Of a stretch of DNA of 64,000 nt, positions 1 through 64,000 are shown piece after piece. Source of the DNA: Rufibacter sp. DG15C (GTDB lineage: Bacteria > Bacteroidota > Bacteroidia > Cytophagales > Hymenobacteraceae); the NCBI RefSeq assembly GCF_001577755.1, contig NZ_CP010776.1:2666001-2730000 (forward strand), in the 5' to 3' direction. Numbering within the stretch: the first letter of the stretch is position 1; each line of letters starts with the position of its first letter. The position numbers were made by a program, and so were the translations under genes. The notes beneath the pieces are model-generated. The model was not told the origin of the DNA. It worked only from the letters and a program-made list of their open reading frames with translations, and did no database searches.

Positions 1-1
1 A

Positions 2-412
2 ACCAAGGTGGATTTAATGTCTATGGCCAATAGTTTAGAGGTAAGGACCCCATTCCTGGATTATAAAGTTGTCAATTTTGCTTTCTCCTTGCCTCAGTCT
101 TCTAAAATTGATGGCAGCATGAAGAAGAAAATTGTGCAGGACGCCTTCAGAGGCATGCTGCCACCCGAACTATACAAACGACCGAAGCACGGGTTTGAGG
201 TGCCGCTGTTAAAGTGGTTCCAAAACGAACTGAAGCCTATGATCATGGATGACCTACTTTCAGATGCATTTATTGAAAGCCAGGGCATTTTTAACGTGAA
301 AGAAATTCAAAGATTAAAGGCGCAACTGTTCTCCAGCAACCCTGGCGACATCCATGCCCGCATTTGGGCTTTGGTGGTCTTCCAGCACTGGTGGAAGAAG
401 TGGATGATGTAA
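2..412 (+). CDS. asnB: Asparagine synthase (glutamine-hydrolysing), C-terminal part only
   Basis: The frame is open at the left edge and begins inside the synthetase domain. The first residues, TKVDLMSMANSLEVRTPFLD, match the conserved AsnB stretch in which the ATP/aspartate site Asp and Ser lie, and the KRPKHGFEVPLLKWF segment is typical of the C-terminus. Full enzymes have an N-terminal glutaminase domain and about 600 residues, so only about 136 residues are visible. AsnB-type proteins are common in Bacteroidota exopolysaccharide loci, where they may amidate a sugar acid or amino acid rather than make asparagine. That role is inferred from the neighbouring ugd and epimerase genes. Confidence 0.9.
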   Translation, partial: TKVDLMSMANSLEVRTPFLDYKVVNFAFSLPQSSKIDGSMKKKIVQDAFRGMLPPELYKRPKHGFEVPLLKWFQNELKPMIMDDLLSDAFIESQGIFNVKEIQRLKAQLFSSNPGDIHARIWALVVFQHWWKKWMM

Positions 413-461
413 AGACAATTGATTGTTTATAAAAATCCTTCTGTTTTAAAACAATAAACTT

Positions 462-1814
462 ATGAAAATAGCTGTAGTAGGAACTGGCTATGTTGGCTTG
501 GTAACAGGTACTTGCTTTGCTGAGGTAGGTATTGAGGTAACGTGTATAGATGTCAATACAAAGAAGATAGAAGACCTGAAGAAAGGGATTCTGCCGATTT
601 ATGAGCCGGGATTGGAAGAGATGGTATTGCGAAACGTTTCAAAAGGGCGTCTTACTTTTTCTACAAACTTAGCTACGGCCATACAAGGTTGTGATGCTGC
701 ATTTATTGCAGTAGGAACCCCTCCCGGGGAGGACGGGAGCGCGGATTTAAAGTATGTGCTCGGCGTGGCCAGGGAAATTGGTCAACACATGACTGACTAT
801 CTGGTGGTAATCACCAAGAGTACAGTACCTGTTGGTACAGCTAAAAAAGTAAAGCGGGCAGTAGCAGAGGAATTAGATAAGCGGCAATCTACAATAGAGT
901 TTGACGTAGCTTCTAACCCCGAGTTCTTGAAAGAAGGGGCTGCCATTGAGGATTTCCTGAAGCCAGATCGTATTGTCATTGGCGTGGAGTCTGAGCAGGC
1001 GGAAGAGGTAATGCGCAAGCTTTACAAGCCGTTCCTTTTAAACGGCCATCCAATCATCTTTATGGATGTCCCATCCGCAGAAATGACCAAGTACGCGGCT
1101 AATTCCATGTTGGCTACCAAAATCAGTTTCATGAATGACATTGCCAACCTTTGTGAAATCATGGGCGCAGATGTGAACATGGTTCGCCGGGGAATTGGAA
1201 GTGATTCCAGGATTGGGAACAAGTTCATTTATCCGGGCATCGGGTATGGGGGCTCTTGCTTTCCTAAAGATGTAAAGGCCCTAATCAAAACTGCCGCAGA
1301 GAATGGGTATCAGATGCAGATCCTCCAAGCGGTGGAATCTGTAAATGAGAACCAAAAAGAGGTGCTGTTTAAGAAAGTGATGAAGCACTTTAACGGTGAC
1401 TTAGCAGGGAAAACGTTTGCGCTTTGGGGGCTTTCCTTTAAGCCTAAAACAGATGATATGCGAGAGGCCCCTTCTTTAGTCATTATTGAGAGGCTATTAG
1501 CGGAGGGTGCCAACGTGAGAGCCTATGACCCGGTGGCGATCAAGGAAGCCCAGCATATGATTGGGAAGAATGAGAGAGTAGAGTATACAAAGGATGAATA
1601 TGATGCTCTTATAGATGCCGATGCTTTGCTGGTGGTGACAGAGTGGCCAGAGTTCAGGTCCCCTAACTTCCAAGTGATTGGAAGGCTGCTGAAAAACAAG
1701 GTCATATTTGATGGCCGCAATATCTATGATGCAAAAGAGCTCCAAGAACTGAGCTTTGCCTATTATGGAATTGGAGTACAGGAAGTCTTGCCTGTTGTAG
1801 AAACTACTAATTGA
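462..1814 (+). CDS. ugd: UDP-glucose 6-dehydrogenase
   Basis: This cytosolic enzyme oxidises UDP-glucose to UDP-glucuronate with two NAD+. It has 450 residues, the usual length. An N-terminal Rossmann fold opens with [10 protein letters not shown], and [15 protein letters not shown] and the central helix [16 protein letters not shown] follow. The catalytic cysteine lies in [11 protein letters not shown] near residue 266, and the C-terminal UDP-binding domain contains [13 protein letters not shown]. The ATG start is preceded by a 49-base gap after asnB. The next gene begins one base after the stop codon and encodes a UDP-glucuronate decarboxylase-like enzyme, so the two form a precursor pathway for the polysaccharide genes downstream. 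Confidence 0.96.
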
Positions 1815-1815
1815 T

Positions 1816-2772
1816 ATGTCAGGTAGAAAAAGTGTCTTAATAACCGGGGGTGCTGGTTTCTTAGGGTCTCATCTTTGTGACCGTTTTATAAAAGAAGGGT
1901 ATCATGTTATTGCTATGGATAACCTGATAACCGGAGACCTGAAGAATATTGAGCACCTCTTTAAATTAGAGCAGTTTGAATTCTACCATCATGATGTTTC
2001 AAAGTTTGTACACGTACCAGGCCATTTAGATTATATTCTTCACTTTGCCTCTCCAGCGTCACCCATTGATTACCTAAAAATCCCAATACAAACTTTAAAA
2101 GTAGGTTCTTTAGGTACTCATAACCTTCTAGGATTAGCAATGGCTAAGGGGGCGCGTATTTTAATAGCATCTACCTCTGAAGTTTATGGCGATCCAGAGG
2201 TGCATCCACAAACGGAAGAGTATTGGGGCAATGTAAACCCAGTAGGTCCCAGAGGCTGTTACGATGAGGCTAAACGCTTTCAAGAGGCTATCACAATGGC
2301 CTATCATATACACCATGGTCTTGAGACGCGTATTGTTAGAATATTCAATACCTATGGTCCTAGAATGCGTCTAAATGATGGACGTGTATTGCCAGCCTTT
2401 ATGGGACAAGCTCTAAGAGGCGAAGAATTATCCATTTTTGGCGATGGGTCCCAAACACGTTCTTTTTGCTACGTGGATGATTTAGTGGAAGGCATTTACA
2501 AGTTATTATTGAGTGATTATACTCAACCAATAAATATTGGGAATCCAGATGAAATATCTATAAGGCAATTTGCTGAGGAAATTTCACAAATAACAGGAGT
2601 TGAACTAAAATTTGGTTACCAATCCTTGCCGGAAAATGATCCGCAAAAAAGGCGGCCGGATATCTCAAAAGCAAAAAGTATACTTGACTGGGATCCAAAA
2701 ATTGAAAGAAAAGAGGGCCTGAAAAGAACGTTAAAATATTTTAAAAAAGAACTTTTTAATGAAAAAGACTAA
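1816..2772 (+). CDS. UDP-glucuronate decarboxylase-like NAD-dependent epimerase
   Basis: This is an extended short-chain dehydrogenase/epimerase of 318 residues. It has the NAD-binding [11 protein letters not shown] near the start, a substrate-side [10 protein letters not shown] segment, the catalytic pair Tyr149/Lys153 in GCYDEAKR, and [10 protein letters not shown]. These match UDP-xylose synthases, which convert UDP-glucuronate to UDP-xylose and CO2. It starts two bases after the ugd stop, so it is almost certainly cotranscribed and fed by Ugd. Base composition falls toward its 3' end, where the AT-rich island begins. Another UDP-sugar 4-epimerase activity cannot be excluded from sequence alone. 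Confidence 0.88.
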
Positions 2773-2813
2773 GGTAATGTTAAGTAAAATTGTTAAAAAG
2801 AAAATCGCATTTA

Positions 2814-4277
2814 ATGCATAAGGAGTTAAAGAATAAAGCAGTAAGCGGATTTATTTGGACACTATTTGAGAAGTTAGGATTTTATTTAATAAATTTTATT
2901 ATTTCTATAATCCTTGCAAGAATTTTAGGGCCTAAAGAGTTTGGTTTAGTCGCAATGATATTAGTTTTTATGTCATTGTTAATGCCATTTATGGAGGCAG
3001 GGTTAAACAAAGCATTAATTAGAAAAACTAATGCAATAAATACAGACTTTTCGACTGTGTTTTGGTGGAATATAACACTTTCTCTACTGTTATACCTAAT
3101 ATTATATTTAGCTGCCCCAATAATTGCAAAATATTATAATGAAACAAGGCTAATAGCAATAGTTAGAGTATATAGTCTTAATTTAATATTAATCGCCCTA
3201 AATTCAGTCCAAAATGCTAGATTAGTAAAAGAGCTAAATTTTAAAGTCCTAACAATAAGAACTACCGTTAGCTCAATTTTAGCAGGTAGTTTAGCTATAT
3301 ATTTAGCTTGGACAGGTTGGACCTATTGGAGTTTAGTAATAAGAGATTTGTTTTCAACATTTCTAAGCATAATTCTATTATGGGTATCATCAGGGTGGAG
3401 GCCTAAATTAGAATTTTCAAAAAAGTCATTTAATGAACTGTTTGGGTTCGGATCTAAGCTTTTAATAACAGAGGTGATAGATACTTTTTTCAATAATATT
3501 TATCCTTTAATAATTGGTAAGTTTTTTTCAGTAACAAGTTTGGGATTTTATAATAGAGCTAAGTCTTTTACAGATATTCCTCAAAGTCTTTTTACTCTTG
3601 CTTCAGCAAGGGTGACATATCCATTGTTTGCTAAATTACAGAATGAAAATAAAACATTAATCTTAGCGTATAAAAAAATTTTAAAACTGATAGGTTTTGT
3701 ATATTTCCCTATTTTAATGATAATTATGGGACTGTCAGAGCCTATAGTAAGAATTATATTAACAAAAGAATGGCTGCCTGTTATACCAATCCTAAGAGTG
3801 TTGGCATTTGTTGCTTTATTGTATCCAGTTCATTCAATTAATTTAAATATTTTATTAGTAAAAGGAAGGTCAGATCTCTTTTTGAAACTAGAAATTTATA
3901 AAAAAATATTAACAGTCCTAATTTTGATAGTGAGCTATCAATGGGGTTTAATGGGTTTAATTTATGGGCAGTTATTGTCTTCTGTATTGGCATTTTTTAT
4001 TAATACTATTTTTTCAAATAAATTTTTGGAGTATGGGCCAATTAAACAATTGAAAGATTTAGCACCATCTTTGCTTCATTCAATACTTATTGGCTTAGGA
4101 TTAATATATATAAATGAATATTTTGAAATAAACAATTTGTTCTATTTATTGTTTTATTCAACAGTTGCAATAGTTATATACGTGTTGTTTTCATGGATAA
4201 TGAAAAATGAAGAGTTGAATTATGTAGTTAATGTATTGAAGCCAAAATTAAAAGTTAATTTTTTTGTAAAACGATGA
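2814..4277 (+). CDS. Wzx-type polysaccharide flippase (MOP superfamily)
   Basis: This integral membrane protein of about 487 residues has roughly 12-14 hydrophobic segments. It begins with the typical N-terminal SGFIWTLFEKLGFYLINF and continues LARILGPKEFGLVAMILVF, as in WzxC-like lipopolysaccharide/exopolysaccharide translocases that flip lipid-linked repeat units to the periplasm. An in-frame TTG lies at 2790, but the ATG at 2814 fits the family N-terminus and I prefer it. Codon use is very AT-rich compared with ugd. The stop codon overlaps the next gene's ATG (ATGA, 4274-4277), which indicates coupled translation. Confidence 0.9.
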   Translation: MHKELKNKAVSGFIWTLFEKLGFYLINFIISIILARILGPKEFGLVAMILVFMSLLMPFMEAGLNKALIRKTNAINTDFSTVFWWNITLSLLLYLILYLAAPIIAKYYNETRLIAIVRVYSLNLILIALNSVQNARLVKELNFKVLTIRTTVSSILAGSLAIYLAWTGWTYWSLVIRDLFSTFLSIILLWVSSGWRPKLEFSKKSFNELFGFGSKLLITEVIDTFFNNIYPLIIGKFFSVTSLGFYNRAKSFTDIPQSLFTLASARVTYPLFAKLQNENKTLILAYKKILKLIGFVYFPILMIIMGLSEPIVRIILTKEWLPVIPILRVLAFVALLYPVHSINLNILLVKGRSDLFLKLEIYKKILTVLILIVSYQWGLMGLIYGQLLSSVLAFFINTIFSNKFLEYGPIKQLKDLAPSLLHSILIGLGLIYINEYFEINNLFYLLFYSTVAIVIYVLFSWIMKNEELNYVVNVLKPKLKVNFFVKR

Positions 4278-5362
4278 TAAATGTAACAAAAACGTTTTTG
4301 CCTCCAGTAGAGGAATACCAAGCTTACGTAAGATCAATTTTCCAACGATCGTGGCTCACTAATAATGGTCCACTTTTGAATGAATTGGAGGAAAAATTAA
4401 AAGAGTATTTGAGTGTTCAAAATTTACTTTTTTTAAGTAATGGTACAGTAGCAATTCAAATTGCAATAAAAGCGTTTGAATTAAGTGGAGAAATAATTAC
4501 AACTCCCTTTTCTTATGTTGCTACCACTTCATCAATTGTATGGGAACAATGTAAACCAATATTTGTAGATATAAATCCATTTTCACTAAATATAGATTAT
4601 TTAAAAATTGAGGAAGCTATAAATGAAAGAACAAGCGCAATATTAGCAACTCACGTTTTTGGCAATCCATGTAATGTTGAAAAAATACAAAGAATAGCAG
4701 ATAAATATGGTCTTAAAGTTATATATGATGCTGCTCACTGTTTTGGTACAATTTACAAGGGGAAATCTATTTTCGAATATGGTAATGTAAGTACTACAAG
4801 TTTCCATGCAACAAAACTATTTCATACAGGAGAGGGAGGAGCGGTATTTACGAATAATCCAGAAATATTAAGAAAGATGTCCTTATTAAGAAATTTTGGA
4901 CATACTTCTCCTGTTAGTTTTGACGGTATAGGCATAAATGCAAAAAACTCTGAACTTCATGCTGCTATGGGAATTTGTGTACTTAAATATATGGATGAAA
5001 TTCAAGAAAAAAGAAAAACACAGTGGGATTATTATAAAAATAAGCTTTCCAACCTGGAAGTAAATTTTATTGAAATTACAGAAGGTACAGATAATTACAA
5101 TTCATCCTATTTTCCAATTATTTTCAAAACTGAAAAGTGTTTACTAAATGCGGTAGGATTATTTAATTCCAAAAATATTTTTCCAAGAAGGTATTTTTAC
5201 CCATCATTGAATACAGTTAATTATGTAGATAGCCAACAATGTCCAATTTCTGAAAGCATTTCAAAAAGGATACTTTGTTTGCCGTTATATCATGACTTAT
5301 CTTTAAAAGAACAAGATATGATTTGTGAAATTTTATATACAAATCAAAATGAGTTACTATAG
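4274..5362 (+). CDS. DegT/DnrJ/EryC1/StrS-family sugar aminotransferase
   Basis: A PLP-dependent enzyme of 362 residues that transfers an amino group to a keto sugar nucleotide. Visible motifs are LFLSNGTVAIQIAIKA near the N-terminus (PLP phosphate site), YDAAHCFGT (the Asp that contacts the PLP ring), and SFHATKLFHTGEGGAVFT with the Schiff-base lysine at about residue 181. The C-terminus shows RRYFYPSLN and LPLYHDLS, as in WecE/ArnB relatives. It overlaps the flippase gene by four bases. No matching sugar dehydratase is visible in this cluster, so the keto-sugar must come from elsewhere. The exact sugar is unknown. Confidence 0.92.
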   Translation: MINVTKTFLPPVEEYQAYVRSIFQRSWLTNNGPLLNELEEKLKEYLSVQNLLFLSNGTVAIQIAIKAFELSGEIITTPFSYVATTSSIVWEQCKPIFVDINPFSLNIDYLKIEEAINERTSAILATHVFGNPCNVEKIQRIADKYGLKVIYDAAHCFGTIYKGKSIFEYGNVSTTSFHATKLFHTGEGGAVFTNNPEILRKMSLLRNFGHTSPVSFDGIGINAKNSELHAAMGICVLKYMDEIQEKRKTQWDYYKNKLSNLEVNFIEITEGTDNYNSSYFPIIFKTEKCLLNAVGLFNSKNIFPRRYFYPSLNTVNYVDSQQCPISESISKRILCLPLYHDLSLKEQDMICEILYTNQNELL

Positions 5363-5863
5363 AATTGAGCGAAAATGATATGTTTAAGTTTGTAGTAAAA
5401 TAAAATAATAAATGTAAATAACGGATAAAATAAACTTTTAAAATTGAGTGTGAGGCTTTTTAGATTCTGATATAAATGCTAATTAGAAAATATAATAATC
5501 GAAGTTTAAATGCTAAATTTTAAGAAGTTGATTTATTTGATAAAAACATTTACATACTTCATTGGTGGATATGTCAATATAATAAATTTAGGGTTGTGGT
5601 TTGAAATTTAAAAAATATATAAACTTTATTTATAATAGTCCTAATTAAAATAATATAATAATATTGTATTATATTATTTTAATACTTAAATATGGATAAA
5701 ATAAATTTATACAAAAAAAATATTAATTACAAATATTGATATATGTAATTAAAAGTAAAATTAAGATAGTTCATTATTAGGATAAAAATATAATGGTATA
5801 GTAAATTAAATGTAACCATTAAATAATGGTTGTTTGAACTAGTTTTATTATAAATAAACGAGA
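5363..5863 (+). other. 501-base AT-rich gene-free spacer
   Basis: No convincing gene is present. The stretch is extremely AT-rich with stops in every frame. It contains a perfect 17-bp inverted repeat at 5644-5683 (listed separately). Because the next gene starts with GTG and has no upstream partner, the spacer probably carries a promoter, but I see no clear TAnnTTTG box near the start. Confidence 0.6.
5644..5683. repeat. Perfect 17-bp AT-only inverted repeat
   Basis: The arm ATTAAAATAATATAATA (5644-5660) is exactly complementary to 5667-5683, with a six-base loop. All stem pairs are A-T. It lies 280 bases after the aminotransferase stop and 180 bases before the next gene. It could be a weak hairpin, a protein-binding palindrome or a cruciform site. 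It lacks a GC core, so it is not a normal terminator. Confidence 0.7.
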
Positions 5864-6820
5864 GTGGAAAAAATCAAAGTAAGTGTGTGCATGATAACTT
5901 TTAATCATGGGCAATTCATTGAAGAGGCCATAAAGGGTGTTCTCTCGCAAAAAGTTGATTTTGGATTAGAGCTAATAATAGGTGACGATTGTTCAAAGGA
6001 TAATACCATTGAAATTGTTAGAAATTATGAAATGGAATACCCTAATATAATAAAAGTTATTAGACCAGAGAGAAATCAGGGGATGATGAAAAATTTTTTG
6101 TCAACCATGCAGGCTTGTACAGGTAAATATATTGCTTTATGTGAAGGTGACGATTATTGGATTGATGAATTAAAATTGCAAAGGCAGATTGATTTTCTAG
6201 AAGGTAATAGTGATTTCGTTATATCATTCCATAATTCGAGATTTTTATTTCCAAATGGTAGTATAAAAATTCAGCATAAAAGAGGTGACCTCTTGTGTAA
6301 TATGCAGGATTTAATTAAGGAAAATTTTATTGCGACAGCTTCATGTGTTTTTAGAAATAATTTATTTAAAGAATTTCCAGATTGGGCCAAGTCATTACCA
6401 TTTGGTGATTGGACTTTACATATATTAAATGCGAATTATGGTAAAATTAAATATCACAGTGAAGTAATGTCGATATATAGGATGCATGAAGGAGGAGTTT
6501 GGTCAAATATATGGACGTCAAACGATCCTATAAAGGTTTTAAATGCAATTAGAGCTAAAATAGAATTCTACAACAACGTAGATAAATTGTTAAGTCATAA
6601 ATATGCATGTATTATTGATAGGCAAAAGGCTAAGCTATTTGATAAAATGTTATATGAGTGTCTGAGAATTCGATCTGGATTTAAGCAAGATCTATTGTTG
6701 TTGAAATTCGGAATAAGCAACAGGTTAGTGTCCAGTAAATTCCTGATTAGTTTGTTAAAATATGCTTTAAAAAAGTATGTAATACTTCCTGTAAATAATT
6801 TAAATAAAACTGGGTTGTGA
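5864..6820 (+). CDS. Family 2 glycosyltransferase
   Basis: A GT-A fold inverting glycosyltransferase of 318 residues. The N-terminus KVSVCMITFNHGQFIEEAIKG is the nucleotide-sugar binding start, LIIGDDCSKDNT carries the first acidic motif, and ALCEGDDYWIDELKLQRQ carries the metal-binding DD of the DxD site. A later FGDWTLHIL and MSIYRMHEGGVW resemble acceptor-region motifs of capsule transferases. The start is GTG. No membrane segment is evident. The gene stands alone between AT-rich spacers, and its donor and acceptor cannot be told from sequence. Confidence 0.9.
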   Translation: MEKIKVSVCMITFNHGQFIEEAIKGVLSQKVDFGLELIIGDDCSKDNTIEIVRNYEMEYPNIIKVIRPERNQGMMKNFLSTMQACTGKYIALCEGDDYWIDELKLQRQIDFLEGNSDFVISFHNSRFLFPNGSIKIQHKRGDLLCNMQDLIKENFIATASCVFRNNLFKEFPDWAKSLPFGDWTLHILNANYGKIKYHSEVMSIYRMHEGGVWSNIWTSNDPIKVLNAIRAKIEFYNNVDKLLSHKYACIIDRQKAKLFDKMLYECLRIRSGFKQDLLLLKFGISNRLVSSKFLISLLKYALKKYVILPVNNLNKTGL

Positions 6821-6939
6821 AAAAATAATTAATTTAGAGATTGTATCAAACTTAATAAAATAAAACTTAAGAGACTAACGTTATTAACAATAATCTATTA
6901 AGTTTAATTAAACTAAAGATTATTAAAACGTTTATTTGT

Positions 6940-8097
6940 ATGAAAATAGCTCATTATTGTAACAAATTTTCTCCTTTATCTGAAACTTTTGTTTATGATG
7001 TTGTCAAGGTTTTGCAAAGTAATAAATTAGTTACAACAAGTGAGGTAATTACCCACATGCATATAAATAAGAACCAAAGACCTTATCTATATGTTACAGA
7101 GATTAAAGATGTAAGTTTAACTATTTTTCAAAAGATTTGGCATTTTGTTCTTGATAAAATAGGCTATAGAGCAGGAATAGAATACCAATGGAAGTTAAAA
7201 AGAATTAGGCTTTTCAATATATTAAAATGGAAAAAACCGGATATTATCCATGCTCATTTTGGACCTCAAGGTTGTATAATTATTCCAATAGCAATAACAC
7301 TCGACATTCCTCTTGTTGTATCATTTCATGGGTGGGATGCTTTTGAGCTTACTAGAGATGAATTTTGGATTGGCCATATTAAAAGAATGTTTTTAAGTGC
7401 ATCCAAAATAACAGTTGTTTCTAAATATATGCAGCATCATCTAATTTCCTTAGGTTGTCCGGAAAATAAAATAGAGATAATTCATGTGGGAAAGATTATT
7501 TATGATTATAAATTTATTAATAAATCAAAATTGGAGGTGAAAAATTTTGTTTCCATAGGAAGATTAGTTGAAAAGAAAGGACACTATGATAGTGTCAAAG
7601 CTTTTATAAATATTTTGAAAAAATACCCGCAGGCAACTTTAACTATAATTGGAGATGGTCCTTTAAAAGACGATCTCGAGAAATTTGTATTTTCAAAAAA
7701 AGCAGAAAATAACATTAAAATTTTAGGTGCAATTGATCACGAAATAACTAAGGATTATTTATATAAAGCTGATGCCTTTATATTATGTAGTAAAACTGCA
7801 GATAATGGAGACATGGAAGGAATCCCAACGGTTTTGATGGAGGCTCAAGCAATAGGACTTCCATGTGTAACTACTAGGCATTCAGGAATTCCAGAAGTAT
7901 TAGATCAAGTTGCTCATGTGTTTCTTGCTGAGGAAGGAAATGTAGATGACATTGAACGTGCAATTTTGCTACTAATTAACACTCCACCAGATGTTCTTGA
8001 TACTATAATAGTAAAAGGTAGAGAAAAGGTTGAAAGGGAATTTAATCTTGAGACTGAAACAAACAAGTTGATAAGTTTATATAAAGGTCTTTTGTAA
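6940..8097 (+). CDS. Family 4 glycosyltransferase (WcaL-like)
   Basis: A GT-B retaining glycosyltransferase of 385 residues. MKIAHYCNKFSPLSETFVYD is characteristic of colanic-acid WcaL-type enzymes, and IIHAHFGPQG plus VVSFHGWDAF follow in the acceptor domain. The C-terminal domain shows VSIGRLVEKKGHYDSVKAF, TIIGDGPLKDDLE and the donor-binding EGIPTVLMEAQAIGLPCVTT, whose glutamates are the EX7E motif. It is probably cytosolic or peripherally attached to the inner membrane. It follows the GT2 gene on the same strand after 119 bases. The sugar transferred is unknown. Confidence 0.92.
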   Translation: MKIAHYCNKFSPLSETFVYDVVKVLQSNKLVTTSEVITHMHINKNQRPYLYVTEIKDVSLTIFQKIWHFVLDKIGYRAGIEYQWKLKRIRLFNILKWKKPDIIHAHFGPQGCIIIPIAITLDIPLVVSFHGWDAFELTRDEFWIGHIKRMFLSASKITVVSKYMQHHLISLGCPENKIEIIHVGKIIYDYKFINKSKLEVKNFVSIGRLVEKKGHYDSVKAFINILKKYPQATLTIIGDGPLKDDLEKFVFSKKAENNIKILGAIDHEITKDYLYKADAFILCSKTADNGDMEGIPTVLMEAQAIGLPCVTTRHSGIPEVLDQVAHVFLAEEGNVDDIERAILLLINTPPDVLDTIIVKGREKVEREFNLETETNKLISLYKGLL

Positions 8098-8145
8098 TAT
8101 AATTATTGCTTCATCGATTTAAATTTATAAATAAAAATTTTAATT

Positions 8146-9078
8146 GTGAATAAACTACTCTTGAGTGTTGTTATACCTACATATAATAGGGGTGATAAAA
8201 TTCTAAATATTTTGCATAGTTTGTCTAAGCAAACAATATCTTGTTTTGAGGTAATTGTTGTTAATGATGGTTCTACCGATAATACAGCTGATATATTGAA
8301 TTCGCTCATAATTCAACAGTTTCCATATGATTTAAGGATTGTTCACTTGAATAATTGTGGTAGAGCTGGTGTAAGAAATGAAGGGTTTAGATTAGCAAAT
8401 GCTGAACTTATAGTTTCGTTTGATGATGATATGCGTCCAGAATCTAACTGTTTAGAGGTTCATTTAAATCATCACAAAAAAAATTCAGGGTCTATTCTTG
8501 TTGGTGCGCAAATGGAAGATCCTTCGCTTGCTGAAACAGATATACAAAAGTATGCTGTTTTTGCACGTCAAGAATGGCAAAGAAATTTAGAAGCACTACA
8601 TAGTCCTATGTTTGAAAATGAGATTTATATTACTGCTGGGAATTTTTCTATTGCAAAACAAACTTTTAATTTATTGAATGGTTTTGACCCTAGGCTTAAT
8701 GCTATTATAGATTATGATTTAGCTATGCGAGCGACTGATCTTGGAATTCCAATTTATTATAATAAACAAGCATTTGCTTGGCATGATGATTTTATTACTT
8801 GTAGGTCTTATGTATTAAGAAGGCGACAAGGTACTGAGAATGTAAAAAAATTAATTAAATTAAAATATAATTTAGTTAAAAAATATCATCGTTACAAAAA
8901 ATTAGAAATTAATAAGGGTAAAAAAATAATTTATTCTTTGTTTGCATTTCCTTTTTTAGTTAAATTTATTGATGAATTTAATTTTTTTAAATATTTACTT
9001 CCAAAAAGAATTAGGTACAAATTTTATGAGGCCGTAATTACTTCGTTAGGGAAATATTACGTAGATAAACCACTATAG
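8146..9078 (+). CDS. Family 2 glycosyltransferase
   Basis: A 310-residue GT-A enzyme with a GTG start. Motifs in order are LSVVIPTYNRGDKILNIL, VIVVNDGSTDNT (first Asp pair), GVRNEGFRLANAELIVSFDDDMRPE (the DDD metal-binding motif), and ITAGNFSIAKQTFNLLNGFD, typical of the acceptor/ED region. A lysine-rich C-terminal tail may touch the membrane. It is followed by a strong hairpin at 9095-9149, which would close the upstream transcript. Donor and acceptor are unknown. Confidence 0.9.
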   Translation: MNKLLLSVVIPTYNRGDKILNILHSLSKQTISCFEVIVVNDGSTDNTADILNSLIIQQFPYDLRIVHLNNCGRAGVRNEGFRLANAELIVSFDDDMRPESNCLEVHLNHHKKNSGSILVGAQMEDPSLAETDIQKYAVFARQEWQRNLEALHSPMFENEIYITAGNFSIAKQTFNLLNGFDPRLNAIIDYDLAMRATDLGIPIYYNKQAFAWHDDFITCRSYVLRRRQGTENVKKLIKLKYNLVKKYHRYKKLEINKGKKIIYSLFAFPFLVKFIDEFNFFKYLLPKRIRYKFYEAVITSLGKYYVDKPL

Positions 9079-9094
9079 GATTTTGTGTCTTAAT

Positions 9095-9149
9095 ACACTT
9101 AAAGCCCTTGTGCACTCAGTTGTTTTGTGCGCAAGGGCTTTAAGTGTGT
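9095..9149 (+). terminator. Strong intrinsic terminator hairpin
   Basis: ACACTTAAAGCCCTTGTGCAC pairs with GTGCGCAAGGGCTTTAAGTGT with one mismatch, around an 11-base loop. The hairpin starts 16 bases after the GT2 stop. A T7 run follows about 10 bases later (around 9160). It divides the glycosyltransferase run into two units. Confidence 0.8.
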
Positions 9150-9323
9150 AAAAGGAAGTTTTTTTGTCGTAAGATGAATTTTCAATAGTTATAAATCTTG
9201 AAACAAATAGCTGGTTTGGTTTTAAAATTATTTACAACTGTGATTAATAGAGTATAAAGGGTGAGTTTTTATTTTGAGTTAATAATTAATTAAAAATATT
9301 TTAGTAGTTAAACAAAATTAATA

Positions 9324-10394
9324 GTGGAAGGTAAAAGAACTGTAGTACATATAATCGATGGATTAGCTAGAGGAGGTGCCGAAACGTTGTTAGCTGGTGT
9401 GGTCAGTTCTTTGCATGATGTCCGTCATGTTATTATAAGTCTTAAGAAGGGTAACGACTTTGAAATTGAGCTGAAAGGAATTGATATTTGGTTTTTGGAT
9501 TTTAAATGGTTTCATTCTATTCCTAGTGCCGTATTTGCTATAAAAAAAATATTAAGAAAATATAAAGTAGATATTATTCACTCACACCTATTTTTTTCTG
9601 TTATAATTTCTCGATTAGTTTGTTCAAACAAAGTAGTTTTAATTAATTCTTATCATGCTGTATTATATGGAAAAGAGGGTGCGGATTATCCAATTCATGC
9701 TAGATTATTAGATAGAATAACGTATAATGAGCGTATTATTACATTGTGTGTTTCCAATGGTGTGCGCATGAATTTAGGTAAGTATATAGGAATAAGAAAT
9801 AATATATATGTTTTATATAATTTTATAGCAGATTCTTTTTTTAATAATTATAGGTTGCAACCGAATCTAAATTCTCATATTAAGGTTGTTTGCGTTGGAA
9901 ATCTAAAACCTGATAAAAATTATCAAATTATTATAAAGGCAATTTCTTTATTATCCAGTCATGTTAAGAACCGTATTTCATTAGATATATTTGGACAAGG
10001 TGGGGAACTAACAAATTTACACAATAAGTGTAAAGAATTAGAAATTAATAATATTCATTTCAAAGGCATTGAGCCTAACATAGCTAATAAATTGCCTAAA
10101 TATGACTTTTATATACTATCATCCAGATCTGAGGGCTTTGGACTGGCTGTTATTGAGGCAATGGCAATTGGATTGCCTGCTCTTGTTTCTAATTTACCCG
10201 TGCTCCGGGAAGTTACTAATGAAAAAGCCATTTATTTTAATCATGAAAATGCTGAAGAGTTAGCTTCGTTAATAGAAGAGTTTTCTTCAGGGAAATTTGA
10301 TTTGCAATCAATTTCATATCAGGGGCACTTACATGCAAGTAATTTTACAAAAAGGAATTACTTAAAGGAGCTTATGCGTTATTATCAGATATGA
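9324..10394 (+). CDS. Family 4 glycosyltransferase
   Basis: A GT-B enzyme of 356 residues with a GTG start. The N-terminus reads TVVHIIDGLARGGAETLLAG, the usual start of this family, with VDIIHSHLFFS in the acceptor domain. The C-terminal half has VVCVGNLKPDKNYQIIIKAI, ISLDIFGQGGELTNL and SSRSEGFGLAVIEAMAIGLP, which holds the EX7E donor-binding motif. A 245-base AT-rich spacer containing a terminator lies upstream, so this gene likely opens a new transcript that runs through 13954. The specific sugar is not predictable. Confidence 0.91.
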   Translation: MEGKRTVVHIIDGLARGGAETLLAGVVSSLHDVRHVIISLKKGNDFEIELKGIDIWFLDFKWFHSIPSAVFAIKKILRKYKVDIIHSHLFFSVIISRLVCSNKVVLINSYHAVLYGKEGADYPIHARLLDRITYNERIITLCVSNGVRMNLGKYIGIRNNIYVLYNFIADSFFNNYRLQPNLNSHIKVVCVGNLKPDKNYQIIIKAISLLSSHVKNRISLDIFGQGGELTNLHNKCKELEINNIHFKGIEPNIANKLPKYDFYILSSRSEGFGLAVIEAMAIGLPALVSNLPVLREVTNEKAIYFNHENAEELASLIEEFSSGKFDLQSISYQGHLHASNFTKRNYLKELMRYYQI

Positions 10395-10492
10395 TCTATT
10401 GATATAGTTTTCAGATAACTGTTAAAATGTTAAATTTTTTTTTGGTTAGTTTTTTATCAACAGTATCTTTCATTTTGGTAATTGGTTAAAAT

Positions 10493-11716
10493 ATGCAAAA
10501 TAAAAATATTTTATATTTATCCTATGATGGTATGACTGATCCTTTAGGTCAGTCACAGGTTTTGCCATATATTATAGGTTTATCAAAAAAAGGCTTTTGC
10601 TTTACACTTATTTCTTTTGAAAAGCCTAGTAGATTTGCGGCTAATAAAAGCTTAATTGAAAATATTTGCATTGAAAATGGGATAGATTGGCAGCCTATTC
10701 CTTTTAGCAGTAAACCACCTTTTTTGTCTAAGTATTATGATATCTATATGATGGAAAGGAAAGCTGTAAATCTACATAAGCATAAGAAATTTGCTATGGT
10801 CCATTGCCGTAGTTATATAAGTGCGGGCATAGGTGTTAAACTGAAAAAGAGGTTTGGAATCAAATACTTTTTTGATATGCGAGGATTTTGGGTTGATGAA
10901 CGCGTGGACGGCGGAATGTGGAATCTAAATAATCCTTTTTTTAAACTTGCCTACAAATACTATAAAAACCAGGAAGCTAGTTATATAACAAATGCTGATG
11001 CTATTGTTAGTCTTACTGAAGCAGGAAAGGAGGAAATCCAAAACTGGGATAGTTATAATAAAAATAATATTGGCGTCATCCCTTGTAGTGCAGACTTTCA
11101 ATTATTTCCTGTTAACAATGGTGAGCGCAAAGCCCTTGCCAGAGCTCTTCTTGGAATTAATAAGGATTCTTTAGTAATAAGTTATTTAGGATCTATTGGT
11201 ACCTGGTACCTTTTAGATGAGATGTTGGAAGCCTATGTTTTTATAAAAAACAAATTTCCTAATTCACGTTTTCTTTTCATTACACCTGAGCCTCCTGAAA
11301 TGGTTTATGAAAAAGCTGATAAATTGGGTTTACAAAGAGAGGAATTCATAATTAAGTTTGCTAAGCGTGCAGAGGTAGCACTTTTTGCCTCAGCCTCTGA
11401 TATTAATCTTTTCTTTATTAAACAAAGTTATTCCAAGATTGCAAGTTCTCCTACTAAACTTGGTGAGGTTTTAGCATTAGGAATACCTGTTGTATGTAAC
11501 TCTAGAGTAGGTGATGTAAAGGATATTATTGAATTTACTGAATCTGGTATTACAATTGATGAATTTAATAAGGAGAGTTACGAAAAAATTGTTGATCACA
11601 TTCCTGAACTTTTAAAGAAGGATTCGGTTTCCATAAGAAGTAAGGCAGAAGAGTATTATTTACTCGATAACGCAATTGAGAAGTATTGTACTCTTTACCA
11701 GGAAGTTTTACAATAA
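10493..11716 (+). CDS. Family 4 glycosyltransferase
   Basis: A GT-B-type protein of 407 residues. The N-terminus ILYLSYDGMTDPLGQSQVLPY is characteristic of a Bacteroidota group of exopolysaccharide glycosyltransferases. FFDMRGFWVDERVDGGMWN lies in the acceptor domain. YLGSIGTWYLLDEMLEAY, SASDINLFFIKQSYSK and SPTKLGEVLALGIPVVCNSR form the C-terminal donor domain; the last segment replaces the ordinary EX7E with KLGEVLALG. Its stop codon shares one base with the next gene's ATG, so it is coupled to the HAD phosphatase gene. Confidence 0.88.
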   Translation: MQNKNILYLSYDGMTDPLGQSQVLPYIIGLSKKGFCFTLISFEKPSRFAANKSLIENICIENGIDWQPIPFSSKPPFLSKYYDIYMMERKAVNLHKHKKFAMVHCRSYISAGIGVKLKKRFGIKYFFDMRGFWVDERVDGGMWNLNNPFFKLAYKYYKNQEASYITNADAIVSLTEAGKEEIQNWDSYNKNNIGVIPCSADFQLFPVNNGERKALARALLGINKDSLVISYLGSIGTWYLLDEMLEAYVFIKNKFPNSRFLFITPEPPEMVYEKADKLGLQREEFIIKFAKRAEVALFASASDINLFFIKQSYSKIASSPTKLGEVLALGIPVVCNSRVGDVKDIIEFTESGITIDEFNKESYEKIVDHIPELLKKDSVSIRSKAEEYYLLDNAIEKYCTLYQEVLQ

Positions 11717-12423
11717 TGATAAACATTAAACCCAATTTCCCAGAATTGTCTAATGAAACTGAATTGTTTGTATTTGACATTTGTGATACTCTATTTTTAT
11801 CAAACACTACATTCGATTTTATTGAATTTGCCTTAGGCGAAAAAGCATTGACTATTAGGAGTCTTTTGTTTAAGTTATTTACTAAACGTTTTTCTCCTAT
11901 TTTTCTTTGTCTATATATCTTGCAAAAGGTAACAAAAGTTGATTGGCCTAAAAAGTTAGTTCTTAATTTGCTAAAAGGTTTTAGTAAAAAGGAACTGTAT
12001 ACATTAGGTAAATTATTTGAGCAAAGGTTTCTGCCTTCAAAAAAAATTGAGCAAACTCATCAAATGCTCAATAATCTTGTCGAAAACCATAAAAAGGTTG
12101 TGCTTGTGTCAGCCAGTATTGACCCTGTAGTTTCTGCTATTGCTTTTTATTTGGGTGTACCTTTTCTAAGCTCTATGTTAGAGTATGATGATGATGGGTT
12201 AACTACAGGAAATTTAACATTTGAGATGACGGGCAAAAAATTAGAAAATATTAGCCAGCTTTTGTCATTTCCAACTGCAAAGTTTGCAGTTGCCACAGAT
12301 AATTTCTCTGACCGGAGTTTAGTGGAGGCTGCTCATCAACGTTTTGTTATTATTTATAATACACAAGCTCGACTTTTTTGGCAAGAGCTAAATCCTTATT
12401 TTATAGAAATTCAATCTAAATGA
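11716..12423 (+). CDS. HAD-superfamily phosphatase-like protein
   Basis: A 235-residue HAD protein of the phosphoserine-phosphatase-like group. Motif I is LFVFDICDTLF with the nucleophile Asp21. The second Asp of the usual DxD is Cys23, and Asp24 follows. Motif II is VVLVSASIDPVVSAIAFYLGV and motif IV is VATDNFSDRSLVEAA. The frame is open upstream to 11686, but the ATG at 11716 overlaps the preceding stop and gives the natural HAD N-terminus. Its end overlaps the next gene by four bases (ATGA). HAD enzymes paired with UbiA-type proteins dephosphorylate a prenyl-sugar phosphate in other systems; that role is an inference here. Confidence 0.8.
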   Translation: MINIKPNFPELSNETELFVFDICDTLFLSNTTFDFIEFALGEKALTIRSLLFKLFTKRFSPIFLCLYILQKVTKVDWPKKLVLNLLKGFSKKELYTLGKLFEQRFLPSKKIEQTHQMLNNLVENHKKVVLVSASIDPVVSAIAFYLGVPFLSSMLEYDDDGLTTGNLTFEMTGKKLENISQLLSFPTAKFAVATDNFSDRSLVEAAHQRFVIIYNTQARLFWQELNPYFIEIQSK

Positions 12424-13190
12424 ATATTTTTAGGTATTTATTCCCCTTTAGCTATTTTTTTCAAAGCCGTCTTCAAAAAAATAGGGATTTAATCTTCCAT
12501 TTATACTATGAATGGTTGTTGGCATTTATGTTGTTGTATTTTTTATCTAACAATTCTTTTTTTTATGTTTTTAAGGACTTTATTCTAGCTTATTTAGCCT
12601 TTATCTCTATTTATGAAATTGGATATTTAGGAAATGATGTATATAGTGTTAGAAATGAAGATAACCCCCGTTTTAGAATTGAAAATTTTAATCCTAGCAA
12701 TAGTCAGTTATTTGTTTGGATTTGTTTTAGAATAATAGTTTTTATTTGGGTTACTTTTTATTTGAATCTTTTTCTATCATACACATGGTGGGTGTTTCAT
12801 TGTATTGTAGCTGTCTTCTTTTATTTACATAATGTTCTTAAGGAAAAGGAACTTAAGGTATTTACATTTGTTAATTTAGCTTTAACTAGATTTTTGGCTC
12901 CTATTTTTATTTTTTTAGAGCGAGAAGACTTGGCTTTAATAATGCCGTCTATATTTGTTACCTACGTTTTATATAGGTCTTTGACTTATATGGATAGTAA
13001 AAAACTCCTTAATATGCCCTCCCGTTCTCTAGTTGGATTTAAATTTAAATTCTATCTGTTAATAGGTGGAGTGAGTATTTTATTATCTGTCTTGTTTGTT
13101 TCTTGGATGCCATTGTTAATTAATTTATACTATTTGTTTTTTTGGTTTATTTATATTCTTAAAGACAAATTATTAGAATTTCGTAGGTAG
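12420..13190 (+). CDS. Multi-pass membrane protein, UbiA-prenyltransferase-like (tentative)
   Basis: A 256-residue, very hydrophobic and aromatic-rich protein with about seven predicted membrane segments. A loop reads EIGYLGNDVYSVRNEDNPRF after the second or third helix. Its ND and acidic residues resemble the NDxxD loop of UbiA prenyltransferases, but the second Asp is Ser. A later YMDSKKLL could correspond to the second UbiA loop. It is translationally coupled to the HAD phosphatase gene. A prenyl-phosphate sugar transferase or a degenerate relative is the best guess, and a plain unknown membrane protein is the alternative. Confidence 0.5.
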   Translation: MNIFRYLFPFSYFFQSRLQKNRDLIFHLYYEWLLAFMLLYFLSNNSFFYVFKDFILAYLAFISIYEIGYLGNDVYSVRNEDNPRFRIENFNPSNSQLFVWICFRIIVFIWVTFYLNLFLSYTWWVFHCIVAVFFYLHNVLKEKELKVFTFVNLALTRFLAPIFIFLEREDLALIMPSIFVTYVLYRSLTYMDSKKLLNMPSRSLVGFKFKFYLLIGGVSILLSVLFVSWMPLLINLYYLFFWFIYILKDKLLEFRR

Positions 13191-13234
13191 TATTTTTGTT
13201 TGGTAGTTGTATATTATTAATTAATTCAACATAT

Positions 13235-13954
13235 ATGAAGGTTTTGAAAAATAGAGTTTGGTTTTTTATCCTTCCCATGATATTGGTTGCCTTATTTTGG
13301 ATTCATCAAGTTGATCAAGATATTACTGAAAGGGACAAGGTTACTATAACTAAAATTTTGCAAGAAAATAATATTATACCTTTATCTGGTCCAGATAAGA
13401 ATGATTTTCATGAGCAAATAAAATTCATTTCAGCTGTGCAAAAAGCTGTTCTGTTGACTGCACCTCGTAATAAAGGTTTAGATGAAGGGATGTCTAGGGA
13501 GCCTGAAGTTCTTTATAAGATGAGGTATGGGCATTGTTATGACAGAAGTCGTGCTATTGAAAAGATATTGAGACTTTCTGGATTCAAAACTAGGCATGTT
13601 TCGGTTTATAGCCTAGATGAAAATTCTGCCTTACATGCCTTTTTAAAACCTAAAACTAGATCTCATGCATTAAGTGAAGTATTAACTGTTAAGGGTTGGG
13701 TATTTGTTGATTCCAACGATAAACTGATAGGAGTAGATAAGTTTGGTAATCCTATTGACTTAACACAAGTTAAAAAATTAGGATTTAAAAATATTGTATG
13801 GTCTAAATATAATACTGAAAATTTCGATGGGGTTTATGCTACAAAATTTATGTATGTATATGGGCTTTATTCTAGACATGGAAAGTTTTACCCACCCTAT
13901 AACTTTATTCCAGATCTTCATTGGGGTGAGTTAGTTTATAATTTTGGCTTATGA
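13235..13954 (+). CDS. Membrane-anchored transglutaminase-like protein
   Basis: About 239 residues. One N-terminal membrane segment (VWFFILPMILVALFWI) is followed by a probably periplasmic domain. The triad of the transglutaminase/papain-like fold is visible: Cys101 in YGHCYDRSRAIEKIL, His134 in SALHAFLKP and Asp159 in GWVFVDSND. I chose the ATG at 13235 because the frame upstream begins with a TTG overlapping the end of the previous gene and adds no family feature. It lies in the same run as GT4, HAD and the UbiA-like gene. It may act on a peptide or amide of the polymer; the substrate is unknown. The last six bases overlap the convergent gene. Confidence 0.75.
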   Translation: MKVLKNRVWFFILPMILVALFWIHQVDQDITERDKVTITKILQENNIIPLSGPDKNDFHEQIKFISAVQKAVLLTAPRNKGLDEGMSREPEVLYKMRYGHCYDRSRAIEKILRLSGFKTRHVSVYSLDENSALHAFLKPKTRSHALSEVLTVKGWVFVDSNDKLIGVDKFGNPIDLTQVKKLGFKNIVWSKYNTENFDGVYATKFMYVYGLYSRHGKFYPPYNFIPDLHWGELVYNFGL

Positions 13955-15286
13955 TTTTCTTCTTATTGTTTTCTTAAGTATCATTAAAAGGGTGACGAAG
14001 AATGGTATAAGTGGTGTTCTGTACCTTACTAGGGTTCCATAGTTTCCTGATGTTAGACCAACCCCAATTGCAAATGTTAAAGTAAATACTAAGCAAAAAG
14101 TTAATAGAGGATTTTTGCGTATTGTTGATATTGTTTTAATAAATCCTCTTTTCCAAAATATAATTAACGTTGTTATAAGTAACCATGACGTTTCAATTGC
14201 TGCTAGCAGCATTACGGGGTTCCTTACTTCAAATAAGAATGGTCTATACAGTGACACAAGGATTGCCTGCGGAGCAGCGGTAATCATGCTCTGGATTGTC
14301 CCATCTAGCTTACCTACCGTATATGTTGACCCTGTTCTTGCTCCCACAGCTTTTCTTGCTGTTTGTCTTTCTAAGTAATTAGATGTTGTCGCTGCTGTTT
14401 CTGCTACATTTTCAACATCATATTCACTTCCTTCAGTTAAATTTGTTCCAGCTATATATCCTATGCCTATTCCTCCAATTATTAAAATTGGAGATATTAC
14501 TGCTTTCAGGATTTTATTTTTAATCTTTTTATTGTTTTCCATGAATATCCAAAGGATAGCTGAAGGAACAAAACACAATAAAATATAGGTTTTTACTATT
14601 TGTATAGTAATTAATGATAATAATAATATAAGTGATGTTGTTATAATGGATGATTTTTGAATAAGGGCTTTATGAAAAGCCCAAAATGCCCATCCTAATG
14701 CCCCTATACAAATAGTATCTTTCATTAAGCCTGACCCCCAAAAAAATAATGAAGGCACAAAAAACACTCCAGTTGCTAATTCCTTATGGAATTTTGGGAA
14801 GATTTTTAATAATGCTATGTATAATGCATGTAGGCCTGAAAAGCTTAATAGTGCAAAAAATATAGCTATTATAGTGTATGTGTTGAAAGATAATAAGCCA
14901 AAAATAGTGGCCGTCTGTATTACAAAAAAATTATTCGTTGTGTCATACCAATCTATTCTTGAAATATATTTGTATGCTTCTGGATCATATCCAGCTTCTT
15001 TAAATAGAATCTTTAATCCTAATGTGGGGGATTCAAGTATAGCCTCATGAATTACCGAACTTTCTTTAAAATAATTGAAAGTATCTCCTGTTCCACCTGG
15101 TTCTCCACCACCATAGTAGAAAAAATACAAGCAACCTACTCCAATAGCGCCAAATAGTTTGACTGTTATTGCTGGTATAAAGTATCTTTTAGTTAATTTA
15201 TTAGTTACTTTAGGTCTAATTCTATAAGCAATAATATAAACTATAATTAGATATATTGGTGTTAAAATTAAGTCTTTGTAATCCAC
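13949..15286 (-). CDS. Polysaccharide polymerase-like membrane protein (Wzy candidate)
   Basis: A 445-residue integral membrane protein with about 10-12 hydrophobic helices. A long soluble loop near the N-terminus contains GGGEPGGTGDTFNYF, VFFVPSLFFWGSGLMKDTI follows, and a second large loop contains YLERQTARKAVG. The C-terminus has VRYRTPLIPFFVTLLMIL. Such PSLFFWxSGxxKD and RYRxPxxPF signatures occur in O-antigen/EPS polymerase-like proteins of Bacteroidota. No other Wzy candidate lies near the Wzx flippase, which supports the role. The gene converges on the transglutaminase-like gene with a six-base overlap. A GT-C type transferase is the main alternative. Confidence 0.65.
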   Translation of the reverse strand: MDYKDLILTPIYLIIVYIIAYRIRPKVTNKLTKRYFIPAITVKLFGAIGVGCLYFFYYGGGEPGGTGDTFNYFKESSVIHEAILESPTLGLKILFKEAGYDPEAYKYISRIDWYDTTNNFFVIQTATIFGLLSFNTYTIIAIFFALLSFSGLHALYIALLKIFPKFHKELATGVFFVPSLFFWGSGLMKDTICIGALGWAFWAFHKALIQKSSIITTSLILLLSLITIQIVKTYILLCFVPSAILWIFMENNKKIKNKILKAVISPILIIGGIGIGYIAGTNLTEGSEYDVENVAETAATTSNYLERQTARKAVGARTGSTYTVGKLDGTIQSMITAAPQAILVSLYRPFLFEVRNPVMLLAAIETSWLLITTLIIFWKRGFIKTISTIRKNPLLTFCLVFTLTFAIGVGLTSGNYGTLVRYRTPLIPFFVTLLMILKKTIRRKS

Positions 15287-15327
15287 AACAAAATTAATTT
15301 ACTTGTAGGCATTGTTTGTTGGCTTCT

Positions 15328-16215
15328 TTAGATTGAAACCATCTTGTAATCCAATTTTAAACCGGTTTCCAATATATCTTTGGCATCGAAAAAATTTACA
15401 TTTTTTTCTTTGCTTAGAAAATTAAATAGGTGCAGAGTGTTTGTTGCGTCTAAATCATAATCATGTGAATTTAATACTCCAGTTACTGTAGGTTGGTTTT
15501 TATCAAGTATATTAAGTGTATGCCTTTTGTAATCGTCATAAAAAGGTGTAGCTGGCGCTCCTATTAAGTTCTGAATTTCTTTTATAGATCCGGTGTTTTT
15601 TATATTCAGTTCAAATGGTTGACCGGTTTTTATACTATTTCTTAGCATAAGATCATGAGAAAATTGATTTCTGAAATAAATGTGTTTGGAAAAACTAAAA
15701 TCATATTTAAATCCTAACTTTATAAGTATTTCTATTAAGTCTTTATTAGTAAACCACCATCCTCCTGCATATATTCCGTTATGCTGTAAATTGTTTTTGT
15801 AAAACCATTCCAAGTCCTTTTCAACTTGGTGGCTTACGTGAAGTTTTGAAAAATTATTACTTCTTATTTCTGATTCGTGCCTCTTAAAATGAGTGGTATT
15901 TAAATAAAAATGCCCATGGTATCCAATGGTTGCTAATTTACTTAACTCTTTATATCTGTCTGCTAGTTGATTTGAATTGCAATTATTTTTTTGCATTCCA
16001 TCAATTACTTTAGGATTCACTCCTGACATTACTGTGCATATAGGTTTTTTTCCTGTTATTATTTCATATTCTTTGCAAAAAAATAATAAATTTTTAAAGA
16101 TGTTATCATCAAATACCATTTCTGTGTGAAATACATAGCCTAAATTAAAACTATATGTATCTGGGATTTTATATGGTATTATTTTATACCAAGCCTTTTT
16201 AAGTAATATCTTCAT
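15328..16215 (-). CDS. Polysaccharide-deacetylase-like protein (divergent)
   Basis: A 295-residue protein without a signal peptide. Segments that resemble the NodB barrel are EIITGKKPICTVMSG, LATIGYHGHFYLN (HxH-like metal site), GIYAGGWWFTNKDLIEILIKLGFKYDFS (an RxPxG-like strand and the typical approach to the specificity loop) and GVLNSHDYDLD near the C-terminus. The first catalytic DD motif is not obvious, so catalysis is uncertain. Its start shares one base with the end of the GNAT gene upstream, so the two are coupled. It probably modifies the sugar made by this cluster. Confidence 0.55.
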   Translation of the reverse strand: MKILLKKAWYKIIPYKIPDTYSFNLGYVFHTEMVFDDNIFKNLLFFCKEYEIITGKKPICTVMSGVNPKVIDGMQKNNCNSNQLADRYKELSKLATIGYHGHFYLNTTHFKRHESEIRSNNFSKLHVSHQVEKDLEWFYKNNLQHNGIYAGGWWFTNKDLIEILIKLGFKYDFSFSKHIYFRNQFSHDLMLRNSIKTGQPFELNIKNTGSIKEIQNLIGAPATPFYDDYKRHTLNILDKNQPTVTGVLNSHDYDLDATNTLHLFNFLSKEKNVNFFDAKDILETGLKLDYKMVSI

Positions 16216-17117
16216 TAGAAATTATTTTTTATACCTGGCATAAAATTGAAAACATCATTTGATGATAATTCGCTTTTTAATGGATATACAACAAACGGTT
16301 CCACAAAAGGAGCTTCTTTTGGGCTAGTAAATAAATTTTTATAAACTGATGTGTTATGAAATATAAATTGTACAAAGTTGATTTTGTATTTCATTATTAA
16401 CTTTTTGACACTTTGTTTGAAGAAATGTGGCTTATTAATTATCATTCCGCCCACGCTAAAATAGGAGATGTTAACTGGTCCTATTTTTTTAATTAATTTT
16501 ATCCCCCATATTAAATTACCTAGGTCTTCATAAACAAGTAAGTCTGTCCCGTGCTCTTTGGTTTTAGCATCTATCAACTGGTATTCGTTTTGATAAAAGC
16601 TTTTTTCTGCATAAAGAACATCTGTTTCTTGCCATTTGCCAAATGCATTTTCAAATAACAAAGGAACATTTGGCACATTTACTTTTAAAAAAGGGCCAAA
16701 GTTTTTATAATTTAATTTTTTAAATACTGGCCCTGAGTTATGGTTCGGTATGCCATATAAAAATCCTGCGCCTAACTTTATTGCTTCCTGTTTTCCAAAT
16801 TCAATAATGCTGGGAAAAATTCCTTTCCCTCTGTATTCTTTTGAGGTGCAAACTGAACAATGGTGGAAACAATTTATAATCTCTCCATTTTGTAAAAAAT
16901 CATGGGATTTAAATGCAGTAAAACCGATTAATTTAGCTTCATCAAATGCGCCAACATAGAACGATGGTGGTGAATTTGATATAGAATTATCGTAATATGT
17001 ATTTAAAAGTATTTTCTGCCATGTTAAATTAAGGTTGAATGTAGTGTTTATTAACGTAGCTACTTGTTCTCCTATATTTGACTCTTTTAAATCTATAATT
17101 CTTATGTTGTAACTCAT
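16215..17117 (-). CDS. GNAT-family acyltransferase
   Basis: A 300-residue protein with an N-terminal acetyltransferase fold. FYVGAFDEAKLIGFTAFKS precedes the acetyl-CoA pyrophosphate loop EYRGKGIFPSII, and GAGFLYGIPNHNSGPVFKKL is typical of the Eis-like/Acetyltransf_9 group. The C-terminal half is of unknown fold. It is the first gene of a minus-strand group with the deacetylase-like and polymerase-like genes. The likely task is N- or O-acylation of a sugar, but the substrate is not visible. Its AT-rich codon use matches the island rather than the core to the right. Confidence 0.75.
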   Translation of the reverse strand: MSYNIRIIDLKESNIGEQVATLINTTFNLNLTWQKILLNTYYDNSISNSPPSFYVGAFDEAKLIGFTAFKSHDFLQNGEIINCFHHCSVCTSKEYRGKGIFPSIIEFGKQEAIKLGAGFLYGIPNHNSGPVFKKLNYKNFGPFLKVNVPNVPLLFENAFGKWQETDVLYAEKSFYQNEYQLIDAKTKEHGTDLLVYEDLGNLIWGIKLIKKIGPVNISYFSVGGMIINKPHFFKQSVKKLIMKYKINFVQFIFHNTSVYKNLFTSPKEAPFVEPFVVYPLKSELSSNDVFNFMPGIKNNF

Positions 17118-17146
17118 GGTTTAACTCTCATTTTAAAAACATTATA

Positions 17147-17184
17147 AAAGGGTGATGTAATTTGTATTTTTACATCACCCTTCT
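17147..17184 (-). terminator. Terminator hairpin built from the stop codon of the TPR gene
   Basis: On the minus strand AGAAGGGTGATGTAA pairs with TTACATCACCCTTTT around a short loop. The 5' arm includes the last codons and the TAA stop of the TPR gene (17170-17172), and the 3' arm ends in T4. It also marks the border between the AT-rich island and the core. Confidence 0.75.
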
Positions 17185-18444
17185 GTTTTTTCTTAAATAA
17201 GCCTTTGCTTCCTTTTCAGAGTCTGACTTTTTATTAGCAAGCTTCAATACAGTTTCATAATACTGTTTGGCCTGCTTCACATTCTTTTCCTTTTCACTTA
17301 TTCTAGCTAAGTTCACAAATGATGCGATATAGTAGCCAGACTCTTGTTCGCCGCTCTGCTCAGCAAAGCTAATGCATTGTTTGTAATAGTCCTTGGCAGC
17401 TGTGAAGTCTTTATATTTGTTTTGATAAATATAAGCCAAGTAAAAGCTGGCATACCGTCCACTGATAGACTCATAGCCAAACGTCTTCTTTTTAACTTTA
17501 TCTAGGATAGCCATAGAGGTTGATTCCACCGCCGGGAAATTGCCCTGAGTGAATGCCATACGCGCGAAGAACCGTTGGAAGTAGGGGTTATCTGGATAGG
17601 TGGCTGCTAGGTATTGGGCTAGAGACATGGCTGCTGCATCATTTTTGGCATCGTTGGCATAAATCTTCATCAAAAAGAACTTGGACTCCGTGCCGGTGTA
17701 GAAGCCATTGAAAGCCACTTGTTGTAATTGACGCAGACCTAAAGCTTTGTTTCCATTAGGGAAGAAAAGGAGCACAGGGCGTAATAGCTTATAATTTTCC
17801 TTAATCCAGACGGCATAGTAATTAAACAAGCCTTCCCCAAACAGGAACTCATCACTTAGCCCATTTGCTTTTCTGCTTTTCTGCAGGTAGTCCAGGGCGC
17901 GGTTACTCATAATGGCTGCTTTACGCCAGTTCTTGCGCTCTGCCTGCAGGCGTGCGCCAAACCCGTTTGCCGCTGAAAGGAAGAAGGCCGCCTCCAGGTT
18001 ATTCTTGTCTACGTCGTAGAGGTTCTCAGCAAACGTAATGGTAGAATCCATGTAGGCCATGAACGTGGCATCATACCGTGTGTCTCGTATATTAGAGGGC
18101 ACCATCTTCCACCAATTGCTTAACCCCAGCAGGAAATAGGGCATAGGATGTTTAGGATACCGGCGTCTCAAAGACTTGAACTGCTTCTCAGCGGTTTCAA
18201 ACTTGAAGTTGTACATGTTGTCTACCGCACCACCCAGCTCGTTTTTGATGTCCTCATTCAGCAAAAGCCACCCTTTGATGTTCAAGGCCTGCGGAAGCAC
18301 TTCTACAGAGTCCAACATGATTGAGCGCTTCAAAGAGTCCAAAAGTTCTTGGTCTATCTGCTGTTGCTTGGTGGTGTCCTGAATTTGCGCAAACGCTGTA
18401 GAAATACAGAAGAAGGGCAACAGGAAGAAAAAAATCTTTTTCAT
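17170..18444 (-). CDS. TPR-repeat protein with signal peptide
   Basis: A 424-residue exported protein. MKKIFFFLLPFFCISTAFAQ is a clear Sec signal with an AFA-Q cleavage site. Tetratricopeptide-like helical pairs follow throughout: MYNFKFETAEKQFKSLRRRY near residue 75, a hydrophobic YFLLGLSNWWKMV, SFYLAYIYQNKYKDFTAAKD and ASFVNLARISEKEKNVKQAK near the end. No catalytic motif is visible, so a periplasmic scaffold or load-bearing role is likely. It is a single-gene transcript, with its terminator overlapping the stop codon. Base composition is core-like. A promoter-like box lies at 18592-18599 within a repeat copy. Confidence 0.85.
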   Translation of the reverse strand: MKKIFFFLLPFFCISTAFAQIQDTTKQQQIDQELLDSLKRSIMLDSVEVLPQALNIKGWLLLNEDIKNELGGAVDNMYNFKFETAEKQFKSLRRRYPKHPMPYFLLGLSNWWKMVPSNIRDTRYDATFMAYMDSTITFAENLYDVDKNNLEAAFFLSAANGFGARLQAERKNWRKAAIMSNRALDYLQKSRKANGLSDEFLFGEGLFNYYAVWIKENYKLLRPVLLFFPNGNKALGLRQLQQVAFNGFYTGTESKFFLMKIYANDAKNDAAAMSLAQYLAATYPDNPYFQRFFARMAFTQGNFPAVESTSMAILDKVKKKTFGYESISGRYASFYLAYIYQNKYKDFTAAKDYYKQCISFAEQSGEQESGYYIASFVNLARISEKEKNVKQAKQYYETVLKLANKKSDSEKEAKAYLRKNRRVM

Positions 18445-18453
18445 TCAATTTCT

Positions 18454-18472
18454 CGAAAACAGGCCAAAAACG
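18454..18472. repeat. Half copy of the TTTTTGGCCTG inverted repeat
   Basis: Only the right arm, AAAACAGGCCAAAAACG, is present, 10 bases upstream of the TPR gene start. The left arm is missing, replaced by the start of the coding region. Confidence 0.65.
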
Positions 18473-18573
18473 GTTAGCTGACCCGCCAATGTAAAGGGTT
18501 TAGGGTAAAACGTTTGCGTTCCCACAACAAGTACATGTCAAACTAGGTTTCATACCGATGTCTTGGCTAGAAT

Positions 18574-18610
18574 GTTTTTCGCTTGTTTTGGCAAAAGTAG
18601 GCCAAAAACG
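18574..18610. repeat. TTTTTGGCCTG inverted repeat, copy 1
   Basis: Arms GTTTTTCGCTTG and TAGGCCAAAAACG with a degenerate centre. It lies between two divergent genes, unlike most copies. A minus-strand promoter-like CAAAAGTA falls inside it. Confidence 0.65.
18592..18599 (-). promoter_or_regulatory. Possible -7 box for the TPR gene
   Basis: On the minus strand the sequence reads TACTTTTG, matching the Bacteroidota TAnnTTTG consensus, about 150 bases before the TPR start. It overlaps a repeat copy. Support is from the match alone. Confidence 0.35.
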
Positions 18611-18711
18611 GGATTCGCTATTACAGTACTTAGTTAAATGCAATTATACTTATGGGGTTGGTGCAAAAATCTACTTTCAGTTAGTGTTGGTCCCATATTA
18701 AATTAAGCCTT

Positions 18712-18719
18712 TACCTTTG
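18712..18719 (+). promoter_or_regulatory. -7 promoter box for the M42 peptidase gene
   Basis: TACCTTTG matches TAnnTTTG exactly, 21 bases before the ATG. A TTG at 18687-18689, 22 bases upstream, can serve as the -33 element. The 5' leader would be very short. Confidence 0.6.
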
Positions 18720-18740
18720 ATATAGTAATCACAACACCAT

Positions 18741-19655
18741 ATGAAACTACTCAAACAGCTTTGTCAGATACATGCGCCCTCTGGGAACGAAGTGCAAATG
18801 AAGGAATTCTTGTTACGCTATTTACAAGAGAACCAACAGCAATGGAAGGTACAACCCCAGCTCATGCATGGGAAAGGTTTTCAGGATTGCCTGTTGTTGG
18901 TATTCGGGAAGCCACGGACGGTCATCTTTGCGCACATGGATTCCATTGGGTTCATGGTCCGGTACGGCAAGCAATTGATTAGAATCGGCGGGCCGGTTCT
19001 GGAGGATGGAACTACCTTGGTGGGGGAGGACAGCCAAGGCAAAATTGAATGCACCCTCAGGGTAGACGAAGAAGAGCACCAACTCACCTATGAGTTTGAG
19101 CGGGAGATTGAGCGCGGCACCGAACTGGTGTTTAAATGCGATTACAGGGAGACAGAAGAAACTGTGCAATCCTGCTACCTAGATAATAGGCTAGGCGTCT
19201 GGAGTGCTTTGCAGGTGGCCAAAACGCTGGAAGACGGTGTTATTGCCTTCGGGTGCTGGGAAGAGACCGGTGGTGGATCTGTGGGTTACCTGGCCAAGTA
19301 CATCCATGAGCAATTTGGCGTGACGCAGGCACTAGTAGCAGACATCACGTGGGTTACCGAAGGTGTGCAGGCTGGGCATGGCGTTGCCATTTCACTCAGG
19401 GACTCTTTGATTCCGCGCCGAAGCTTTGTGCAGAAGATTATTCAGATAGCCAAAGAGGCGCAGATTCCATTCCAAATAGAGGTAGAGGACGCCGGTGGCT
19501 CAGACGGCAAAGAACTACAGCGCGGGGACATTCCCTGGGATTGGTGCTTTATAGGCGCGCCAGAAGACCATGTGCATTCGCCTAATGAGCTAGTCCACAA
19601 GCATGACATTCAGGCGATGGTAGATTTGTATAAGGTTTTGATGAAGAGGCTTTAA
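18741..19655 (+). CDS. M42-family metallo-aminopeptidase-like protein
   Basis: A 304-residue cytosolic enzyme of the glutamyl-aminopeptidase/endoglucanase M family. Metal ligands are visible in order: VIFAHMDSIGF (His and Asp), CYLDNRLGVW (bridging Asp), CWEETGGGS (catalytic Glu and ligand Glu), VADITWV (Asp) and EDHVHSPNELVHKHDI (last His). It is slightly shorter than the usual 340-360 residues, with a compact PDZ-like insert. Such enzymes remove N-terminal residues from short peptides. It is monocistronic with its own promoter. Confidence 0.88.
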   Translation: MKLLKQLCQIHAPSGNEVQMKEFLLRYLQENQQQWKVQPQLMHGKGFQDCLLLVFGKPRTVIFAHMDSIGFMVRYGKQLIRIGGPVLEDGTTLVGEDSQGKIECTLRVDEEEHQLTYEFEREIERGTELVFKCDYRETEETVQSCYLDNRLGVWSALQVAKTLEDGVIAFGCWEETGGGSVGYLAKYIHEQFGVTQALVADITWVTEGVQAGHGVAISLRDSLIPRRSFVQKIIQIAKEAQIPFQIEVEDAGGSDGKELQRGDIPWDWCFIGAPEDHVHSPNELVHKHDIQAMVDLYKVLMKRL

Positions 19656-19707
19656 GATTGTTTTTTAGTTTGAGAGGAGTAAGTGGTTTTTAGGTGAAAG
19701 TAGAACG

Positions 19708-20343
19708 CTATTTTCTCTCAAGCTTCTTTACCGGATTGCCAATATAAACTCCTGCCTCTATTATATCTTTAACTACTACACCGCCCATTCCAATTGTAAC
19801 ATTTTCACATATTTTAATTCCTTGTTTTACTGCTGTTTTAGTTCCAAAATAAACACAATCACCGAATTCACAATTGCCACTAATATTGGCAGCTGGAGCC
19901 GTAGTGAAATAGTTTCCAATCTCGCAATCATGGCCAATGGTAGTGTTTAGATTTAAATGCGCATGCTTGCCAATTCTTATGTTACAAGTGAGTATGGTGC
20001 CAGCTGTCACTACACTTCCCTCTCCAATTTCAACCCATTGAGAAATCACAGCTGAAGGGTGGATAATGGTTGCGTAAGTGGTACTAGAAGGTAAGTTTTC
20101 TACAATCTTTTTCCTAGCCAATGGGTCTCCTACAGCAACCACAACATCATATAATACAGGATTGAATTTTGATTCAGGAATCACCTCAATGCCCAGTATC
20201 CGGGGTTCATTATAGAATTCATCATTAACCATAAAACATGCAACGTCTTCTATTTTCAGATTCTTAGCAGATATACTATCTATTAGACAGCATAGTACTT
20301 CTCTACCAAATCCACCTGTTCCAACTATGCAAATTTTTTTCAT
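19708..20343 (-). CDS. NeuD/PglD-type sugar O/N-acetyltransferase
   Basis: A 211-residue protein. An N-terminal Rossmann-like domain (KKICIVGTGGFGREVLCCLID) is followed by a left-handed beta-helix of hexapeptide repeats such as IGEGSVVTAGTILTCNIRIG, IGHDCEIGNYFTTAPAANIS and VTIGMGGVVVKDIIEAGVY. The His of TTIGHDCEIG is the expected catalytic base. This family acetylates sialic acid or bacillosamine precursors. No sialic-acid genes are nearby. It stands alone with AT-richer codons than its neighbours, suggesting a remnant or transferred glycan gene. Confidence 0.88.
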   Translation of the reverse strand: MKKICIVGTGGFGREVLCCLIDSISAKNLKIEDVACFMVNDEFYNEPRILGIEVIPESKFNPVLYDVVVAVGDPLARKKIVENLPSSTTYATIIHPSAVISQWVEIGEGSVVTAGTILTCNIRIGKHAHLNLNTTIGHDCEIGNYFTTAPAANISGNCEFGDCVYFGTKTAVKQGIKICENVTIGMGGVVVKDIIEAGVYIGNPVKKLERK

Positions 20344-20933
20344 TTGAGTTAAGTCAAAAAAATTTTTTTGATTTTAAGGTCTGTTTTCATTAACCCAGGA
20401 GTCAATCGTGCACCATTGCTTAAGGTTAAAGGAAACTTCATTTTACTAAAAGAATCCATTAATCTACAATAGTGCATCGAAGGATACAATTTCACACCGA
20501 ATTTAAGAAATTCTACCTTGCTCCAAACCTGGAATTGGGTAAATATAAATAAGGTTCAAGGAATAACAAGTATATGTGCCTTTAAAGACAATCCTAATTA
20601 TATGTTACAGTTAAGGATCTAATATAGAGAATATTTGTTTTTTAGTGGAGAAGCCTTAGCTTGCACAACAGACATAACTAGTGTCTGGCGTCAATTTTAC
20701 CAGTATCACTGCTAATGATTTGATTGCACAAGCCGATTGAAGGTTCTCCGGTTTTTCTGTTTTTGGCCTGTTTTCCAGAAAACAGGCCAAAAACGACTCA
20801 GAGCAAGAACAAGCTCTAAGTAGAAACCCAAGAGACAGGCACGAGAAGGAGGAAAGTTAGGCCATTGGCAGGGAAGAAACAGCTTACGCGTACGCTTACC
20901 AATACCTTTTACTAACAAACAAACCAATTCTCT
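20344..20933 (+). other. 590-base spacer without a gene
   Basis: Apart from one repeat copy at 20759-20795 I see no gene, tRNA or clear terminator here. The left two thirds are AT-rich like the NeuD gene, and the last 150 bases have core composition. An open frame on the minus strand (20712-21038) runs into the pyrophosphatase gene and is a shadow. Confidence 0.55.
20759..20795. repeat. TTTTTGGCCTG inverted repeat, copy 2
   Basis: The cleanest copy: GTTTTTGGCCTGTTTTC pairs perfectly with GAAAACAGGCCAAAAAC around a short CA centre. It lies 139 bases before the pyrophosphatase gene and is not close to any 3' end. Confidence 0.8.
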
Positions 20934-23180
20934 ATGCAGACCATTCTTTACGCGATTCCCGCTTTTGGCCTGCTGGCACTTTTGTACACCGCCGTCAAAT
21001 CGGCGTGGGTGAGCAAGCAAGACGCCGGCAATGAGCACATGAGCACCATTGCCCGCTACATTGCAGAGGGCGCCATGGCCTTCCTCAAGGCCGAATACAA
21101 AGTCCTCACCTATTTTGTCATTATCGCCTCGCTCTTCCTGTTTTACCTAGGCTACGTGAGCGAGAAGTCTTCGCCGCTTATTGTCCTGGCCTTCATCATC
21201 GGCGCTTTTTTCTCGGCTCTGGCCGGTTTCATAGGCATGCGCATTGCCACCAAGGCCAACGTGCGCACGGCGCAGGCGGCGCGTACCAGCTTGTCCAAGG
21301 CCCTTGATGTATCCTTTGGCGGCGGTGCCGTGATGGGTATGGGCGTGGCTGGTTTGGCCGTGCTAGGCTTAGGCTCGCTATTCATCGCCTTCTATTACTA
21401 TTTTGTGCAGCAGCATGGCGCCAGTGCCAGCAGTGAGGAGATGGAGCGCGCCTTAGAGGTGCTGACCGGTTTCTCCTTGGGTGCTGAAAGTATTGCCCTC
21501 TTCGCCCGCGTGGGCGGTGGCATCTACACCAAGGCCGCCGACGTGGGGGCTGACCTGGTAGGGAAAGTTGAAGCCGGCATCCCCGAGGATGACCCAAGAA
21601 ACCCTGCTACCATCGCCGACAACGTAGGCGATAACGTGGGTGACGTGGCCGGTATGGGCGCCGACTTGTTCGGGTCCTACGTGGCGACCATCCTGGCGAC
21701 CATGGTGCTGGGCCGCGAGATTACCGTAACCGATAACTTCGGGGGATTGTCTCCCATCATCCTTCCCATGCTCATTGCGGGTCTGGGAATTATCTTCTCC
21801 ATGATAGGCACCCTGTTTGTGCGCGTGAAAGAGGGCGGAAACGTGCAGGCGGCCCTCAACATGGGCAACTGGTCAAGTGTGATATTAACCGCCATCGCCT
21901 CTTATTTTGTGGTGGACTGGATGTTGCCAGAGCGTCTAAGCCTGCGTGGCTTTGAGTTCACTGACATGGATGTGTTCTATGCCATCATCATCGGTCTGAT
22001 TGTAGGAACCCTCATTTCTCTTATTACCGAGTATTTCACGGCCATGGGCCGGAAGCCGGTAAACTCCATTGTGCAACAATCCTCTACGGGTGCGGCTACC
22101 AACATTATTGCCGGTCTGAGCGTGGGTATGATGAGTACCTGTCTGCCTATCATTGTGTTGGCTGCGGGTATCGTCTTCTCCTATGCCATGGCTGGGATTT
22201 ATGGCGTAGCCATTGCCGCTGCCGGGATGATGGCAACCACCGCCATGCAGCTGGCCATTGACGCCTTCGGACCTATTGCAGACAACGCCGGTGGTATTGC
22301 TGAGATGAGCGAGTTGCCCAAAGAAGTACGCGAGCGCACCGATATCCTGGACGCCGTAGGAAACACCACAGCCGCCACCGGTAAAGGATTTGCCATCGCT
22401 TCTGCGGCCTTAACATCGTTGGCCTTATTTGCGGCCTTTGTGGGCATCTCGGGCATCAGTTCTATTGACTTGTACAAAGCGCCGGTGTTGGCCGGTCTGT
22501 TCATTGGCGGGATGATTCCGTTTGTTTTCTCAGCCTTGGCCATCAGTGCCGTGGGTAGGGCGGCCATGGCCATGGTGCACGAGGTGCGCCGTCAGTTCAG
22601 GGAGATTCCAGGCATCATGGAAGGAACCGGCAAGCCCGAGTATGACAAGTGCGTGGCCATCTCCACCAAAGCAGCCCTCCGTGAAATGATGTTGCCAGGC
22701 GCCATCGCCCTTATTGTTCCCTTGATTATCGGTTTTGGACTGCGTGGCGTGTTTGAGGAAGTGTCCAGCGCTGAAATCTTAGGTGGCGTTCTGGCAGGCG
22801 TAACCGTTTCTGGGGTCTTGATGGCCCTGTTTCAGTCCAACGCCGGCGGTGCATGGGACAACGCGAAGAAGTCGTTTGAGAAAGGCGTGATGATTAATGG
22901 CGTGATGGAGTACAAAGGCTCAGAGGCGCACAAGGCATCTGTAACCGGTGACACCGTGGGTGACCCGTTTAAAGACACCTCGGGCCCTTCCATGAACATC
23001 TTGATTAAGTTGATGTCCATTGTGTCTTTGGTGATTGCCCCGCACATTGCCGTACGTGACACTGCCGCACCTGCGCCTGAGAACCGCATAGACACTACAG
23101 AAACTACCGGTCAACTGCCTAAGGTAGACGCTGAGAAGACAATTGACTACAAAGCGCCCGCTGCTCCGGTAAAAGGCTAA
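20934..23180 (+). CDS. hppA: Membrane-bound ion-pumping pyrophosphatase
   Basis: A 748-residue, 16-helix inner-membrane enzyme that couples pyrophosphate hydrolysis to H+ or Na+ transport. The substrate site is plain: [20 protein letters not shown] and [20 protein letters not shown], with [15 protein letters not shown] and [19 protein letters not shown] further on. [12 protein letters not shown] has Ala where K+-independent enzymes have Lys, which marks the K+-dependent class. Whether it pumps Na+ or H+ is not settled by eye. A low-complexity acidic/proline tail of about 40 residues follows the last helix. A near-match -7 box, TACCTTTT, lies at 20904-20911. Confidence 0.96.
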
Positions 23181-23204
23181 GCCTCTGCCGGTCACGGTCC
23201 CCGT

Positions 23205-23236
23205 AAAAAGCCCTTTTCCCTAGAAGAGGGCTTTTT
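23205..23236 (+). terminator. Terminator after hppA
   Basis: AAAAAGCCCTTTTC pairs with GAAGAGGGCTTTTT with minor mismatches, 25 bases after the stop. It ends in a T5 run and TGCTTTT. Confidence 0.85.
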
Positions 23237-23290
23237 GCTTTTATATTCAAGCGGTTTTCCCCATTTTTGAATTCGTCTTTCGTTACCGCA

Positions 23291-23827
23291 ATGCACCAGC
23301 CCATCACCATCCACGATAAACAGTTCAGTCTTTACATACCAGAGCGCCGCATCCAACATAGCGTAGAAGTGGTAGCCGCCCGTATCAGCCATGACTACCG
23401 GGGAAAACAGCCCTTATTTTTGGCGGTTCTCAACGGTTCTTTCATGTTCGCCTCAGACCTCATGAAGGAGATGAGCATTCCGTGTGAGATATCCTTCATC
23501 AAGCTGTCTTCTTATGCAGACATGAAAAGCACGGGCAAGGTCAAAGAAATTATGGGTCTGAACCAGGACATTGAAGGGCGCCATGTGGTAATAGTAGAGG
23601 ACATTGTGGACACTGGGAATACCATTGCCGGCCTGCTGCCGCAGTTGCGTGAGAAAGGCGTAGCCTCCGTTGAAGTGGCTACCATGCTCATCAAGCCCGA
23701 GTGCCTGGAGCACAACCTCTCCATCAAGTACCCGGCCATCTCGGTGCCCGGCGAGTTTGTGGTGGGCTACGGCTTGGATTACAACGGCTTGGGACGTAAC
23801 CTTAGAGACATCTATAAAGTAATGTAG
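23291..23827 (+). CDS. hpt: Hypoxanthine phosphoribosyltransferase
   Basis: A 178-residue purine-salvage enzyme that joins hypoxanthine or guanine to PRPP to give IMP or GMP. The PRPP motif is VVIVEDIVDTGNTIAGLLPQL. PLFLAVLNGSFMFASDLMKE is the pyrophosphate loop, and SSYADMKSTGKVKEI the flexible catalytic loop. FVVGYGLDYNGLGRNL near the end is the base-binding region. The frame opens at a TTG at 23267, but the ATG at 23291 gives the normal family length. Adenylate kinase follows, separated by a repeat copy. Confidence 0.93.
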   Translation: MHQPITIHDKQFSLYIPERRIQHSVEVVAARISHDYRGKQPLFLAVLNGSFMFASDLMKEMSIPCEISFIKLSSYADMKSTGKVKEIMGLNQDIEGRHVVIVEDIVDTGNTIAGLLPQLREKGVASVEVATMLIKPECLEHNLSIKYPAISVPGEFVVGYGLDYNGLGRNLRDIYKVM

Positions 23828-23841
23828 CGTCTAAAGCCTTC

Positions 23842-23879
23842 CGTTTTTGGCCTGTTTTCCAGAAATCAGACCAAAAACG
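23842..23879. repeat. TTTTTGGCCTG inverted repeat, copy 3
   Basis: Arms CGTTTTTGGCCTGTTTTC and GAAATCAGACCAAAAACG, starting 15 bases after the hpt stop. No other terminator is visible for hpt. Confidence 0.8.
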
Positions 23880-23935
23880 CGAGCCCCCTGCCAGGAACTC
23901 TTCCAATAGTCCTGTGGTTTGCAAGATTTAATTCT

Positions 23936-23943
23936 TATTTTTG
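23936..23943 (+). promoter_or_regulatory. -7 promoter box for adk
   Basis: TATTTTTG fits TAnnTTTG, 22 bases before the adk ATG. The nearest TTTG upstream (23918-23921) is closer than usual for a -33 element. Confidence 0.45.
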
Positions 23944-23965
23944 CTCTTTCTCTACCAATCAACAC

Positions 23966-24547
23966 ATGCTGAACATCGTACTATTTGGTCCTCCAGGTGC
24001 AGGCAAAGGCACACAAAGCCAGAAACTGATTGAAAAGTATCAGCTTATCCACCTGTCTACTGGTGATTTGCTGCGCTCTGAAATCGCGCAAGGCACCCAA
24101 TTGGGTCTTCAGGCGAAGAAACTCATGGATGAGGGCCTCTTGGTGCCAGATGAAGTGGTGATTGGCATGATTGAAAGCAAAATAGCGGACAACCGCACCG
24201 CTGCCGGTTTCATCTTTGACGGCTTTCCGCGCACTGTGCCCCAGGCCGAAGCGCTGGACCAACTGTTGCAGAAATACGACCAGGGCATTAGCTGCATGAT
24301 TGCCCTGCAGGTAGACGAAGAGGAATTGACCAAGCGTCTGTTGCTGCGTGGCCAGACCTCGGGTAGACCAGATGACGCAGATGAGACCCTCATCAGAAAG
24401 CGGGTGCAGGAATACAACACCAAGACTACTCCCGTGGCAGATTATTACGCCCAGCAAGGCAAGTTCTACGCCGTGGACGGGATTGGTGAGATTGAAGAAA
24501 TCTTCAGCAAAAGCTGTGAAATTATAGAGGCCTGCCAAGTGGCGTAG
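23966..24547 (+). CDS. adk: Adenylate kinase
   Basis: A 193-residue cytosolic enzyme catalysing ATP + AMP to 2 ADP. It has the P-loop FGPPGAGKGTQSQ, STGDLLRSEI (AMP site), GFIFDGFPRTVPQAE and a short LID segment RGQTSGRPDDADETLIRKR without zinc-binding cysteines. This is the short-lid form usual in Bacteroidota. The start is ATG with a -7 box 22 bases upstream. A terminator hairpin follows at 24573-24610. Confidence 0.96.
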   Translation: MLNIVLFGPPGAGKGTQSQKLIEKYQLIHLSTGDLLRSEIAQGTQLGLQAKKLMDEGLLVPDEVVIGMIESKIADNRTAAGFIFDGFPRTVPQAEALDQLLQKYDQGISCMIALQVDEEELTKRLLLRGQTSGRPDDADETLIRKRVQEYNTKTTPVADYYAQQGKFYAVDGIGEIEEIFSKSCEIIEACQVA

Positions 24548-24572
24548 CCTCCTTTTAAATAAACCTATTGTC

Positions 24573-24610
24573 TAAAAACCATCTGGTACTCCAATGCCAG
24601 GTGGTTTTTA
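24573..24610 (+). terminator. Terminator after adk
   Basis: TAAAAACCATCTGG pairs with CCAGGTGGTTTTTA with one G-U pair. The T5 run lies in the 3' arm. Confidence 0.75.
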
Positions 24611-24703
24611 TGTTATTATCTCAAAGGATTGAAATTGCACCACGTAGCTTTTAAAGCAGATTTCAGGAAACGTTGATTATAACAAAGCTGATTTTCTAGG
24701 AGC

Positions 24704-24736
24704 AATTCTTAATTCCTAATTCTTAATTCTTAATTC
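24704..24736 (+). repeat. AATTCTT tandem heptamers in the obgE leader
   Basis: About 4.7 copies of a 7-base unit (AATTCTT, one as AATTCCT) end two bases before the obgE ATG. The tract lies where a leader or ribosome-landing region should be. Confidence 0.75.
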
Positions 24737-24738
24737 AA

Positions 24739-25734
24739 ATGTCGTCATCTAATTTCATCGACTACGTTAAAATATGTTGCCGTTCTGGGCACGGTGGCGC
24801 AGGTTCTGCCCACTTACACCGGGACAAAAAGAACGCCAAAGGCGGGCCTGATGGGGGCGATGGCGGCCGTGGCGGTCATATCATCCTCAAGGGAAATTCT
24901 CAGCTTTGGACCTTATTGCACTTACAGTTCCAAAAACACGTGATTGCCAAGCCAGGCGGTTCTGGTGGTTCCAGCCATTCCACGGGTGCCAACGGTGAAG
25001 ACATTATCTTGGAAGTACCCATTGGTACCATTGCCCGTGACGCGGAGACCGGCGAGATAAAAGCCGAAATCACCGAACACGATCAGGAAATCATCATCAC
25101 CCCCGGCGGAAGAGGAGGCCTGGGCAACGCCCACTTCAAGTCGCCAACCAATCAGACGCCTCGCCACGCCCAACCCGGCGAGCCCGGTCTGGAGGAGTGG
25201 ACCATTTTGGAGTTGAAGTTGCTGGCAGACGTGGGGCTGGTGGGCTTCCCGAACGCCGGTAAATCCACTCTGCTGTCTGTGGTTTCTGCGGCTACGCCGA
25301 AGATTGCCAACTACCCGTTCACCACCTTGGTGCCGAACCTGGGCGTAGTGGCCTACCGCGACTACAAGTCCTTCGTGATGGCCGACATTCCGGGGATTAT
25401 TGAAGGCGCCTCTGAGGGCAAAGGCTTGGGCATACGCTTCCTGAAACACATTGAGCGGAACTCCATTCTTCTGTTCATGATATCCGCGGAGAGCCCGGAC
25501 ATTGCCGCCGAGTACGAGGTATTGGTAAACGAATTACGCACGTTTAACCCAGAACTGTTGCAGAAACAACGCCTTCTGGCCGTGACCAAGTCTGATTTAT
25601 TGGATGAAGAACTGGAAGCCGAAATGCGTGCCACCCTGCCCAAAGACCTTCCGGCCATTTTCATTTCCAGTATGACCAACAAGAACATCATGCAGTTGAA
25701 GGACATGATCTGGAAGGCCTTGCAAGAAGCCTAA
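24739..25734 (+). CDS. obgE: Obg-family GTPase
   Basis: A 331-residue ribosome-associated GTPase. The N-terminal Obg fold is glycine-rich ([54 protein letters not shown]). The G domain shows G1 [13 protein letters not shown]2 [14 protein letters not shown]3 [16 protein letters not shown] and G4 VTKSDL. The C-terminal OCT domain of some relatives is absent, as usual in Bacteroidota. The ATG start follows a tandem heptamer tract, and a copy of the long inverted repeat lies 23 bases after the stop. It is needed for 50S maturation and the stringent response in other bacteria. Confidence 0.95.
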
Positions 25735-25756
25735 GCCACATCTATGTTTTAAAAAC

Positions 25757-25804
25757 CTTGTCGTTTTTGGCCTGTTTCCTGGGAAACAGGCCAAAAACGA
25801 CAAG
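25757..25804. repeat. TTTTTGGCCTG inverted repeat, copy 4, with extended stem
   Basis: The core is CGTTTTTGGCCTGTTTCC/GGAAACAGGCCAAAAACG, nearly perfect. Pairing extends outward by five more bases (CTTGT/ACAAG) in unique flanking DNA, and ATTTTATTT follows. It begins 23 bases after the obgE stop and probably works as its terminator. Confidence 0.8.
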
Positions 25805-25813
25805 ATTTTATTT

Positions 25814-25836
25814 GCCTGCCAGCGCAAAAGGCAGGC
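25814..25836. repeat. Small GC-rich hairpin
   Basis: GCCTGCC (25814-25820) pairs with GGCAGGC (25830-25836) around a nine-base loop. No T-run follows. A third GCCTGCC lies at about 25842. The 252-base gap between obgE and grpE holds this, the repeat copy and a TGTCA-gaa-TGACA palindrome at 25889-25901. Confidence 0.45.
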
Positions 25837-25986
25837 ACGGCGCCTGCCAACTCTTCGCCCATAAAACCTTCCTGTTGCAGGAGAATTGTGTCAGAATGAC
25901 AGAATAAAAGGTTTGGCAAAGTAGTTGTCCCTGGTCAGGCACCAACGTGAACGTTTGAATAGAAAATATAATCTGTCAGGATAGAT

Positions 25987-26559
25987 ATGAGTAACACAAC
26001 CGAACAACATCCTCAAGAAGAAGAAAATATACAGCCAGAACACCATGAAGGGTTAGAAGCTCCCACGCCAGAGCATGAGGAGGAACTGATTGGGGAACCA
26101 GAAGAACCGGCGGCCGAAGACAAAAGCGCTTCTGAGGCCGACGAGCTGCGCGACAAGTACCTGCGCCTGCACGCCGAGTTTGACAACTTCAGACGCCGTA
26201 CCTCTAAGGAACGCCTGGAACTATTCAAAACTGCTAATCAGGAATTGATGGTGGCTTTAATCCCGGTGCTGGATGATTTGGAGCGCGCCCAAGCGGCTAT
26301 GAAGGACGCTCAGGATGTGAACGCGGTGCGCGAAGGCGTGGAGCTGGTGTTCACCAAGTTTCAGCACCTGCTTCAGCAGAAGGGCTTGAAACCGATGGAC
26401 GCCGTAGGACAGCCGTTTGACGCCGAGGTGCATGAGGCCATCACCCAGATTCCGGCGCCCAATGAAGACATGAAAGGAAAAGTTATTGACCAGGTGGAGA
26501 AAGGCTATTACCTCAATGATAAGGTAGTTCGCTTTGCGAAAGTGGTGATAGGAGCATAA
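25987..26559 (+). CDS. grpE: Nucleotide exchange factor GrpE
   Basis: A 190-residue cochaperone that releases ADP from DnaK. The first 50 residues are an acidic, proline/glutamate-rich low-complexity arm. The long helix follows (LRDKYLRLHAEFDNFRRRTSKE), then the four-helix bundle and the beta domain with MDAVGQPFDAEVHEAITQIP and KGKVIDQVEKGYYLNDKVVR near the end. The gene precedes dnaJ by six bases, the usual heat-shock pair; dnaK is not in the window. No CIRCE-like operator was seen upstream. Confidence 0.96.
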   Translation: MSNTTEQHPQEEENIQPEHHEGLEAPTPEHEEELIGEPEEPAAEDKSASEADELRDKYLRLHAEFDNFRRRTSKERLELFKTANQELMVALIPVLDDLERAQAAMKDAQDVNAVREGVELVFTKFQHLLQQKGLKPMDAVGQPFDAEVHEAITQIPAPNEDMKGKVIDQVEKGYYLNDKVVRFAKVVIGA

Positions 26560-26565
26560 ACAGCC

Positions 26566-27723
26566 ATGGCAACTAAGAGAGATTATTATGAAGTGCTAGG
26601 CATCTCTAAGGGAGCTAGCCAGGATGAGATTAAGAAGGCATACCGCAAGATTGCCATCAAGTTTCACCCTGACAAGAACCCAGACGACCCTACCGCCGAG
26701 GACAAGTTCAAGGAGGCCGCAGAAGCCTACGAGGTCCTGAGCGACGAGCAGAAACGTCAGCGCTATGACCAGTTCGGGCATCAGGGCGTTAACGGTGGCG
26801 GCTACGGCGGCGGGGGTGGCATGAACATGGAAGATATCTTCTCCCAGTTCGGCGACATCTTCGGTGGCGGCGGGGGAGGCGGCTTCGAAAGCTTCTTTGG
26901 TGGCGGCGGACAGCGCGGCGGCAAGAGAATGCGCAAAGGCAGCAACCTGCGCATCAAGCTCAAGCTGAACCTGGAAGAGGTAGCCAAAGGTGTTGAGAAG
27001 AAAATCAAGGTAAAACGCTACGAGTCCTGCCAGGCCTGCGACGGGAACGGTTCTAAGAACGGAACCGCCCTACAAACCTGCGGTACCTGCCAGGGCCAGG
27101 GCCAGGTGAAACGCGTAGTGAACACCATGCTGGGCCAAATGGTGTCTGCGTCTACCTGCCCTACCTGCCACGGTGAGGGCAAGATGGTAAGCCAGAAATG
27201 CGATGTGTGCCACGGCGAAGGCCGTCAGCTGCGTGAGGAGGTCATCTCTATCAACGTACCGGCGGGTGTGGCAGACGGCATGCAGCTTTCTATGAGCGGC
27301 AAGGGCAACGTGCCGGAGCGCGGCGGCATCCCGGGTGATTTGCTTATTCAGATTGAAGAAGAAGAGCATCCAACCCTGCGCAGAGACGGCAACAACGTCA
27401 TGTTTGAGCAGTACGTGAGCATTGTGGACGCTACCTTGGGCACCAGCCTGGAAGTACCTACCATTGAAGGCAAGGTGAAGATTAAGATTGACCCAGGCAC
27501 CCAATCGGGCAAAATCTTAAGGCTGCGCGGCAAGGGTATTCCAGAGGTGAACGGCTACGGCCGCGGTGACCAGCTGATTCACATCAACGTTTGGACGCCT
27601 AAAACCGTGAACGCCGAGGAACGTCAGATTCTGGAGAAACTCCGCGACTCCCCCAATTTCGCGCCAAACCCAGGCAAGAACGAGAAAGGATTCTTCGAGA
27701 AAATGAAGGAGTATTTTCAATAG
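26566..27723 (+). CDS. dnaJ: Chaperone DnaJ
   Basis: A 385-residue type I Hsp40. The J domain occupies the first 70 residues with the HPD motif in [12 protein letters not shown] long Gly/Phe region ([20 protein letters not shown]) is followed by four zinc-binding repeats, [24 protein letters not shown] and CDVCHGEG. Two substrate-binding barrel domains complete it. It delivers unfolded protein to DnaK and stimulates its ATPase. It is cotranscribed with grpE. A terminator plus repeat pair closes the operon at 27772-27844. Confidence 0.97.
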
Positions 27724-27724
27724 A

Positions 27725-27758
27725 TAGTCGCGAGTCTAAAGTCGCAAGTTCTGAGTCG
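27725..27758 (+). repeat. Degenerate AGTCGC/GAGTC short repeats
   Basis: Imperfect direct repeats of an 8-12 base unit (AGTCGCGAGTC, AAGTCGCAAGT, TGAGTCG) directly after the dnaJ stop. Similar short tandem tracts follow or precede other genes here (24704, 31671, 34136). Confidence 0.5.
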
Positions 27759-27771
27759 ATTTAAGTATAAA

Positions 27772-27805
27772 CAACGGCCACTTTCCATTTGGAGAGTGGC
27801 CGTTG
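27772..27805 (+). terminator. Terminator hairpin after dnaJ
   Basis: CAACGGCCACTTTCC pairs with GGAGAGTGGCCGTTG. The T5 that should follow a terminator is supplied by the left arm of the adjoining repeat (27807-27844). Confidence 0.85.
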
Positions 27806-27806
27806 T

Positions 27807-27844
27807 CGTTTTTGGCTTGTTTTCTGGAAATCAGGCCAAAAACG
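27807..27844. repeat. TTTTTGGCCTG inverted repeat, copy 5
   Basis: Arms CGTTTTTGGCTTGTTTTC and GAAATCAGGCCAAAAACG. It starts two bases after the dnaJ terminator stem, 84 bases past the stop codon. Confidence 0.8.
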
Positions 27845-27912
27845 AAAGAAGCAAGCATTTGCACCGTGCAACAGTTTCCAGTAGCTTAGCCTAGGATTTA
27901 AACCACTTTGCA

Positions 27913-28830
27913 TTGCAACCAATTCTACAGATAAAAGGCGTCAGCAAGCAGTACGAAGCCCACAGAGCCCTCAACAACGTTTCCTTTGACGTGCCCATGG
28001 GGAGCATCTTCGGGCTGTTGGGGCCGAACGGGGCGGGCAAGACGTCGCTCATCAGAATCATTACCCAGATTACGGCTGCCGATGAAGGCCAAGTGTTGCT
28101 GGATGGCGAGCCGCTACGACCTGAGCACATTCAACAAGTAGGCTATCTGCCCGAGGAGCGCGGTCTTTATAAGAAAATGAAGGTAGGCGAGCAGTTAATT
28201 TACTTGGCTAGACTTCGGGGCTTGTCTAAAGCGGATGCCACCTCCAAAATTAAAATCTGGGCAGACCGCCTGAGCCTGCGCGAGTGGCTTACCAAAAGCG
28301 TGGAGGACCTGTCCAAGGGCATGCAACAGAAGGTGCAGTTTATTGCCACCGTCCTGCATGAGCCCAAGCTGTTGATTCTGGACGAGCCATTCTCGGGCTT
28401 CGACCCCGTAAATGCCAACATCATACGGGATGAAATCCTGAAGCTGAAGGAGCAGGGCTGTACCATCATCTTCTCTACCCACCGCATGGAGTCGGTGGAG
28501 CAGTTGTGTGACCACATTGCGCTCATTCATAAGTCTGAGAAAGTGCTAGACGGTAGCCTGCAAGACATAAAGGCCAAGTTTAAGAACCATTTGTATACGC
28601 TTGAGGGCGAAGGCAAACTGCTCATCACCTCGCCAGATTTCGAAGTCATCCAACAACAGCAGGAAGGCAACCACTTTAAGGCTGAGGTACAATTGGAGCC
28701 CAACATCAGCCCCAATGACTTGCTTCGCTATTTACTGGACCGGGTGGAGGTGCATTGCTTTCAGGAGAAGGTGCCTAGCATTCATGATATTTTCATTAAA
28801 ACCGTAACAGAGGAGGTGCACCATGGGTAA
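27913..28830 (+). CDS. ABC transporter ATP-binding protein (NatA-like)
   Basis: A 305-residue ATPase with Walker A GLLGPNGAGKTSLIR, Q-loop VGYLPEERGLYKKMK, signature LSKGMQQKVQFIATVLH, Walker B LLILDEPFSGFDPVN and H-loop FSTHRMES. GYLPEERGLY with a C-terminal accessory domain of about 90 residues is typical of the Na+-exporter/multidrug NatA group. The only available start is TTG at 27913, since the frame has no nearby upstream ATG and the ABC fold begins at once. The permease gene overlaps its end by eight bases. Confidence 0.92.
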   Translation: MQPILQIKGVSKQYEAHRALNNVSFDVPMGSIFGLLGPNGAGKTSLIRIITQITAADEGQVLLDGEPLRPEHIQQVGYLPEERGLYKKMKVGEQLIYLARLRGLSKADATSKIKIWADRLSLREWLTKSVEDLSKGMQQKVQFIATVLHEPKLLILDEPFSGFDPVNANIIRDEILKLKEQGCTIIFSTHRMESVEQLCDHIALIHKSEKVLDGSLQDIKAKFKNHLYTLEGEGKLLITSPDFEVIQQQQEGNHFKAEVQLEPNISPNDLLRYLLDRVEVHCFQEKVPSIHDIFIKTVTEEVHHG

Positions 28831-30133
28831 GATTTGGTTGATTTTTCAGCGCGAGTACCTGGTGCGGGTAAGAAAGAAAAGCTTCATTGTTATGACCATA
28901 CTGGGCCCCTTGCTCATGGCTATGGTGATGGTGATTCCCATCTGGTTGGCCACCATGTCAGAGGACGCCAAAGTGATTCAGGTGTTGGATGAGAGCGGCA
29001 TTCTGGCCAGTAAGTTGAAGTCTACCGAAGAGATAAAGTTTGTCACCGTGGGCGGCCCGGTGCAGAAAGCCAAGGAAGAGTACCTGAAAACCGAGGACGC
29101 GGCCTTGCTCTACATTCCTAAACTGAACTTAGACAAGCCGCAAGGCATTCAGCTGTTCTCCCAGAAAAGCGCCAGCATTTCTCTGGCTTCTAAGCTAGAG
29201 CGTCAGGTGCAGAAGGAGGTGGAGGCCATCAAATTCTCTAAGTCGGGCATTGACCAAAAGGTACTGGACCAGATTAAGACCGATGTCAACATCAGCACCA
29301 TTAACCTAAGCGCCGAGGGCGAGAAAAGCAGTAACGTGGGCGTGAACTCGGGGGCGGGCTTTTTTGGGGCATTTTTGATTTACCTGTTCATTTTCATCTA
29401 CGGCGCCCAGATTATGCGTGGCGTGATTGAAGAGAAGACCAGCCGCATTCTGGAGGTGATGGTGTCCTCGGTGAAGCCTTTCCAGTTGATGGCTGGTAAG
29501 ATTATGGGCATCGCCGCCGTGGGCCTCACGCAGTTCCTGCTCTGGATTATCCTTACTTCTACCATCACATCAGTAGTGTCCTCACAGTTTGAGCTGGACC
29601 GTTTCTCACAGGCCAACATTGGGCAGACCATGCAACAGATGGAAACTGAGAAGGACGCGACCCAAGCGCAGGAGGTGTCTGAGGTTTTGGGCGCGCTTGA
29701 CAACCTCAACGTGCCTTTGCTGGTAGGGTGCTTCCTGTTTTACTTTTTGGGTGGTTACTTGCTGTACGGTGCCTTGTTTGGGGCCGTGGGCGCGGCCGTC
29801 GACTCAGAAACCGACAGTCAGCAGTTCATGCTCCCCATCACCATCCCGCTCATCTTGTCCTTCATTGTGGCCCAGACCATTATCATCAAAAACCCGAACG
29901 GCGCCGTGGCTTTCTGGATGTCCATGATTCCCTTCACCTCGCCGGTGGTCATGATGTTACGCCTGCCGTTTGGGGTACCAGGTTGGGAACTGGCCTTGTC
30001 CATGCTGCTACTCATCTTCGGGTTCATTGGTACCACCTGGGTAGCCGCCCGCATTTACCGCGTAGGTATTTTGATGTACGGCAAGAAAGTCAATTACCGT
30101 GAACTCTCTAAATGGCTGTTTTATAAGGGTTGA
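28823..30133 (+). CDS. ABC-2 type permease (NatB-like)
   Basis: A 436-residue inner-membrane protein. It starts with the family signature IWLIFQREYLVRVRKKSFIV, followed by a first helix, a periplasmic domain of about 150 residues, and five or more helices from about residue 185 (FFGAFLIYLFIFIYGAQIMRG). GVIEEKTSRILEVMVSSVKP is the conserved coupling loop. It forms the transporter with the preceding ATPase. The substrate may be Na+ or a lipophilic compound, but this is not defined by sequence. A repeat copy lies 44 bases after the stop. Confidence 0.92.
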   Translation: MGKIWLIFQREYLVRVRKKSFIVMTILGPLLMAMVMVIPIWLATMSEDAKVIQVLDESGILASKLKSTEEIKFVTVGGPVQKAKEEYLKTEDAALLYIPKLNLDKPQGIQLFSQKSASISLASKLERQVQKEVEAIKFSKSGIDQKVLDQIKTDVNISTINLSAEGEKSSNVGVNSGAGFFGAFLIYLFIFIYGAQIMRGVIEEKTSRILEVMVSSVKPFQLMAGKIMGIAAVGLTQFLLWIILTSTITSVVSSQFELDRFSQANIGQTMQQMETEKDATQAQEVSEVLGALDNLNVPLLVGCFLFYFLGGYLLYGALFGAVGAAVDSETDSQQFMLPITIPLILSFIVAQTIIIKNPNGAVAFWMSMIPFTSPVVMMLRLPFGVPGWELALSMLLLIFGFIGTTWVAARIYRVGILMYGKKVNYRELSKWLFYKG

Positions 30134-30177
30134 TTTTAAAGATTTTAGATGATGACTCTAACCGTGTAGTCAATAGC

Positions 30178-30213
30178 CGTTTTTGGCCTAATTCTCAGAA
30201 ATGAGGCGAAAAT
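30178..30213. repeat. TTTTTGGCCTG inverted repeat, copy 6 (degenerate)
   Basis: Arms CGTTTTTGGCCTAATTCTC and GAAATGAGGCGAAAATC, with several mismatches in the right arm. It begins 44 bases after the natB-like stop. Confidence 0.65.
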
Positions 30214-30283
30214 CACATTGGCTTAGGTGTTATTAATGAATTATATGAAGTCTAGTTTTAGCTACAAGTAAGAAACAAATTAC

Positions 30284-30799
30284 TTGACAATTCTTTGGAT
30301 TGCAATCACTAGCGTTTTGGCAAGCGGGTTTGTAGGTGCATCTACAAATTTTATAAATGGATATGTAAGCCCTACCTATTACCGAAATATAATGGGCTGG
30401 GATTTCGAGGGAATTTGGGCCGCTAGTGTAGCACAAGGAATTTTTGAGGGGCTATTATATGGAATAGTTTTCACACTTATTTTCATTTTGACTATTAGTT
30501 TAGTCACAAAAGGCCAAGCGACTTTCAGGTTTGGGGCAAGCCACTTGTTAAGAATTATGGGCTTTGTGTATCTATCTTGGGTTATTGGTGGATTAATTGC
30601 AATCGGATTAGCGACATTAAGCCCTGATTTTTATACAAGAACATTCATAAATGTACCAGAAGACTTTGGACTAATGATCGGATATGCATGGGTTGGCGGT
30701 TCTATTTGGGGAGCTCTGTTTGGAGGACTCTTTGGGACAGTGCTAGGCGCGTTTAGTGTATGGACAAACTGGAAATCCTTGGAAGTTAATAGTGTCTGA
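30284..30799 (+). CDS. Small membrane protein of unknown function
   Basis: A 171-residue protein with about four hydrophobic segments (ILWIAITSVLASGFVGAS, LLYGIVFTLIFILTISLV, LLRIMGFVYLSWVIGGLIAIGLA, WGALFGGLFGTVLGAFSV). I do not recognise the family. An in-frame stop lies at 30269, so the TTG at 30284 is the first plausible start. Codon use is clearly more AT-rich than both neighbours, which suggests recent arrival. ChaN begins four bases after its stop, so they may be cotranscribed. Confidence 0.6.
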   Translation: MTILWIAITSVLASGFVGASTNFINGYVSPTYYRNIMGWDFEGIWAASVAQGIFEGLLYGIVFTLIFILTISLVTKGQATFRFGASHLLRIMGFVYLSWVIGGLIAIGLATLSPDFYTRTFINVPEDFGLMIGYAWVGGSIWGALFGGLFGTVLGAFSVWTNWKSLEVNSV

Positions 30800-30802
30800 G
30801 TT

Positions 30803-31675
30803 ATGAAAAAACTGCTATCTCTGTTATTGACTCCTTTGTTTCTAATGTCTTTTAAGACAGACAAGCCCGCTTATAGGCTATTCACTAGCAAGGGCAAGTC
30901 TATCACGTATGAGAAGATGCTGAAGGAGCTGGCGAAGGCGGACGTGGTCTTCTTCGGGGAACAGCATAATGACCCTATTGCCCATTGGTTGCAACTGGAA
31001 CTGGCCCAAGACCTGCACCTGCTCCATAAAGGCAACTTGGTCATTGGTGCCGAAATGTGGGAAACCGACACCCAGTCCGCGGTAGACTCCTTTCTATTGG
31101 ACCAATTAGCAGAACCTGCCTTTCTGGAGAGAAGCCGTGCCTGGCCAAACTTCGCTACCGACTATAAACCTATTCTTGCCTTCGCGAAGGAGCATCAAAT
31201 CAAAGTGATTGCCACCAACGCCCCGCGCAGACTAGCCCGAGTAGTGGCTAGAGAAGGACTGAAAGGCTTAGATGCTCAGCCGCAAACAGAAAAACAATGG
31301 TTGGCGCTGTTGCCACTTATTGTAGACATGGAACTGCCGGGCTATAAGAAAATGCGCGGCATGTTTGGCGATTCGCACGGCGCCTCGGCCTCGGCTAGCC
31401 AGATTATTGAAGCCCAAGCTCTAAAAGACGTGACTATGGCTCAGTTTATCCACCAGAACCTGAAACAGGGTCAGCGCTTTCTGCACCTCAACGGCTCTTA
31501 TCACTCAGACCACCACGAAGGCATTCTCTGGTATTTGAAACGACTTCGGCCGGAGTTAAAGGTGATGACTATTTCCACCGTTTCGCAAGGGCAGTTAGAC
31601 AAGCTGGAGAAGGACCATCTGTCAAGAGCTGACATTGTTTTAGCTGTGCCTACCACTATGACAAAGACTTATTAA
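30803..31675 (+). CDS. ChaN-family protein (haem-binding/Tiki-like)
   Basis: A 290-residue exported protein with an N-terminal hydrophobic signal (KKLLSLLLTPLFLMSF) lacking a clear lipobox Cys. VVFFGEQHNDPIAHWLQLEL and VIGAEMWETDTQS are the conserved ChaN/Tiki motifs with the metal/haem-site His and Glu. FATDYKPILAFAKEHQIKVIATNAPRRLARVVAREG and FLHLNGSYHSDHHEGILWYL follow. Members bind haem or act as metallopeptidases. It ends in front of a convergent Fe-S carrier gene. Confidence 0.88.
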   Translation: MKKLLSLLLTPLFLMSFKTDKPAYRLFTSKGKSITYEKMLKELAKADVVFFGEQHNDPIAHWLQLELAQDLHLLHKGNLVIGAEMWETDTQSAVDSFLLDQLAEPAFLERSRAWPNFATDYKPILAFAKEHQIKVIATNAPRRLARVVAREGLKGLDAQPQTEKQWLALLPLIVDMELPGYKKMRGMFGDSHGASASASQIIEAQALKDVTMAQFIHQNLKQGQRFLHLNGSYHSDHHEGILWYLKRLRPELKVMTISTVSQGQLDKLEKDHLSRADIVLAVPTTMTKTY

Positions 31676-31748
31676 TGTGCTAATAACTTAATGTGCTGAA
31701 GTGCTATTGAAGAATTTGAGAATGAGCAGATTTGAGAATGTGAAAATG
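31671..31748 (+). repeat. Degenerate short tandem repeats after the chaN-like gene
   Basis: Two small families occur in succession: TTAATGTGCTAA/TTAATGTGCTGAA (31671-31707) and GAATTTGAGAATG/GATTTGAGAATG (31711-31748). They start at the stop codon and end just before a long inverted repeat copy. Confidence 0.55.
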
Positions 31749-31760
31749 TAGTCAAGTTGT

Positions 31761-31797
31761 CGTTTTTAGCCTGATTTCCAGAAAACAGCCCAAAAAC
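31761..31797. repeat. TTTTTGGCCTG inverted repeat, copy 7
   Basis: Arms CGTTTTTAGCCTGATTTCC and GAAAACAGCCCAAAAAC. It sits between two convergent genes and directly abuts the hairpin at 31798-31826. Confidence 0.75.
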
Positions 31798-31826
31798 AAA
31801 AGGCCTGCTCATAGAGCAGGCCTTTT
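31798..31826. terminator. Bidirectional terminator between convergent genes
   Basis: AAAAGGCCTGCTC pairs with GAGCAGGCCTTTT with a three-base loop. On the plus strand T4 is in the stem. On the minus strand the hairpin is followed by TGTTTTTGGG from the adjoining repeat. Confidence 0.85.
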
Positions 31827-31846
31827 GACTATAAAAGAAAGGAATG

Positions 31847-32197
31847 TTATGCAGAGAAGGAGCTTCCGCAACCGCAGGTGCTTTTGGCTTGAGGGTTATT
31901 GAAGACAAATCCGCGGGCGTTCAAGCCGTCCTGGAAGTCTACCTCCATGCCTAGCACATACATAGCGTGCTTCTTGTCCATGATTAACTGAACACCGTCC
32001 AGCTGGAAAATCTCGTCGGCGTCTTTGGGCTTGTCAAAACCCAGCAAGTACGACATGCCTGAGCAACCGCCGCCTTGTACCCCAATCCGGAGACCGTACT
32101 CGGCCGGAACGTTCTTATCTTTCAAAATCACTTTCACCTCTGCCAATGCGCGTTCGGTGAGTGAAATAGGAGCTGTTTTTACAGTTGTGCTTTCCAT
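31847..32197 (-). CDS. A-type iron-sulfur carrier (IscA/ErpA/HesB family)
   Basis: A 116-residue protein that delivers Fe-S clusters to target enzymes. The three cluster cysteines are visible: one in GVQGGGCSGMSYLLGF and two in the C-terminal STCGCGSSFSA. The start is the ATG at 32197, because a -7 box at 32219-32226 covers the longer frame's start and the shorter form opens with the usual acidic/Thr N-terminus before ISLTERALAEVKVIL. It is a single gene, and no isc/suf partners are in the window. Confidence 0.93.
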   Translation of the reverse strand: MESTTVKTAPISLTERALAEVKVILKDKNVPAEYGLRIGVQGGGCSGMSYLLGFDKPKDADEIFQLDGVQLIMDKKHAMYVLGMEVDFQDGLNARGFVFNNPQAKSTCGCGSSFSA

Positions 32198-32218
32198 AGT
32201 AAATTGGCTTATGCGTGG

Positions 32219-32226
32219 CAAAGGTA
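32219..32226 (-). promoter_or_regulatory. -7 promoter box for the Fe-S carrier gene
   Basis: On the minus strand TACCTTTG matches TAnnTTTG, 22 bases before the ATG at 32197. This placement decides the start codon. Confidence 0.6.
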
Positions 32227-32351
32227 CTAAAAACTAGGCTGTTTTTATAAATCAGCGCTATACTATAAGTAACCTGAAAACCGGTAAAATGATTCAGTAA
32301 AACGTTCTTCGTTTTTTAACGATATTTACACCACAAACCTTCGCCAAATCT

Positions 32352-32888
32352 ATGACTTTAGATACCTCATCCTTGCTGTTGCTTCTTGCCCTAAGCCTCA
32401 TTCCAGCCTTATTAGTAGGCGGCGGCATGTACCTGCTCACCCAGAGGTACATGGAGCGCGATTACCGTAAGCGCCTCCTGGAGATTCGCCTGAAGAACAG
32501 CGACGTCATCCTTCCCATCAGGCTGCAGGCCTATGAGCGCGTGATTTTGTTTTTAGAGCGCATCACGCCCAGCAATCTGCTCATTCGCGTGAGCCCTTCG
32601 GGCATGACGGCCCCTGAGTTCCAGGCTCAACTGTCACAGGAGATTAGAGCCGAATATACCCATAACCTGTCCCAGCAACTGTACATGAGCGAGGCGGCCT
32701 GGCAACAAGTGAAGAAGGCGAAGGAAGACGTGGTGACCATGATTAACCAGAACTACCAGGCCCTACCCGAGAACAGCCGCGGCACCGACCTGGCCAAGCG
32801 CGTCTTGGAAAACGTCCTGCATAATGACATTGACCCCACCGCCCAAGCCCTCCAGTTCCTGAAAAGAGAATTGCACGAGATTTTCTAG
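32352..32888 (+). CDS. Conserved Bacteroidota membrane-anchored protein of unknown function
   Basis: A 178-residue protein with one N-terminal helix (SLLLLLALSLIPALLVGGGMYLL) and a largely helical cytosolic domain: RKRLLEIRLKNSDVILPIRLQAYERVILFLERI, then FQAQLSQEIRAEYTHNLSQQLYMSEAAWQQVK and a C-terminal LQFLKRELHEIF. I recognise it as a family widespread in Bacteroidota (possibly DUF7935) but no function is known to me. It is monocistronic and followed by a strong hairpin. Confidence 0.8.
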   Translation: MTLDTSSLLLLLALSLIPALLVGGGMYLLTQRYMERDYRKRLLEIRLKNSDVILPIRLQAYERVILFLERITPSNLLIRVSPSGMTAPEFQAQLSQEIRAEYTHNLSQQLYMSEAAWQQVKKAKEDVVTMINQNYQALPENSRGTDLAKRVLENVLHNDIDPTAQALQFLKRELHEIF

Positions 32889-32907
32889 GTAGCTATGATT
32901 GCTTAAC

Positions 32908-32954
32908 AAACACGAAGGCCCTGCTTTACTGGTTAAAGCAAGGCCTTCGTGTTT
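32908..32954. terminator. Long terminator hairpin between convergent genes
   Basis: AAACACGAAGGCC-TGCTTTA pairs with TAAAGCA-GGCCTTCGTGTTT with a small bulge. It lies 20 bases after the plus-strand stop and 48 bases from the convergent methyltransferase gene's end. Confidence 0.85.
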
Positions 32955-33001
32955 AAAGGGAAAATGCATTTGAATACTTACAACGCATAAGCTATAAGGA
33001 A

Positions 33002-33805
33002 TTAAACCTTCACCATGTTCAAAGAATACATCATGGGCAGTTTCTCGTCCATGCCTTTGATGCGCCAAAACCCGTCTGTGCCCTGCTCCATGTTGGCAAA
33101 ACAGTTATAGTAAGAATAAGGCAGTTCTTTAAATTCCACCAACTGCAGACCTTGTTTGAGTAAAGCTGTCATAACTTCGCTCAAGGCGTGGTTCCAGGAG
33201 TATTCTGTGTATTGGATAGGCGCGTCCCGGTCGGTGTAGGTGCCGGTTGATTCTTCAATGATTGGGCCGCCGGTGTTAAAGTACGGGTATTGAATATAAC
33301 TGAAGTTGTTGTCAAACATCCAGACCGCGGGGTGAAACTCTGCTATGAAAAACGTGCCGCCGGGCTTCAGGAAATGGTTTATTACTTCAGCCCATTTATC
33401 CAAATCTGGCAACCAACCAATGGTGCCGTACGAAGTGAACACTATATCATACTCGCCTTGCAGGTGTTGTGGCAGGTCATAGACGTTACAGCAGACAAAC
33501 TCAGCGTCCAGGCCCAGTTGCTGGTTTAACTGCTGCGCCAGTTCAATGGCCGCGTCTGACAAATCTACGCCCGTGGCCTTGGCGCCCAATCTTGCCCAAG
33601 AGAGCGTGTCCTGCCCAAAATGACATTGCAGGTGCAGCAGCTTCTTGCCTTTAACATCGCCTAAAGCCTCTAACTCCAGCGGGTTTAAACTGGTTTTTCC
33701 CTTCTTAAAAGCTTCTACGTCATAAAACGCAGAGTCTTTGTGGACACCCGTTCTCAGGTTCCAGGCATGTCTGTTCTGGGCAATGTAGTCTGGTTGGGCT
33801 TCCAT
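33002..33805 (-). CDS. Class I SAM-dependent methyltransferase
   Basis: A 267-residue cytosolic protein. Motif I is KLLHLQCHFGQDTLSWARLGAKATGVDLSDAA, with the acidic residue at the end of beta 2 (VTGVDLS-type). VCCNVYDLP and DIVFTSYGTIGWLPDLDKWAEVINHFLKPGGTFFIAEFHP cover motifs II to IV. The C-terminal region carries WNHALSEVMTALLKQGLQLVEFKE. A small-molecule substrate is likely but unknown. The start lies three bases inside a copy of the long inverted repeat, so the leader is part of that repeat. Confidence 0.9.
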   Translation of the reverse strand: MEAQPDYIAQNRHAWNLRTGVHKDSAFYDVEAFKKGKTSLNPLELEALGDVKGKKLLHLQCHFGQDTLSWARLGAKATGVDLSDAAIELAQQLNQQLGLDAEFVCCNVYDLPQHLQGEYDIVFTSYGTIGWLPDLDKWAEVINHFLKPGGTFFIAEFHPAVWMFDNNFSYIQYPYFNTGGPIIEESTGTYTDRDAPIQYTEYSWNHALSEVMTALLKQGLQLVEFKELPYSYYNCFANMEQGTDGFWRIKGMDEKLPMMYSLNMVKV

Positions 33806-33807
33806 GG

Positions 33808-33845
33808 CGTTTTTGGCTTGTTTTGGTGAAAATAGGCAAAAAATG
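33808..33845. repeat. TTTTTGGCCTG inverted repeat, copy 8
   Basis: Arms CGTTTTTGGCTTGTTTTGG and GAAAATAGGCAAAAAATGG. It is one of three copies not placed near a gene end. It lies just upstream of the methyltransferase ATG. Confidence 0.65.
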
Positions 33846-33865
33846 GAAAATGAGGATTCATTCCA

Positions 33866-34097
33866 TTTTTGTCATCCTGAAAGGACCTTGTGGGCAAGCT
33901 GCAGAGGCGCTAAAGTAAACGCAGATTCTCCCCTTGAGGGGAGCGAAGAGGGGTGTTTACATCAGAAGGTAGATTGAGAAGAAGATGGAAATGCGTGGGA
34001 GACAAGGCAGTGCCTGGTCTCTCCAAAGGAGAAAGTAATAGCACTTAATCAAACGCCTGTCTAGTTCGCCCACAAGGTCCTTTCAGGATGACAAAAA
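33866..34097. mobile_element. MITE-like element with perfect 30-bp terminal inverted repeats
   Basis: The left end 33866-33895 (TTTTTGTCATCCTGAAAGGA then CCTTGTGGGC) is the exact reverse complement of the right end 34068-34097. The 172-base interior has no gene and includes short hairpins such as CTCCCCTTGAGGGGAG (around 33930) and GAGAC...GTCTC around 34000-34022. The flanks TCATTCC and GGAGAATGA are also partly complementary. Size, perfect ends and absence of coding capacity fit a miniature inverted-repeat element mobilised in trans. The remaining 60 bases before dinB hold CAATCA short repeats. Confidence 0.7.
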
Positions 34098-34135
34098 GGA
34101 GAATGATTTTGATGTGATAGTCCTTCTAGCTAGCA

Positions 34136-34160
34136 TCCAACAATCAGCAATCAACAATTA
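34136..34160 (+). repeat. CAATCA-type short repeats after dinB
   Basis: Imperfect direct units (CCAACAATCAG, CAATCAACAATTA) sit at the 3' end of dinB, overlapping its stop codon by a few bases. They are of the same kind as the tracts at 27725 and 31671. Confidence 0.5.
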
Positions 34161-35219
34161 AAAAGGAAACGACAGCTGGCCGGTTTGCTGTTGACCGTAG
34201 CTCAGGTTAGACACGGTAATGCCCAGCAGCCGGATGGGTTTGGCGGGAAAGGCGGGAGAGTGCAGCAGTTCGGCGGCAATGTCTAGGAGGACGTCTTCGG
34301 TGCGGACGTTGGAGAAGAAAGTTTTGCTGCGGGTGTTCAAGGTGAAGTCATGGTACTTGAGCTTGAGTGTGACGGTTTTGCCCGAGGCCTCCAAGCGGTG
34401 CAGGTCATAGGCCACCTCTTCCGCAATGCGTCTTAACTCGGGCAACATCTCTTCTTCGGTTTCCAGGTCTTGGCCGAAGGTGCGCTCCGAACCGATGCTT
34501 TTCCTGATACGGTTGGGCTCAACCAGTCGGTCATCCTGGGCGCGGGCAATCTGGTAGAAGTAAGTACCCGACTTCCCGAAGTGCCGACGCAAGTCCACCT
34601 CAGAGCGGGCTTTCAGGTCGGCGCCGGTGTGTATGCCTAGTTGTTTCATTTTGGCCGCGGTCACATCGCCTATGCCATAGAATTTCTCAATGGGCAGGGC
34701 CTCTACAAACGCTTCGGCCTGGTCTGGGGTGATAACCGTGATGCCGTCTGGTTTATTGGTGCCAGAGGCCACCTTGGCCAGAAACTTATTGAAAGATACG
34801 CCCGCCGAAGCCGTCAATTGGGTGGCTTCCAAAATCTCCTGTTTAATGCGCAGGGCAATGTACATGGCAGACTTCAGCCCGAACTTGTTCTCCGTCACAT
34901 CCAAATAGGCCTCATCCAGGGAAAGCGGTTCCACCAAATCTGTGTAGCGTAGAAAGACCTCGCGTATCTGCCTGGACACCTGTTGATAGACCTCAAACCG
35001 CGTGGGCACCATAATCAACGTAGGACATTTGCGGAAGGCGATGGAACTGGGCATGGCAGAATACACCCCAAACTGCCGGGCCTCATAACTGGCCGCGGCT
35101 ACCACGCCCCGTGCCTTGGTTCCACCCACCGCCACGGGTTTGCCGCGCAATGCCGGGTTGTCCCGCTGCTCTACAGAGGCGAAGAAGGCGTCCATGTCTA
35201 TATGGATGATTTTGCGCAC
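34158..35219 (-). CDS. dinB: DNA polymerase IV (Y-family)
   Basis: A 353-residue translesion polymerase. The palm begins with the catalytic Asp in KIIHIDMDAFFASVEQRDNP. The second acidic site is in LVEPLSLDEAYLDVTEN. The helix-hairpin-helix of the thumb is KFYGIGDVTAAKMKQLGIHTGADLK, and the little-finger domain carries SIGSERTFGQDLE. It copies past damaged bases at low fidelity. The C-terminal beta-clamp binding peptide is probably the final TGQLSFPF. It stands alone, and no LexA-like box was recognised upstream. Confidence 0.96.
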   Translation of the reverse strand: MRKIIHIDMDAFFASVEQRDNPALRGKPVAVGGTKARGVVAAASYEARQFGVYSAMPSSIAFRKCPTLIMVPTRFEVYQQVSRQIREVFLRYTDLVEPLSLDEAYLDVTENKFGLKSAMYIALRIKQEILEATQLTASAGVSFNKFLAKVASGTNKPDGITVITPDQAEAFVEALPIEKFYGIGDVTAAKMKQLGIHTGADLKARSEVDLRRHFGKSGTYFYQIARAQDDRLVEPNRIRKSIGSERTFGQDLETEEEMLPELRRIAEEVAYDLHRLEASGKTVTLKLKYHDFTLNTRSKTFFSNVRTEDVLLDIAAELLHSPAFPAKPIRLLGITVSNLSYGQQQTGQLSFPF

Positions 35220-35417
35220 GCGGGGTTTTAGATATTAGTAGTTGAACGAGGTGTGGACTGGCCTAAGACGGTTTAGTCAGTCTTGCCGAATGCTAGGAAT
35301 TATCTAACGTCAAAATTATTTATACCATATTCACAGAACCAGACGTTAGGGCTCACGTACTAACTGCGAATCTAAATACTTATTCTTCATCATCTGCGTA
35401 AGACTACGTAATCCTGC

Positions 35418-35425
35418 TAAATTTG
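35418..35425 (+). promoter_or_regulatory. -7 promoter box for the lipoprotein gene at 35454
   Basis: TAAATTTG matches TAnnTTTG exactly, 28 bases before the ATG. No good -33 TTTG is seen at the expected distance. Confidence 0.5.
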
Positions 35426-35453
35426 CACCATAACATTCTTAATCCCTTTCACT

Positions 35454-36008
35454 ATGAAATTTAAATCTTTACTCTCTTTAGTAGTTTGCAGTGTAGCCAG
35501 CCAGTTCATGATTGGTTGTAGCTCTGGCCAATACTTTGATTACACGGTAGCTTCTAAGCCTGCCTATATTAAATCTGCTACTACAGAAAAGGTAATCACA
35601 GTCGCGCAAGCCGAAACTCCTGCAACCAGCGCTCCCGTGTCTACAGTAGCTTCGCTGCCGTTAGAGGCAAGCGTGGTTACGCCAGTTGCTTCAAGAACTG
35701 TAGCCAGAACGGCTCCTTTAACAACGTCAGCGGTGGCGGCTGCCACAGCTTCTGCTCCTGTAGACATGAACAAGACGGTAGAAGCGGCTTCGTCTAACAA
35801 GAAGTTCATGAAAGTGGCTTCTAAGATCAAGCGCGATGCCAAAAGCGGCAAGAAAGCCAATGCTGTTAACGGCTACATCAAAATCGGTTTGATTTTGATT
35901 CTGGCGGGTGTCTTGATTGGTATCCTTCCTCACCTAGGTTTATTAGGTTCTATTGTCGCCATTGTGGGGGTAGTGTTCCTGGTGCTTGGATTACTGGAAA
36001 TGATATAA
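35454..36008 (+). CDS. Putative lipoprotein with C-terminal membrane hairpin, unknown function
   Basis: A 184-residue protein. The signal KFKSLLSLVVCSVASQFMIGCSS ends in a lipobox-like MIGC. A Thr/Ala/Val-rich linker of about 75 residues follows, then a basic patch KKFMKVASKIKRDAKSGKK, then two close hydrophobic segments (IGLILILAGVLIGILPHLGL and GSIVAIVGVVFLVLGLLEMI). Similar C-terminal glycine-hinged hydrophobic pairs occur in small Bacteroidota envelope proteins. No enzyme motif is present. It is monocistronic with a terminator plus repeat behind it. Confidence 0.75.
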   Translation: MKFKSLLSLVVCSVASQFMIGCSSGQYFDYTVASKPAYIKSATTEKVITVAQAETPATSAPVSTVASLPLEASVVTPVASRTVARTAPLTTSAVAAATASAPVDMNKTVEAASSNKKFMKVASKIKRDAKSGKKANAVNGYIKIGLILILAGVLIGILPHLGLLGSIVAIVGVVFLVLGLLEMI

Positions 36009-36022
36009 CACAACCACTTCAT

Positions 36023-36064
36023 AAAACAGAAAAGCCCCGCTCTTGAGCGGGGCTTTTCTGTTTT
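36023..36064. terminator. Bidirectional terminator between convergent genes
   Basis: AAAACAGAAAAGCCCCGCTC pairs perfectly with GAGCGGGGCTTTTCTGTTTT around two bases. The T-run continues into the overlapping repeat copy (36060-36096). It serves the plus-strand lipoprotein gene and probably also the convergent minus-strand gene. Confidence 0.9.
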
Positions 36065-36096
36065 TAGGCTGTTTCTGGTAAAAGAAGCCAAAAACG
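36060..36096. repeat. TTTTTGGCCTG inverted repeat, copy 9
   Basis: Arms GTTTTTAGGCTGTTTC and GAAGCCAAAAACG. Its T5 is shared with the terminator hairpin at 36023-36064. Confidence 0.7.
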
Positions 36097-36114
36097 GTGG
36101 TCTATGCAATTGGC

Positions 36115-36525
36115 TTAGTTGCTATTGTCATACGCGCTGCTCTTCATGCCGGGTGCTCCGCCAGGAGCGGCACCGGGTTCAGTAGAGAGACCCATTTTCT
36201 TTTCGCGTTGCTGCTGGTATTTTAAGAACTGCGGTTGCGTCATCTGCTCTTTCAGGGCCATTAGGCGAGTATTGCTGATCTGGTCCATCATGGCTTTCAG
36301 CTTTCTGGGGTCGCCTTTCAAGTCTTTTTTAGCTTGTTCCAATTGTTGAATGGCCCGCAGGTTGATTTCCTCAATCTTCACCACCTGGGCACCGGTCAAA
36401 CCTAAATGTTGGCGCATAGAGCTGGTCATGGCTTTGGCGCGGGCTTCTGGCGTAGTGGCCGGGGCTTGCGCCGAGGCAGTGTAAGAAGCTACCACCAAGG
36501 CGGCCAGTAAAAACAGTTTCTTCAT
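36115..36525 (-). CDS. Small periplasmic helical protein (Spy/LTXXQ-like)
   Basis: A 136-residue protein with a Sec signal (KKLFLLAALVVASYTASAQA). The mature part is helical and charged: MTSSMRQHLGLTGAQVVKIEEINLRAI, then KDLKGDPRKLKAMMDQISNTRLMALKEQMTQPQFLKYQQQ, with a proline/glycine tail. The L-GLTGAQ and MTQPQF segments resemble the LTxxQ repeats of Spy/CpxP chaperone-like proteins and related Bacteroidota families. This assignment is by appearance only. It is monocistronic with its own -7 box at 36616-36623. Confidence 0.7.
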   Translation of the reverse strand: MKKLFLLAALVVASYTASAQAPATTPEARAKAMTSSMRQHLGLTGAQVVKIEEINLRAIQQLEQAKKDLKGDPRKLKAMMDQISNTRLMALKEQMTQPQFLKYQQQREKKMGLSTEPGAAPGGAPGMKSSAYDNSN

Positions 36526-36615
36526 AAGGGATAGCGTTTAATAATCTAAAACACAAACGGTCAGGTGTTTGTACAAGGCGCGCAGCCAATCAAATAGTTC
36601 CGTTTCTAGACTAGC

Positions 36616-36623
36616 CAAAGATA
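36616..36623 (-). promoter_or_regulatory. -7 promoter box for the Spy-like gene
   Basis: On the minus strand TATCTTTG matches TAnnTTTG, about 90 bases upstream of the ATG. It shares the intergenic space with the divergent tex promoter. Confidence 0.5.
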
Positions 36624-36701
36624 CAAAAACCAAGCCAATCTGAGAGACTGCCAGTTGCATTCATAGCTTGGTATGGGCTGTGGTTTGTGCTAATTAAGCG
36701 T

Positions 36702-36709
36702 TAACTTTG
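36702..36709 (+). promoter_or_regulatory. -7 promoter box for tex
   Basis: TAACTTTG matches TAnnTTTG, 60 bases before the chosen tex ATG. This leaves a leader and argues against the GTG at 36721 as the start, since that codon would lie almost at the transcript 5' end. A TTTG at 36684 is nearer than ideal. Confidence 0.5.
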
Positions 36710-36768
36710 AAGTCTGTAAAGTGCGCAGAACGCCTGCTTTACCTAGTTTAGAACGATTTGTATTCCCC

Positions 36769-39021
36769 ATGTCAGAAATCCATTTCAAGAAGATTGCGGC
36801 AGAGCTGCAAGTGAGTGAGCGCCAGGTACAAGCTACGGTTCAGTTGTTGGATGAGGGCGCTACGGTGCCCTTCGTGGCCCGTTACCGAAAAGAAGTGACC
36901 GGCAGTTTGGACGAAGTGGCCATTGCCTCCATCCGGGACCGCATAGAGCAGTTGAGAGAACTGGACAAACGCCGCGAAAGTATTCTCAAGTCACTCAGGG
37001 ACCAAGAGAAACTCACCCCAGAACTAGAAGCCCAGGTCTTGGCCGCCGACACCATGGCCGTGCTGGAAGATATTTACCTGCCTTACAAACCCAAGCGCCG
37101 TACCCGCGCCACCATTGCCCGTGAGAAAGGCCTGGAGCCGCTGGCCCTTACCTTGTTTGAGCAAGCCAACGTAGACGTGGCCGCTGAAGCCGCCGGTTTT
37201 GTAAGCGAAGAAAAAGAAGTAAAATCCACCGAGGAAGCCTTAGCCGGTGCCCGTGACATCATTGCCGAATGGGTGAACGAAAACCCAGAGGCCCGCGCCA
37301 ACATCCGGACCTTGTTCGAGAAGAAAGGCGTGTTCAAGGCGCGCGTAGTGCCGGGTAAAGAGGAGGAAGGCCAGAAGTTCAAGGACTACTTTGAGTGGGA
37401 AGAACCCATTGGAAAAGCCCCCAGCCACCGCATCCTGGCCATGCGCCGCGGCGAAAAGGAAATGGTGCTCATGCTGGACGCGCAGCCCGAGGAAGAAGCG
37501 GCTATCAACATCCTGGAAGACCAGTTTGTAAAAGGCCATAACGCCGCCGCCGAGCAGGTGAAACTCGCCATACGCGAAAGCTACAAGCGCATGCTACGTT
37601 TAAGCATGGAAACCGAAGTGCGTATGTCTTCTAAGAAACGCGCCGACGAGGAAGCCATCCGCGTATTCGCGGATAACTTGCGTCCTATGCTTTTGTCTGC
37701 GCCGCTGGGCCAGAAACGCGTGTTGGCCATTGACCCAGGCTTTAGAACCGGTTGTAAAGTAGTGGCCCTGGATGAGCAAGGCAAGCTGTTGCATTATGAG
37801 GCCATCTTCCCGCACAACGGCGCCGGACAAGCCACCACGGCCGGGCATCAGGTAATGGCCATGTGCGCCAGATACCAGATTGAAGCCATTGCCATAGGTA
37901 ACGGAACCGCCAGCCGCGAGACCGAGACCTTCGTGCAGAAACTGGGCTTGCCCAAAGAAATTGCCGTGGTGATGGTAAACGAAAGCGGTGCCTCCATCTA
38001 CTCGGCCTCAGACGTAGCGCGCGAGGAGTTCCCAGACCAGGACATCACCGTGCGCGGGGCCGTTTCCATCGGTCGCCGTTTAATGGACCCCTTGGCGGAA
38101 TTAGTAAAACTAGACCCAAAATCCATTGGCGTAGGGCAGTACCAGCATGATGTAGACCAGAACGCCTTAAAGCACAGCCTGGATGACGTGGTGATGAGCT
38201 GCGTGAACGCCGTGGGCGTGGAAGTAAACACCGCCAGCAAGCAACTCTTAACCTACGTGTCAGGCTTAGGACCGCAGTTGGCCCAGAACATTGTAGACTA
38301 CCGCAACCAGAATGGACCCTTCAAAACCCGCAATGAATTGCGTAAAGTAGCCCGCCTGGGAGACAAAGCCTTTGAACAGGCGGCCGGGTTCCTGCGCATA
38401 CGGGGTGGTAAGCATCCATTGGACGGCAGTGCCGTGCACCCAGAGCGTTACGCCTTGGTAGAGCAAATGGCCAAGGACCTAGGTGCTACTGTGGAGGACT
38501 TGTTGAAGAACGCAGAACTTCGCAAGCAGATTGACCTCAAGAAATACGTTTCTGAGACCGTTGGTCTGCCTACTCTCCAAGACATCTTAAGTGAGCTGGC
38601 CAAACCTGGCCGTGACCCGCGCGAAAGCTATGAGGCCTTTAGCTTCACCGAAGGCGTAAACGAGATGAAGGATCTGCGCCAGGGCATGAAGCTACCGGGC
38701 ATCATCACCAACATCACCGCGTTTGGGGCGTTCGTGGACATTGGGGTGCACCAGGACGGATTAGTACACGTAAGCCACCTGTCAGACCGCTTCGTGAGCA
38801 ACCCGCACGAGGTTGTGAAAGTGGGTCAGCGCGTGGAAGTGACGGTGCTAGAGGTGGAGGTGAGCCGCAAGCGCATAGCCCTTTCCATGAAAGGTGACCC
38901 GCAAGCCGCCAGACCTACTGGAGGAGCCGGAAAACCGAGAGCCGCCGCGCGCAAAGAAGAGCCCGCAGAAGAAGAGGACATGGCCACTAAACTGAGCAAG
39001 CTCAAAAACATGTTTAGATAA
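36769..39021 (+). CDS. tex: Tex-type RNA-binding transcription accessory protein
   Basis: A 750-residue cytosolic protein. Domains in order: N-terminal helical Tex domain (SERQVQATVQLLDEGATVPFVARYRKE), YqgF/RNase-H-like fold (KRVLAIDPGFRTGCKVVALD, residues about 310-440), helix-hairpin-helix DNA-binding region (LLTYVSGLGPQLAQNIVDYRN) and a C-terminal S1 domain (GIITNITAFGAFVDIGVHQDGLVHVSHLSDRFV). A low-complexity basic tail follows. The ATG at 36769 gives the known MSEIHFKKIA-type start; the upstream GTG extension has no homology by eye. A terminator lies six bases past the stop. Confidence 0.95.
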   Translation: MSEIHFKKIAAELQVSERQVQATVQLLDEGATVPFVARYRKEVTGSLDEVAIASIRDRIEQLRELDKRRESILKSLRDQEKLTPELEAQVLAADTMAVLEDIYLPYKPKRRTRATIAREKGLEPLALTLFEQANVDVAAEAAGFVSEEKEVKSTEEALAGARDIIAEWVNENPEARANIRTLFEKKGVFKARVVPGKEEEGQKFKDYFEWEEPIGKAPSHRILAMRRGEKEMVLMLDAQPEEEAAINILEDQFVKGHNAAAEQVKLAIRESYKRMLRLSMETEVRMSSKKRADEEAIRVFADNLRPMLLSAPLGQKRVLAIDPGFRTGCKVVALDEQGKLLHYEAIFPHNGAGQATTAGHQVMAMCARYQIEAIAIGNGTASRETETFVQKLGLPKEIAVVMVNESGASIYSASDVAREEFPDQDITVRGAVSIGRRLMDPLAELVKLDPKSIGVGQYQHDVDQNALKHSLDDVVMSCVNAVGVEVNTASKQLLTYVSGLGPQLAQNIVDYRNQNGPFKTRNELRKVARLGDKAFEQAAGFLRIRGGKHPLDGSAVHPERYALVEQMAKDLGATVEDLLKNAELRKQIDLKKYVSETVGLPTLQDILSELAKPGRDPRESYEAFSFTEGVNEMKDLRQGMKLPGIITNITAFGAFVDIGVHQDGLVHVSHLSDRFVSNPHEVVKVGQRVEVTVLEVEVSRKRIALSMKGDPQAARPTGGAGKPRAAARKEEPAEEEDMATKLSKLKNMFR

Positions 39022-39026
39022 TTTTG

Positions 39027-39057
39027 AAAAGCCCCGCCTATAAAGCGGGGCTTTCTT
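39027..39057 (+). terminator. Terminator after tex
   Basis: AAAAGCCCCGCCTA pairs with AAGCGGGGCTTTCTT around a short loop, with the T-run in the 3' arm. Confidence 0.85.
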
Positions 39058-39190
39058 GTGCAAGTTGCGGCAGAATGTTATACTTGTAAACAGAGTTCAA
39101 TTAGTTTATTGATTCCTTACAAAACTATAAACCTGCAATTAGGTATTAGGGGGTGAGGAAATCCGTTTTGCCTACTCTGGCAGAAACTGA

Positions 39191-39640
39191 ATGACGCTTG
39201 AAGTCCAAATGGAAGAACCACTAGCCACGTATACCATAGATACCAATGATGCCCGCAGAAGCCTGACGCTTCATTGGCGTGGTTTTGTTTCTAGTGAAGT
39301 GTACCATGAAGGCATGCTAGAGGCCCTTAAAACCTCCAGACAGGCAGGTCATCTTTTCTGGATTCTGGACACCAAAGACATGAAGGTCATCCGGCAGGCA
39401 GATCAGGAATGGACCGTGGCTACCTGGTTTCCGCAGTTCCAGTTGCTGGGGGTGCGTAAATTTGCCATTGTGGTGTCAGATGACATCTTTAACCAGATGG
39501 CCATCAGTAGCATGATTGCCAAGATACGGCCCCACATCCAAGCCACGGTAGAGTATTTCCAGACCATGTCCGAAGCCCTCAACTGGGTGCAGGAGTCTAA
39601 AGGATTGTCCTCTGATTCTAGTCTGTTTTCTGGGAAATAG
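39191..39640 (+). CDS. STAS-like small protein of unknown function
   Basis: A 149-residue soluble protein. The pattern TLHWRGFVSSEVYHEGMLEALKTSRQAGHLFWILDTKDMKVI resembles the SpoIIAA-like/STAS fold, and FAIVVSDDIFNQMAISSMIAKI follows. I do not recognise a named family. Its last eight or so residues and stop codon lie inside a copy of the long inverted repeat, so the C-terminus is shaped by that repeat. It is followed by two small unknown genes and a two-component system on the same strand. Confidence 0.65.
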   Translation: MTLEVQMEEPLATYTIDTNDARRSLTLHWRGFVSSEVYHEGMLEALKTSRQAGHLFWILDTKDMKVIRQADQEWTVATWFPQFQLLGVRKFAIVVSDDIFNQMAISSMIAKIRPHIQATVEYFQTMSEALNWVQESKGLSSDSSLFSGK

Positions 39641-39649
39641 GCCAAAACG
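39617..39649. repeat. TTTTTGGCCTG inverted repeat, copy 10, overlapping a stop codon
   Basis: The left arm is shortened to CTAGTCTGTTTTC, and the right arm is GAAATAGGCCAAAACG. The TAG stop of the STAS-like gene is within the right arm. Confidence 0.65.
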
Positions 39650-39661
39650 AAATTTCATTCC

Positions 39662-39853
39662 ATGAACATCCGAAAGAAAGTAAAAGCGATTCTCCCTCTG
39701 GAAGGCGGCCGGTTTGTGGCCCTGGGCGTGTTTGTAAAAGCCGCCGAGGACGCCCGTTGGTCAGAACCCGAAATCCAGACCGTCATAGATGAGGTGGTGG
39801 AGGCCAATGAGACCGAAGCCCTGGCCATTCTGCAATCCTACACCGAACAATAA
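39662..39853 (+). CDS. Small conserved-looking protein, unknown function
   Basis: A 63-residue acidic protein ([20 protein letters not shown], then [20 protein letters not shown]). ATG start 22 bases after the STAS-like stop. Codon use is core-like with GC-rich third positions, and the next gene follows after 12 bases, which supports a real gene. No motif recognised. Confidence 0.6.
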
Positions 39854-39865
39854 CCGCCAGTCCCC

Positions 39866-40126
39866 ATGCCTCTGAATCCTAAGCTGGAAGCCAAACTGAG
39901 CAAGGCCTTGGAGCCGAACGCCACACTTCAGGACAGTTTTTCTGGCAAGGATTTGACCATCATCACTGACGCCAACGGTCACGCCAAAACCCTTTTCATT
40001 GGAAAGCGCAACGTAGACGGCAGCATCCAAGGCGAACGCTATGTGCGGAGACTGATTCTAGAGGCAGACGGCCTCACCGTCAAAAACAGTCACTGGGAAG
40101 CCAAGGGCAAAGTCTCCCGTTCTTGA
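39866..40126 (+). CDS. Small soluble protein, unknown function
   Basis: An 86-residue protein (NPKLEAKLSKALEPNATLQD, DLTIITDANGHAKTLFIGKR, RYVRRLILEADGLTVKNSHW) with a mixed alpha/beta pattern. Core-like codons. It follows the previous small gene by 12 bases, and a repeat copy starts eight bases after its stop. Likely cotranscribed with the preceding gene. No family recognised. Confidence 0.6.
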   Translation: MPLNPKLEAKLSKALEPNATLQDSFSGKDLTIITDANGHAKTLFIGKRNVDGSIQGERYVRRLILEADGLTVKNSHWEAKGKVSRS

Positions 40127-40133
40127 TTGATTT

Positions 40134-40171
40134 CATTTTTGGCCTTTTTTCTAGAAAGGAAGCCAAAAACG
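40134..40171. repeat. TTTTTGGCCTG inverted repeat, copy 11
   Basis: Arms CATTTTTGGCCTTTTTTC and GAAAGGAAGCCAAAAACG. It starts eight bases after a stop codon and lies in the leader of the response regulator gene. Confidence 0.75.
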
Positions 40172-40261
40172 ATGTCATCTCCTTTCTTATTTTCTCTTCA
40201 TCTTAAAATTCCCAACTCTTTCCAGGTTCTGGCACGTACTTGCACAGAAACCTGTGCGCCT

Positions 40262-40939
40262 ATGAAAATCCTGGTCATTGAAGACGAGCCAGACATGCTG
40301 GAAAATATGGTCCGTTCTCTGGAACAGGAACTCTACGTGGTGGAGACCGCCCAAACCTATGACCAGGCGCTGGAGAAGATTGGTGTTTATGCTTACGACT
40401 GCATTTTGCTGGACATCATGCTCCCCGGTGGCAGCGGCCTGGACCTGCTGGAAGAGCTCAAAAAACAGCAAAAGACAGACAGCGTCATCATCGTCTCGGC
40501 TAAGAACTCCATTGAAGACAAGGTGCAGGGTCTGGAACTGGGCGCCGATGATTACCTGCCCAAGCCTTTCCATCTGGCAGAACTGCATGCGCGCGTTAAA
40601 TCTGTGCTCAGGAGAAGGAAGTTTGAAGGCCAGAACCAGCAACAACTGGAGAACCTGCAGATTGACCTAGACAAGCACCAAATTTGGGTAGACGGGCAGG
40701 AGCTAACTCTCAACAGGAAAGAGTATGACATCCTGCTGTACCTGGTTACCAACAAAGACCGGCTGGTGAGCAAAACTGCCCTAGCGGAGCACGTCTGGGG
40801 CGACAGCATTGACCAAGCCGACAACTATGAGTTCATCTACTCCCAAATCAAGAACCTGCGCAAGAAATTGAAGGACGCCCGCGCTCAGGTAGAGGTGCAG
40901 GCCATCTACGGCATAGGCTATAAACTGGTCATGTCATGA
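40262..40939 (+). CDS. OmpR-family response regulator
   Basis: A 225-residue DNA-binding regulator. The receiver domain starts KILVIEDEPDMLENMV with the phosphoacceptor Asp51 in CILLDIMLPGGSGLDLL, Ser/Thr in VIIVSAKNSIEDKV and Lys in ADDYLPKPFHL. The winged-helix output domain has LNRKEYDILLYLVTNKDRLVSK and IYGIGYKL. The frame is open back to 40127, but that part crosses a repeat copy; the ATG at 40262 gives the standard receiver start. The kinase gene overlaps by four bases (ATGA). Likely targets include the lipoprotein gene at 42399. Confidence 0.94.
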   Translation: MKILVIEDEPDMLENMVRSLEQELYVVETAQTYDQALEKIGVYAYDCILLDIMLPGGSGLDLLEELKKQQKTDSVIIVSAKNSIEDKVQGLELGADDYLPKPFHLAELHARVKSVLRRRKFEGQNQQQLENLQIDLDKHQIWVDGQELTLNRKEYDILLYLVTNKDRLVSKTALAEHVWGDSIDQADNYEFIYSQIKNLRKKLKDARAQVEVQAIYGIGYKLVMS

Positions 40940-42198
40940 AGCTGCTCAACCATGTAACGGCCTATTTCGCTGCTATTCTGTTAGTGGTATTAACGGCGTG
41001 GGCCGGTATTTTCTACTACAACATGCTAGACGAAATCTATGACAGCATAGACGACGGCCTGGAGAACCAGAAAATCCTGGTCATGCAAAAAGCACGGCAG
41101 GACAGTACCGTTTTGCAGCAGACAGACTTTGAGGAAGGCTATTACAAAATCAGGCCTGTGACGGCAGCCTGGGCCCAGCAACACAAAGACCTGTACCAGG
41201 ACACGCTCATGTACATGCAGAATGAGAAGGACTATGAGCCGGTAAGGTTGTTGACTACGGTGTTCGGGCAAGGCGGACGGTACTATGAGATGCGGCTCAT
41301 CACCTCCATGGTAGAGGAAGATGACCTCATTGAGGACCTGCTGTATTCCCTGTTGTGGCTGTACCTGGGTTTGCTGGCCACCTTGCTTTTACTCAACAAC
41401 ATCCTGCTCAAGCGTATCTGGAAACCATTTTATACCCTGTTGGCGCGCATTAAAAAATTTAGGTTGGATGGTTCACAGCCCTTTACTTCGCCTAAATCTA
41501 ACATTGAAGAGTTTGCCTTGCTGGGCCAGACCGTGGAGAAGCTGTTGCAGAAGAACCTGACCGTGTACCAAAGCCAGAAAAGCTTTATTGAAAACGCCTC
41601 GCATGAGTTGCAGACGCCCTTGGCCATCTCCCTGAACAAACTGGAGTTGCTCGCTGAGAGCCCCAATCTTCAGGAAAGGGAACTAGAGCAGATTGGCGGC
41701 ATCCTCCAGAACCTGGAGCGCCTCACCCGCCTGAACAAATCCTTGCTCCTGCTTTCCAAGATTGAAAACCGACAGTTTGCTGAAGAAGGGGAAGTAAACC
41801 TGAAGGAAACGGTGCAGAGCGTGCTGCAAGATTTTGAGGACCAACTTGAATACAAGTACCTATCAGTAGAAGAGGAACTGGAGGACTGTCCAGTCACCAT
41901 GAACCCAGACTTGGCCAATATGCTGGTCGTAAACCTGGTGAAGAATGCGCTGGTGCACAATGTGCCGGGCGGCTTTGTCCATGTAAGGCTCACCGCCACT
42001 TCTCTGACTATGGAGAACTCTGGCCCGGACGCTGCGCTGGACCCAGACCAGCTGTTCCTGCGGTTTTACAAAGGCAGTACCGCCAATACGTCTACCGGAC
42101 TGGGACTGGCCGTTGTCAAAGCCATCTGCGACCTGTATGGGTTTACCGTACGCTATCAATTCGAGCAAAAGCACATGCTGCACATCTCCTTTAAATAA
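40936..42198 (+). CDS. Sensor histidine kinase
   Basis: A 420-residue inner-membrane kinase. Two helices (FAAILLVVLTAWAGIFYYN and LLWLYLGLLATLLLLNNILL) flank a periplasmic sensor of about 120 residues. The H-box is FIENASHELQTPLAISLNKLELL with the phosphorylated His. N-box VNLVKNALVHN, and the G-box region is STGLGLAVVKAICDLYGF. The D-box region TMENSGPDA is present but reduced. It pairs with the overlapping OmpR regulator. A repeat copy follows 14 bases after its stop. Confidence 0.94.
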   Translation: MKLLNHVTAYFAAILLVVLTAWAGIFYYNMLDEIYDSIDDGLENQKILVMQKARQDSTVLQQTDFEEGYYKIRPVTAAWAQQHKDLYQDTLMYMQNEKDYEPVRLLTTVFGQGGRYYEMRLITSMVEEDDLIEDLLYSLLWLYLGLLATLLLLNNILLKRIWKPFYTLLARIKKFRLDGSQPFTSPKSNIEEFALLGQTVEKLLQKNLTVYQSQKSFIENASHELQTPLAISLNKLELLAESPNLQERELEQIGGILQNLERLTRLNKSLLLLSKIENRQFAEEGEVNLKETVQSVLQDFEDQLEYKYLSVEEELEDCPVTMNPDLANMLVVNLVKNALVHNVPGGFVHVRLTATSLTMENSGPDAALDPDQLFLRFYKGSTANTSTGLGLAVVKAICDLYGFTVRYQFEQKHMLHISFK

Positions 42199-42212
42199 GA
42201 ATAGGTTGAATC

Positions 42213-42250
42213 CGTTTTTAGGCTGTTTTCCTGAAATCAGCCCGAAAACG
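42213..42250. repeat. TTTTTGGCCTG inverted repeat, copy 12, with a compensatory change
   Basis: Arms CGTTTTTAGGCTGTTTTC and GAAATCAGCCCGAAAACG. Relative to GGCCTG/CAGGCC, this copy has GGCTG paired with CAGCC, so both sides changed together. Confidence 0.75.
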
Positions 42251-42398
42251 GTTTCGTCATTCATCTGCTTTCTCTGCTCATCCCATTACCGTCAGAAAGA
42301 AAAAATTATATGTTTTTTCTGAATTTGGGGTGAAATTCCCAATTGTTTCCTGTTTTGCCCCTGATCTTTGAGTCATTATCATGTTTCATTAAAGCAAA

Positions 42399-42845
42399 AT
42401 GACTATGAAAGCTCTTTGGATATCTATGTTGGCGGCCGGTACACTCTTAACAGGCTGTAGCCAGAAAATAAGCATGGGCAATATGCCCTCGGTGGTTCAA
42501 AACGGCCTGAAAACCCAGTTTCCCAACGCAGCAAACCTGGAATGGGAAAAGAGTGGTAATTTGTTTGAAGCCGAGTTTGACGTAAACCAACAGGAGTACG
42601 CCGCCCTGGTGGACGCTACCGGTAAGGTGATGGCCGTAAAGCAGGAGATTGACGCGAGCCAGTTGCCTGCGCCCATCACCCAACAAATCCAGACCAGCCA
42701 CCAGGAGTATACCCTAGATGACGCTGAAAAGGTGGAACGCAATGGCCAGGTTTTCTATCAAGTGGAGTTGCAGAAACCCATGAGCGAACTCAAGCAAGTT
42801 TACACCGCCCAGGGAGCCACCAGCCCTGAGACGTTCTGGGACTAA
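42399..42845 (+). CDS. PepSY-like lipoprotein
   Basis: A 148-residue exported lipoprotein: MKALWISMLAAGTLLTGCSQ has a classic lipobox LTGC. The mature part (VVQNGLKTQFPNAANLEWEK, EAEFDVNQQEYAALVDATGKVMAVKQEIDASQLPAPI) matches the Bacteroidota PepSY-like fold, often found next to two-component systems and thought to be periplasmic inhibitory or sensing modules. Two in-frame ATG codons (42399, 42405) are possible. A near-match -7 box GATCTTTG lies about 30 bases upstream. Confidence 0.85.
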   Translation: MTMKALWISMLAAGTLLTGCSQKISMGNMPSVVQNGLKTQFPNAANLEWEKSGNLFEAEFDVNQQEYAALVDATGKVMAVKQEIDASQLPAPITQQIQTSHQEYTLDDAEKVERNGQVFYQVELQKPMSELKQVYTAQGATSPETFWD

Positions 42846-42862
42846 GTAAGAAACTGAGTTTT

Positions 42863-42900
42863 CGTTTTTGGCTTGTTTCAAAGGAAAGAAGCCAAAAACG
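42863..42900. repeat. TTTTTGGCCTG inverted repeat, copy 13, with a compensatory change
   Basis: Arms CGTTTTTGGCTTGTTTC and GAAAGAAGCCAAAAACG. Here GGCTT pairs with AAGCC, again altered on both sides. It starts 18 bases after the stop. Confidence 0.8.
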
Positions 42901-42982
42901 GAAGCCTTAACTTTATAAATGAGAGTAGAACTTGGCTCACATATTGGGCCGATTTTCAAATCCACCGTTAAACTAAAAAGCT

Positions 42983-43876
42983 ATGAAAACTATAAAAGGA
43001 ATGTTGTTGGGAGTAGTGCTGAGCACTTCCTTGTTTGGCTGTGACGCCTTGCAGGCAGACGCCAGAGGCAATGACAACGGTAAAAAAGGAAAGAAGGGCG
43101 CGGTAGAGGCAGCATCGCCGGCAGTAGCCATCGCCCAGAAATGGGACGTGCCCGAGATTCTCCGCGAAGTGTCCGGGATTGTGTATCTGGGCAATAACCA
43201 GTTTGCCTGCGTGCAGGATGAGGCCGGCGTAATTTTCTTGTACAACACCCAAACCGGGACCATTGACCGCCAGATTACCTTTGCCGCAGCGGGCGACTAC
43301 GAGGGCATTGCCCTAGTGGGCAACAACGCCTACGTGGTGCGCAGTGACGGGCAGTTGTTTGAGGTGACCAACATCCATACCTCGCAAAACCAGGTCACTG
43401 AGTTTCCTAGTGTATTGACCTCAGAGCACAACGTAGAAGGGTTAGGGTATGACCAGAAAAATAACCGCTTGCTGCTGGCCATTAAAGGACAGGAAGCCAA
43501 CAGCGCCACCTACAAAGGCGTGTATGCTTTTGACTTAAGTTCTAAGAAACTGTCCAAGGACCCGGTGTTTAAGCTGGACTTGAAAGACCCGCTGCTGTTC
43601 CAGAAAAAGCAGAAGAGCTTGAGCAAAGTGTGGCAGCCCTCAGAGATTGCCATCCACCCGGTGAGCGGTGATATTTACCTCACAGAGGCGTCCAATCCGC
43701 AGTTGTTCATTCTGCACCAGGACGGTAAAATCAAGAACCGCTTTGCCTTAAGCAAGTCTGAGTTCTACAAGCCAGAAGGGATTGCCTTCAGTCCGTCGGG
43801 GGACTTGTACATCTCCAATGAAGGGAAAAACGATGCCGGTAACATTTTGAAAGTGACGTTGAAAGACGTGCGATAA
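42983..43876 (+). CDS. SdiA-regulated-domain lipoprotein
   Basis: A 297-residue envelope protein. The signal ends in a lipobox-like LFGC followed by Asp. After a charged linker (GNDNGKKGKKGAVEAASP) comes a beta-propeller-like domain: EILREVSGIVYLGNNQFACVQDEAGVIF, GDYEGIALVGNNAYVVRSDGQLFEV, HNVEGLGYDQKNNRLLLAIKG and KPEGIAFSPSGDLYISNEGK. These match the SdiA-regulated (YjiK-like) family. Function is unknown; it may bind or hydrolyse a phosphorylated compound. It stands alone, bounded by repeat copies on both sides. Confidence 0.85.
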   Translation: MKTIKGMLLGVVLSTSLFGCDALQADARGNDNGKKGKKGAVEAASPAVAIAQKWDVPEILREVSGIVYLGNNQFACVQDEAGVIFLYNTQTGTIDRQITFAAAGDYEGIALVGNNAYVVRSDGQLFEVTNIHTSQNQVTEFPSVLTSEHNVEGLGYDQKNNRLLLAIKGQEANSATYKGVYAFDLSSKKLSKDPVFKLDLKDPLLFQKKQKSLSKVWQPSEIAIHPVSGDIYLTEASNPQLFILHQDGKIKNRFALSKSEFYKPEGIAFSPSGDLYISNEGKNDAGNILKVTLKDVR

Positions 43877-44230
43877 ATTAAAACTAAACCCTAGTTTTAA
43901 GCGGGGAACGTTTTTGGCCTGTTTTCTAGAAAGCAGACCAAAAACGCTCCCTTTTTTTGTGCGGTATTGGGATTGTTAGGAAATGAGAACGGCATATCCT
44001 TCTTCCTCTATCTCGGGGCTGGGTCCAAGTCGGAAAGTCCATTCACGGTATTCTTTCAGGAAATAGTACGCATTTATTTAGGCCATTGGCTTTACTTATT
44101 AAGGAAATACTATATTTTTAAGGAGTCTTGTAAACCGTTAAACCCTTAAGCGGTTGTAACATAACCGGCCCAGGGCAGAGCAGTTATCTCATTAGCAATA
44201 GAATTCACCTTATTAAGCAGATAGAATACT
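43877..44230 (+). other. 354-base spacer before the inositol-lipid operon
   Basis: It holds a repeat copy with a T7 tail at the left. At 44133-44155 there is a near-palindrome AACCGTTAA...TTAAGCGGTT. A near-match -7 box TATATTTT lies around 44111. A 60-codon open frame at 43967-44149 has no supporting feature and I do not count it. Confidence 0.5.
43904..43958 (+). repeat. TTTTTGGCCTG inverted repeat, copy 14, acting as a full terminator
   Basis: The core CGTTTTTGGCCTGTTTTC/GAAAGCAGACCAAAAACG is extended by GGG-A/T-CCC pairs in the flanks and followed directly by T7 (43952-43958). It starts 28 bases after the stop, and it is the clearest case where the repeat itself looks like an intrinsic terminator. 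Confidence 0.8.
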
Positions 44231-45556
44231 ATGGAATATGAAGTGAAAAAAGCCGAAGGCAAGCTAGGCATCCTCATCCCGGGCTTGGGCGCCGTTGCCA
44301 CCACCTTGATTGCCGGGGTAGAGGCCGTGAAAAAAGGCATCTCTCAACCCATTGGGTCGCTCACGCAGATGGGCAGAATACGGTTGGGCAAACGCACCGA
44401 AGGCCGTCATCCCCTCATCAAGGACTTTGTGCCCTTGGCCAACCTAGAAGACATCGTGTTTGGGGGCTGGGACGTGTACGCCGACAACGTGTTTGAAGCC
44501 GCGGTGAACGCCAAGGTGCTGGAGCCCATGTTGCTGCTCGCCGTAAAACCAGAGTTGGAGGCCCTTAAGCCCATGAAAGCGGTCTTTGACAAGTCTTACG
44601 CCAAAAACCTGGACGGCACGCACGTCAAAGAGGGCGCCAACAAGATGGAGCTGGCAGAGGCCTTGATGGAGGACATCCGCAGCTTTAAAGAAGACAACGG
44701 CTGTGACCGTTTGGTGATGGTGTGGTGCGGCTCTACAGAGAAATACATTGAGCAGAGTGCTTCGCATGAGACCATTGAGGCATTTGAAGAAGGGCTGTTG
44801 AACAACGATCCCAACATTGCGCCCAGCATGATTTACGCCTACGCGGCCATTAAAATGGGTGTGCCTTTCGCCAATGGCGCTCCTAATCTGTCTTGTGACA
44901 TTCCAGCGTTGGTAGACTATTCCAAAGAGCAAGAGGTGCCTATCTCGGGTAAGGACTTCAAAACCGGTCAGACCTTGATGAAAACCATCCTGGCGCCGGG
45001 TCTGCACGCCAGAGCCTTGGGCGTGAGGGGCTGGTTCTCCTCTAACATTCTGGGCAACCGCGATGGCTATGTGCTGGATGACCCAGACAACTTCAAAACC
45101 AAGGAAGTCTCCAAACTGAGCGTTTTGGATGAGATTTTCCGGCCGGAGTCTAACCCAGAACTGTATGGAGATATGTACCATAAGGTGCGCATCAACTACT
45201 ATCCACCGCACGGTGACAACAAAGAAAGCTGGGACAACATTGACATCTTCGGGTGGTTGGGCTACCAGATGCAGATCAAGATCAACTTCCTGTGCCGTGA
45301 CTCCATTTTGGCCGCGCCGCTGGTACTTGACCTGGCCTTGTTTTCTGATTTGGCCCAACGCGCCAACATGAGCGGCATTCAGGAGTGGCTGTCTTTCTAT
45401 TACAAGTCACCACAGACCGCCGAAGGCCTAGCGCCCGAGCATGACATCTTTAAGCAGCTCATGAAACTGCAGAACACCTTGCGCCACATGATGGGCGAAG
45501 ATCTAATCACGCACCTGGGTCTGGATTATTACCAGGATCTGGTAGAGTCTCTGTAA
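44231..45556 (+). CDS. ino1: Myo-inositol-1-phosphate synthase
   Basis: A 441-residue NAD-dependent cyclase that turns glucose-6-phosphate into inositol-1-phosphate. The Rossmann start is KLGILIPGLGAVATTLIAGVE, TQMGRIRLGKRTEG follows, and the catalytic region contains DFKTGQTLMKTILAPGLHARALGVRGWFSSNILGNRDGYVL, with the conserved lysines and SNILGN. It opens a four-gene run with a PgpA-like phosphatase, GtrA and a CDP-alcohol phosphatidyltransferase, which reads as a phosphatidylinositol pathway. The next gene begins directly after its stop. Confidence 0.94.
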   Translation: MEYEVKKAEGKLGILIPGLGAVATTLIAGVEAVKKGISQPIGSLTQMGRIRLGKRTEGRHPLIKDFVPLANLEDIVFGGWDVYADNVFEAAVNAKVLEPMLLLAVKPELEALKPMKAVFDKSYAKNLDGTHVKEGANKMELAEALMEDIRSFKEDNGCDRLVMVWCGSTEKYIEQSASHETIEAFEEGLLNNDPNIAPSMIYAYAAIKMGVPFANGAPNLSCDIPALVDYSKEQEVPISGKDFKTGQTLMKTILAPGLHARALGVRGWFSSNILGNRDGYVLDDPDNFKTKEVSKLSVLDEIFRPESNPELYGDMYHKVRINYYPPHGDNKESWDNIDIFGWLGYQMQIKINFLCRDSILAAPLVLDLALFSDLAQRANMSGIQEWLSFYYKSPQTAEGLAPEHDIFKQLMKLQNTLRHMMGEDLITHLGLDYYQDLVESL

Positions 45557-46015
45557 ATGATAAAAGCGCACTACCTCATTTCTTCTACGCTGGGCATAGG
45601 CTATCTGGGCAAGGGCGGCGGTACGGTGGCGGCCGTGGTTACTTGTCTGGTCTGGTATGCGGTGCAAGCCAACGGAAATGAGGTAGTGCTTTTTCAATTC
45701 TTAGTCACTCTGTTCGTGACGCTGTTGGGCATCTGGTCAGCCAACCAGGTAGAGCCCTTCTGGGGCAAGGATGATAAGAAAGTGGTGATTGACGAGGTGG
45801 CGGGTATGTGCATTAGTTTAATCGCGGTGCCGCTGACCTGGCCCTATTTACTCGCGGCGCTGGTGCTTTTCCGGTTTTTTGACATTGCCAAGCCGCTCTT
45901 TATTAGAAAAGCAGAACAAGTGAAAGGTGGTTGGGGCGTGATGTTAGATGACGTGCTGGCGGGCATCTATGCCAATTTGGTGGTGCAGGCGGTGCTTTAT
46001 TTTAATTTGTTCTAG
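45557..46015 (+). CDS. pgpA: Phosphatidylglycerophosphatase A-like lipid phosphatase
   Basis: A 152-residue membrane protein with about four helices. LISSTLGIGYLGKGGGTVAAVV is the PgpA N-terminus. The acidic site is DDKKVVIDEVAGMCISL, and FRFFDIAKPLFIRKAEQVKGGWGVMLDDVLAGIYANL carries the conserved DDVLAG. In this operon it more likely removes phosphate from phosphatidylinositol-phosphate than from PGP, as proposed for similar Bacteroides loci; this is by context. No gap separates it from ino1. Confidence 0.9.
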   Translation: MIKAHYLISSTLGIGYLGKGGGTVAAVVTCLVWYAVQANGNEVVLFQFLVTLFVTLLGIWSANQVEPFWGKDDKKVVIDEVAGMCISLIAVPLTWPYLLAALVLFRFFDIAKPLFIRKAEQVKGGWGVMLDDVLAGIYANLVVQAVLYFNLF

Positions 46016-46016
46016 T

Positions 46017-46388
46017 ATGCTCACTTTCCTGAAAGCACAAACAGCTGCCATGATTGCCACCGGAATAGACTTTCTGGTGACCATTGTAGTGGTTGAGACT
46101 TTGGGCTTCTGGTATGTGCTGGGCACCATGGTGGGCACCATTTCTGGCGGGCTGTTTAATTTTACGGTCAATAGAAAATGGGTGTTTCAGCCGGAAGGCA
46201 AGAGTGCCAGAGCGCAGGCAGCTAAGTACATCATGGTTTGGCTGGGGAGCATGTTGCTGAATGCCGCGGGGGTGTATCTGCTTACCCAGTATACAGGACT
46301 AGTGTATGTTATTTCAAAGGTGGTCACCACTATTTTTGTGGGCGTAGGCTACAATTACCACTTGCAGAAGAAATTCGTTTTTAGATAG
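46017..46388 (+). CDS. GtrA-family membrane protein
   Basis: A 123-residue protein with four helices. TGIDFLVTIVVVETLGFWYVLGTMVGTISGGLFNFTVNRKWVF is the classic GtrA first half, and YVISKVVTTIFVGVGYNYHLQKKFVF the second. GtrA proteins are thought to flip lipid-linked sugars. The start is the ATG at 46017, one base after the pgpA stop; a longer frame (from 45948) only overlaps pgpA. In an inositol-lipid operon it may move an inositol or mannosyl lipid across the membrane, but this is inference. Confidence 0.88.
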   Translation: MLTFLKAQTAAMIATGIDFLVTIVVVETLGFWYVLGTMVGTISGGLFNFTVNRKWVFQPEGKSARAQAAKYIMVWLGSMLLNAAGVYLLTQYTGLVYVISKVVTTIFVGVGYNYHLQKKFVFR

Positions 46389-46444
46389 AGTTGGCTTCTG
46401 TCTATTGCATTATTTACCACCGTTTTAACAAGAACCCAAGACGT

Positions 46445-47224
46445 ATGAGCACTGAGGAAAAAGCCTGGAAACGATTTTTACAGCAGGGCATCTACTACAT
46501 TGTCAATCCCTTTGTGCGGTTGTTGATTAAACTGGGTTTTACGCCCAACGCCGTAACCATGACGGGCTTTATTATGAACATTGGGGTGGCCGTGCTCTTC
46601 ATCATCGCCGCCGAAGACGAGAACCGGGCCAACTACGCGTATGTGGGCTGGGCTGGGTTTCTGATTATGATGGCTGGTTTGTTTGACATGCTGGACGGGC
46701 AGGTGGCACGCATGGGCAATATGGGTTCTACCTTCGGGGCGCTGTTTGATTCTGTCTTAGACCGTTATTCAGAACTGGTCATGTTTTTGGGCATCTGCTA
46801 TTACCTCATCGCCCATGATTATTTCCTGAGTTCTCTGTTCGCGTTTGTGGCCTTGATTGGGTCTATGATGGTGAGCTACACCCGCGCCCGCGCCGAAGGC
46901 CTGGGCATAGAATGCAAAGGCGGTTTCTTCCAGCGGCCAGAACGCGTGGTCGTGATTGCCCTTGCCGGAATGTTCTGCGGCTTGACGTCCTATCTGTTCG
47001 GGGATTTTAAGCTGTACATTCCGGGCGTACCGTTCTCCGTGTTTGAGACCATGTCTGTGTTCACGTTCCCATTGGCTATTCTGGCGGTGTTCACCAACGT
47101 CACGGCTTTTTCCAGGTTAATGGGTGCCAAGAAATCTCTGGAGGAAAAAGAAGCCGCTGACTTGCGTCAGAAAACCGTCCGGTCCTTTGAGCCCATCAAT
47201 GAAAACACCGTTACTCCGGTTTGA
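46445..47224 (+). CDS. CDP-alcohol phosphatidyltransferase (phosphatidylinositol-phosphate synthase candidate)
   Basis: A 259-residue inner-membrane enzyme with about six helices. The full catalytic motif is present: DGQVARMGNMGSTFGALFD then SVLD, with all four aspartates. SYTRARAEGLG later resembles PIP-synthase type members. With ino1 upstream it probably joins inositol-phosphate to CDP-diacylglycerol. The frame opens at a TTG (46391), but that extension lacks family features; the ATG at 46445 begins STEEKAWKRFLQQG. Its 3' end overlaps the convergent phosphodiesterase gene by 14 bases. Confidence 0.88.
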   Translation: MSTEEKAWKRFLQQGIYYIVNPFVRLLIKLGFTPNAVTMTGFIMNIGVAVLFIIAAEDENRANYAYVGWAGFLIMMAGLFDMLDGQVARMGNMGSTFGALFDSVLDRYSELVMFLGICYYLIAHDYFLSSLFAFVALIGSMMVSYTRARAEGLGIECKGGFFQRPERVVVIALAGMFCGLTSYLFGDFKLYIPGVPFSVFETMSVFTFPLAILAVFTNVTAFSRLMGAKKSLEEKEAADLRQKTVRSFEPINENTVTPV

Positions 47225-48188
47225 CCTTCTCACGCAATAGTTCCAGCATGGGCTCGCCGTCCCGTTTGGGAATGGGGAAGTTGAGCAGTTCAGCGATGGT
47301 GGCGGCTACGTCTACTTGAGACCGGGCAATGGTAGGCGTAAAGCCTTGCTTGACATCGGGCCCCAGCATCAGCAAACTTATATGTCTACAGCCTTCGCAT
47401 AGGTCACCGTGCTCATTATAGCCGTTCCCGTTGTGCCGGCCGTGGTCATTGGTGATGATGAGGGTAGTGTTGTTTTTGTAGACAGAATCCTGTTGCAGCC
47501 ACTTCCATAGATCATAGGCATAGGTGTCACTTTGCCTAATGGCTTTCAAATACCCTACCCATTGCTCGGCGTGCGCCTGGCTGTCTGGTTCCTTTAAGTT
47601 AATGAGCACTAGCTTAGGATGGTGCATTGTCAGAATCTCCTTGGCCTTGCGCAACGTGACTGCATCTTCTCTATAGCCTGTACCAAGTCCGTTGTTGCCG
47701 CAATTGGTGGAAGGCGCAAACTGGGCGGCTGGTTCAGTAGACTCGGTTTTGGCCAGAATCTCCAATTTGTCTTTGCTGGTAATGATCCAGGCTTGCGTGG
47801 CAGGTTCTTTGGTGTGCTGCAGGTAATAATGGAAGACCGATGGATGATTAGGAATTTGAGAGCCGTTGTTGCTCAGGTATTGGTAATTGCCTGTGGTAAG
47901 CGCCACATGGCCGGGATTGGTTAATGTCTTGCCTTGGTTGTAAAACTTTGGATGAAAAACCCCCTGCGGGGCCAAGCGCTGAGCCATGTTAGGGATGAAG
48001 GAACGGTCAGAATCTCCCCAGGTATCTGAGAACCGCACGCCATCTATCACCAGCACCACCACATGTTTGGTTTGGTAGGCGCGCGTGGGAGACTGCATGA
48101 CCAAGGCCTTGTTCTGTTTGCAGGACGCTGCTCCCAGTAGCAAAACCCAAGCGCAGATCCAAAACCAATTTCTAGAGTATCTCTTCAT
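47211..48188 (-). CDS. Alkaline-phosphatase-superfamily phosphodiesterase lipoprotein
   Basis: A 325-residue protein. The signal ends LLLGAASCKQ, a probable lipobox. HVVVLVIDGVRFSDTWGDSDRSFIPNMAQRLAPQGVFH carries the first metal Asp and the nucleophile-region, TTLIITNDHGRHNGNG the metal-binding DH, and NEHGDLCEGCRHISLLMLGPDV the last His. This is the nucleotide pyrophosphatase/sulfatase-like fold; substrate unknown. The ATG at 48188 was chosen because the frame upstream (to 48263) lacks a signal. It converges on and overlaps the CDP-alcohol transferase gene, so the two may interfere at the RNA level. Confidence 0.85.
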   Translation of the reverse strand: MKRYSRNWFWICAWVLLLGAASCKQNKALVMQSPTRAYQTKHVVVLVIDGVRFSDTWGDSDRSFIPNMAQRLAPQGVFHPKFYNQGKTLTNPGHVALTTGNYQYLSNNGSQIPNHPSVFHYYLQHTKEPATQAWIITSKDKLEILAKTESTEPAAQFAPSTNCGNNGLGTGYREDAVTLRKAKEILTMHHPKLVLINLKEPDSQAHAEQWVGYLKAIRQSDTYAYDLWKWLQQDSVYKNNTTLIITNDHGRHNGNGYNEHGDLCEGCRHISLLMLGPDVKQGFTPTIARSQVDVAATIAELLNFPIPKRDGEPMLELLREKVKPE

Positions 48189-48266
48189 GTTGTCGGTGCC
48201 TTGCCTCTCACTTTTTACGCAAATCAGAAATCCAAGCCTACCCAGACCAAGGTAACTATTCAAGAC

Positions 48267-48302
48267 CGTTTTTAGGCTAATTTCTGGAAATCAAGCCAAA
48301 AC
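48267..48302. repeat. TTTTTGGCCTG inverted repeat, copy 15
   Basis: Arms CGTTTTTAGGCTAATTTC and GAAATCAAGCCAAAAC. Its last base touches the stop codon of the GH3 gene on the minus strand. Confidence 0.75.
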
Positions 48303-50104
48303 TAAAGTCCCTTCCCGTATTTGAAATGCTTGTTCACGGTGACGGGCAACTTGCCGGCGGGTTCTAACCTGCCCAGTACCAAAGAGGCCGCCGCTACTTG
48401 GATGGCGGGCAGTTGCTGGTACCCTACCAAAATGGAAGTAGCCTGATGAATATCCTGAAAGTGGTCTAAGGTATAGGCATTGTCAAAAAGTACCACCACG
48501 CTGCGTTTTTTTCTGGCCAGTTCATTGATGAGTGCCCGGTCCTCAGGGCCCAAGCCCAAGCTGTTGCTAGGCCTAATGCTGGGGCCATAAATGCTGAGGA
48601 TGATGAGGTCATGTTTGAGCAGGTCTTTCCTGAGCTGTTTGATATATTTGGGATTACTCTTGCGCGGCAAGAAAAACTCTTTGACCGCCAACTGCCGCTT
48701 TATTCGCTCCTGAAACACGGTGCTGCTGGTGGCGCCTACCGCCAGGCTGGCAATGCTTCGGCGCTTCTTATGTTCCACCGGTATTTGGTGCTTCTTGTTT
48801 TTGAGCAGGGTCAGGGAGCCTTCGGCTAGGCGGCGTAGGGTTTCATGTGCTCTGGACCGGTTCAGGTCCTGGTAGAGGCTGTCTAACTCTACGGGTTGGT
48901 ATTTGTTCAGGCCCACCCAATGCTTGGCGGCCAGCACCTTCTTGCATTTCCGGTCAATGTCTTTCTGGCTCAGCCGTCCCTGCCGGATGGCTTGTTTGAT
49001 GGCGGCCAGCGCCTTGGGTACGCTCACCAGACGTTCAATCACGTCGTTGCCCGCCTCTAGAGCCATCACTTCGGCCTCGCCGGGTTTAAAGTATTTGGTC
49101 ACGCCTTTCATGACCATGGCATCTGTGAAGATAAGGCCGGCAAAATCTAGTTCCTTGCGCAGCAGATTGGTCACGATAGGCTTAGACAAAGAGGCCGGCA
49201 GGTTGGCGGTGGAGTCTAGCTTGGGCATGTGAATATGGCCTACCATCATGCCGCCCACGCCGCTCTGGATTAAATGCCTGAATGGGTACAACTCCAGAGA
49301 ATCCAGCCGATCTCGGCCGTAGGGGATGATGGGCAGGTCATGGTGCGAGTCAACGTTGGTGTCACCGTGGCCGGGAAAATGCTTGGCAGTGGCAATGATG
49401 CCGTTGTCCTGCATGCCCAGCATCTGCGCCAGACTCTTAGAACTCACGTCCTCCTTGTTTTCCCCAAAGGCCCTATATGAGATAATGGGGTTCTGGGGGT
49501 TGTTGTTCACGTCCACCACCGGCGCGAAGTTCAGATGCATGCCCAACCGCTTGAATTCATAGGCCATCTCGGCGCCCATGCGGTAAATCAAGCTGTCATT
49601 GTTGATGGCCCCCAGCAACATGGGCAGCGGGTATTGCATGGCGCTGTCCATGCGCATGCCCACGCCGCTTTCGGCGTCCATGCCAATGAGCATGGGTACT
49701 TTGGAGGCGGCCTGTAGTTTGTTGGTGAGCTTGGCCTGCCGTACCGGCCCGCCCTGAAAGAAAATCAAACCGCCCACTTTGTAGCGCTTAACTAGGTTCA
49801 GGACGTCTTCTTCGTGCTTGGGGCCTTGGTTGGAGAAGACCTCAATCATCATGAGCTGGGTGATGCGCTCATCTGGGCTCATCCTTTGGAAGACAGAATC
49901 CACCCATTTGTTTTTTCTGTTTAGGGCCGTGATAAGGGCATTGGGGTATTTGATGGTGTCTTCGGGCTCAATATTGGTGGGTTTGAAGACCACGGTATGG
50001 TGCACCGGTTTTTCCTTTTTACACGACCAGGTAGACAACGCCAAAAGGGCCAGCAGAACAGCGTAAAGGCAGTAGGAAAGGGTTTTGGTTGGGGCAGAAA
50101 ACAT
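48302..50104 (-). CDS. Glycoside hydrolase family 3 (NagZ-like beta-N-acetylhexosaminidase)
   Basis: A 600-residue exported enzyme. An N-terminal hydrophobic signal (YAVLLALLALSTWSCKK) ends at a Cys with an imperfect lipobox. The TIM-barrel shows FAPVVDVNNNPQNPIISYRAFGE and ATAKHFPGHGDTNVDSHHDLP, the NagZ KHFPGHGDT..DSH motif with the catalytic His, and FAGLIFTDAMVMKGV with the nucleophile Asp. A C-terminal alpha/beta domain follows. Bacteroidota relatives often add a beta-lactamase-like domain, absent here. The ATG at 50104 was chosen; a longer frame (to 50311) is translated from a repeat copy. Likely role: peptidoglycan recycling in the periplasm. Confidence 0.92.
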   Translation of the reverse strand: MFSAPTKTLSYCLYAVLLALLALSTWSCKKEKPVHHTVVFKPTNIEPEDTIKYPNALITALNRKNKWVDSVFQRMSPDERITQLMMIEVFSNQGPKHEEDVLNLVKRYKVGGLIFFQGGPVRQAKLTNKLQAASKVPMLIGMDAESGVGMRMDSAMQYPLPMLLGAINNDSLIYRMGAEMAYEFKRLGMHLNFAPVVDVNNNPQNPIISYRAFGENKEDVSSKSLAQMLGMQDNGIIATAKHFPGHGDTNVDSHHDLPIIPYGRDRLDSLELYPFRHLIQSGVGGMMVGHIHMPKLDSTANLPASLSKPIVTNLLRKELDFAGLIFTDAMVMKGVTKYFKPGEAEVMALEAGNDVIERLVSVPKALAAIKQAIRQGRLSQKDIDRKCKKVLAAKHWVGLNKYQPVELDSLYQDLNRSRAHETLRRLAEGSLTLLKNKKHQIPVEHKKRRSIASLAVGATSSTVFQERIKRQLAVKEFFLPRKSNPKYIKQLRKDLLKHDLIILSIYGPSIRPSNSLGLGPEDRALINELARKKRSVVVLFDNAYTLDHFQDIHQATSILVGYQQLPAIQVAAASLVLGRLEPAGKLPVTVNKHFKYGKGL

Positions 50105-50250
50105 GGGAGTACGTAGGTTTGCCAAAATAGCATCGGCATGGACTTGTACTGTCAATGCAACGTAAGAGTTGCGGCCAAGGCCCGTTGTTAAACTTCTTCT
50201 GTTCTGCTTAGAAATTCTAATTGAATTGGATAGGCCAACAGAAAATGCTC

Positions 50251-50298
50251 TTCTTCGTTTTTGGCCTAATTTCCAGAAAACAGCCCAAAAACGAAGAA
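50251..50298. repeat. TTTTTGGCCTG inverted repeat, copy 16, with extended stem
   Basis: Core CGTTTTTGGCCTAATTTCC / GAAAACAGCCCAAAAACG plus five further pairs in the flanks (TTCTT/AAGAA). It lies 53 bases past the stop of the dienelactone hydrolase gene on the minus strand. Confidence 0.8.
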
Positions 50299-50350
50299 GA
50301 GGAAGCTGCATGCCGCCACTTCCTCTTCCTGTAAGATTTGTAAGGCCTTC

Positions 50351-51133
50351 CTATTTGAAAATTTCTGCGAAGAATTGTTTCATGGCATCCCAAGAGCGTC
50401 TGTCGGCGGCGGCGTTGTAGGCGGCGCCTTTGCTGTTGTCATTACCAGCCTCTGGGTTTGTGAAGGCGTGTATGGCGTTGCTGTAGGCAATGAACTGGTA
50501 ATCTACTTTGGCGTCATTCATCTCTTTCCAAAATCCGTCCAGTTCAGCTTTAGACACATAGGGGTCAATGGCGCCGTGGGCTACCAATACTTTGGCTTTG
50601 ATGTTCTTGGCGTCTGCCGGGTTGGGCGAACCCAATCCTCCGTGAAAGCTTACCACGCCCGCCAAATCAGCGCCGCTGCGGGCTAGTTCCAACACCGTGG
50701 TTCCGCCAAAGCAATACCCAATGGCCGCCATCTTCTTGGTGTCCACGTTGGCTTGCTTTCTTAGATGGTCCAAGGCGGCATTGACTCTGGCTCTAAGTAA
50801 GAGAACGTTGTTTTTGTATTTACCGGCCTCGGCGCCGGCGGCGGCTGGAGAGGTAGGACGCACGCCTTTTCCATAAATATCAGCGGCAAAAGCCACGTAA
50901 CCCATCTTAGCCAATTGATCGCAGCGTTTCTTGGTGTAGTCATTGATGCCCGTCCACTCATGCACCACCAGTACGGCGGGTCTTTTGCCTTTCAGGGCGG
51001 GGTCATACGCCAGATAGCCTTCCAGCGTGGTTTGGCCTTCTTTGTATTCTACCAGTTGGGTTTTAATCTGTTGAGCCTGTGCGGTGGTCATTAGAAAGAG
51101 AACGAAGGTGAAAAGCAAAACTAGTTTTTTCAT
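50351..51133 (-). CDS. Dienelactone-hydrolase-family alpha/beta hydrolase, exported
   Basis: A 260-residue protein with a Sec signal (KKLVLLFTFVLFLMTTAQAQ). PAVLVVHEWTGINDYTKKRCDQLAKMGYVAF supplies the oxyanion strand and the early Glu. AAIGYCFGGTTVLELARSG carries the Cys nucleophile typical of dienelactone hydrolases. LVAHGAIDPYV has the catalytic Asp and SNAIHAFTNP the His. The substrate in the periplasm is unknown. It is followed on its 3' side by a repeat copy and then the GH3 gene, but each gene has its own spacer. Confidence 0.9.
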   Translation of the reverse strand: MKKLVLLFTFVLFLMTTAQAQQIKTQLVEYKEGQTTLEGYLAYDPALKGKRPAVLVVHEWTGINDYTKKRCDQLAKMGYVAFAADIYGKGVRPTSPAAAGAEAGKYKNNVLLLRARVNAALDHLRKQANVDTKKMAAIGYCFGGTTVLELARSGADLAGVVSFHGGLGSPNPADAKNIKAKVLVAHGAIDPYVSKAELDGFWKEMNDAKVDYQFIAYSNAIHAFTNPEAGNDNSKGAAYNAAADRRSWDAMKQFFAEIFK

Positions 51134-51267
51134 GATAGAAGTAGTAAAGTATGGAGAGTTTACAGATTGGACAAAATCCTAGCACACAGCGCAGAGAACC
51201 GGGTCAGCTTACTAACTTATAAGAAACCGCATTGTTTTGGTTGCAGGAGAAAGAGTCTGACTAGAGT

Positions 51268-51305
51268 GGTTTTTAGGCTGTTTTCTGGAAATCAGGCCAA
51301 AAACG
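51268..51305. repeat. TTTTTGGCCTG inverted repeat, copy 17
   Basis: Arms GGTTTTTAGGCTGTTTTC and GAAATCAGGCCAAAAACG, flanked by partly complementary CTAGAG/GACTAG. It abuts the terminator at 51309-51337, giving it a T5 on the minus strand. Confidence 0.8.
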
Positions 51306-51308
51306 ACT

Positions 51309-51337
51309 AGGCCTACCTCATGTAGTGAGGTAGGCCT
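51309..51337 (-). terminator. Terminator of the DUF2059 gene
   Basis: AGGCCTACCTCA pairs with TGAGGTAGGCCT. Read on the minus strand it is followed by AGTCGTTTTTGG, where the T5 comes from the adjacent repeat. Confidence 0.85.
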
Positions 51338-51368
51338 TGCCTTAAAAAACGGTTACATCAACAATTGC

Positions 51369-51824
51369 TTAGTTGTCCTGCATCTTCTTCTGCAGAATCT
51401 GTTGTAGCTCCATCAGGTGCGGCTGAATCTTGGACTGGCCCAACTGCGCGCCGCGCAAGGTGAGCGTGCTTTGCTTGGCAGCCAATTTCTTGCCGGTGGG
51501 CGTCTTAAAGAAAACGGTCATGTCTTTGAGCTCCTTCTCGGTGAACTCCTCCATGTACATTTTGATCATGTCCTCTTTGAGGGCATCCCAGCTCATGTAT
51601 TTGGCAAAGAAGGAACGCACCTCTATTTCGGCGTCTTTCATGGCCGGCATCTGGTCCATTTGCAGGGTGAGCATCTGCTGCAGGTTGGTGTCTACCGTTT
51701 TGGGAGTGTCCATGGTCAACAAGAGGGTTTCTGCGGCTTTGTAGTGACTAGAAGTGGCTTGCGCCTGCGCGCCGCCCACGGTGGCCAGCAACAGAAGCAG
51801 ACCCAGTAAAAATGATTTTTTCAT
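51369..51824 (-). CDS. DUF2059-domain periplasmic protein
   Basis: A 151-residue protein with a Sec signal (KKSFLLGLLLLLATVGGAQAQA). The mature part is helical, with the DUF2059 core MYMEEFTEKELKDMTVFFKTPTGKKLAAKQ near the C-terminus. The function of this family is unknown. The ATG at 51824 was chosen because the frame upstream (to 51857) has no signal; a -7-like box sits at 51924-51931. It diverges from the Nudix gene. Confidence 0.85.
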   Translation of the reverse strand: MKKSFLLGLLLLLATVGGAQAQATSSHYKAAETLLLTMDTPKTVDTNLQQMLTLQMDQMPAMKDAEIEVRSFFAKYMSWDALKEDMIKMYMEEFTEKELKDMTVFFKTPTGKKLAAKQSTLTLRGAQLGQSKIQPHLMELQQILQKKMQDN

Positions 51825-51923
51825 AAAATAAATAATTACGGTATCATGTACGCACATTTGTGCCCGGCGGCCTTAATCTTGCCAATTCTTTCCGAAGCGT
51901 TGTACACAAACCAGCCCCGCACA

Positions 51924-51931
51924 CAAACGTA
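51924..51931 (-). promoter_or_regulatory. -7 promoter box for the DUF2059 gene
   Basis: On the minus strand TACGTTTG fits TAnnTTTG, about 100 bases before the ATG. Confidence 0.4.
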
Positions 51932-51984
51932 TTGCCTTTGGCGCGTACAAGCCGCTTTTTCTAAGACTCAAACATTCTCTTTTC

Positions 51985-52521
51985 ATGAAAATAACCAAAA
52001 AAGAAACCGCTTATAAAGGTCATTATCAATTGCAGGTTTACACGGTGCAGAACGGGCAGGAGGAGTTTAAGCGCGAAGTCTTCCAGACGGGTGTTGCAGC
52101 CGCTGCCTTGGTCTTTGACACTGCCCAGCAAAAGTTCATCTTGGCCAAACAGTACCGTCCGGCCGTGGAGCAAGACATGGTAGAAGTGGTAGCCGGCATG
52201 CTGGACAGCCAAGATGAAAAACCCGAAGACGCCATCACCAGGGAGATTGAGGAAGAAATTGGCTACGCCGTAGACAAACTAGAGTTCATCTCTGAGTTCT
52301 ATCCTTCGCCAGGAGCTTGTTCAGAGAAAATAGTCCTGTTTTATGCCGAGGTCAGCCACCAGGTAAACGAGGGCGGGGGCAAAGACGATGAACATGAAAG
52401 CATCCAATCCATCTTATACAGCCCTAAAGAATTGGCAGAGAACGTGTTTAATGACGGTAAAACGTTCATGGCCGTGCAATGGGCCAAGGCCAACATCCTA
52501 CCTACACTTGCCCAAAAATAG
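51985..52521 (+). CDS. Nudix hydrolase (ADP-ribose/GDP-mannose pyrophosphatase-like)
   Basis: A 178-residue cytosolic enzyme that cleaves nucleoside diphosphate-sugars. The Nudix box is AGMLDSQDEKPEDAITREIE then EEIGY, with all metal-binding Glu residues but one extra residue between the Gly and first Glu. KQYRPAVEQDMVEVVAG precedes it and FYPSPGACSEKIVLFYAEV follows, as in the NudF/NudK group. The start is ATG. The true substrate is open; sugar-nucleotide control would suit a polysaccharide-producing cell. Confidence 0.9.
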   Translation: MKITKKETAYKGHYQLQVYTVQNGQEEFKREVFQTGVAAAALVFDTAQQKFILAKQYRPAVEQDMVEVVAGMLDSQDEKPEDAITREIEEEIGYAVDKLEFISEFYPSPGACSEKIVLFYAEVSHQVNEGGGKDDEHESIQSILYSPKELAENVFNDGKTFMAVQWAKANILPTLAQK

Positions 52522-52659
52522 ATAAACTGGGGGCGGGCTTTTCTGGGCGTAGCACGGAATATTGAAACTTGGCCTGCAGGACGGCACTAACTCTGTGGCC
52601 TTGGTCTCGTAAATAGGGTACACGTTTGTATAAGTATTCACCCTCAACCTTAAAAGACC

Positions 52660-53208
52660 ATGGCTGACGACAATAGAAATTCCGAGAATCAAGAAAACGA
52701 GAACCAAGCTAATAATAAGAACAAAGCCACCAATCAACCAACGGGCGGTTTTGCAGACCACAACTACGGTACCAAGGCCAAAGACGGCAACACGGCCAAT
52801 TATGATTCTCAAGGCAGAGAAGACATCAATGATGCCGGCGGCAACCTGGACAAGGGACAAGCCCATGATGACATAAACGGCGGTGGTGACATCTTAGGCC
52901 GTCAAGGCGGCGGACGCGGCGAAGCGCAGGGCTTGGGCAAAGTGCCTTCTAGCCCGGTAAGCCACACTCCGCGCGGCGCTGAAAGTGACAAAGACACTGG
53001 CCGCGGCACCCATGCGGGCGGGCTAGGTGACAGCCACAGCGGCTTTAAAGGAAACCACAACGGCAACGATGGTACCGGCGGCGGTAAAAGCAGCGGTAGT
53101 GCCGGCCACGGCAGTGACCCGGAGCAGCGCAAGCAGTCATCTGGCGGTACTTCTGGCAAAGATGATGTCAACAACCCTAACATTGCCGGTAGAGGCGGCA
53201 AACACTAG
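52660..53208 (+). CDS. Hydrophilic, glycine-rich, probably disordered protein
   Basis: A 182-residue protein with almost no hydrophobic residues. The N-terminus is Asn/Glu rich (NRNSENQENENQANNKNKAT), the rest Gly/Asp/Ser/Lys/His rich (GQAHDDINGGGDILGRQGGG, GGLGDSHSGFKGNHNGNDGT). It has no signal, membrane segment or cysteine. Composition resembles hydrophilins or stress proteins. Codon use is core-like and a terminator plus repeat follows the stop, which supports a real gene. No family recognised. Confidence 0.65.
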   Translation: MADDNRNSENQENENQANNKNKATNQPTGGFADHNYGTKAKDGNTANYDSQGREDINDAGGNLDKGQAHDDINGGGDILGRQGGGRGEAQGLGKVPSSPVSHTPRGAESDKDTGRGTHAGGLGDSHSGFKGNHNGNDGTGGGKSSGSAGHGSDPEQRKQSSGGTSGKDDVNNPNIAGRGGKH

Positions 53209-53227
53209 ACCCATTTCTTGTTTAGTG

Positions 53228-53263
53228 CAAAATGGCCTGTTCTGTAAAGGACAGGCCATTTTG
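53228..53263 (+). terminator. Terminator after the glycine-rich protein gene
   Basis: CAAAATGGCCTGT pairs perfectly with ACAGGCCATTTTG around a 10-base loop, and the T5 of the adjoining repeat follows. Confidence 0.88.
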
Positions 53264-53299
53264 TTTTTGGCTTGTTTTGGGCAAACCAGGCCAAAAACG
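53263..53299. repeat. TTTTTGGCCTG inverted repeat, copy 18 (last)
   Basis: Arms GTTTTTGGCTTGTTTTGG and CAAACCAGGCCAAAAACG. It lies directly after the hairpin and is the last copy before the second glycan cluster, which has none. Confidence 0.78.
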
Positions 53300-53480
53300 G
53301 AGGGTGTTAAGTTTTAAATAATTTGCAATAGCCAGAGGAGCAGGCCAGAAACTAAATCAAAATAATAGGAAAAAGCCGGGCCAAATGGCAATTTAAAATT
53401 TAGAATTCCCTTTCTTAGAGGTCTGACTGTAAGAGTGGTGTCTCTTTGCTGTTAGCAAGTAAAAACGTGCGTTTTCTTAA

Positions 53481-54392
53481 ATGAGCCAAGCGAGCCCCAT
53501 ATTTAGTGTTGTAATTCCGCTTTATAACAAAGGGGCTTACGTGGGCGCTACCTTGCAATCTGTGCTAAAGCAGACCTTGACCAAATTTGAGGTGGTAGTG
53601 GTGGATGATGGCTCTACAGACAATGGCTTAGAAGTGGTCAAGAGTTTCACAGATAACAGAATCAAGATATTTCACCAGCAGAACGAAGGCGTTTCTTCTG
53701 CCCGGAACCACGGCATACGCCAATCACAGGCAGAATACATTGCTTTTCTAGACGCCGATGACCTTTGGCAGCCCCTATATCTAGAGGAGATGCTCCAGTT
53801 TATGCAACAGTATCCAAACTGTGGCTTGTACATTGCAGCCCATAAAGTAGCTGATAGAAACAAGGTGTTGGAGCCTGACTTGGGCTTAGAAACAGGAATT
53901 CTGCCAGACTATTTTAAAGCTGAGCTGCACAACAAGATCACCAGATTGTCTTCAACGGTGGTGCCGCGCGCCATTTGCCAAGAAGTTGATTGCTTTCCGG
54001 TGGGGATGGTGAGCGGCGAGGATAGTTATTTCTGCGGTAAAATTGCCATTTCCCATAAGGTGGCTTTCCTAGCCAATCCCTTGGTGACCTATAACCGGCA
54101 GTACAGCGGCCTTAGTACTAGGTCTTTTAAAGGAGACACGTGCCAGGAAAACTGGTATGACCTCTACCGGCCCGGCAAGTTTTATCAAAATGAGCTTGTC
54201 GCAGTGAAGGCGTTAAAAGCCGGCATCAGGATGGCCTTGTCCTTGAACAGAGCGCAAAGCCGGGTTATTGAAAAGAAAACCTCCTATACCTCCCTCTTCA
54301 AGAAGAAATGGCGGTATCTCTATTTTCTGAACAGGGTGCCTGCGCCGTTTATTTTCTTGTACAAAAAAATAAAGCCGCTCCTAGGCAAATAG
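53481..54392 (+). CDS. Family 2 glycosyltransferase
   Basis: A 303-residue GT-A enzyme. SVVIPLYNKGAYVGATLQSVL opens the fold, VVVDDGSTDNGLEVV carries the first Asp pair, GVSSARNHGIRQSQAEYIAFLDADDLWQPLYLEEM the DxD, and GEDSYFCGKIAIS the ED acceptor motif. It opens the second polysaccharide cluster, though 192 bases separate it from the export genes. Codons are more balanced than in the AT-rich first island. Donor and acceptor unknown. Confidence 0.9.
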   Translation: MSQASPIFSVVIPLYNKGAYVGATLQSVLKQTLTKFEVVVVDDGSTDNGLEVVKSFTDNRIKIFHQQNEGVSSARNHGIRQSQAEYIAFLDADDLWQPLYLEEMLQFMQQYPNCGLYIAAHKVADRNKVLEPDLGLETGILPDYFKAELHNKITRLSSTVVPRAICQEVDCFPVGMVSGEDSYFCGKIAISHKVAFLANPLVTYNRQYSGLSTRSFKGDTCQENWYDLYRPGKFYQNELVAVKALKAGIRMALSLNRAQSRVIEKKTSYTSLFKKKWRYLYFLNRVPAPFIFLYKKIKPLLGK

Positions 54393-54584
54393 TGATCAAT
54401 ATTTCAGACCATAGCAGGAATATATCCGTATAATACCATATAAATATTAAGCTAATCCAATACGCGTATTAGCTCATCATCTCCTCTCTTCGGCATTCAA
54501 TACAATTACTAGCCAAAAGCTAGATAGTATTGTTGGTATACCTGCACTGCGCCTTACGTCCTAATTGCTTGATTCACCCCTGCT

Positions 54585-55442
54585 ATGCCAACGGCCCCTT
54601 CTACCAAATGGGATTGGGAGATTACAAATAAGACCACTTTCTGGAGCCACAGCCTTCAGGAATTGTGGGCTTATAGGCATTTGTTGGTAGGGTTAGTACG
54701 GCGGTATTTTCTATTGAATTATAACCAAACAGTGTTGGGGCCGCTCTGGATTTTGTTTCAACCCATCCTCACGCTGCTTACTTACGTGTTGGTATTCAAT
54801 AAACTGGTGGGAATCTCTACCGGAGCGCTGCCTCCGGTAGTCTTCTATGCCTCGGGCATTGTCCTTTGGAACTTCTTCAGTGACAGTTTTACAGGCACGT
54901 CTAACACGTTTAGGGAGAACATTCAGTTGTTCAGCAAAGTCTATTTCCCTAGAATCATCATGCCGCTTTCTATTGTGAGTACGCAGTTTCTGCGGTTCTT
55001 CATTCAGTTGGGCATGTTCATAGTCGTCATCCTGTACTACAGCCTAGCCACTGACTTTGCTTTTACCTGGAGTTGGTCTCTGCTGTTGTTACCAGTAGCC
55101 GTTGCTTTGGTGGGATTGTTTGGATTAGGGCTGGGGCTGCTTTTTTCTGTACTCACTGCCAAGTACCGTGATATCACCAACCTTGTGAGCCTGGGAGTTA
55201 GGTTGCTGATGTTCATTACACCGGTCATTTACCCTTTGACCGTCATCCCAGAGAAGTTGCGCTGGGTGGTGCAGTTAAACCCATTGACGCCGCTGTTTGA
55301 GCTGTTCAGACTCTCCATGTTAGGCCAAGGATTGGTCACCCCAGGACAGCTGTTGTACAGCTTGGTAATCACGCTGGTTTTATTGTTCAGTGCCATTTTG
55401 TTTTTCAACAAGCAGGGTGACAAGTTGATTGATGTAGTTTGA
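54585..55442 (+). CDS. wzm: Polysaccharide ABC exporter permease (Wzm-type)
   Basis: A 285-residue inner-membrane protein with six helices. ELWAYRHLLVGLVRRYFLLNYNQTVLGPLWILFQPIL is the family N-terminus with its amphipathic interface helix, FFSDSFTGTSNTFRENIQLF a cytosolic loop, and RVLLMFITPVIYP-like GVRLLMFITPVIYPLTVIPE the conserved C-terminal part. It forms the channel for lipid-linked polymer, with the ATPase encoded next. The two genes are 18 bases apart. A GTPase/teichoic-acid exporter role is unlikely in a Gram-negative. Confidence 0.94.
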   Translation: MPTAPSTKWDWEITNKTTFWSHSLQELWAYRHLLVGLVRRYFLLNYNQTVLGPLWILFQPILTLLTYVLVFNKLVGISTGALPPVVFYASGIVLWNFFSDSFTGTSNTFRENIQLFSKVYFPRIIMPLSIVSTQFLRFFIQLGMFIVVILYYSLATDFAFTWSWSLLLLPVAVALVGLFGLGLGLLFSVLTAKYRDITNLVSLGVRLLMFITPVIYPLTVIPEKLRWVVQLNPLTPLFELFRLSMLGQGLVTPGQLLYSLVITLVLLFSAILFFNKQGDKLIDVV

Positions 55443-55460
55443 AAATGGAGATAGAAAGGT

Positions 55461-56756
55461 ATGTCTGAGACTGTCATCAAGGTAGAACATCTGTACAAAC
55501 TGTACCGCTTGGGTACAATTGGCACGGGTACGTTCAGGCGCGATGTCCAGCGATGGTTTACCACCTCCATTTTGAAAAAGGAAGACCCTTATTTTAAGAC
55601 AGGTTTGGTGGGGAAATCTGACCATATAGAAAACCAATCCATCCTGGCCTTGCAAGACATCAACTTTGAGGTAAAACACGGCGAGGCCGTAGGGGTGATT
55701 GGCAGTAACGGATCGGGAAAATCTACTTTGCTCAAAATCATTTCCAGGATTGTGAAGCCCACGGAAGGCACCGTGCGCGGAAAGGGAAAAGTAAGTAGCC
55801 TGCTGGAGGTAGGCACTGGGTTTCACCAAGACTTGACCGGCCGCGAGAACATTTACATAAGCGGCTACATTCTAGGCATGAGCAAAGCAGAGATCCACTC
55901 TAAGTTTGATGAGATTGTGGCGTTCTCTGGAGTAGAGGAGTTTATAGATACCCCGGTCAAACGGTATTCCTCGGGCATGTATGTGCGGCTGGCCTTTGCT
56001 GTGGCAGCCCATCTGGAACCTGACATTCTGATTGTGGATGAAGTATTGGCCGTAGGGGACGCAGACTTCCAGAAGAAGTGTTTAGGTAAAATGCGGGAAG
56101 TGTCTCAGGCACAGGGGCGTACCATCTTATTTGTCAGCCATAGCATGCAGGCCATCAAAAATTTGTGTGACAAGGCGCTTTGGCTTAATAAGGGTGAGCT
56201 ACAGGCTTTTGGAGACGTCCATACGGTGGTCAACAACTACCTCAATCAAAGTCAGCACTCCAAATTCCAACAAAGCTGGGTTTCCCCCACAGCGGCGCCT
56301 GGCAATGATTGGCTTCGGGTGAAGTCTGTGGAATTAATCCCGCAATTAGAGAGTCCAGAGGCGCCCTTGGATATTAGAGTGCCGCTCACGGTTAAGTTTC
56401 AGTTTTGGTGCTTAAAGGAAGACATCCAATTGAGTGTGGGACTGTTGCTGTTTACTGCCAGTGGCGAATGCATTTTTGACGTGCCCTCAGATCCAGTTCT
56501 CAGCCAGGTGGGCGTGATGGAGGCGGAGTGTACCATACCTGGTAATTTCCTGAATGACGGCTCTTATTACATCTCCCTCAACTTTGTAAAGGACACCTCT
56601 GTGGCGCTTTTCGACTTTGATGAATGCCTTTCTTTTGACTTAGAGGACTACCGGGGGGGCATCCAATGGTATGGCAAATGGTGGGGAGCGGTACGACCGA
56701 AACTGCCCTTCCGGTTAAAACACGCTGAACTGATTTTAGAAGATACCACAATCTAA
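55461..56756 (+). CDS. wzt: Polysaccharide ABC exporter ATPase with sugar-binding tail (Wzt-type)
   Basis: A 431-residue ATPase. The nucleotide-binding domain has Walker A GVIGSNGSGKSTLLKI, signature KRYSSGMYVRLAFAVA, Walker B DILIVDEVLAVGD and H-loop LFVSHSM. From about residue 270 a separate beta-sandwich domain follows (VKSVELIPQLESPEAPLDIR, GECIFDVPSDPVLSQVGVME), as in Wzt proteins that recognise the capped non-reducing end of the chain before export. This suggests a terminal modification, perhaps by the methyltransferase domain encoded at 58035. It pairs with wzm. Confidence 0.94.
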   Translation: MSETVIKVEHLYKLYRLGTIGTGTFRRDVQRWFTTSILKKEDPYFKTGLVGKSDHIENQSILALQDINFEVKHGEAVGVIGSNGSGKSTLLKIISRIVKPTEGTVRGKGKVSSLLEVGTGFHQDLTGRENIYISGYILGMSKAEIHSKFDEIVAFSGVEEFIDTPVKRYSSGMYVRLAFAVAAHLEPDILIVDEVLAVGDADFQKKCLGKMREVSQAQGRTILFVSHSMQAIKNLCDKALWLNKGELQAFGDVHTVVNNYLNQSQHSKFQQSWVSPTAAPGNDWLRVKSVELIPQLESPEAPLDIRVPLTVKFQFWCLKEDIQLSVGLLLFTASGECIFDVPSDPVLSQVGVMEAECTIPGNFLNDGSYYISLNFVKDTSVALFDFDECLSFDLEDYRGGIQWYGKWWGAVRPKLPFRLKHAELILEDTTI

Positions 56757-56760
56757 GGTA

Positions 56761-58020
56761 ATGAAAGCATCCATCTCCTATCATATTCATCACCTGAACC
56801 TAACCAGTGGCTTGCACCTGCCAGATATCCTGGACATGGAACAAGGGCAGTACCTGGTGTTCTGGTGGCGATCTATGGCGGTAGGGCATGTCTTCTTAGA
56901 GCCAAAATCAGAACTTGACCTTCCAGAACTGCTTAAAAAAATAGCTGCGGCCTTAGGTCCAGCGGTAGAGTATTACGCTAAACTAAGCGGGTTGCCCAAT
57001 TGGCCGTGGCGCATGTGGATAGAGCAAGAGGAGACCCAGAAGTGGCGAGAGTTTTTTGAGCTTGTCTTTGCTCCTGTACTTACAAAAGAAGTGCCACGTC
57101 ACGTTCCGGTTTCTGCGGTGGTCTGCACCAGCAACCGTGCTCCCCAATTGAAACAATGTCTGGATCGCCTGCTTAAGTTGGAATGCCAGCCGCAAGAAAT
57201 CATAGTAGTAGACAATGCGCCCGCAGACAATGCCACCCAACAGGTTGTAGAAGAAGTTGAAAGTGTCATGTATGTGCGCGAACCCAGAATTGGGCTAGAC
57301 ATTGCCAGAAACACGGGGGCGAAACACGCTAGGTTGCCGGTGGTGGCCTATTTAGATGATGATGTACTAGTAACCCCGCTTTGGGCCTACCATGTTTGGG
57401 AAACCTTTAAGGACCCCAATGTGGCCGCTATGACGGGACTGGTCATAGCCTCTCACCTTAGATCTGAGGCGCAGTGCATTTTTGAGAAGCACTGGAGCTT
57501 TAACAGAGGCTATGTAGACAAAATCTATGATACCCACTATTTCAAAGCCACGTTGCCTAAAGGTCCACCGGTCTGGGAGATAGGAGCGGGTGCAAATATG
57601 GCGTTCAGGAGAGATGTGTTTGAAGAGGTAGGCTACTTTGATGAGTTGCTGGACGCAGGAGCCGCCGGGTGCAACGGAGACTCAGAAATGTGGTACCGGG
57701 TACTAGCCAAAGGGCATACAATTCACTACAACCCTCGGGCCATTGTCTTTCATGAGCACCGGGAAAATGTGCAGGAATTGAAAAAACAAATCTTCTATTA
57801 CATGCGGGGTCACGCGGTAGCCGCATTACGGCAACAGCGGTATTACAGGGCAGGTTATCCCAAGTATTTAGCCAAGCTTCTCTTGCTGTCCTACAGCCGT
57901 TCGGCAGTGAAAGGCTTTCCAGATTACCCCTTCCAGTATAGAACCTTATGGGCCCAAGTGACAGGATTACTCTCTGGTTTGGCCTTTTATTTTAAGCATA
58001 CCAAGAATTGGGACAAGTGA
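56761..58020 (+). CDS. Family 2 glycosyltransferase with N-terminal extra domain
   Basis: A 419-residue protein. The first 115 residues are of unknown fold (HHLNLTSGLHLPDILDMEQG). The GT-A domain then starts SAVVCTSNRAPQLKQCLDRL, with IIVVDNAPADNA, GLDIARNTGAKHARLPVVAYLDDDVLV (DDD metal motif) and GAGANMAFRRDVFEEVGYFDE; a GDSEMWYRVLAKGH site is the probable ED base. It starts four bases after wzt and ends 14 bases before the next ATG. The N-terminal part may bind the acceptor or a partner. Confidence 0.88.
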   Translation: MKASISYHIHHLNLTSGLHLPDILDMEQGQYLVFWWRSMAVGHVFLEPKSELDLPELLKKIAAALGPAVEYYAKLSGLPNWPWRMWIEQEETQKWREFFELVFAPVLTKEVPRHVPVSAVVCTSNRAPQLKQCLDRLLKLECQPQEIIVVDNAPADNATQQVVEEVESVMYVREPRIGLDIARNTGAKHARLPVVAYLDDDVLVTPLWAYHVWETFKDPNVAAMTGLVIASHLRSEAQCIFEKHWSFNRGYVDKIYDTHYFKATLPKGPPVWEIGAGANMAFRRDVFEEVGYFDELLDAGAAGCNGDSEMWYRVLAKGHTIHYNPRAIVFHEHRENVQELKKQIFYYMRGHAVAALRQQRYYRAGYPKYLAKLLLLSYSRSAVKGFPDYPFQYRTLWAQVTGLLSGLAFYFKHTKNWDK

Positions 58021-58034
58021 TAGCATATGAAGTT

Positions 58035-59666
58035 ATGGAAGAGACACTTTCTATAGCGCAGGACAATCCATTGGTATCGGTTATTATTCCGTGTTATAAC
58101 CAAGGACATTTCCTGTCAAAAGCCATAGAAAGCATCTTTCGCCAAACTTACGCACACACCCAAATTGTAGTAGTAGATGATGGTTCTACAGATCAGACCT
58201 CAGTTGTAGCCAAACAGTACCCAAGTGTACACTACCTCTACCAAGAAAACCAAGGATTGCCTTCTGCCAGAAATTCGGGAATACGCCATAGTACAGGTGA
58301 CATGCTTTTGTTTTTGGACGCTGATGATTGGCTGTACCCAAAAGGGATAGAAAGCAACGTGCGCCGGCTGCTACAGCAGAAAGAGGCGGCTTTTGTGTCA
58401 GGAACGTTTGATGCCTTTTACATGCAAGAGAACGCCATCAAAGAAGGAGTGGTGCCAGTGATAGACAACCACTACGCCCATTTGTTGCAAGGCAATTACA
58501 TTGGCATGGTGGCTACGGTGTTGTTTAGAAGGTCGGTGTTTGAGGAATTCCTGTTTAATCCTTCGCTTAAAAACTGTGAGGACTACGACCTGTATTTGCG
58601 TGTAGCCAGAAAATACCCCGTTCTGCATCACACAGATAAGATTGCGGTTTACCGGTTCCATACGGCCAACATGTCCTCAAACATACCTAAGATGCTAAAA
58701 GGCTCGCTGGCTACATTGGACAGGCAAAAAGACCAGTTGCAAACCGACGAAGAACGGAAGGCATATCTAAAAGGAAGAACCGCCTGGAAGAAATATTACT
58801 GCCGTGAACTCTATGAGCATCAATTGAAGGAGAAAAGGCCTTTGACTTTAAACGCGCTTTTAACTTTTCTGCAACACAGACCCCAATACTTGCTTCCTTA
58901 TTCTCTAAAAGCGAACAAAGCCATGGTGAAGAAAAAAGTAAAAAAACTGATTCCGGCCTCTTGGTTGCGCTATCTGCACAGAAACAACTGGTACAGAAAT
59001 TTTATCCCGGCGGTAGGAGAAGTAAAGTTCGGGGATTTTGGAAGCACCAAGCCGTTCAGCACAGATTTTGGCTATGACCGCGGCGGTCCCATAGACCGCT
59101 TCTACATAGAGCAGTTTTTAACGGAGAAAGCAAGCAGCATCAATGGCCGCGTTTTAGAAATAGGAGACAATGAGTACACGCTTAATTATGGCCAGGAAAA
59201 GGTAACGCAAAGCGATATTCTGCATATAGATGAAAGCAACCCCAAAGCCACGTTTATAGCAGATATAAGCAATGCGCCTCACCTGCCCGCCACTGCCTTT
59301 GATTGTCTCCTGCTCACGCAAACCCTGCATTTAATTTATGACGTGAGAGGCGCACTCAGCACGTGCCATCGCATCTTAAAACCTGGTGGTAACCTCCTGC
59401 TGACCGTACCTGGCATCACTCCCATTGACCACGGCGAATGGAAGGAAACTTGGTACTGGGCCTTCACAGACAAAGCCATGCGCAAGCTCTTAGAAGAGGC
59501 TTTTCCAGGCGGGCAAATAGAGATTACCACCTACGGCAATGTGTTTGCGGCCAGTAAGTTTTTATACGGCTTGGGTTTGCCTGAAGTACCCAAAGAGAAA
59601 CTAGAGGAGCATGACCCGCACTACCAAGTCATAGTAGCGGTAAAAGCCACCAAAGCCGCAGCATAA
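58035..59666 (+). CDS. Glycosyltransferase family 2 fused to a SAM methyltransferase
   Basis: A 543-residue two-domain protein. Residues 1-310 are a GT-A transferase (VSVIIPCYNQGHFLSKAIES, IVVVDDGSTDQT, MLLFLDADDWLYPKG). After a linker comes a class I methyltransferase-like domain (VLEIGDNEYTLNYGQEKVT, KATFIADISNAPHLPATAFD, HRILKPGGNLLLTVPGI). The SAM-binding loop is GDN rather than GxGxG, as in some sugar/cell-wall methyltransferases. ATG at 58035 is preferred over the TTG at 58008, which overlaps the previous gene. It could add and cap the chain-end sugar recognised by Wzt. Confidence 0.85.
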   Translation: MEETLSIAQDNPLVSVIIPCYNQGHFLSKAIESIFRQTYAHTQIVVVDDGSTDQTSVVAKQYPSVHYLYQENQGLPSARNSGIRHSTGDMLLFLDADDWLYPKGIESNVRRLLQQKEAAFVSGTFDAFYMQENAIKEGVVPVIDNHYAHLLQGNYIGMVATVLFRRSVFEEFLFNPSLKNCEDYDLYLRVARKYPVLHHTDKIAVYRFHTANMSSNIPKMLKGSLATLDRQKDQLQTDEERKAYLKGRTAWKKYYCRELYEHQLKEKRPLTLNALLTFLQHRPQYLLPYSLKANKAMVKKKVKKLIPASWLRYLHRNNWYRNFIPAVGEVKFGDFGSTKPFSTDFGYDRGGPIDRFYIEQFLTEKASSINGRVLEIGDNEYTLNYGQEKVTQSDILHIDESNPKATFIADISNAPHLPATAFDCLLLTQTLHLIYDVRGALSTCHRILKPGGNLLLTVPGITPIDHGEWKETWYWAFTDKAMRKLLEEAFPGGQIEITTYGNVFAASKFLYGLGLPEVPKEKLEEHDPHYQVIVAVKATKAAA

Positions 59667-59667
59667 T

Positions 59668-60678
59668 ATGGTAGCCAAACTCAAACATATTATCAAGGAC
59701 TATTTAAAGCCCAGCGCGTTGGTACTCATGTACCATAGAGTAGAGGCGCCTGACCATGATGTTTGGGATATCTCTGTGCACCCAGAACGGTTTGAACAGC
59801 AACTGCAAGCCCTAAAAAATCACTACCGGGTTATTCCCTTGAGCGAGTTGTTAGACCGCCAGAAGAAAAATAGCCTTCAGAGTAATACCTTGGCTATCAC
59901 ATTTGATGACGGTTATGCAGATAATTTCTTTATAGCAAAACCCTTGCTAGACAAATACAATCTACCAGCTACATTCTTTATTGCCACAAGAAACACAGAC
60001 ACAGCCAACGGGTTTTGGTGGGATGAATTAGAGGAGGTGATGTTAGGGACAGCCCAGTTGCCAACTCACTTCAAAATGAATGTGTCTGGAATAGAGCTTG
60101 ACCTGGACCTAGGCGAGGAATGCAACCTCACCCAGGACCTTAAAGAAAAGCTAAGCCATTGGAAAGCGTTTGTGCAGGAAACAGACACCCAACGCAGCAA
60201 GCTGTTTTTGCAACTTTGGCAAGTCCTCAGGCCTTTAGCCCATGCAGAGCAACAACAGTATTTGGCTAGCATCAAAGAATGGGCAGGAAGAACAGCTGTT
60301 GACGAGAAGAAGTCTACATGCATGTCCTATGCCCAATTGAAAGAACTTGCTGCTAACTCGCTTTTTGAGGTGGGGAGCCATACCAATACACATCCATTAT
60401 TACCTAGCCTCAGCAAAGAACAACAGCTCCTAGAGTGGAGACAGAATCGTGATGTTTTACAGGACATCACAAGCCAGAATGTCAAAACCTGTTCATTTCC
60501 CTATGGCGCTTACAACGCAGAAAGCATAGAAGTTACGCAGCAAATTGGTTTTTCTGGCGCATTCACCACGCAAGAACAACGCATTCACCAGCACACAAAT
60601 CCTTTCCAATTAGGTAGGATCCAAGTTCCTGATTTAGGGGAACAGGCGTTTCAGAAATTCCTTAGCTATCCTAGATAA
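59668..60678 (+). CDS. Polysaccharide deacetylase (NodB-type)
   Basis: A 336-residue protein without a signal. ALVLMYHRVEAPDHDVW opens the domain, LAITFDDGYADNFFIAKPLLDKYNLPATFFIAT carries the catalytic DD, FEVGSHTNTHPLLPSL the HxxxH metal pair, and CSFPYGAYNAESIEV the RxPYG-like strand. It is larger than the core NodB domain, with an insert of about 90 residues. It may N-deacetylate a hexosamine of the polymer, in the cytosol. It starts one base after the fusion gene's stop, so it is cotranscribed. Confidence 0.9.
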   Translation: MVAKLKHIIKDYLKPSALVLMYHRVEAPDHDVWDISVHPERFEQQLQALKNHYRVIPLSELLDRQKKNSLQSNTLAITFDDGYADNFFIAKPLLDKYNLPATFFIATRNTDTANGFWWDELEEVMLGTAQLPTHFKMNVSGIELDLDLGEECNLTQDLKEKLSHWKAFVQETDTQRSKLFLQLWQVLRPLAHAEQQQYLASIKEWAGRTAVDEKKSTCMSYAQLKELAANSLFEVGSHTNTHPLLPSLSKEQQLLEWRQNRDVLQDITSQNVKTCSFPYGAYNAESIEVTQQIGFSGAFTTQEQRIHQHTNPFQLGRIQVPDLGEQAFQKFLSYPR

Positions 60679-60695
60679 CGTTATTCCTGCTACTT

Positions 60696-61625
60696 ATGAG
60701 TACTTTGAATAGGCCGCTTGTCTCGGTGATTATCCCGTTCTACAACGAAGAGGAATTCCTCTCAGAGGCCATTGACAGCGTGCGTCAGCAAACGTACGCC
60801 CACTGGGAAATCATCTTGGTAGACGACGGCTCCACCAACCACAGTCGGGACATTGCCAAAGGCTATGCCGCCGCCTACCCAGAAAAGATTACTTATGTAG
60901 ACCACGCAGGACACAGCAACAAAGGTGCAGCGGCCAGTAGAAACCTAGGGGTAAGGCAGGCTAAGGGAGAGCTTTTCGCATTCCTGGATTCTGATGACGT
61001 CTGGTTGCCATTTAAGCTGGAAAACCAAGTAAAGTTATTTGAAAAGAACCCAGAGGTGGGAATGGTGGCCGAAGCCTCTGAGTATTGGTTTAGTTGGGAG
61101 AATCCCGCCAGGAAAGACGTGGAAGTGCAGATTGGAGTAGAGGCAAATAGGGTGTATAAGCCTTTTGAGTTAGCCAGGGCTTTGTATCCATTACAAGCCA
61201 AATCCTGTCCATGTCCTTCGGCGGTGGTCATGACCAAAGAGGCGTTTGAGAGGTCTGGTGGGTTTGAAGAGTCCTTTATCAACGACTACCAGATGTATGA
61301 AGACCAGGCATTTTTAAGCAAGGTCTATCTGCAAGAGAATGTCTACATCTCTTCGGCGTGCCACAACCGCTACCGCCAACGGGTGGGCTCTGTGGAGCAG
61401 AGTGCCAAAGCCAATGGCTTGTACCACGTGGCCCGGCACTATTTCCTGACTTGGTATGAGGCCTATTTGCAACAGCACCATATCCAAGACCCTGAGATAG
61501 TAGGGCTTCTTGAAAACGCATTTCAGCCGTACCGCCATCCGCAGCAGTATTTCATAAAACACACGCTGCCCACCAAGATTAAACACATTTTTAGAAGAGG
61601 AATACGCAAACTTGCCCATTCATGA
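60696..61625 (+). CDS. Family 2 glycosyltransferase
   Basis: A 309-residue GT-A enzyme. VSVIIPFYNEEEFLSEAIDS, IILVDDGSTNHSRDI, AAASRNLGVRQAKGELFAFLDSDDVWLPFK (DSD metal motif) and YEDQAFLSKVYL (ED motif) are clear. CPCPSAVVMTKEAFERSGGF is the acceptor loop. It overlaps the next GT2 gene by four bases (61622-61625). Specific sugar unknown. Confidence 0.91.
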   Translation: MSTLNRPLVSVIIPFYNEEEFLSEAIDSVRQQTYAHWEIILVDDGSTNHSRDIAKGYAAAYPEKITYVDHAGHSNKGAAASRNLGVRQAKGELFAFLDSDDVWLPFKLENQVKLFEKNPEVGMVAEASEYWFSWENPARKDVEVQIGVEANRVYKPFELARALYPLQAKSCPCPSAVVMTKEAFERSGGFEESFINDYQMYEDQAFLSKVYLQENVYISSACHNRYRQRVGSVEQSAKANGLYHVARHYFLTWYEAYLQQHHIQDPEIVGLLENAFQPYRHPQQYFIKHTLPTKIKHIFRRGIRKLAHS

Positions 61626-62692
61626 TGCCAGCCGTCTCTGTGTTAATGCCCGTCTACAACGCTCAAGATTTTCTGGCAGCGGCCATGGAGAGTATTCTCC
61701 AGCAGTCTTTCCGTGATTTTGAGTTCCTGATTATAGATGACGGGTCTACAGATGACAGCGTAGCCATTATTCAATCCTATCAAGACCCACGCATTCGGTT
61801 GTGCCAGAATGAACAGAATCTGGGCATCAGTGCCACTTTAAACAAAGGGATTGATCTAGCGCGGGCGCCCTACATAGCCAGAATGGACGCAGATGATGTC
61901 GCGTATCCAGACCGTCTGCAAAAGCAGGTAACTTATTTAAAGCAAAACCCAGCCTGTGCCATGGTGTCTTCCTTTGTGAAGGTGATAGATGAGCAGGGGA
62001 AGTTTGTGAGGCAGGATGACTTCAAAAGCGAGTATTTCTATTACAACCTCACCTTTATCTGCTGGATTTACCACCCAACAGTCATGTACCGCAGGGAGGC
62101 CGTGCAAGCCGTAAATGGCTACACCAAACCATACGCAGAGGACTTTGAGCTGTTCTGGCAACTCTCCAGAAACTACCGCATCCATACCCTGCCTGAGCTA
62201 CTATTGGACTACCGGGTTACCAGCAAAAGCCTGCACCAGGTTTTACGCAAAGAGGAGTATGCCCAGGCTCAACAAGAGCAGATTCAGCGGAACATACAAT
62301 ACTATACCAGAACAGATAAATCTTTGCCGCCGGCTTTCATTGACTGCTATCAGTATAGCTTCTTGCCTTTGTTGCAAGAGAAAAAGGTCCACCAAATTGT
62401 AGCCTGCCTAAAAACACTGGATGGTATCACCCAAAAAATCTTAGAAACAGAAAACCCCAACAGAAACAGCCAGGATATTCAAAAAGCAGCCATTTACAAG
62501 AAACGGTACATCGTGAATTTCTTTCTTAAGCGTTTAGCCTGGCCCCAGAGAATCTACCTTTTGCTTTCTGTTTTTACCCTGAAGGATGTAGTCAAATTTT
62601 ATAGAGCCCAAGCCATTGAAGCCAAAAGAAAAAAAGCAACGCCAGCGTTACAAAAGCAGCCACACTTATCCCATGAGTTAAGCTTTACCTAA
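61622..62692 (+). CDS. Family 2 glycosyltransferase
   Basis: A 356-residue GT-A enzyme. VSVLMPVYNAQDFLAAAMES, LIIDDGSTDDSVAII, GISATLNKGIDLARAPYIARMDADDVAYPDRLQKQV (DAD metal motif) and YAEDFELFWQLSRN (ED motif) are typical of the capsular group that includes galactosyl- and N-acetylglucosaminyl-transferases. Its ATG overlaps the previous stop. The C-terminal 80 residues are basic and may lie on the membrane. Confidence 0.91.
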   Translation: MMPAVSVLMPVYNAQDFLAAAMESILQQSFRDFEFLIIDDGSTDDSVAIIQSYQDPRIRLCQNEQNLGISATLNKGIDLARAPYIARMDADDVAYPDRLQKQVTYLKQNPACAMVSSFVKVIDEQGKFVRQDDFKSEYFYYNLTFICWIYHPTVMYRREAVQAVNGYTKPYAEDFELFWQLSRNYRIHTLPELLLDYRVTSKSLHQVLRKEEYAQAQQEQIQRNIQYYTRTDKSLPPAFIDCYQYSFLPLLQEKKVHQIVACLKTLDGITQKILETENPNRNSQDIQKAAIYKKRYIVNFFLKRLAWPQRIYLLLSVFTLKDVVKFYRAQAIEAKRKKATPALQKQPHLSHELSFT

Positions 62693-62719
62693 TCTACTTC
62701 TTACCTATAATCGCACACC

Positions 62720-63706
62720 ATGACCAGAATCCCCATGTCACCGCCCATCATTCAACCGTTACCTATTAGTAGGGAGCGGCCGTTGTGGTCTGTGATGATT
62801 CCGGTGTACAACTGTGGAGCGTTTTTAAAAGAAGCCTTGGAGAGTGTGCTGGCACAGGAGATTCCAGAACGGCAAATGCAGATGGAGGTAGTGGACGACG
62901 CCAGTACTGACATAGATGTTCAACAGCTAGTGCAAGAAATTGGCAAGGGCAGAATCTCCTATTATAGACAAGCGGAGAACGTTGGTAGCCTACGCAATTT
63001 TGAGACCTGCCTCAACCGGGCCAACGGACATTTGGTGCATCTGCTCCACGGCGACGACTATGTAGGAATTGGATATTACTCGCAAATAGCCCAACTGTTT
63101 GATCAATACCCAGAAGCGGGCGCAGCTTTTTGCCGGTACCGGTGCGTCAATGAGAAAGGGGAGAAGGTCTATGACAAAACCCCTGAAAGGACCACAGAAG
63201 GCATTTTAAACAATTGGCTTTTAAAAATAAGCGAACGCCAGCAGGCACAGTATGTGGCCATGACCGTCCGCCGAACAGTGTATGAGCAGCTAGGTGGCTT
63301 TTATGCGTTGGAGTACGGCGAAGACTGGGAAATGTGGGTGAGGATTGCGAGCCGTTTTCCAGTGGCTTATACTCCCAGGACCCTGGCCTTTTACCGGGAA
63401 CATGCCCATTCCATTTCAGGGAGCAGGTTCTCTTCTGGCCAGCATTTGCAGGATTTAGCCACCGCCATGCGCCTCATCCAACAGCACCTCCCCGAAAAGC
63501 ATAGACGTCATATCCTGAAAAAATCGCAGCGCTACTATGCCGGGTACGGTTTAAAGGTAGCCCGCAAATTATGGCGCCGCGTGCCCAATCAGTCGGCCAC
63601 GGTGGCCCAAATCCGCCAATCTCTCCAACTCTACCAGAGTCCTATGTTATACCTGCTCAGCTTAAAATTACACGCCATGATGTTACTCAAAAGATTATGG
63701 AATTAG
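62720..63706 (+). CDS. Family 2 glycosyltransferase
   Basis: A 328-residue GT-A enzyme. WSVMIPVYNCGAFLKEALES, MEVVDDASTDIDVQQL, NRANGHLVHLLHGDDYVGIGYYSQIAQLF (GDD metal motif) and YGEDWEMWVRIASRF (ED motif) are visible. A second ATG lies 15 bases after the first (62735), so the start has some slack. The stop overlaps the following glycosyltransferase gene by 10 bases. Confidence 0.9.
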   Translation: MTRIPMSPPIIQPLPISRERPLWSVMIPVYNCGAFLKEALESVLAQEIPERQMQMEVVDDASTDIDVQQLVQEIGKGRISYYRQAENVGSLRNFETCLNRANGHLVHLLHGDDYVGIGYYSQIAQLFDQYPEAGAAFCRYRCVNEKGEKVYDKTPERTTEGILNNWLLKISERQQAQYVAMTVRRTVYEQLGGFYALEYGEDWEMWVRIASRFPVAYTPRTLAFYREHAHSISGSRFSSGQHLQDLATAMRLIQQHLPEKHRRHILKKSQRYYAGYGLKVARKLWRRVPNQSATVAQIRQSLQLYQSPMLYLLSLKLHAMMLLKRLWN

Positions 63707-64000
63707 GGATATCTGTGATTATCTGCACCTACAACGGTGCCAGGCTTTTGCCCAAAACCCTCAAACATCTGGCGCAACAGCAGGTAAGGGATGATGTGAA
63801 ATGGGAAGTGCTGGTCATTGACAACGCCTCCACAGACAATACCCAGATTGTTATTAGGGATGTTTGGGCAGATGGCAAAAGCACCGTCCCCTTGACAGTT
63901 CTGTATCAAGCTAATCCTGGATTATCTCATGCCCGCCACATGGCGTTAGAGAATGCCGCCTATGAGTTTGTTCTCTTCTGTGATGATGACAACTGGCTGG
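63697..64000 (+). CDS. Family 2 glycosyltransferase, N-terminal part (cut by window edge)
   Basis: The open frame starts at ATG 63697, overlapping the previous gene by 10 bases, and continues past the right edge with about 101 codons visible. ISVIICTYNGARLLPKTLKH opens the GT-A fold, VLVIDNASTDNTQIV has the first Asp pair, NPGLSHARHMALENAAYEFV precedes FCDDDNWL, the metal-binding site. The DDDNWL form is common in a GT2 subgroup of Gram-negative surface-polysaccharide loci. C-terminal features cannot be seen. Confidence 0.88.
   Translation, partial: MELGISVIICTYNGARLLPKTLKHLAQQQVRDDVKWEVLVIDNASTDNTQIVIRDVWADGKSTVPLTVLYQANPGLSHARHMALENAAYEFVLFCDDDNWL

Follow-up and report, generated by a model that had tools for sequence, protein, structure and literature searches.

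What is a 38-bp inverted repeat doing at the end of one gene after another in a stretch of Rufibacter DNA? The window (the whole stretch that was analysed, 64 kb long) carries 18 full copies and one half copy, a count proposed in an earlier note and borne out by both an arm scan and a profile. Searching with two 13-nt arms set 12 bp apart, and requiring at least 18 of 26 arm matches, gave 18 places, one of which (18435-18472) is really the half copy; the same scan of five Markov shuffles of the window returned 0, 0, 0, 0 and 2 matches. The profile, at a threshold of at least 16 bits, recovered the same 18 places together with an extra copy at 39613 (Table 1). Rfam gave no match at the gathering score within the window. 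As the earlier note had it, 15 of the 18 full copies lie on a stop codon or within ~90 bp of one, the exceptions being 18573, 20758 and 33808; independent gene calls agree, these coming from a simple in-house caller rather than from annotation and being poor in the low-G+C part of the window. The ends of the window that lack copies consist largely of polysaccharide gene clusters, and the left side is low in G+C.

Table 1. Copies of the 38-bp inverted repeat in the window, with the number of relatives holding a copy among those with the same neighbouring genes.
Feature	Coordinates	Strand	Context	Relatives with copy	Remark
half copy	18435..18472	.	overlaps 5' end of gene 17170-18444 (-)		right arm 13/13, left arm degenerate 5/13
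dyad element	18573..18610	.	divergent gap		exception to 3'-end rule
dyad element	20758..20795	.	divergent gap, upstream of H+-pyrophosphatase gene		exception
dyad element	23842..23879	.	14 bp past phosphoribosyltransferase (hpt-like) gene	9/9	
dyad element	25762..25799	.	27 bp past obg	10/12	flanks lengthen stem by 5 bp
dyad element	27807..27844	.	83 bp past dnaJ	10/10	
dyad element	30178..30215	.	44 bp past ABC-2 membrane gene	9/11	
dyad element	31761..31798	.	convergent gap	7/9	
dyad element	33808..33845	.	2 bp upstream of methyltransferase gene start	7/11	exception
dyad element	36059..36096	.	convergent gap	11/11	
dyad element	39613..39650	.	on stop codon	gap <40 bp, outside comparison	left half degenerate; profile only
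dyad element	40134..40171	.	7 bp past stop	10/10	
dyad element	42213..42250	.	14 bp past histidine kinase gene	3/5	
dyad element	42863..42900	.	17 bp past PepSY-like gene	4/4	
dyad element	43909..43946	.	32 bp past SdiA-regulated-family gene	1/1	
dyad element	48267..48304	.	on stop of glycoside hydrolase family 3 gene (-)	no relative keeps same neighbours	
dyad element	50256..50293	.	57 bp from stop of dienelactone-hydrolase-like gene (-)	1/1	
dyad element	51268..51305	.	63 bp from stop of DUF2059 gene (-)	1/1	
dyad element	53262..53299	.	53 bp past gene without Pfam match	1/1	

The density that singled out 35 kb of the window is real, but this span is nothing special, the same density being found genome-wide. 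The window's own genome has 904 places at no more than 3 mismatches and ~1,650 copies by profile, the latter extrapolated from 319 in 800 kb. Bulk statistics were drawn from seven species, namely 800 kb of the own genome and ~200 kb from each of six others, and the profile density was 0.33-0.60 copies per kb in all seven. The family is practically confined to Rufibacter, with almost nothing outside the genus, which bears out its proposed lineage-specific character; with the two loosest profiles, non-Rufibacter loci stayed near shuffle level (450 kb of Hymenobacter gave 5 matches against 1 in the shuffle with one profile, and 3 against 0 with the other). Inside the genus, the profiles differ among the seven species, forming "dialects" that in several species are sharp and use different letters, as judged without a tree. 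A blastn search for plasmid copies with one 38-base consensus gave no match.

Within the genome, copies favor the places where genes end. Across the 800 kb of the own genome, which hold 301 copies in this count, density was 4.4 per kb in convergent gaps, 2.4 in tandem gaps, 1.0 in divergent gaps and 0.04 in genes, and 125 of 167 tandem copies were closer to the stop (83 expected). Placement is broadly alike in the other six species, and the 3'-end bias claimed from the window broadly holds in them as well, though it is weak in G008, where 23 of 41 tandem copies lie closer to the stop. An exception is G013, whose convergent density (1.22 per kb) is below its tandem density (2.47 per kb).

Individual positions are also conserved. 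A copy was kept in 84 of 96 comparisons where the window gap has one, vs 7 of 74 with a copy where it lacks one; this comparison took window gaps of at least 40 bp, counted only relatives with the same neighbours and had G013 as its sole comparable relative right of ~43 kb. Between the own genome and G013 just 59 kb aligns, at 81% identity. Of 712 orthologous placements, 493 contained a single element and 101 two or more, while 118 were empty. Constraint along the motif is strongly uneven: positions 3, 4, 14 and 15 differ in 3-4% of the 493 one-element comparisons and the flanks in ~60%, rates that are tilted towards conservation by the use of these placements only.

The internal design of the element is equally regular. 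Each half contains a pair of related T tracts separated by one helical turn, approximately YGTTT at positions 0-4 and YRTTTT at positions 11-16 with GSC between them, and the halves are mirrored across a fixed centre, 163 of the 164 strict pairs having their arms 12 bp apart. The arms vary independently at almost every interior position, and also in the pooled seven-species data, there with exceptions at positions 5-6, at the motif edge and beyond it. Observed and expected arm agreement (n=282) was 170 vs 167.9 at position 9, 123 vs 133.3 at position 12 and 147 vs 145.9 at position 13. Copies whose flanks extend the stem by less than 4 bp are the majority in both settings, with 367 of the 443 in tandem gaps and 151 of the 199 in convergent ones, and their pairing is at chance (z of -0.2 and -0.1, respectively). 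In these 367 tandem copies pairing is 0.570 against a null of 0.571, and the sense strand has 496 G-U vs 484 A-C; the corresponding convergent counts are 231 vs 168. Most copies, then, have independently varying arms, an invariant centre and no surplus of G·U over A·C on the transcribed strand; the typical copy behaves as a double-stranded dyad site and not as a hairpin. From this pattern, together with the placement and conservation of the copies, we put at about even odds (roughly 0.5) that the element is the binding site of a multimeric DNA-binding protein particular to Rufibacter with a role at the ends of transcription units. A dimer or a dimer of dimers on one helix face would be its natural reader, because the T tracts lie one helical turn apart and are mirrored.

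A different picture emerges from a minority of copies, from which it could be argued that all of them are bidirectional intrinsic terminators with an incidentally homogenised apex, the hairpin being the function throughout. In 136 of 839 copies (~24 expected; 3 of the 842 elements were too close to a stretch end to be counted) the flanks add 4 bp or more to the stem, so that the element forms the apex of a longer one that is specific to its locus. Such an extension goes together with compensatory pairing in 76 of the 443 tandem copies and in 48 of the 199 convergent ones (124 of 642 together). On the sense strand, 33 of the 76 extended tandem copies have 5 T or more among the 8 nt past the stem, vs 8 of 76 mirrored, and G-U exceeds A-C by 75 to 36; no G-U excess is seen in extended convergent copies (32 vs 29). 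At the orthologous obg end in Pontibacter, a canonical hairpin with a T-run, that is a canonical terminator, stands in place of the element at 7 of 7 loci. The extended minority looks like a set of co-opted intrinsic terminators. Moreover, several species have compensatory pairing at positions 5-7 and 9 in those copies that match the motif best (z of 5.9 in G006, 5.3 in G005, 3.7 in G000, 3.2 in G012 and 3.0 in G004, the last from 8 copies; none in G013, z=-0.1). Given this pairing and the G-U excess of unextended convergent copies, some hairpin selection may extend beyond the clear terminator-like subset. As an account of the whole family, terminators are nevertheless unlikely: the unextended remainder pairs at chance, 6 T in 8 downstream are found in just 60 of all 443 tandem copies against a mirrored A tract in 37, and hairpin selection is expected to give the opposite of fixed letters, fixed spacing and free pairing. 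The earlier proposal of a terminator or RNA-end element accordingly stands for the minority and not for the remainder.

A terminator scan of tandem gene ends gave, in sense vs antisense, 63 vs 37 of 145 own-genome ends with an element and, for own-genome ends lacking one, 35 vs 26 of 177, as well as 34 vs 11 of 58 in Pontibacter, 9 vs 4 of 28 in Adhaeribacter and 41 vs 14 of 206 in Hymenobacter. Canonical terminators are rarer in Rufibacter than in Pontibacter and close to the Hymenobacter level, for which reason their depletion is not taken as evidence. One viral contig had suggested that a hairpin just upstream might use the left T run of the element as its U tract, an idea dropped when four species showed no general tendency; upstream hairpins of -9 kcal/mol or below numbered, in sense vs antisense, 8 vs 1 at tandem, 2 vs 7 at convergent and 0 vs 2 at divergent copies.

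It is improbable, in our estimate, that the element is an uptake-type signal, which would mark self DNA for selective uptake or recombination and be kept in number by molecular drive, with terminator pairs as a by-product, as for DUS in Neisseriaceae. The resemblance to DUS, and to USS of Pasteurellaceae, is considerable: according to PMC3630211 and PMC1852404, DUS has >1,000 copies, dialects and inverted pairs built into gene-end terminators, and several Rufibacter species likewise have sharp dialects. However, PF00437 (T2SS/type IV pilus ATPase) was above the family cut-off in 0 of 16 Rufibacter genomes, with weak partial matches below it in 8, while 13 of 14 controls were above it. Furthermore, DUS and USS are units of 9-12 bp that are also found singly, whereas the Rufibacter unit is a rigid 38-bp dyad, strongly intergenic (genic copies are ~60-fold rarer per kb than tandem-gap copies) and seldom halved, 610 of 626 half-sites in the own genome lying within full dyads. 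Six species have between 7 and 16 lone half-sites and G004 has 26, against an expectation of ~8 false ones.

Also doubtful is an origin as remnants of a REP- or MITE-like palindromic mobile element that multiplied in a burst when the genus arose and was kept where insertion was tolerated. Genus-wide presence with almost nothing outside makes a burst the easiest start, and the intergenic and 3'-end bias can reflect tolerance, yet positions are conserved across the genus, constraint along the motif is strongly uneven, the own genome has no Y1_Tnp match, and no clean empty site was seen among G014, G003 and G004 (~40 kb each). An ancient burst with later domestication is conceivable. All 16 G014 elements had an element inside the compared span in both relatives, some of these being neighbouring sites by eye; among 19 G003 elements, 2 lacked one in either relative and 2 lacked a flanking match. 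Of the two copies confined to G003, one aligns ungapped to both relatives with point changes and the other is unalignable. REP and BIME, described in PMC3733652 as small (20-40 bp) high-copy palindromes with proposed roles in supercoiling, termination and mRNA stabilisation, share size, copy number and extragenic placement with the Rufibacter element, which differs in its conserved position between species and in its mostly non-co-varying arms. Nor was there any trace of a RAYT or of a one-sided tag: Y1_Tnp (PF01797) had 0 matches in the own genome, the sole Rufibacter searched (5 of 14 control genomes were positive), and unoriented position frequencies of 157 copies showed no unpaired GTAG or CGTC on either side. 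On these features the suggestion of a REP-like repeat fails, a RAYT-driven REP being rejected for want of a Y1_Tnp match in the own genome. Every one of the three readings, RAYT-REP, uptake sequence and mobile element, is either at odds with a feature that was checked or poor in support.

The remaining earlier suggestion, a nucleoid-protein site, is nearest to what the data favor, but no binding protein was found. GapR of Caulobacter, a 3'-end chromosome-structuring protein, is described as reading overtwisted DNA, with just a modest correlation with AT-rich DNA, unlike the long specific dyad of Rufibacter. The central 16 bp (TGTTTTCYRGAAAACA) presumably resemble a parS-like palindrome. Sites of the parS/Noc type occur in few to tens per genome, whereas Rufibacter has >1,000 sites with extra outer arms and, in 16 of 16 genomes, a single ParB_N match. 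The 9 other genomes of the family that were searched likewise have one each, and HU shows no expansion, with 1-2 matches per genome whether in Rufibacter or beyond it; a ParB paralog or an extra HU was rejected as binder, their copy numbers being unremarkable.

If a multimeric protein does read the element, a dimer or dimer of dimers would dock on one face of the helix at each dyad, and the bound complex would most likely mark and insulate transcription-unit ends in both directions, possibly as a roadblock, by helping termination or by handling the supercoils that accumulate at gene ends. About one fifth of gene-end copies would additionally serve as the tip of an ordinary terminator hairpin. 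More tentatively, a fast-evolving, genus-specific DNA-binding protein may have co-evolved as dialects with >1,000 fixed-position gene-end dyads, giving protein-based, direction-independent boundaries (an insulator or roadblock terminator) around a fraction of which hairpin terminators grew secondarily. It is difficult, however, to see how the specificity of a protein dependent on every one of 1,650 sites could drift into dialects. Should most gene ends carry a bound protein, transcription units in Rufibacter would be delimited by a system that relies on neither hairpins nor Rho, for which we know of no clear bacterial precedent. The dialects, in which many orthologous sites shift specificity together, would then be a natural experiment for following the joint change of a DNA-binding protein and all of its sites. 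With DUS/USS as the first example, the element would be a second in which intrinsic terminators have taken up a dispersed DNA signal. It also cautions against filing high-copy palindromes as hairpins before arm co-variation is tested.

Some smaller features of placement complete the picture. Long divergent gaps often hold a copy (23 of 37 gaps >500 bp), which sits poorly with a role at transcription-unit ends. In a promoter-order comparison 41 copies lay upstream (38.5 expected) and 6 downstream. Among just 12 tRNA/tmRNA units, a copy was found within 250 bp downstream in 3 and upstream in 3. A few pairs of weak lone half-sites lie 0.5-3 kb apart and might flank a transposon.

The commonest form of the 38-bp dyad in the window is CGTTTTTGGCCTGTTTTCYRGAAAACAGGCCAAAAACG. 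Rescanning reproduced the tally of the earlier note, 18 full copies plus a half copy, and bore out its placement of 15 of the 18 full copies at adjoining stop codons together with the three exceptions it had named; five shuffled versions of the window returned 0, 0, 0, 0 and 2 matches. Across the source genome (4,143,738 bases, a single contig), the core was matched at 904 places with at most 3 mismatches, and a reversed control pattern at none. A profile search recovered 319 copies in 800 kb, taken as 40 spaced 20-kb stretches, which extrapolates to ~1,650 copies per genome. The copies are evenly spread (mean 8.0, variance 5.0 per 20 kb), and stretches richer in G+C tend weakly to hold more of them (Spearman 0.32, p=0.04). 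Core matches were present in all 15 other genus genomes searched, at 19 to 1,041 each, and outside the genus as one match each in 5 of 43 genomes. A looser core gave 20 to 1,527 matches in 16 of 16 genus genomes and 1 or 2 in 4 of 134 other family members. One viral contig matches a core pattern of the element, and the plasmid collection held no match to one 38-base consensus. Stretches with few or no copies are collected in the table, together with a hairpin on the viral contig.

Stretches poor in the element, and a hairpin preceding one copy
Sequence	Positions	Content	Element
Window	1-18400	Low G+C, perhaps acquired DNA; mostly taken up by a polysaccharide gene cluster that encodes a UDP-sugar dehydrogenase, an epimerase, a flippase-type protein, an aminotransferase and glycosyltransferases	No full copy
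Window	53481-63706	Glycosyltransferase and ABC exporter gene run	None
Source genome, stretch L021	G000:C1:100001-120000	G+C 0.404, lowest of the 40 stretches	2 copies
Viral contig L217	1240-1312	Hairpin ending in CCCTTTTG	Directly after the hairpin

Counts obtained with a single consensus differ widely among Rufibacter species, and profiles built separately for each species find 0.33 to 0.60 copies/kb in all seven sampled. The species share a frame close to YGTTT-N3-GSCYRTTTTY and its mirror, within which the interior letters vary as dialects (TTGGCCTG in the source genome, TCGGGCTCA in G012, AGGGGCTG in G005). Six of the seven species profiles gave 8 to 18 matches in one R. latericius locus; on Pontibacter, Adhaeribacter and Hymenobacter loci the sharp profiles found no match and the two loosest gave near-shuffle numbers. 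The consensus is sharp in G000, G013, G012, G006 and G005 (within-species identity 0.56-0.71 at variable positions) and diffuse in eight other species (0.35-0.44). In diffuse species orthologous copies are more alike than non-orthologous ones, for example 0.75 versus 0.45 for G004 and G014, while sharp species can show the reverse: orthologs of G012 and G003 agree at 0.41 and copies within G012 at 0.62, which is concerted change. With kinship ignored, the five sharpest dialects belong to the smaller genomes (4.1-4.8 Mb), and the eight diffuse ones to genomes of 5.3-6.2 Mb.

The position of the element is conserved. Around obg, where relatives with the same neighbors were counted among 12 related genomes, gaps holding a copy in the window held one in 84 of 96 relatives, and gaps without a copy in 7 of 74. 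In 4-kb loci a copy lies 3' of hpt in 16 of 16 genus genomes and 3' of obg in 14 of 16, a few of them weak, with letters that vary from species to species. At the 3' end of obg, where Rufibacter has the dyad, seven of seven Pontibacter loci (L044-L046, L049, L050, L054 and L067) carry a well-conserved canonical terminator, ATCGGTAG...CTACCGAT followed by a T run. Counting positions along each half, with negative numbers in the flank, positions 3, 4, 14 and 15 changed in 3-4% of 493 orthologous comparisons and flanks in ~60%; in close species pairs the figures are 3-7% versus 40-55%, rates obtained with profile-based detection, which favors conserved letters. Of two copies specific to G003, one aligns ungapped to both relatives with point changes and the other is unalignable. 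The family may have started out as a mobile element at the root of the genus.

Were pairing between the arms under selection, a change in one arm would be matched by its complement in the other. In the source genome (n=282), arm agreement equals the expectation for independent halves at almost every position, the exception being position 6 (z=2.8). Pooling seven species leaves positions 1-4 and 7-17 without covariation (|z|<2), with signals at position 5 (z 2.4), position 6 (z 4.3) and position 0 (z 2.9), as well as in flanks -6 to -1 (z 3.4 to 5.5). Among gene-oriented mismatches, G·U and A·C come in nearly equal numbers: the source genome has 171 and 166, respectively, and seven species together have 738 and 700 at positions -4 to 17. 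The 12-bp arm spacing is kept in 163 of 164 strict pairs, and the T tracts within each half lie 11 bp apart on the same helix face. Balanced mismatches, independent arms and fixed spacing suggest that most copies are not hairpins and behave as double-stranded sites recognized by a pair of similar subunits.

Lone half-sites number 16 of 626 in the source genome, with ~8 false ones expected. Their scarcity, along with fixed letters, free pairing, fixed spacing and conserved position, argues that the element is a protein-bound duplex site, a reading to which we assign a probability of about 0.7. It is unlikely to be an uptake signal of the DUS/USS type; such signals, as described in PMC3630211 and PMC1852404, share its copy number, dialects and terminator pairs, but lone halves of the element are few, and the PF00437 ATPase scored above the cut-off in 0 of 16 genomes, with weak partial matches in 8. 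A RAYT-driven REP element, which according to PMC3733652 requires RAYT and a tag, was rejected, as neither was found in the source genome. Open-access titles listed on Rufibacter palindromes or repeats, or on Bacteroidetes or Cytophaga palindromic repeats, included none on the element, most subscription papers lying outside this coverage.

The 3'-end bias that the earlier note described in the window extends beyond it. By arm match (301 copies), density in the source genome falls from 4.4 copies/kb in convergent gaps through 2.4 in tandem and 1.0 in divergent gaps to 0.04 within genes. Among gaps ≥60 bp long, a copy is present in 64 of 84 convergent, 151 of 288 tandem and 27 of 90 divergent ones. 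Tandem copies lie a median of 35 bp past the stop and are nearer to it in 125 of 167 cases (83 expected), as they are in 309 of 443 across seven species. The bias is weak in G008 (23 of 41), and convergent density is low in G013. Divergent gaps >500 bp frequently hold a copy (23 of 37). Among 842 profile matches 89 fall within called genes, including 55 located well within them, mostly at lower scores. If the element is a protein-bound site, its placement downstream of genes, which is most pronounced between converging genes and does not depend on direction, suggests that it probably marks transcription-unit boundaries. The putative complex might act there as a roadblock, aid termination or manage positive supercoils, the last by a route other than that of GapR, which manages positive supercoils as described in PMC8360656.

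A minority of copies is terminator-like. Locus-specific flanks extend the stem by at least 4 bp in 136 of 839 copies (~24 expected) and by at least 6 bp in 64 (~2 expected). Of the 76 tandem copies with an extension ≥4 bp, 33 carry five or more T in the 8 nt that follow the stem, versus 8 at the mirrored place (p=7e-6). In these 76, pairing within the element exceeds chance (z=6.2), and G·U mismatches outnumber A·C ones, 75 vs 36 (p=0.0003). The 367 unextended tandem copies show nothing comparable (z=-0.2; 496 vs 484). Convergent copies divide likewise in pairing, z=7.2 in 48 extended and z=-0.1 in 151 unextended, but their G·U and A·C counts, 32 vs 29 and 231 vs 168 respectively, do not match this split, which we cannot fully explain. 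The border between the classes is not sharp, since the copies whose frame is most complete also show compensatory pairing in five of seven species, though not in G013 and with too few copies in G008. Hairpins directly before an element showed no general tendency in four species; in the viral contig L217, the T run of the element itself could serve as the U tract of the preceding hairpin.
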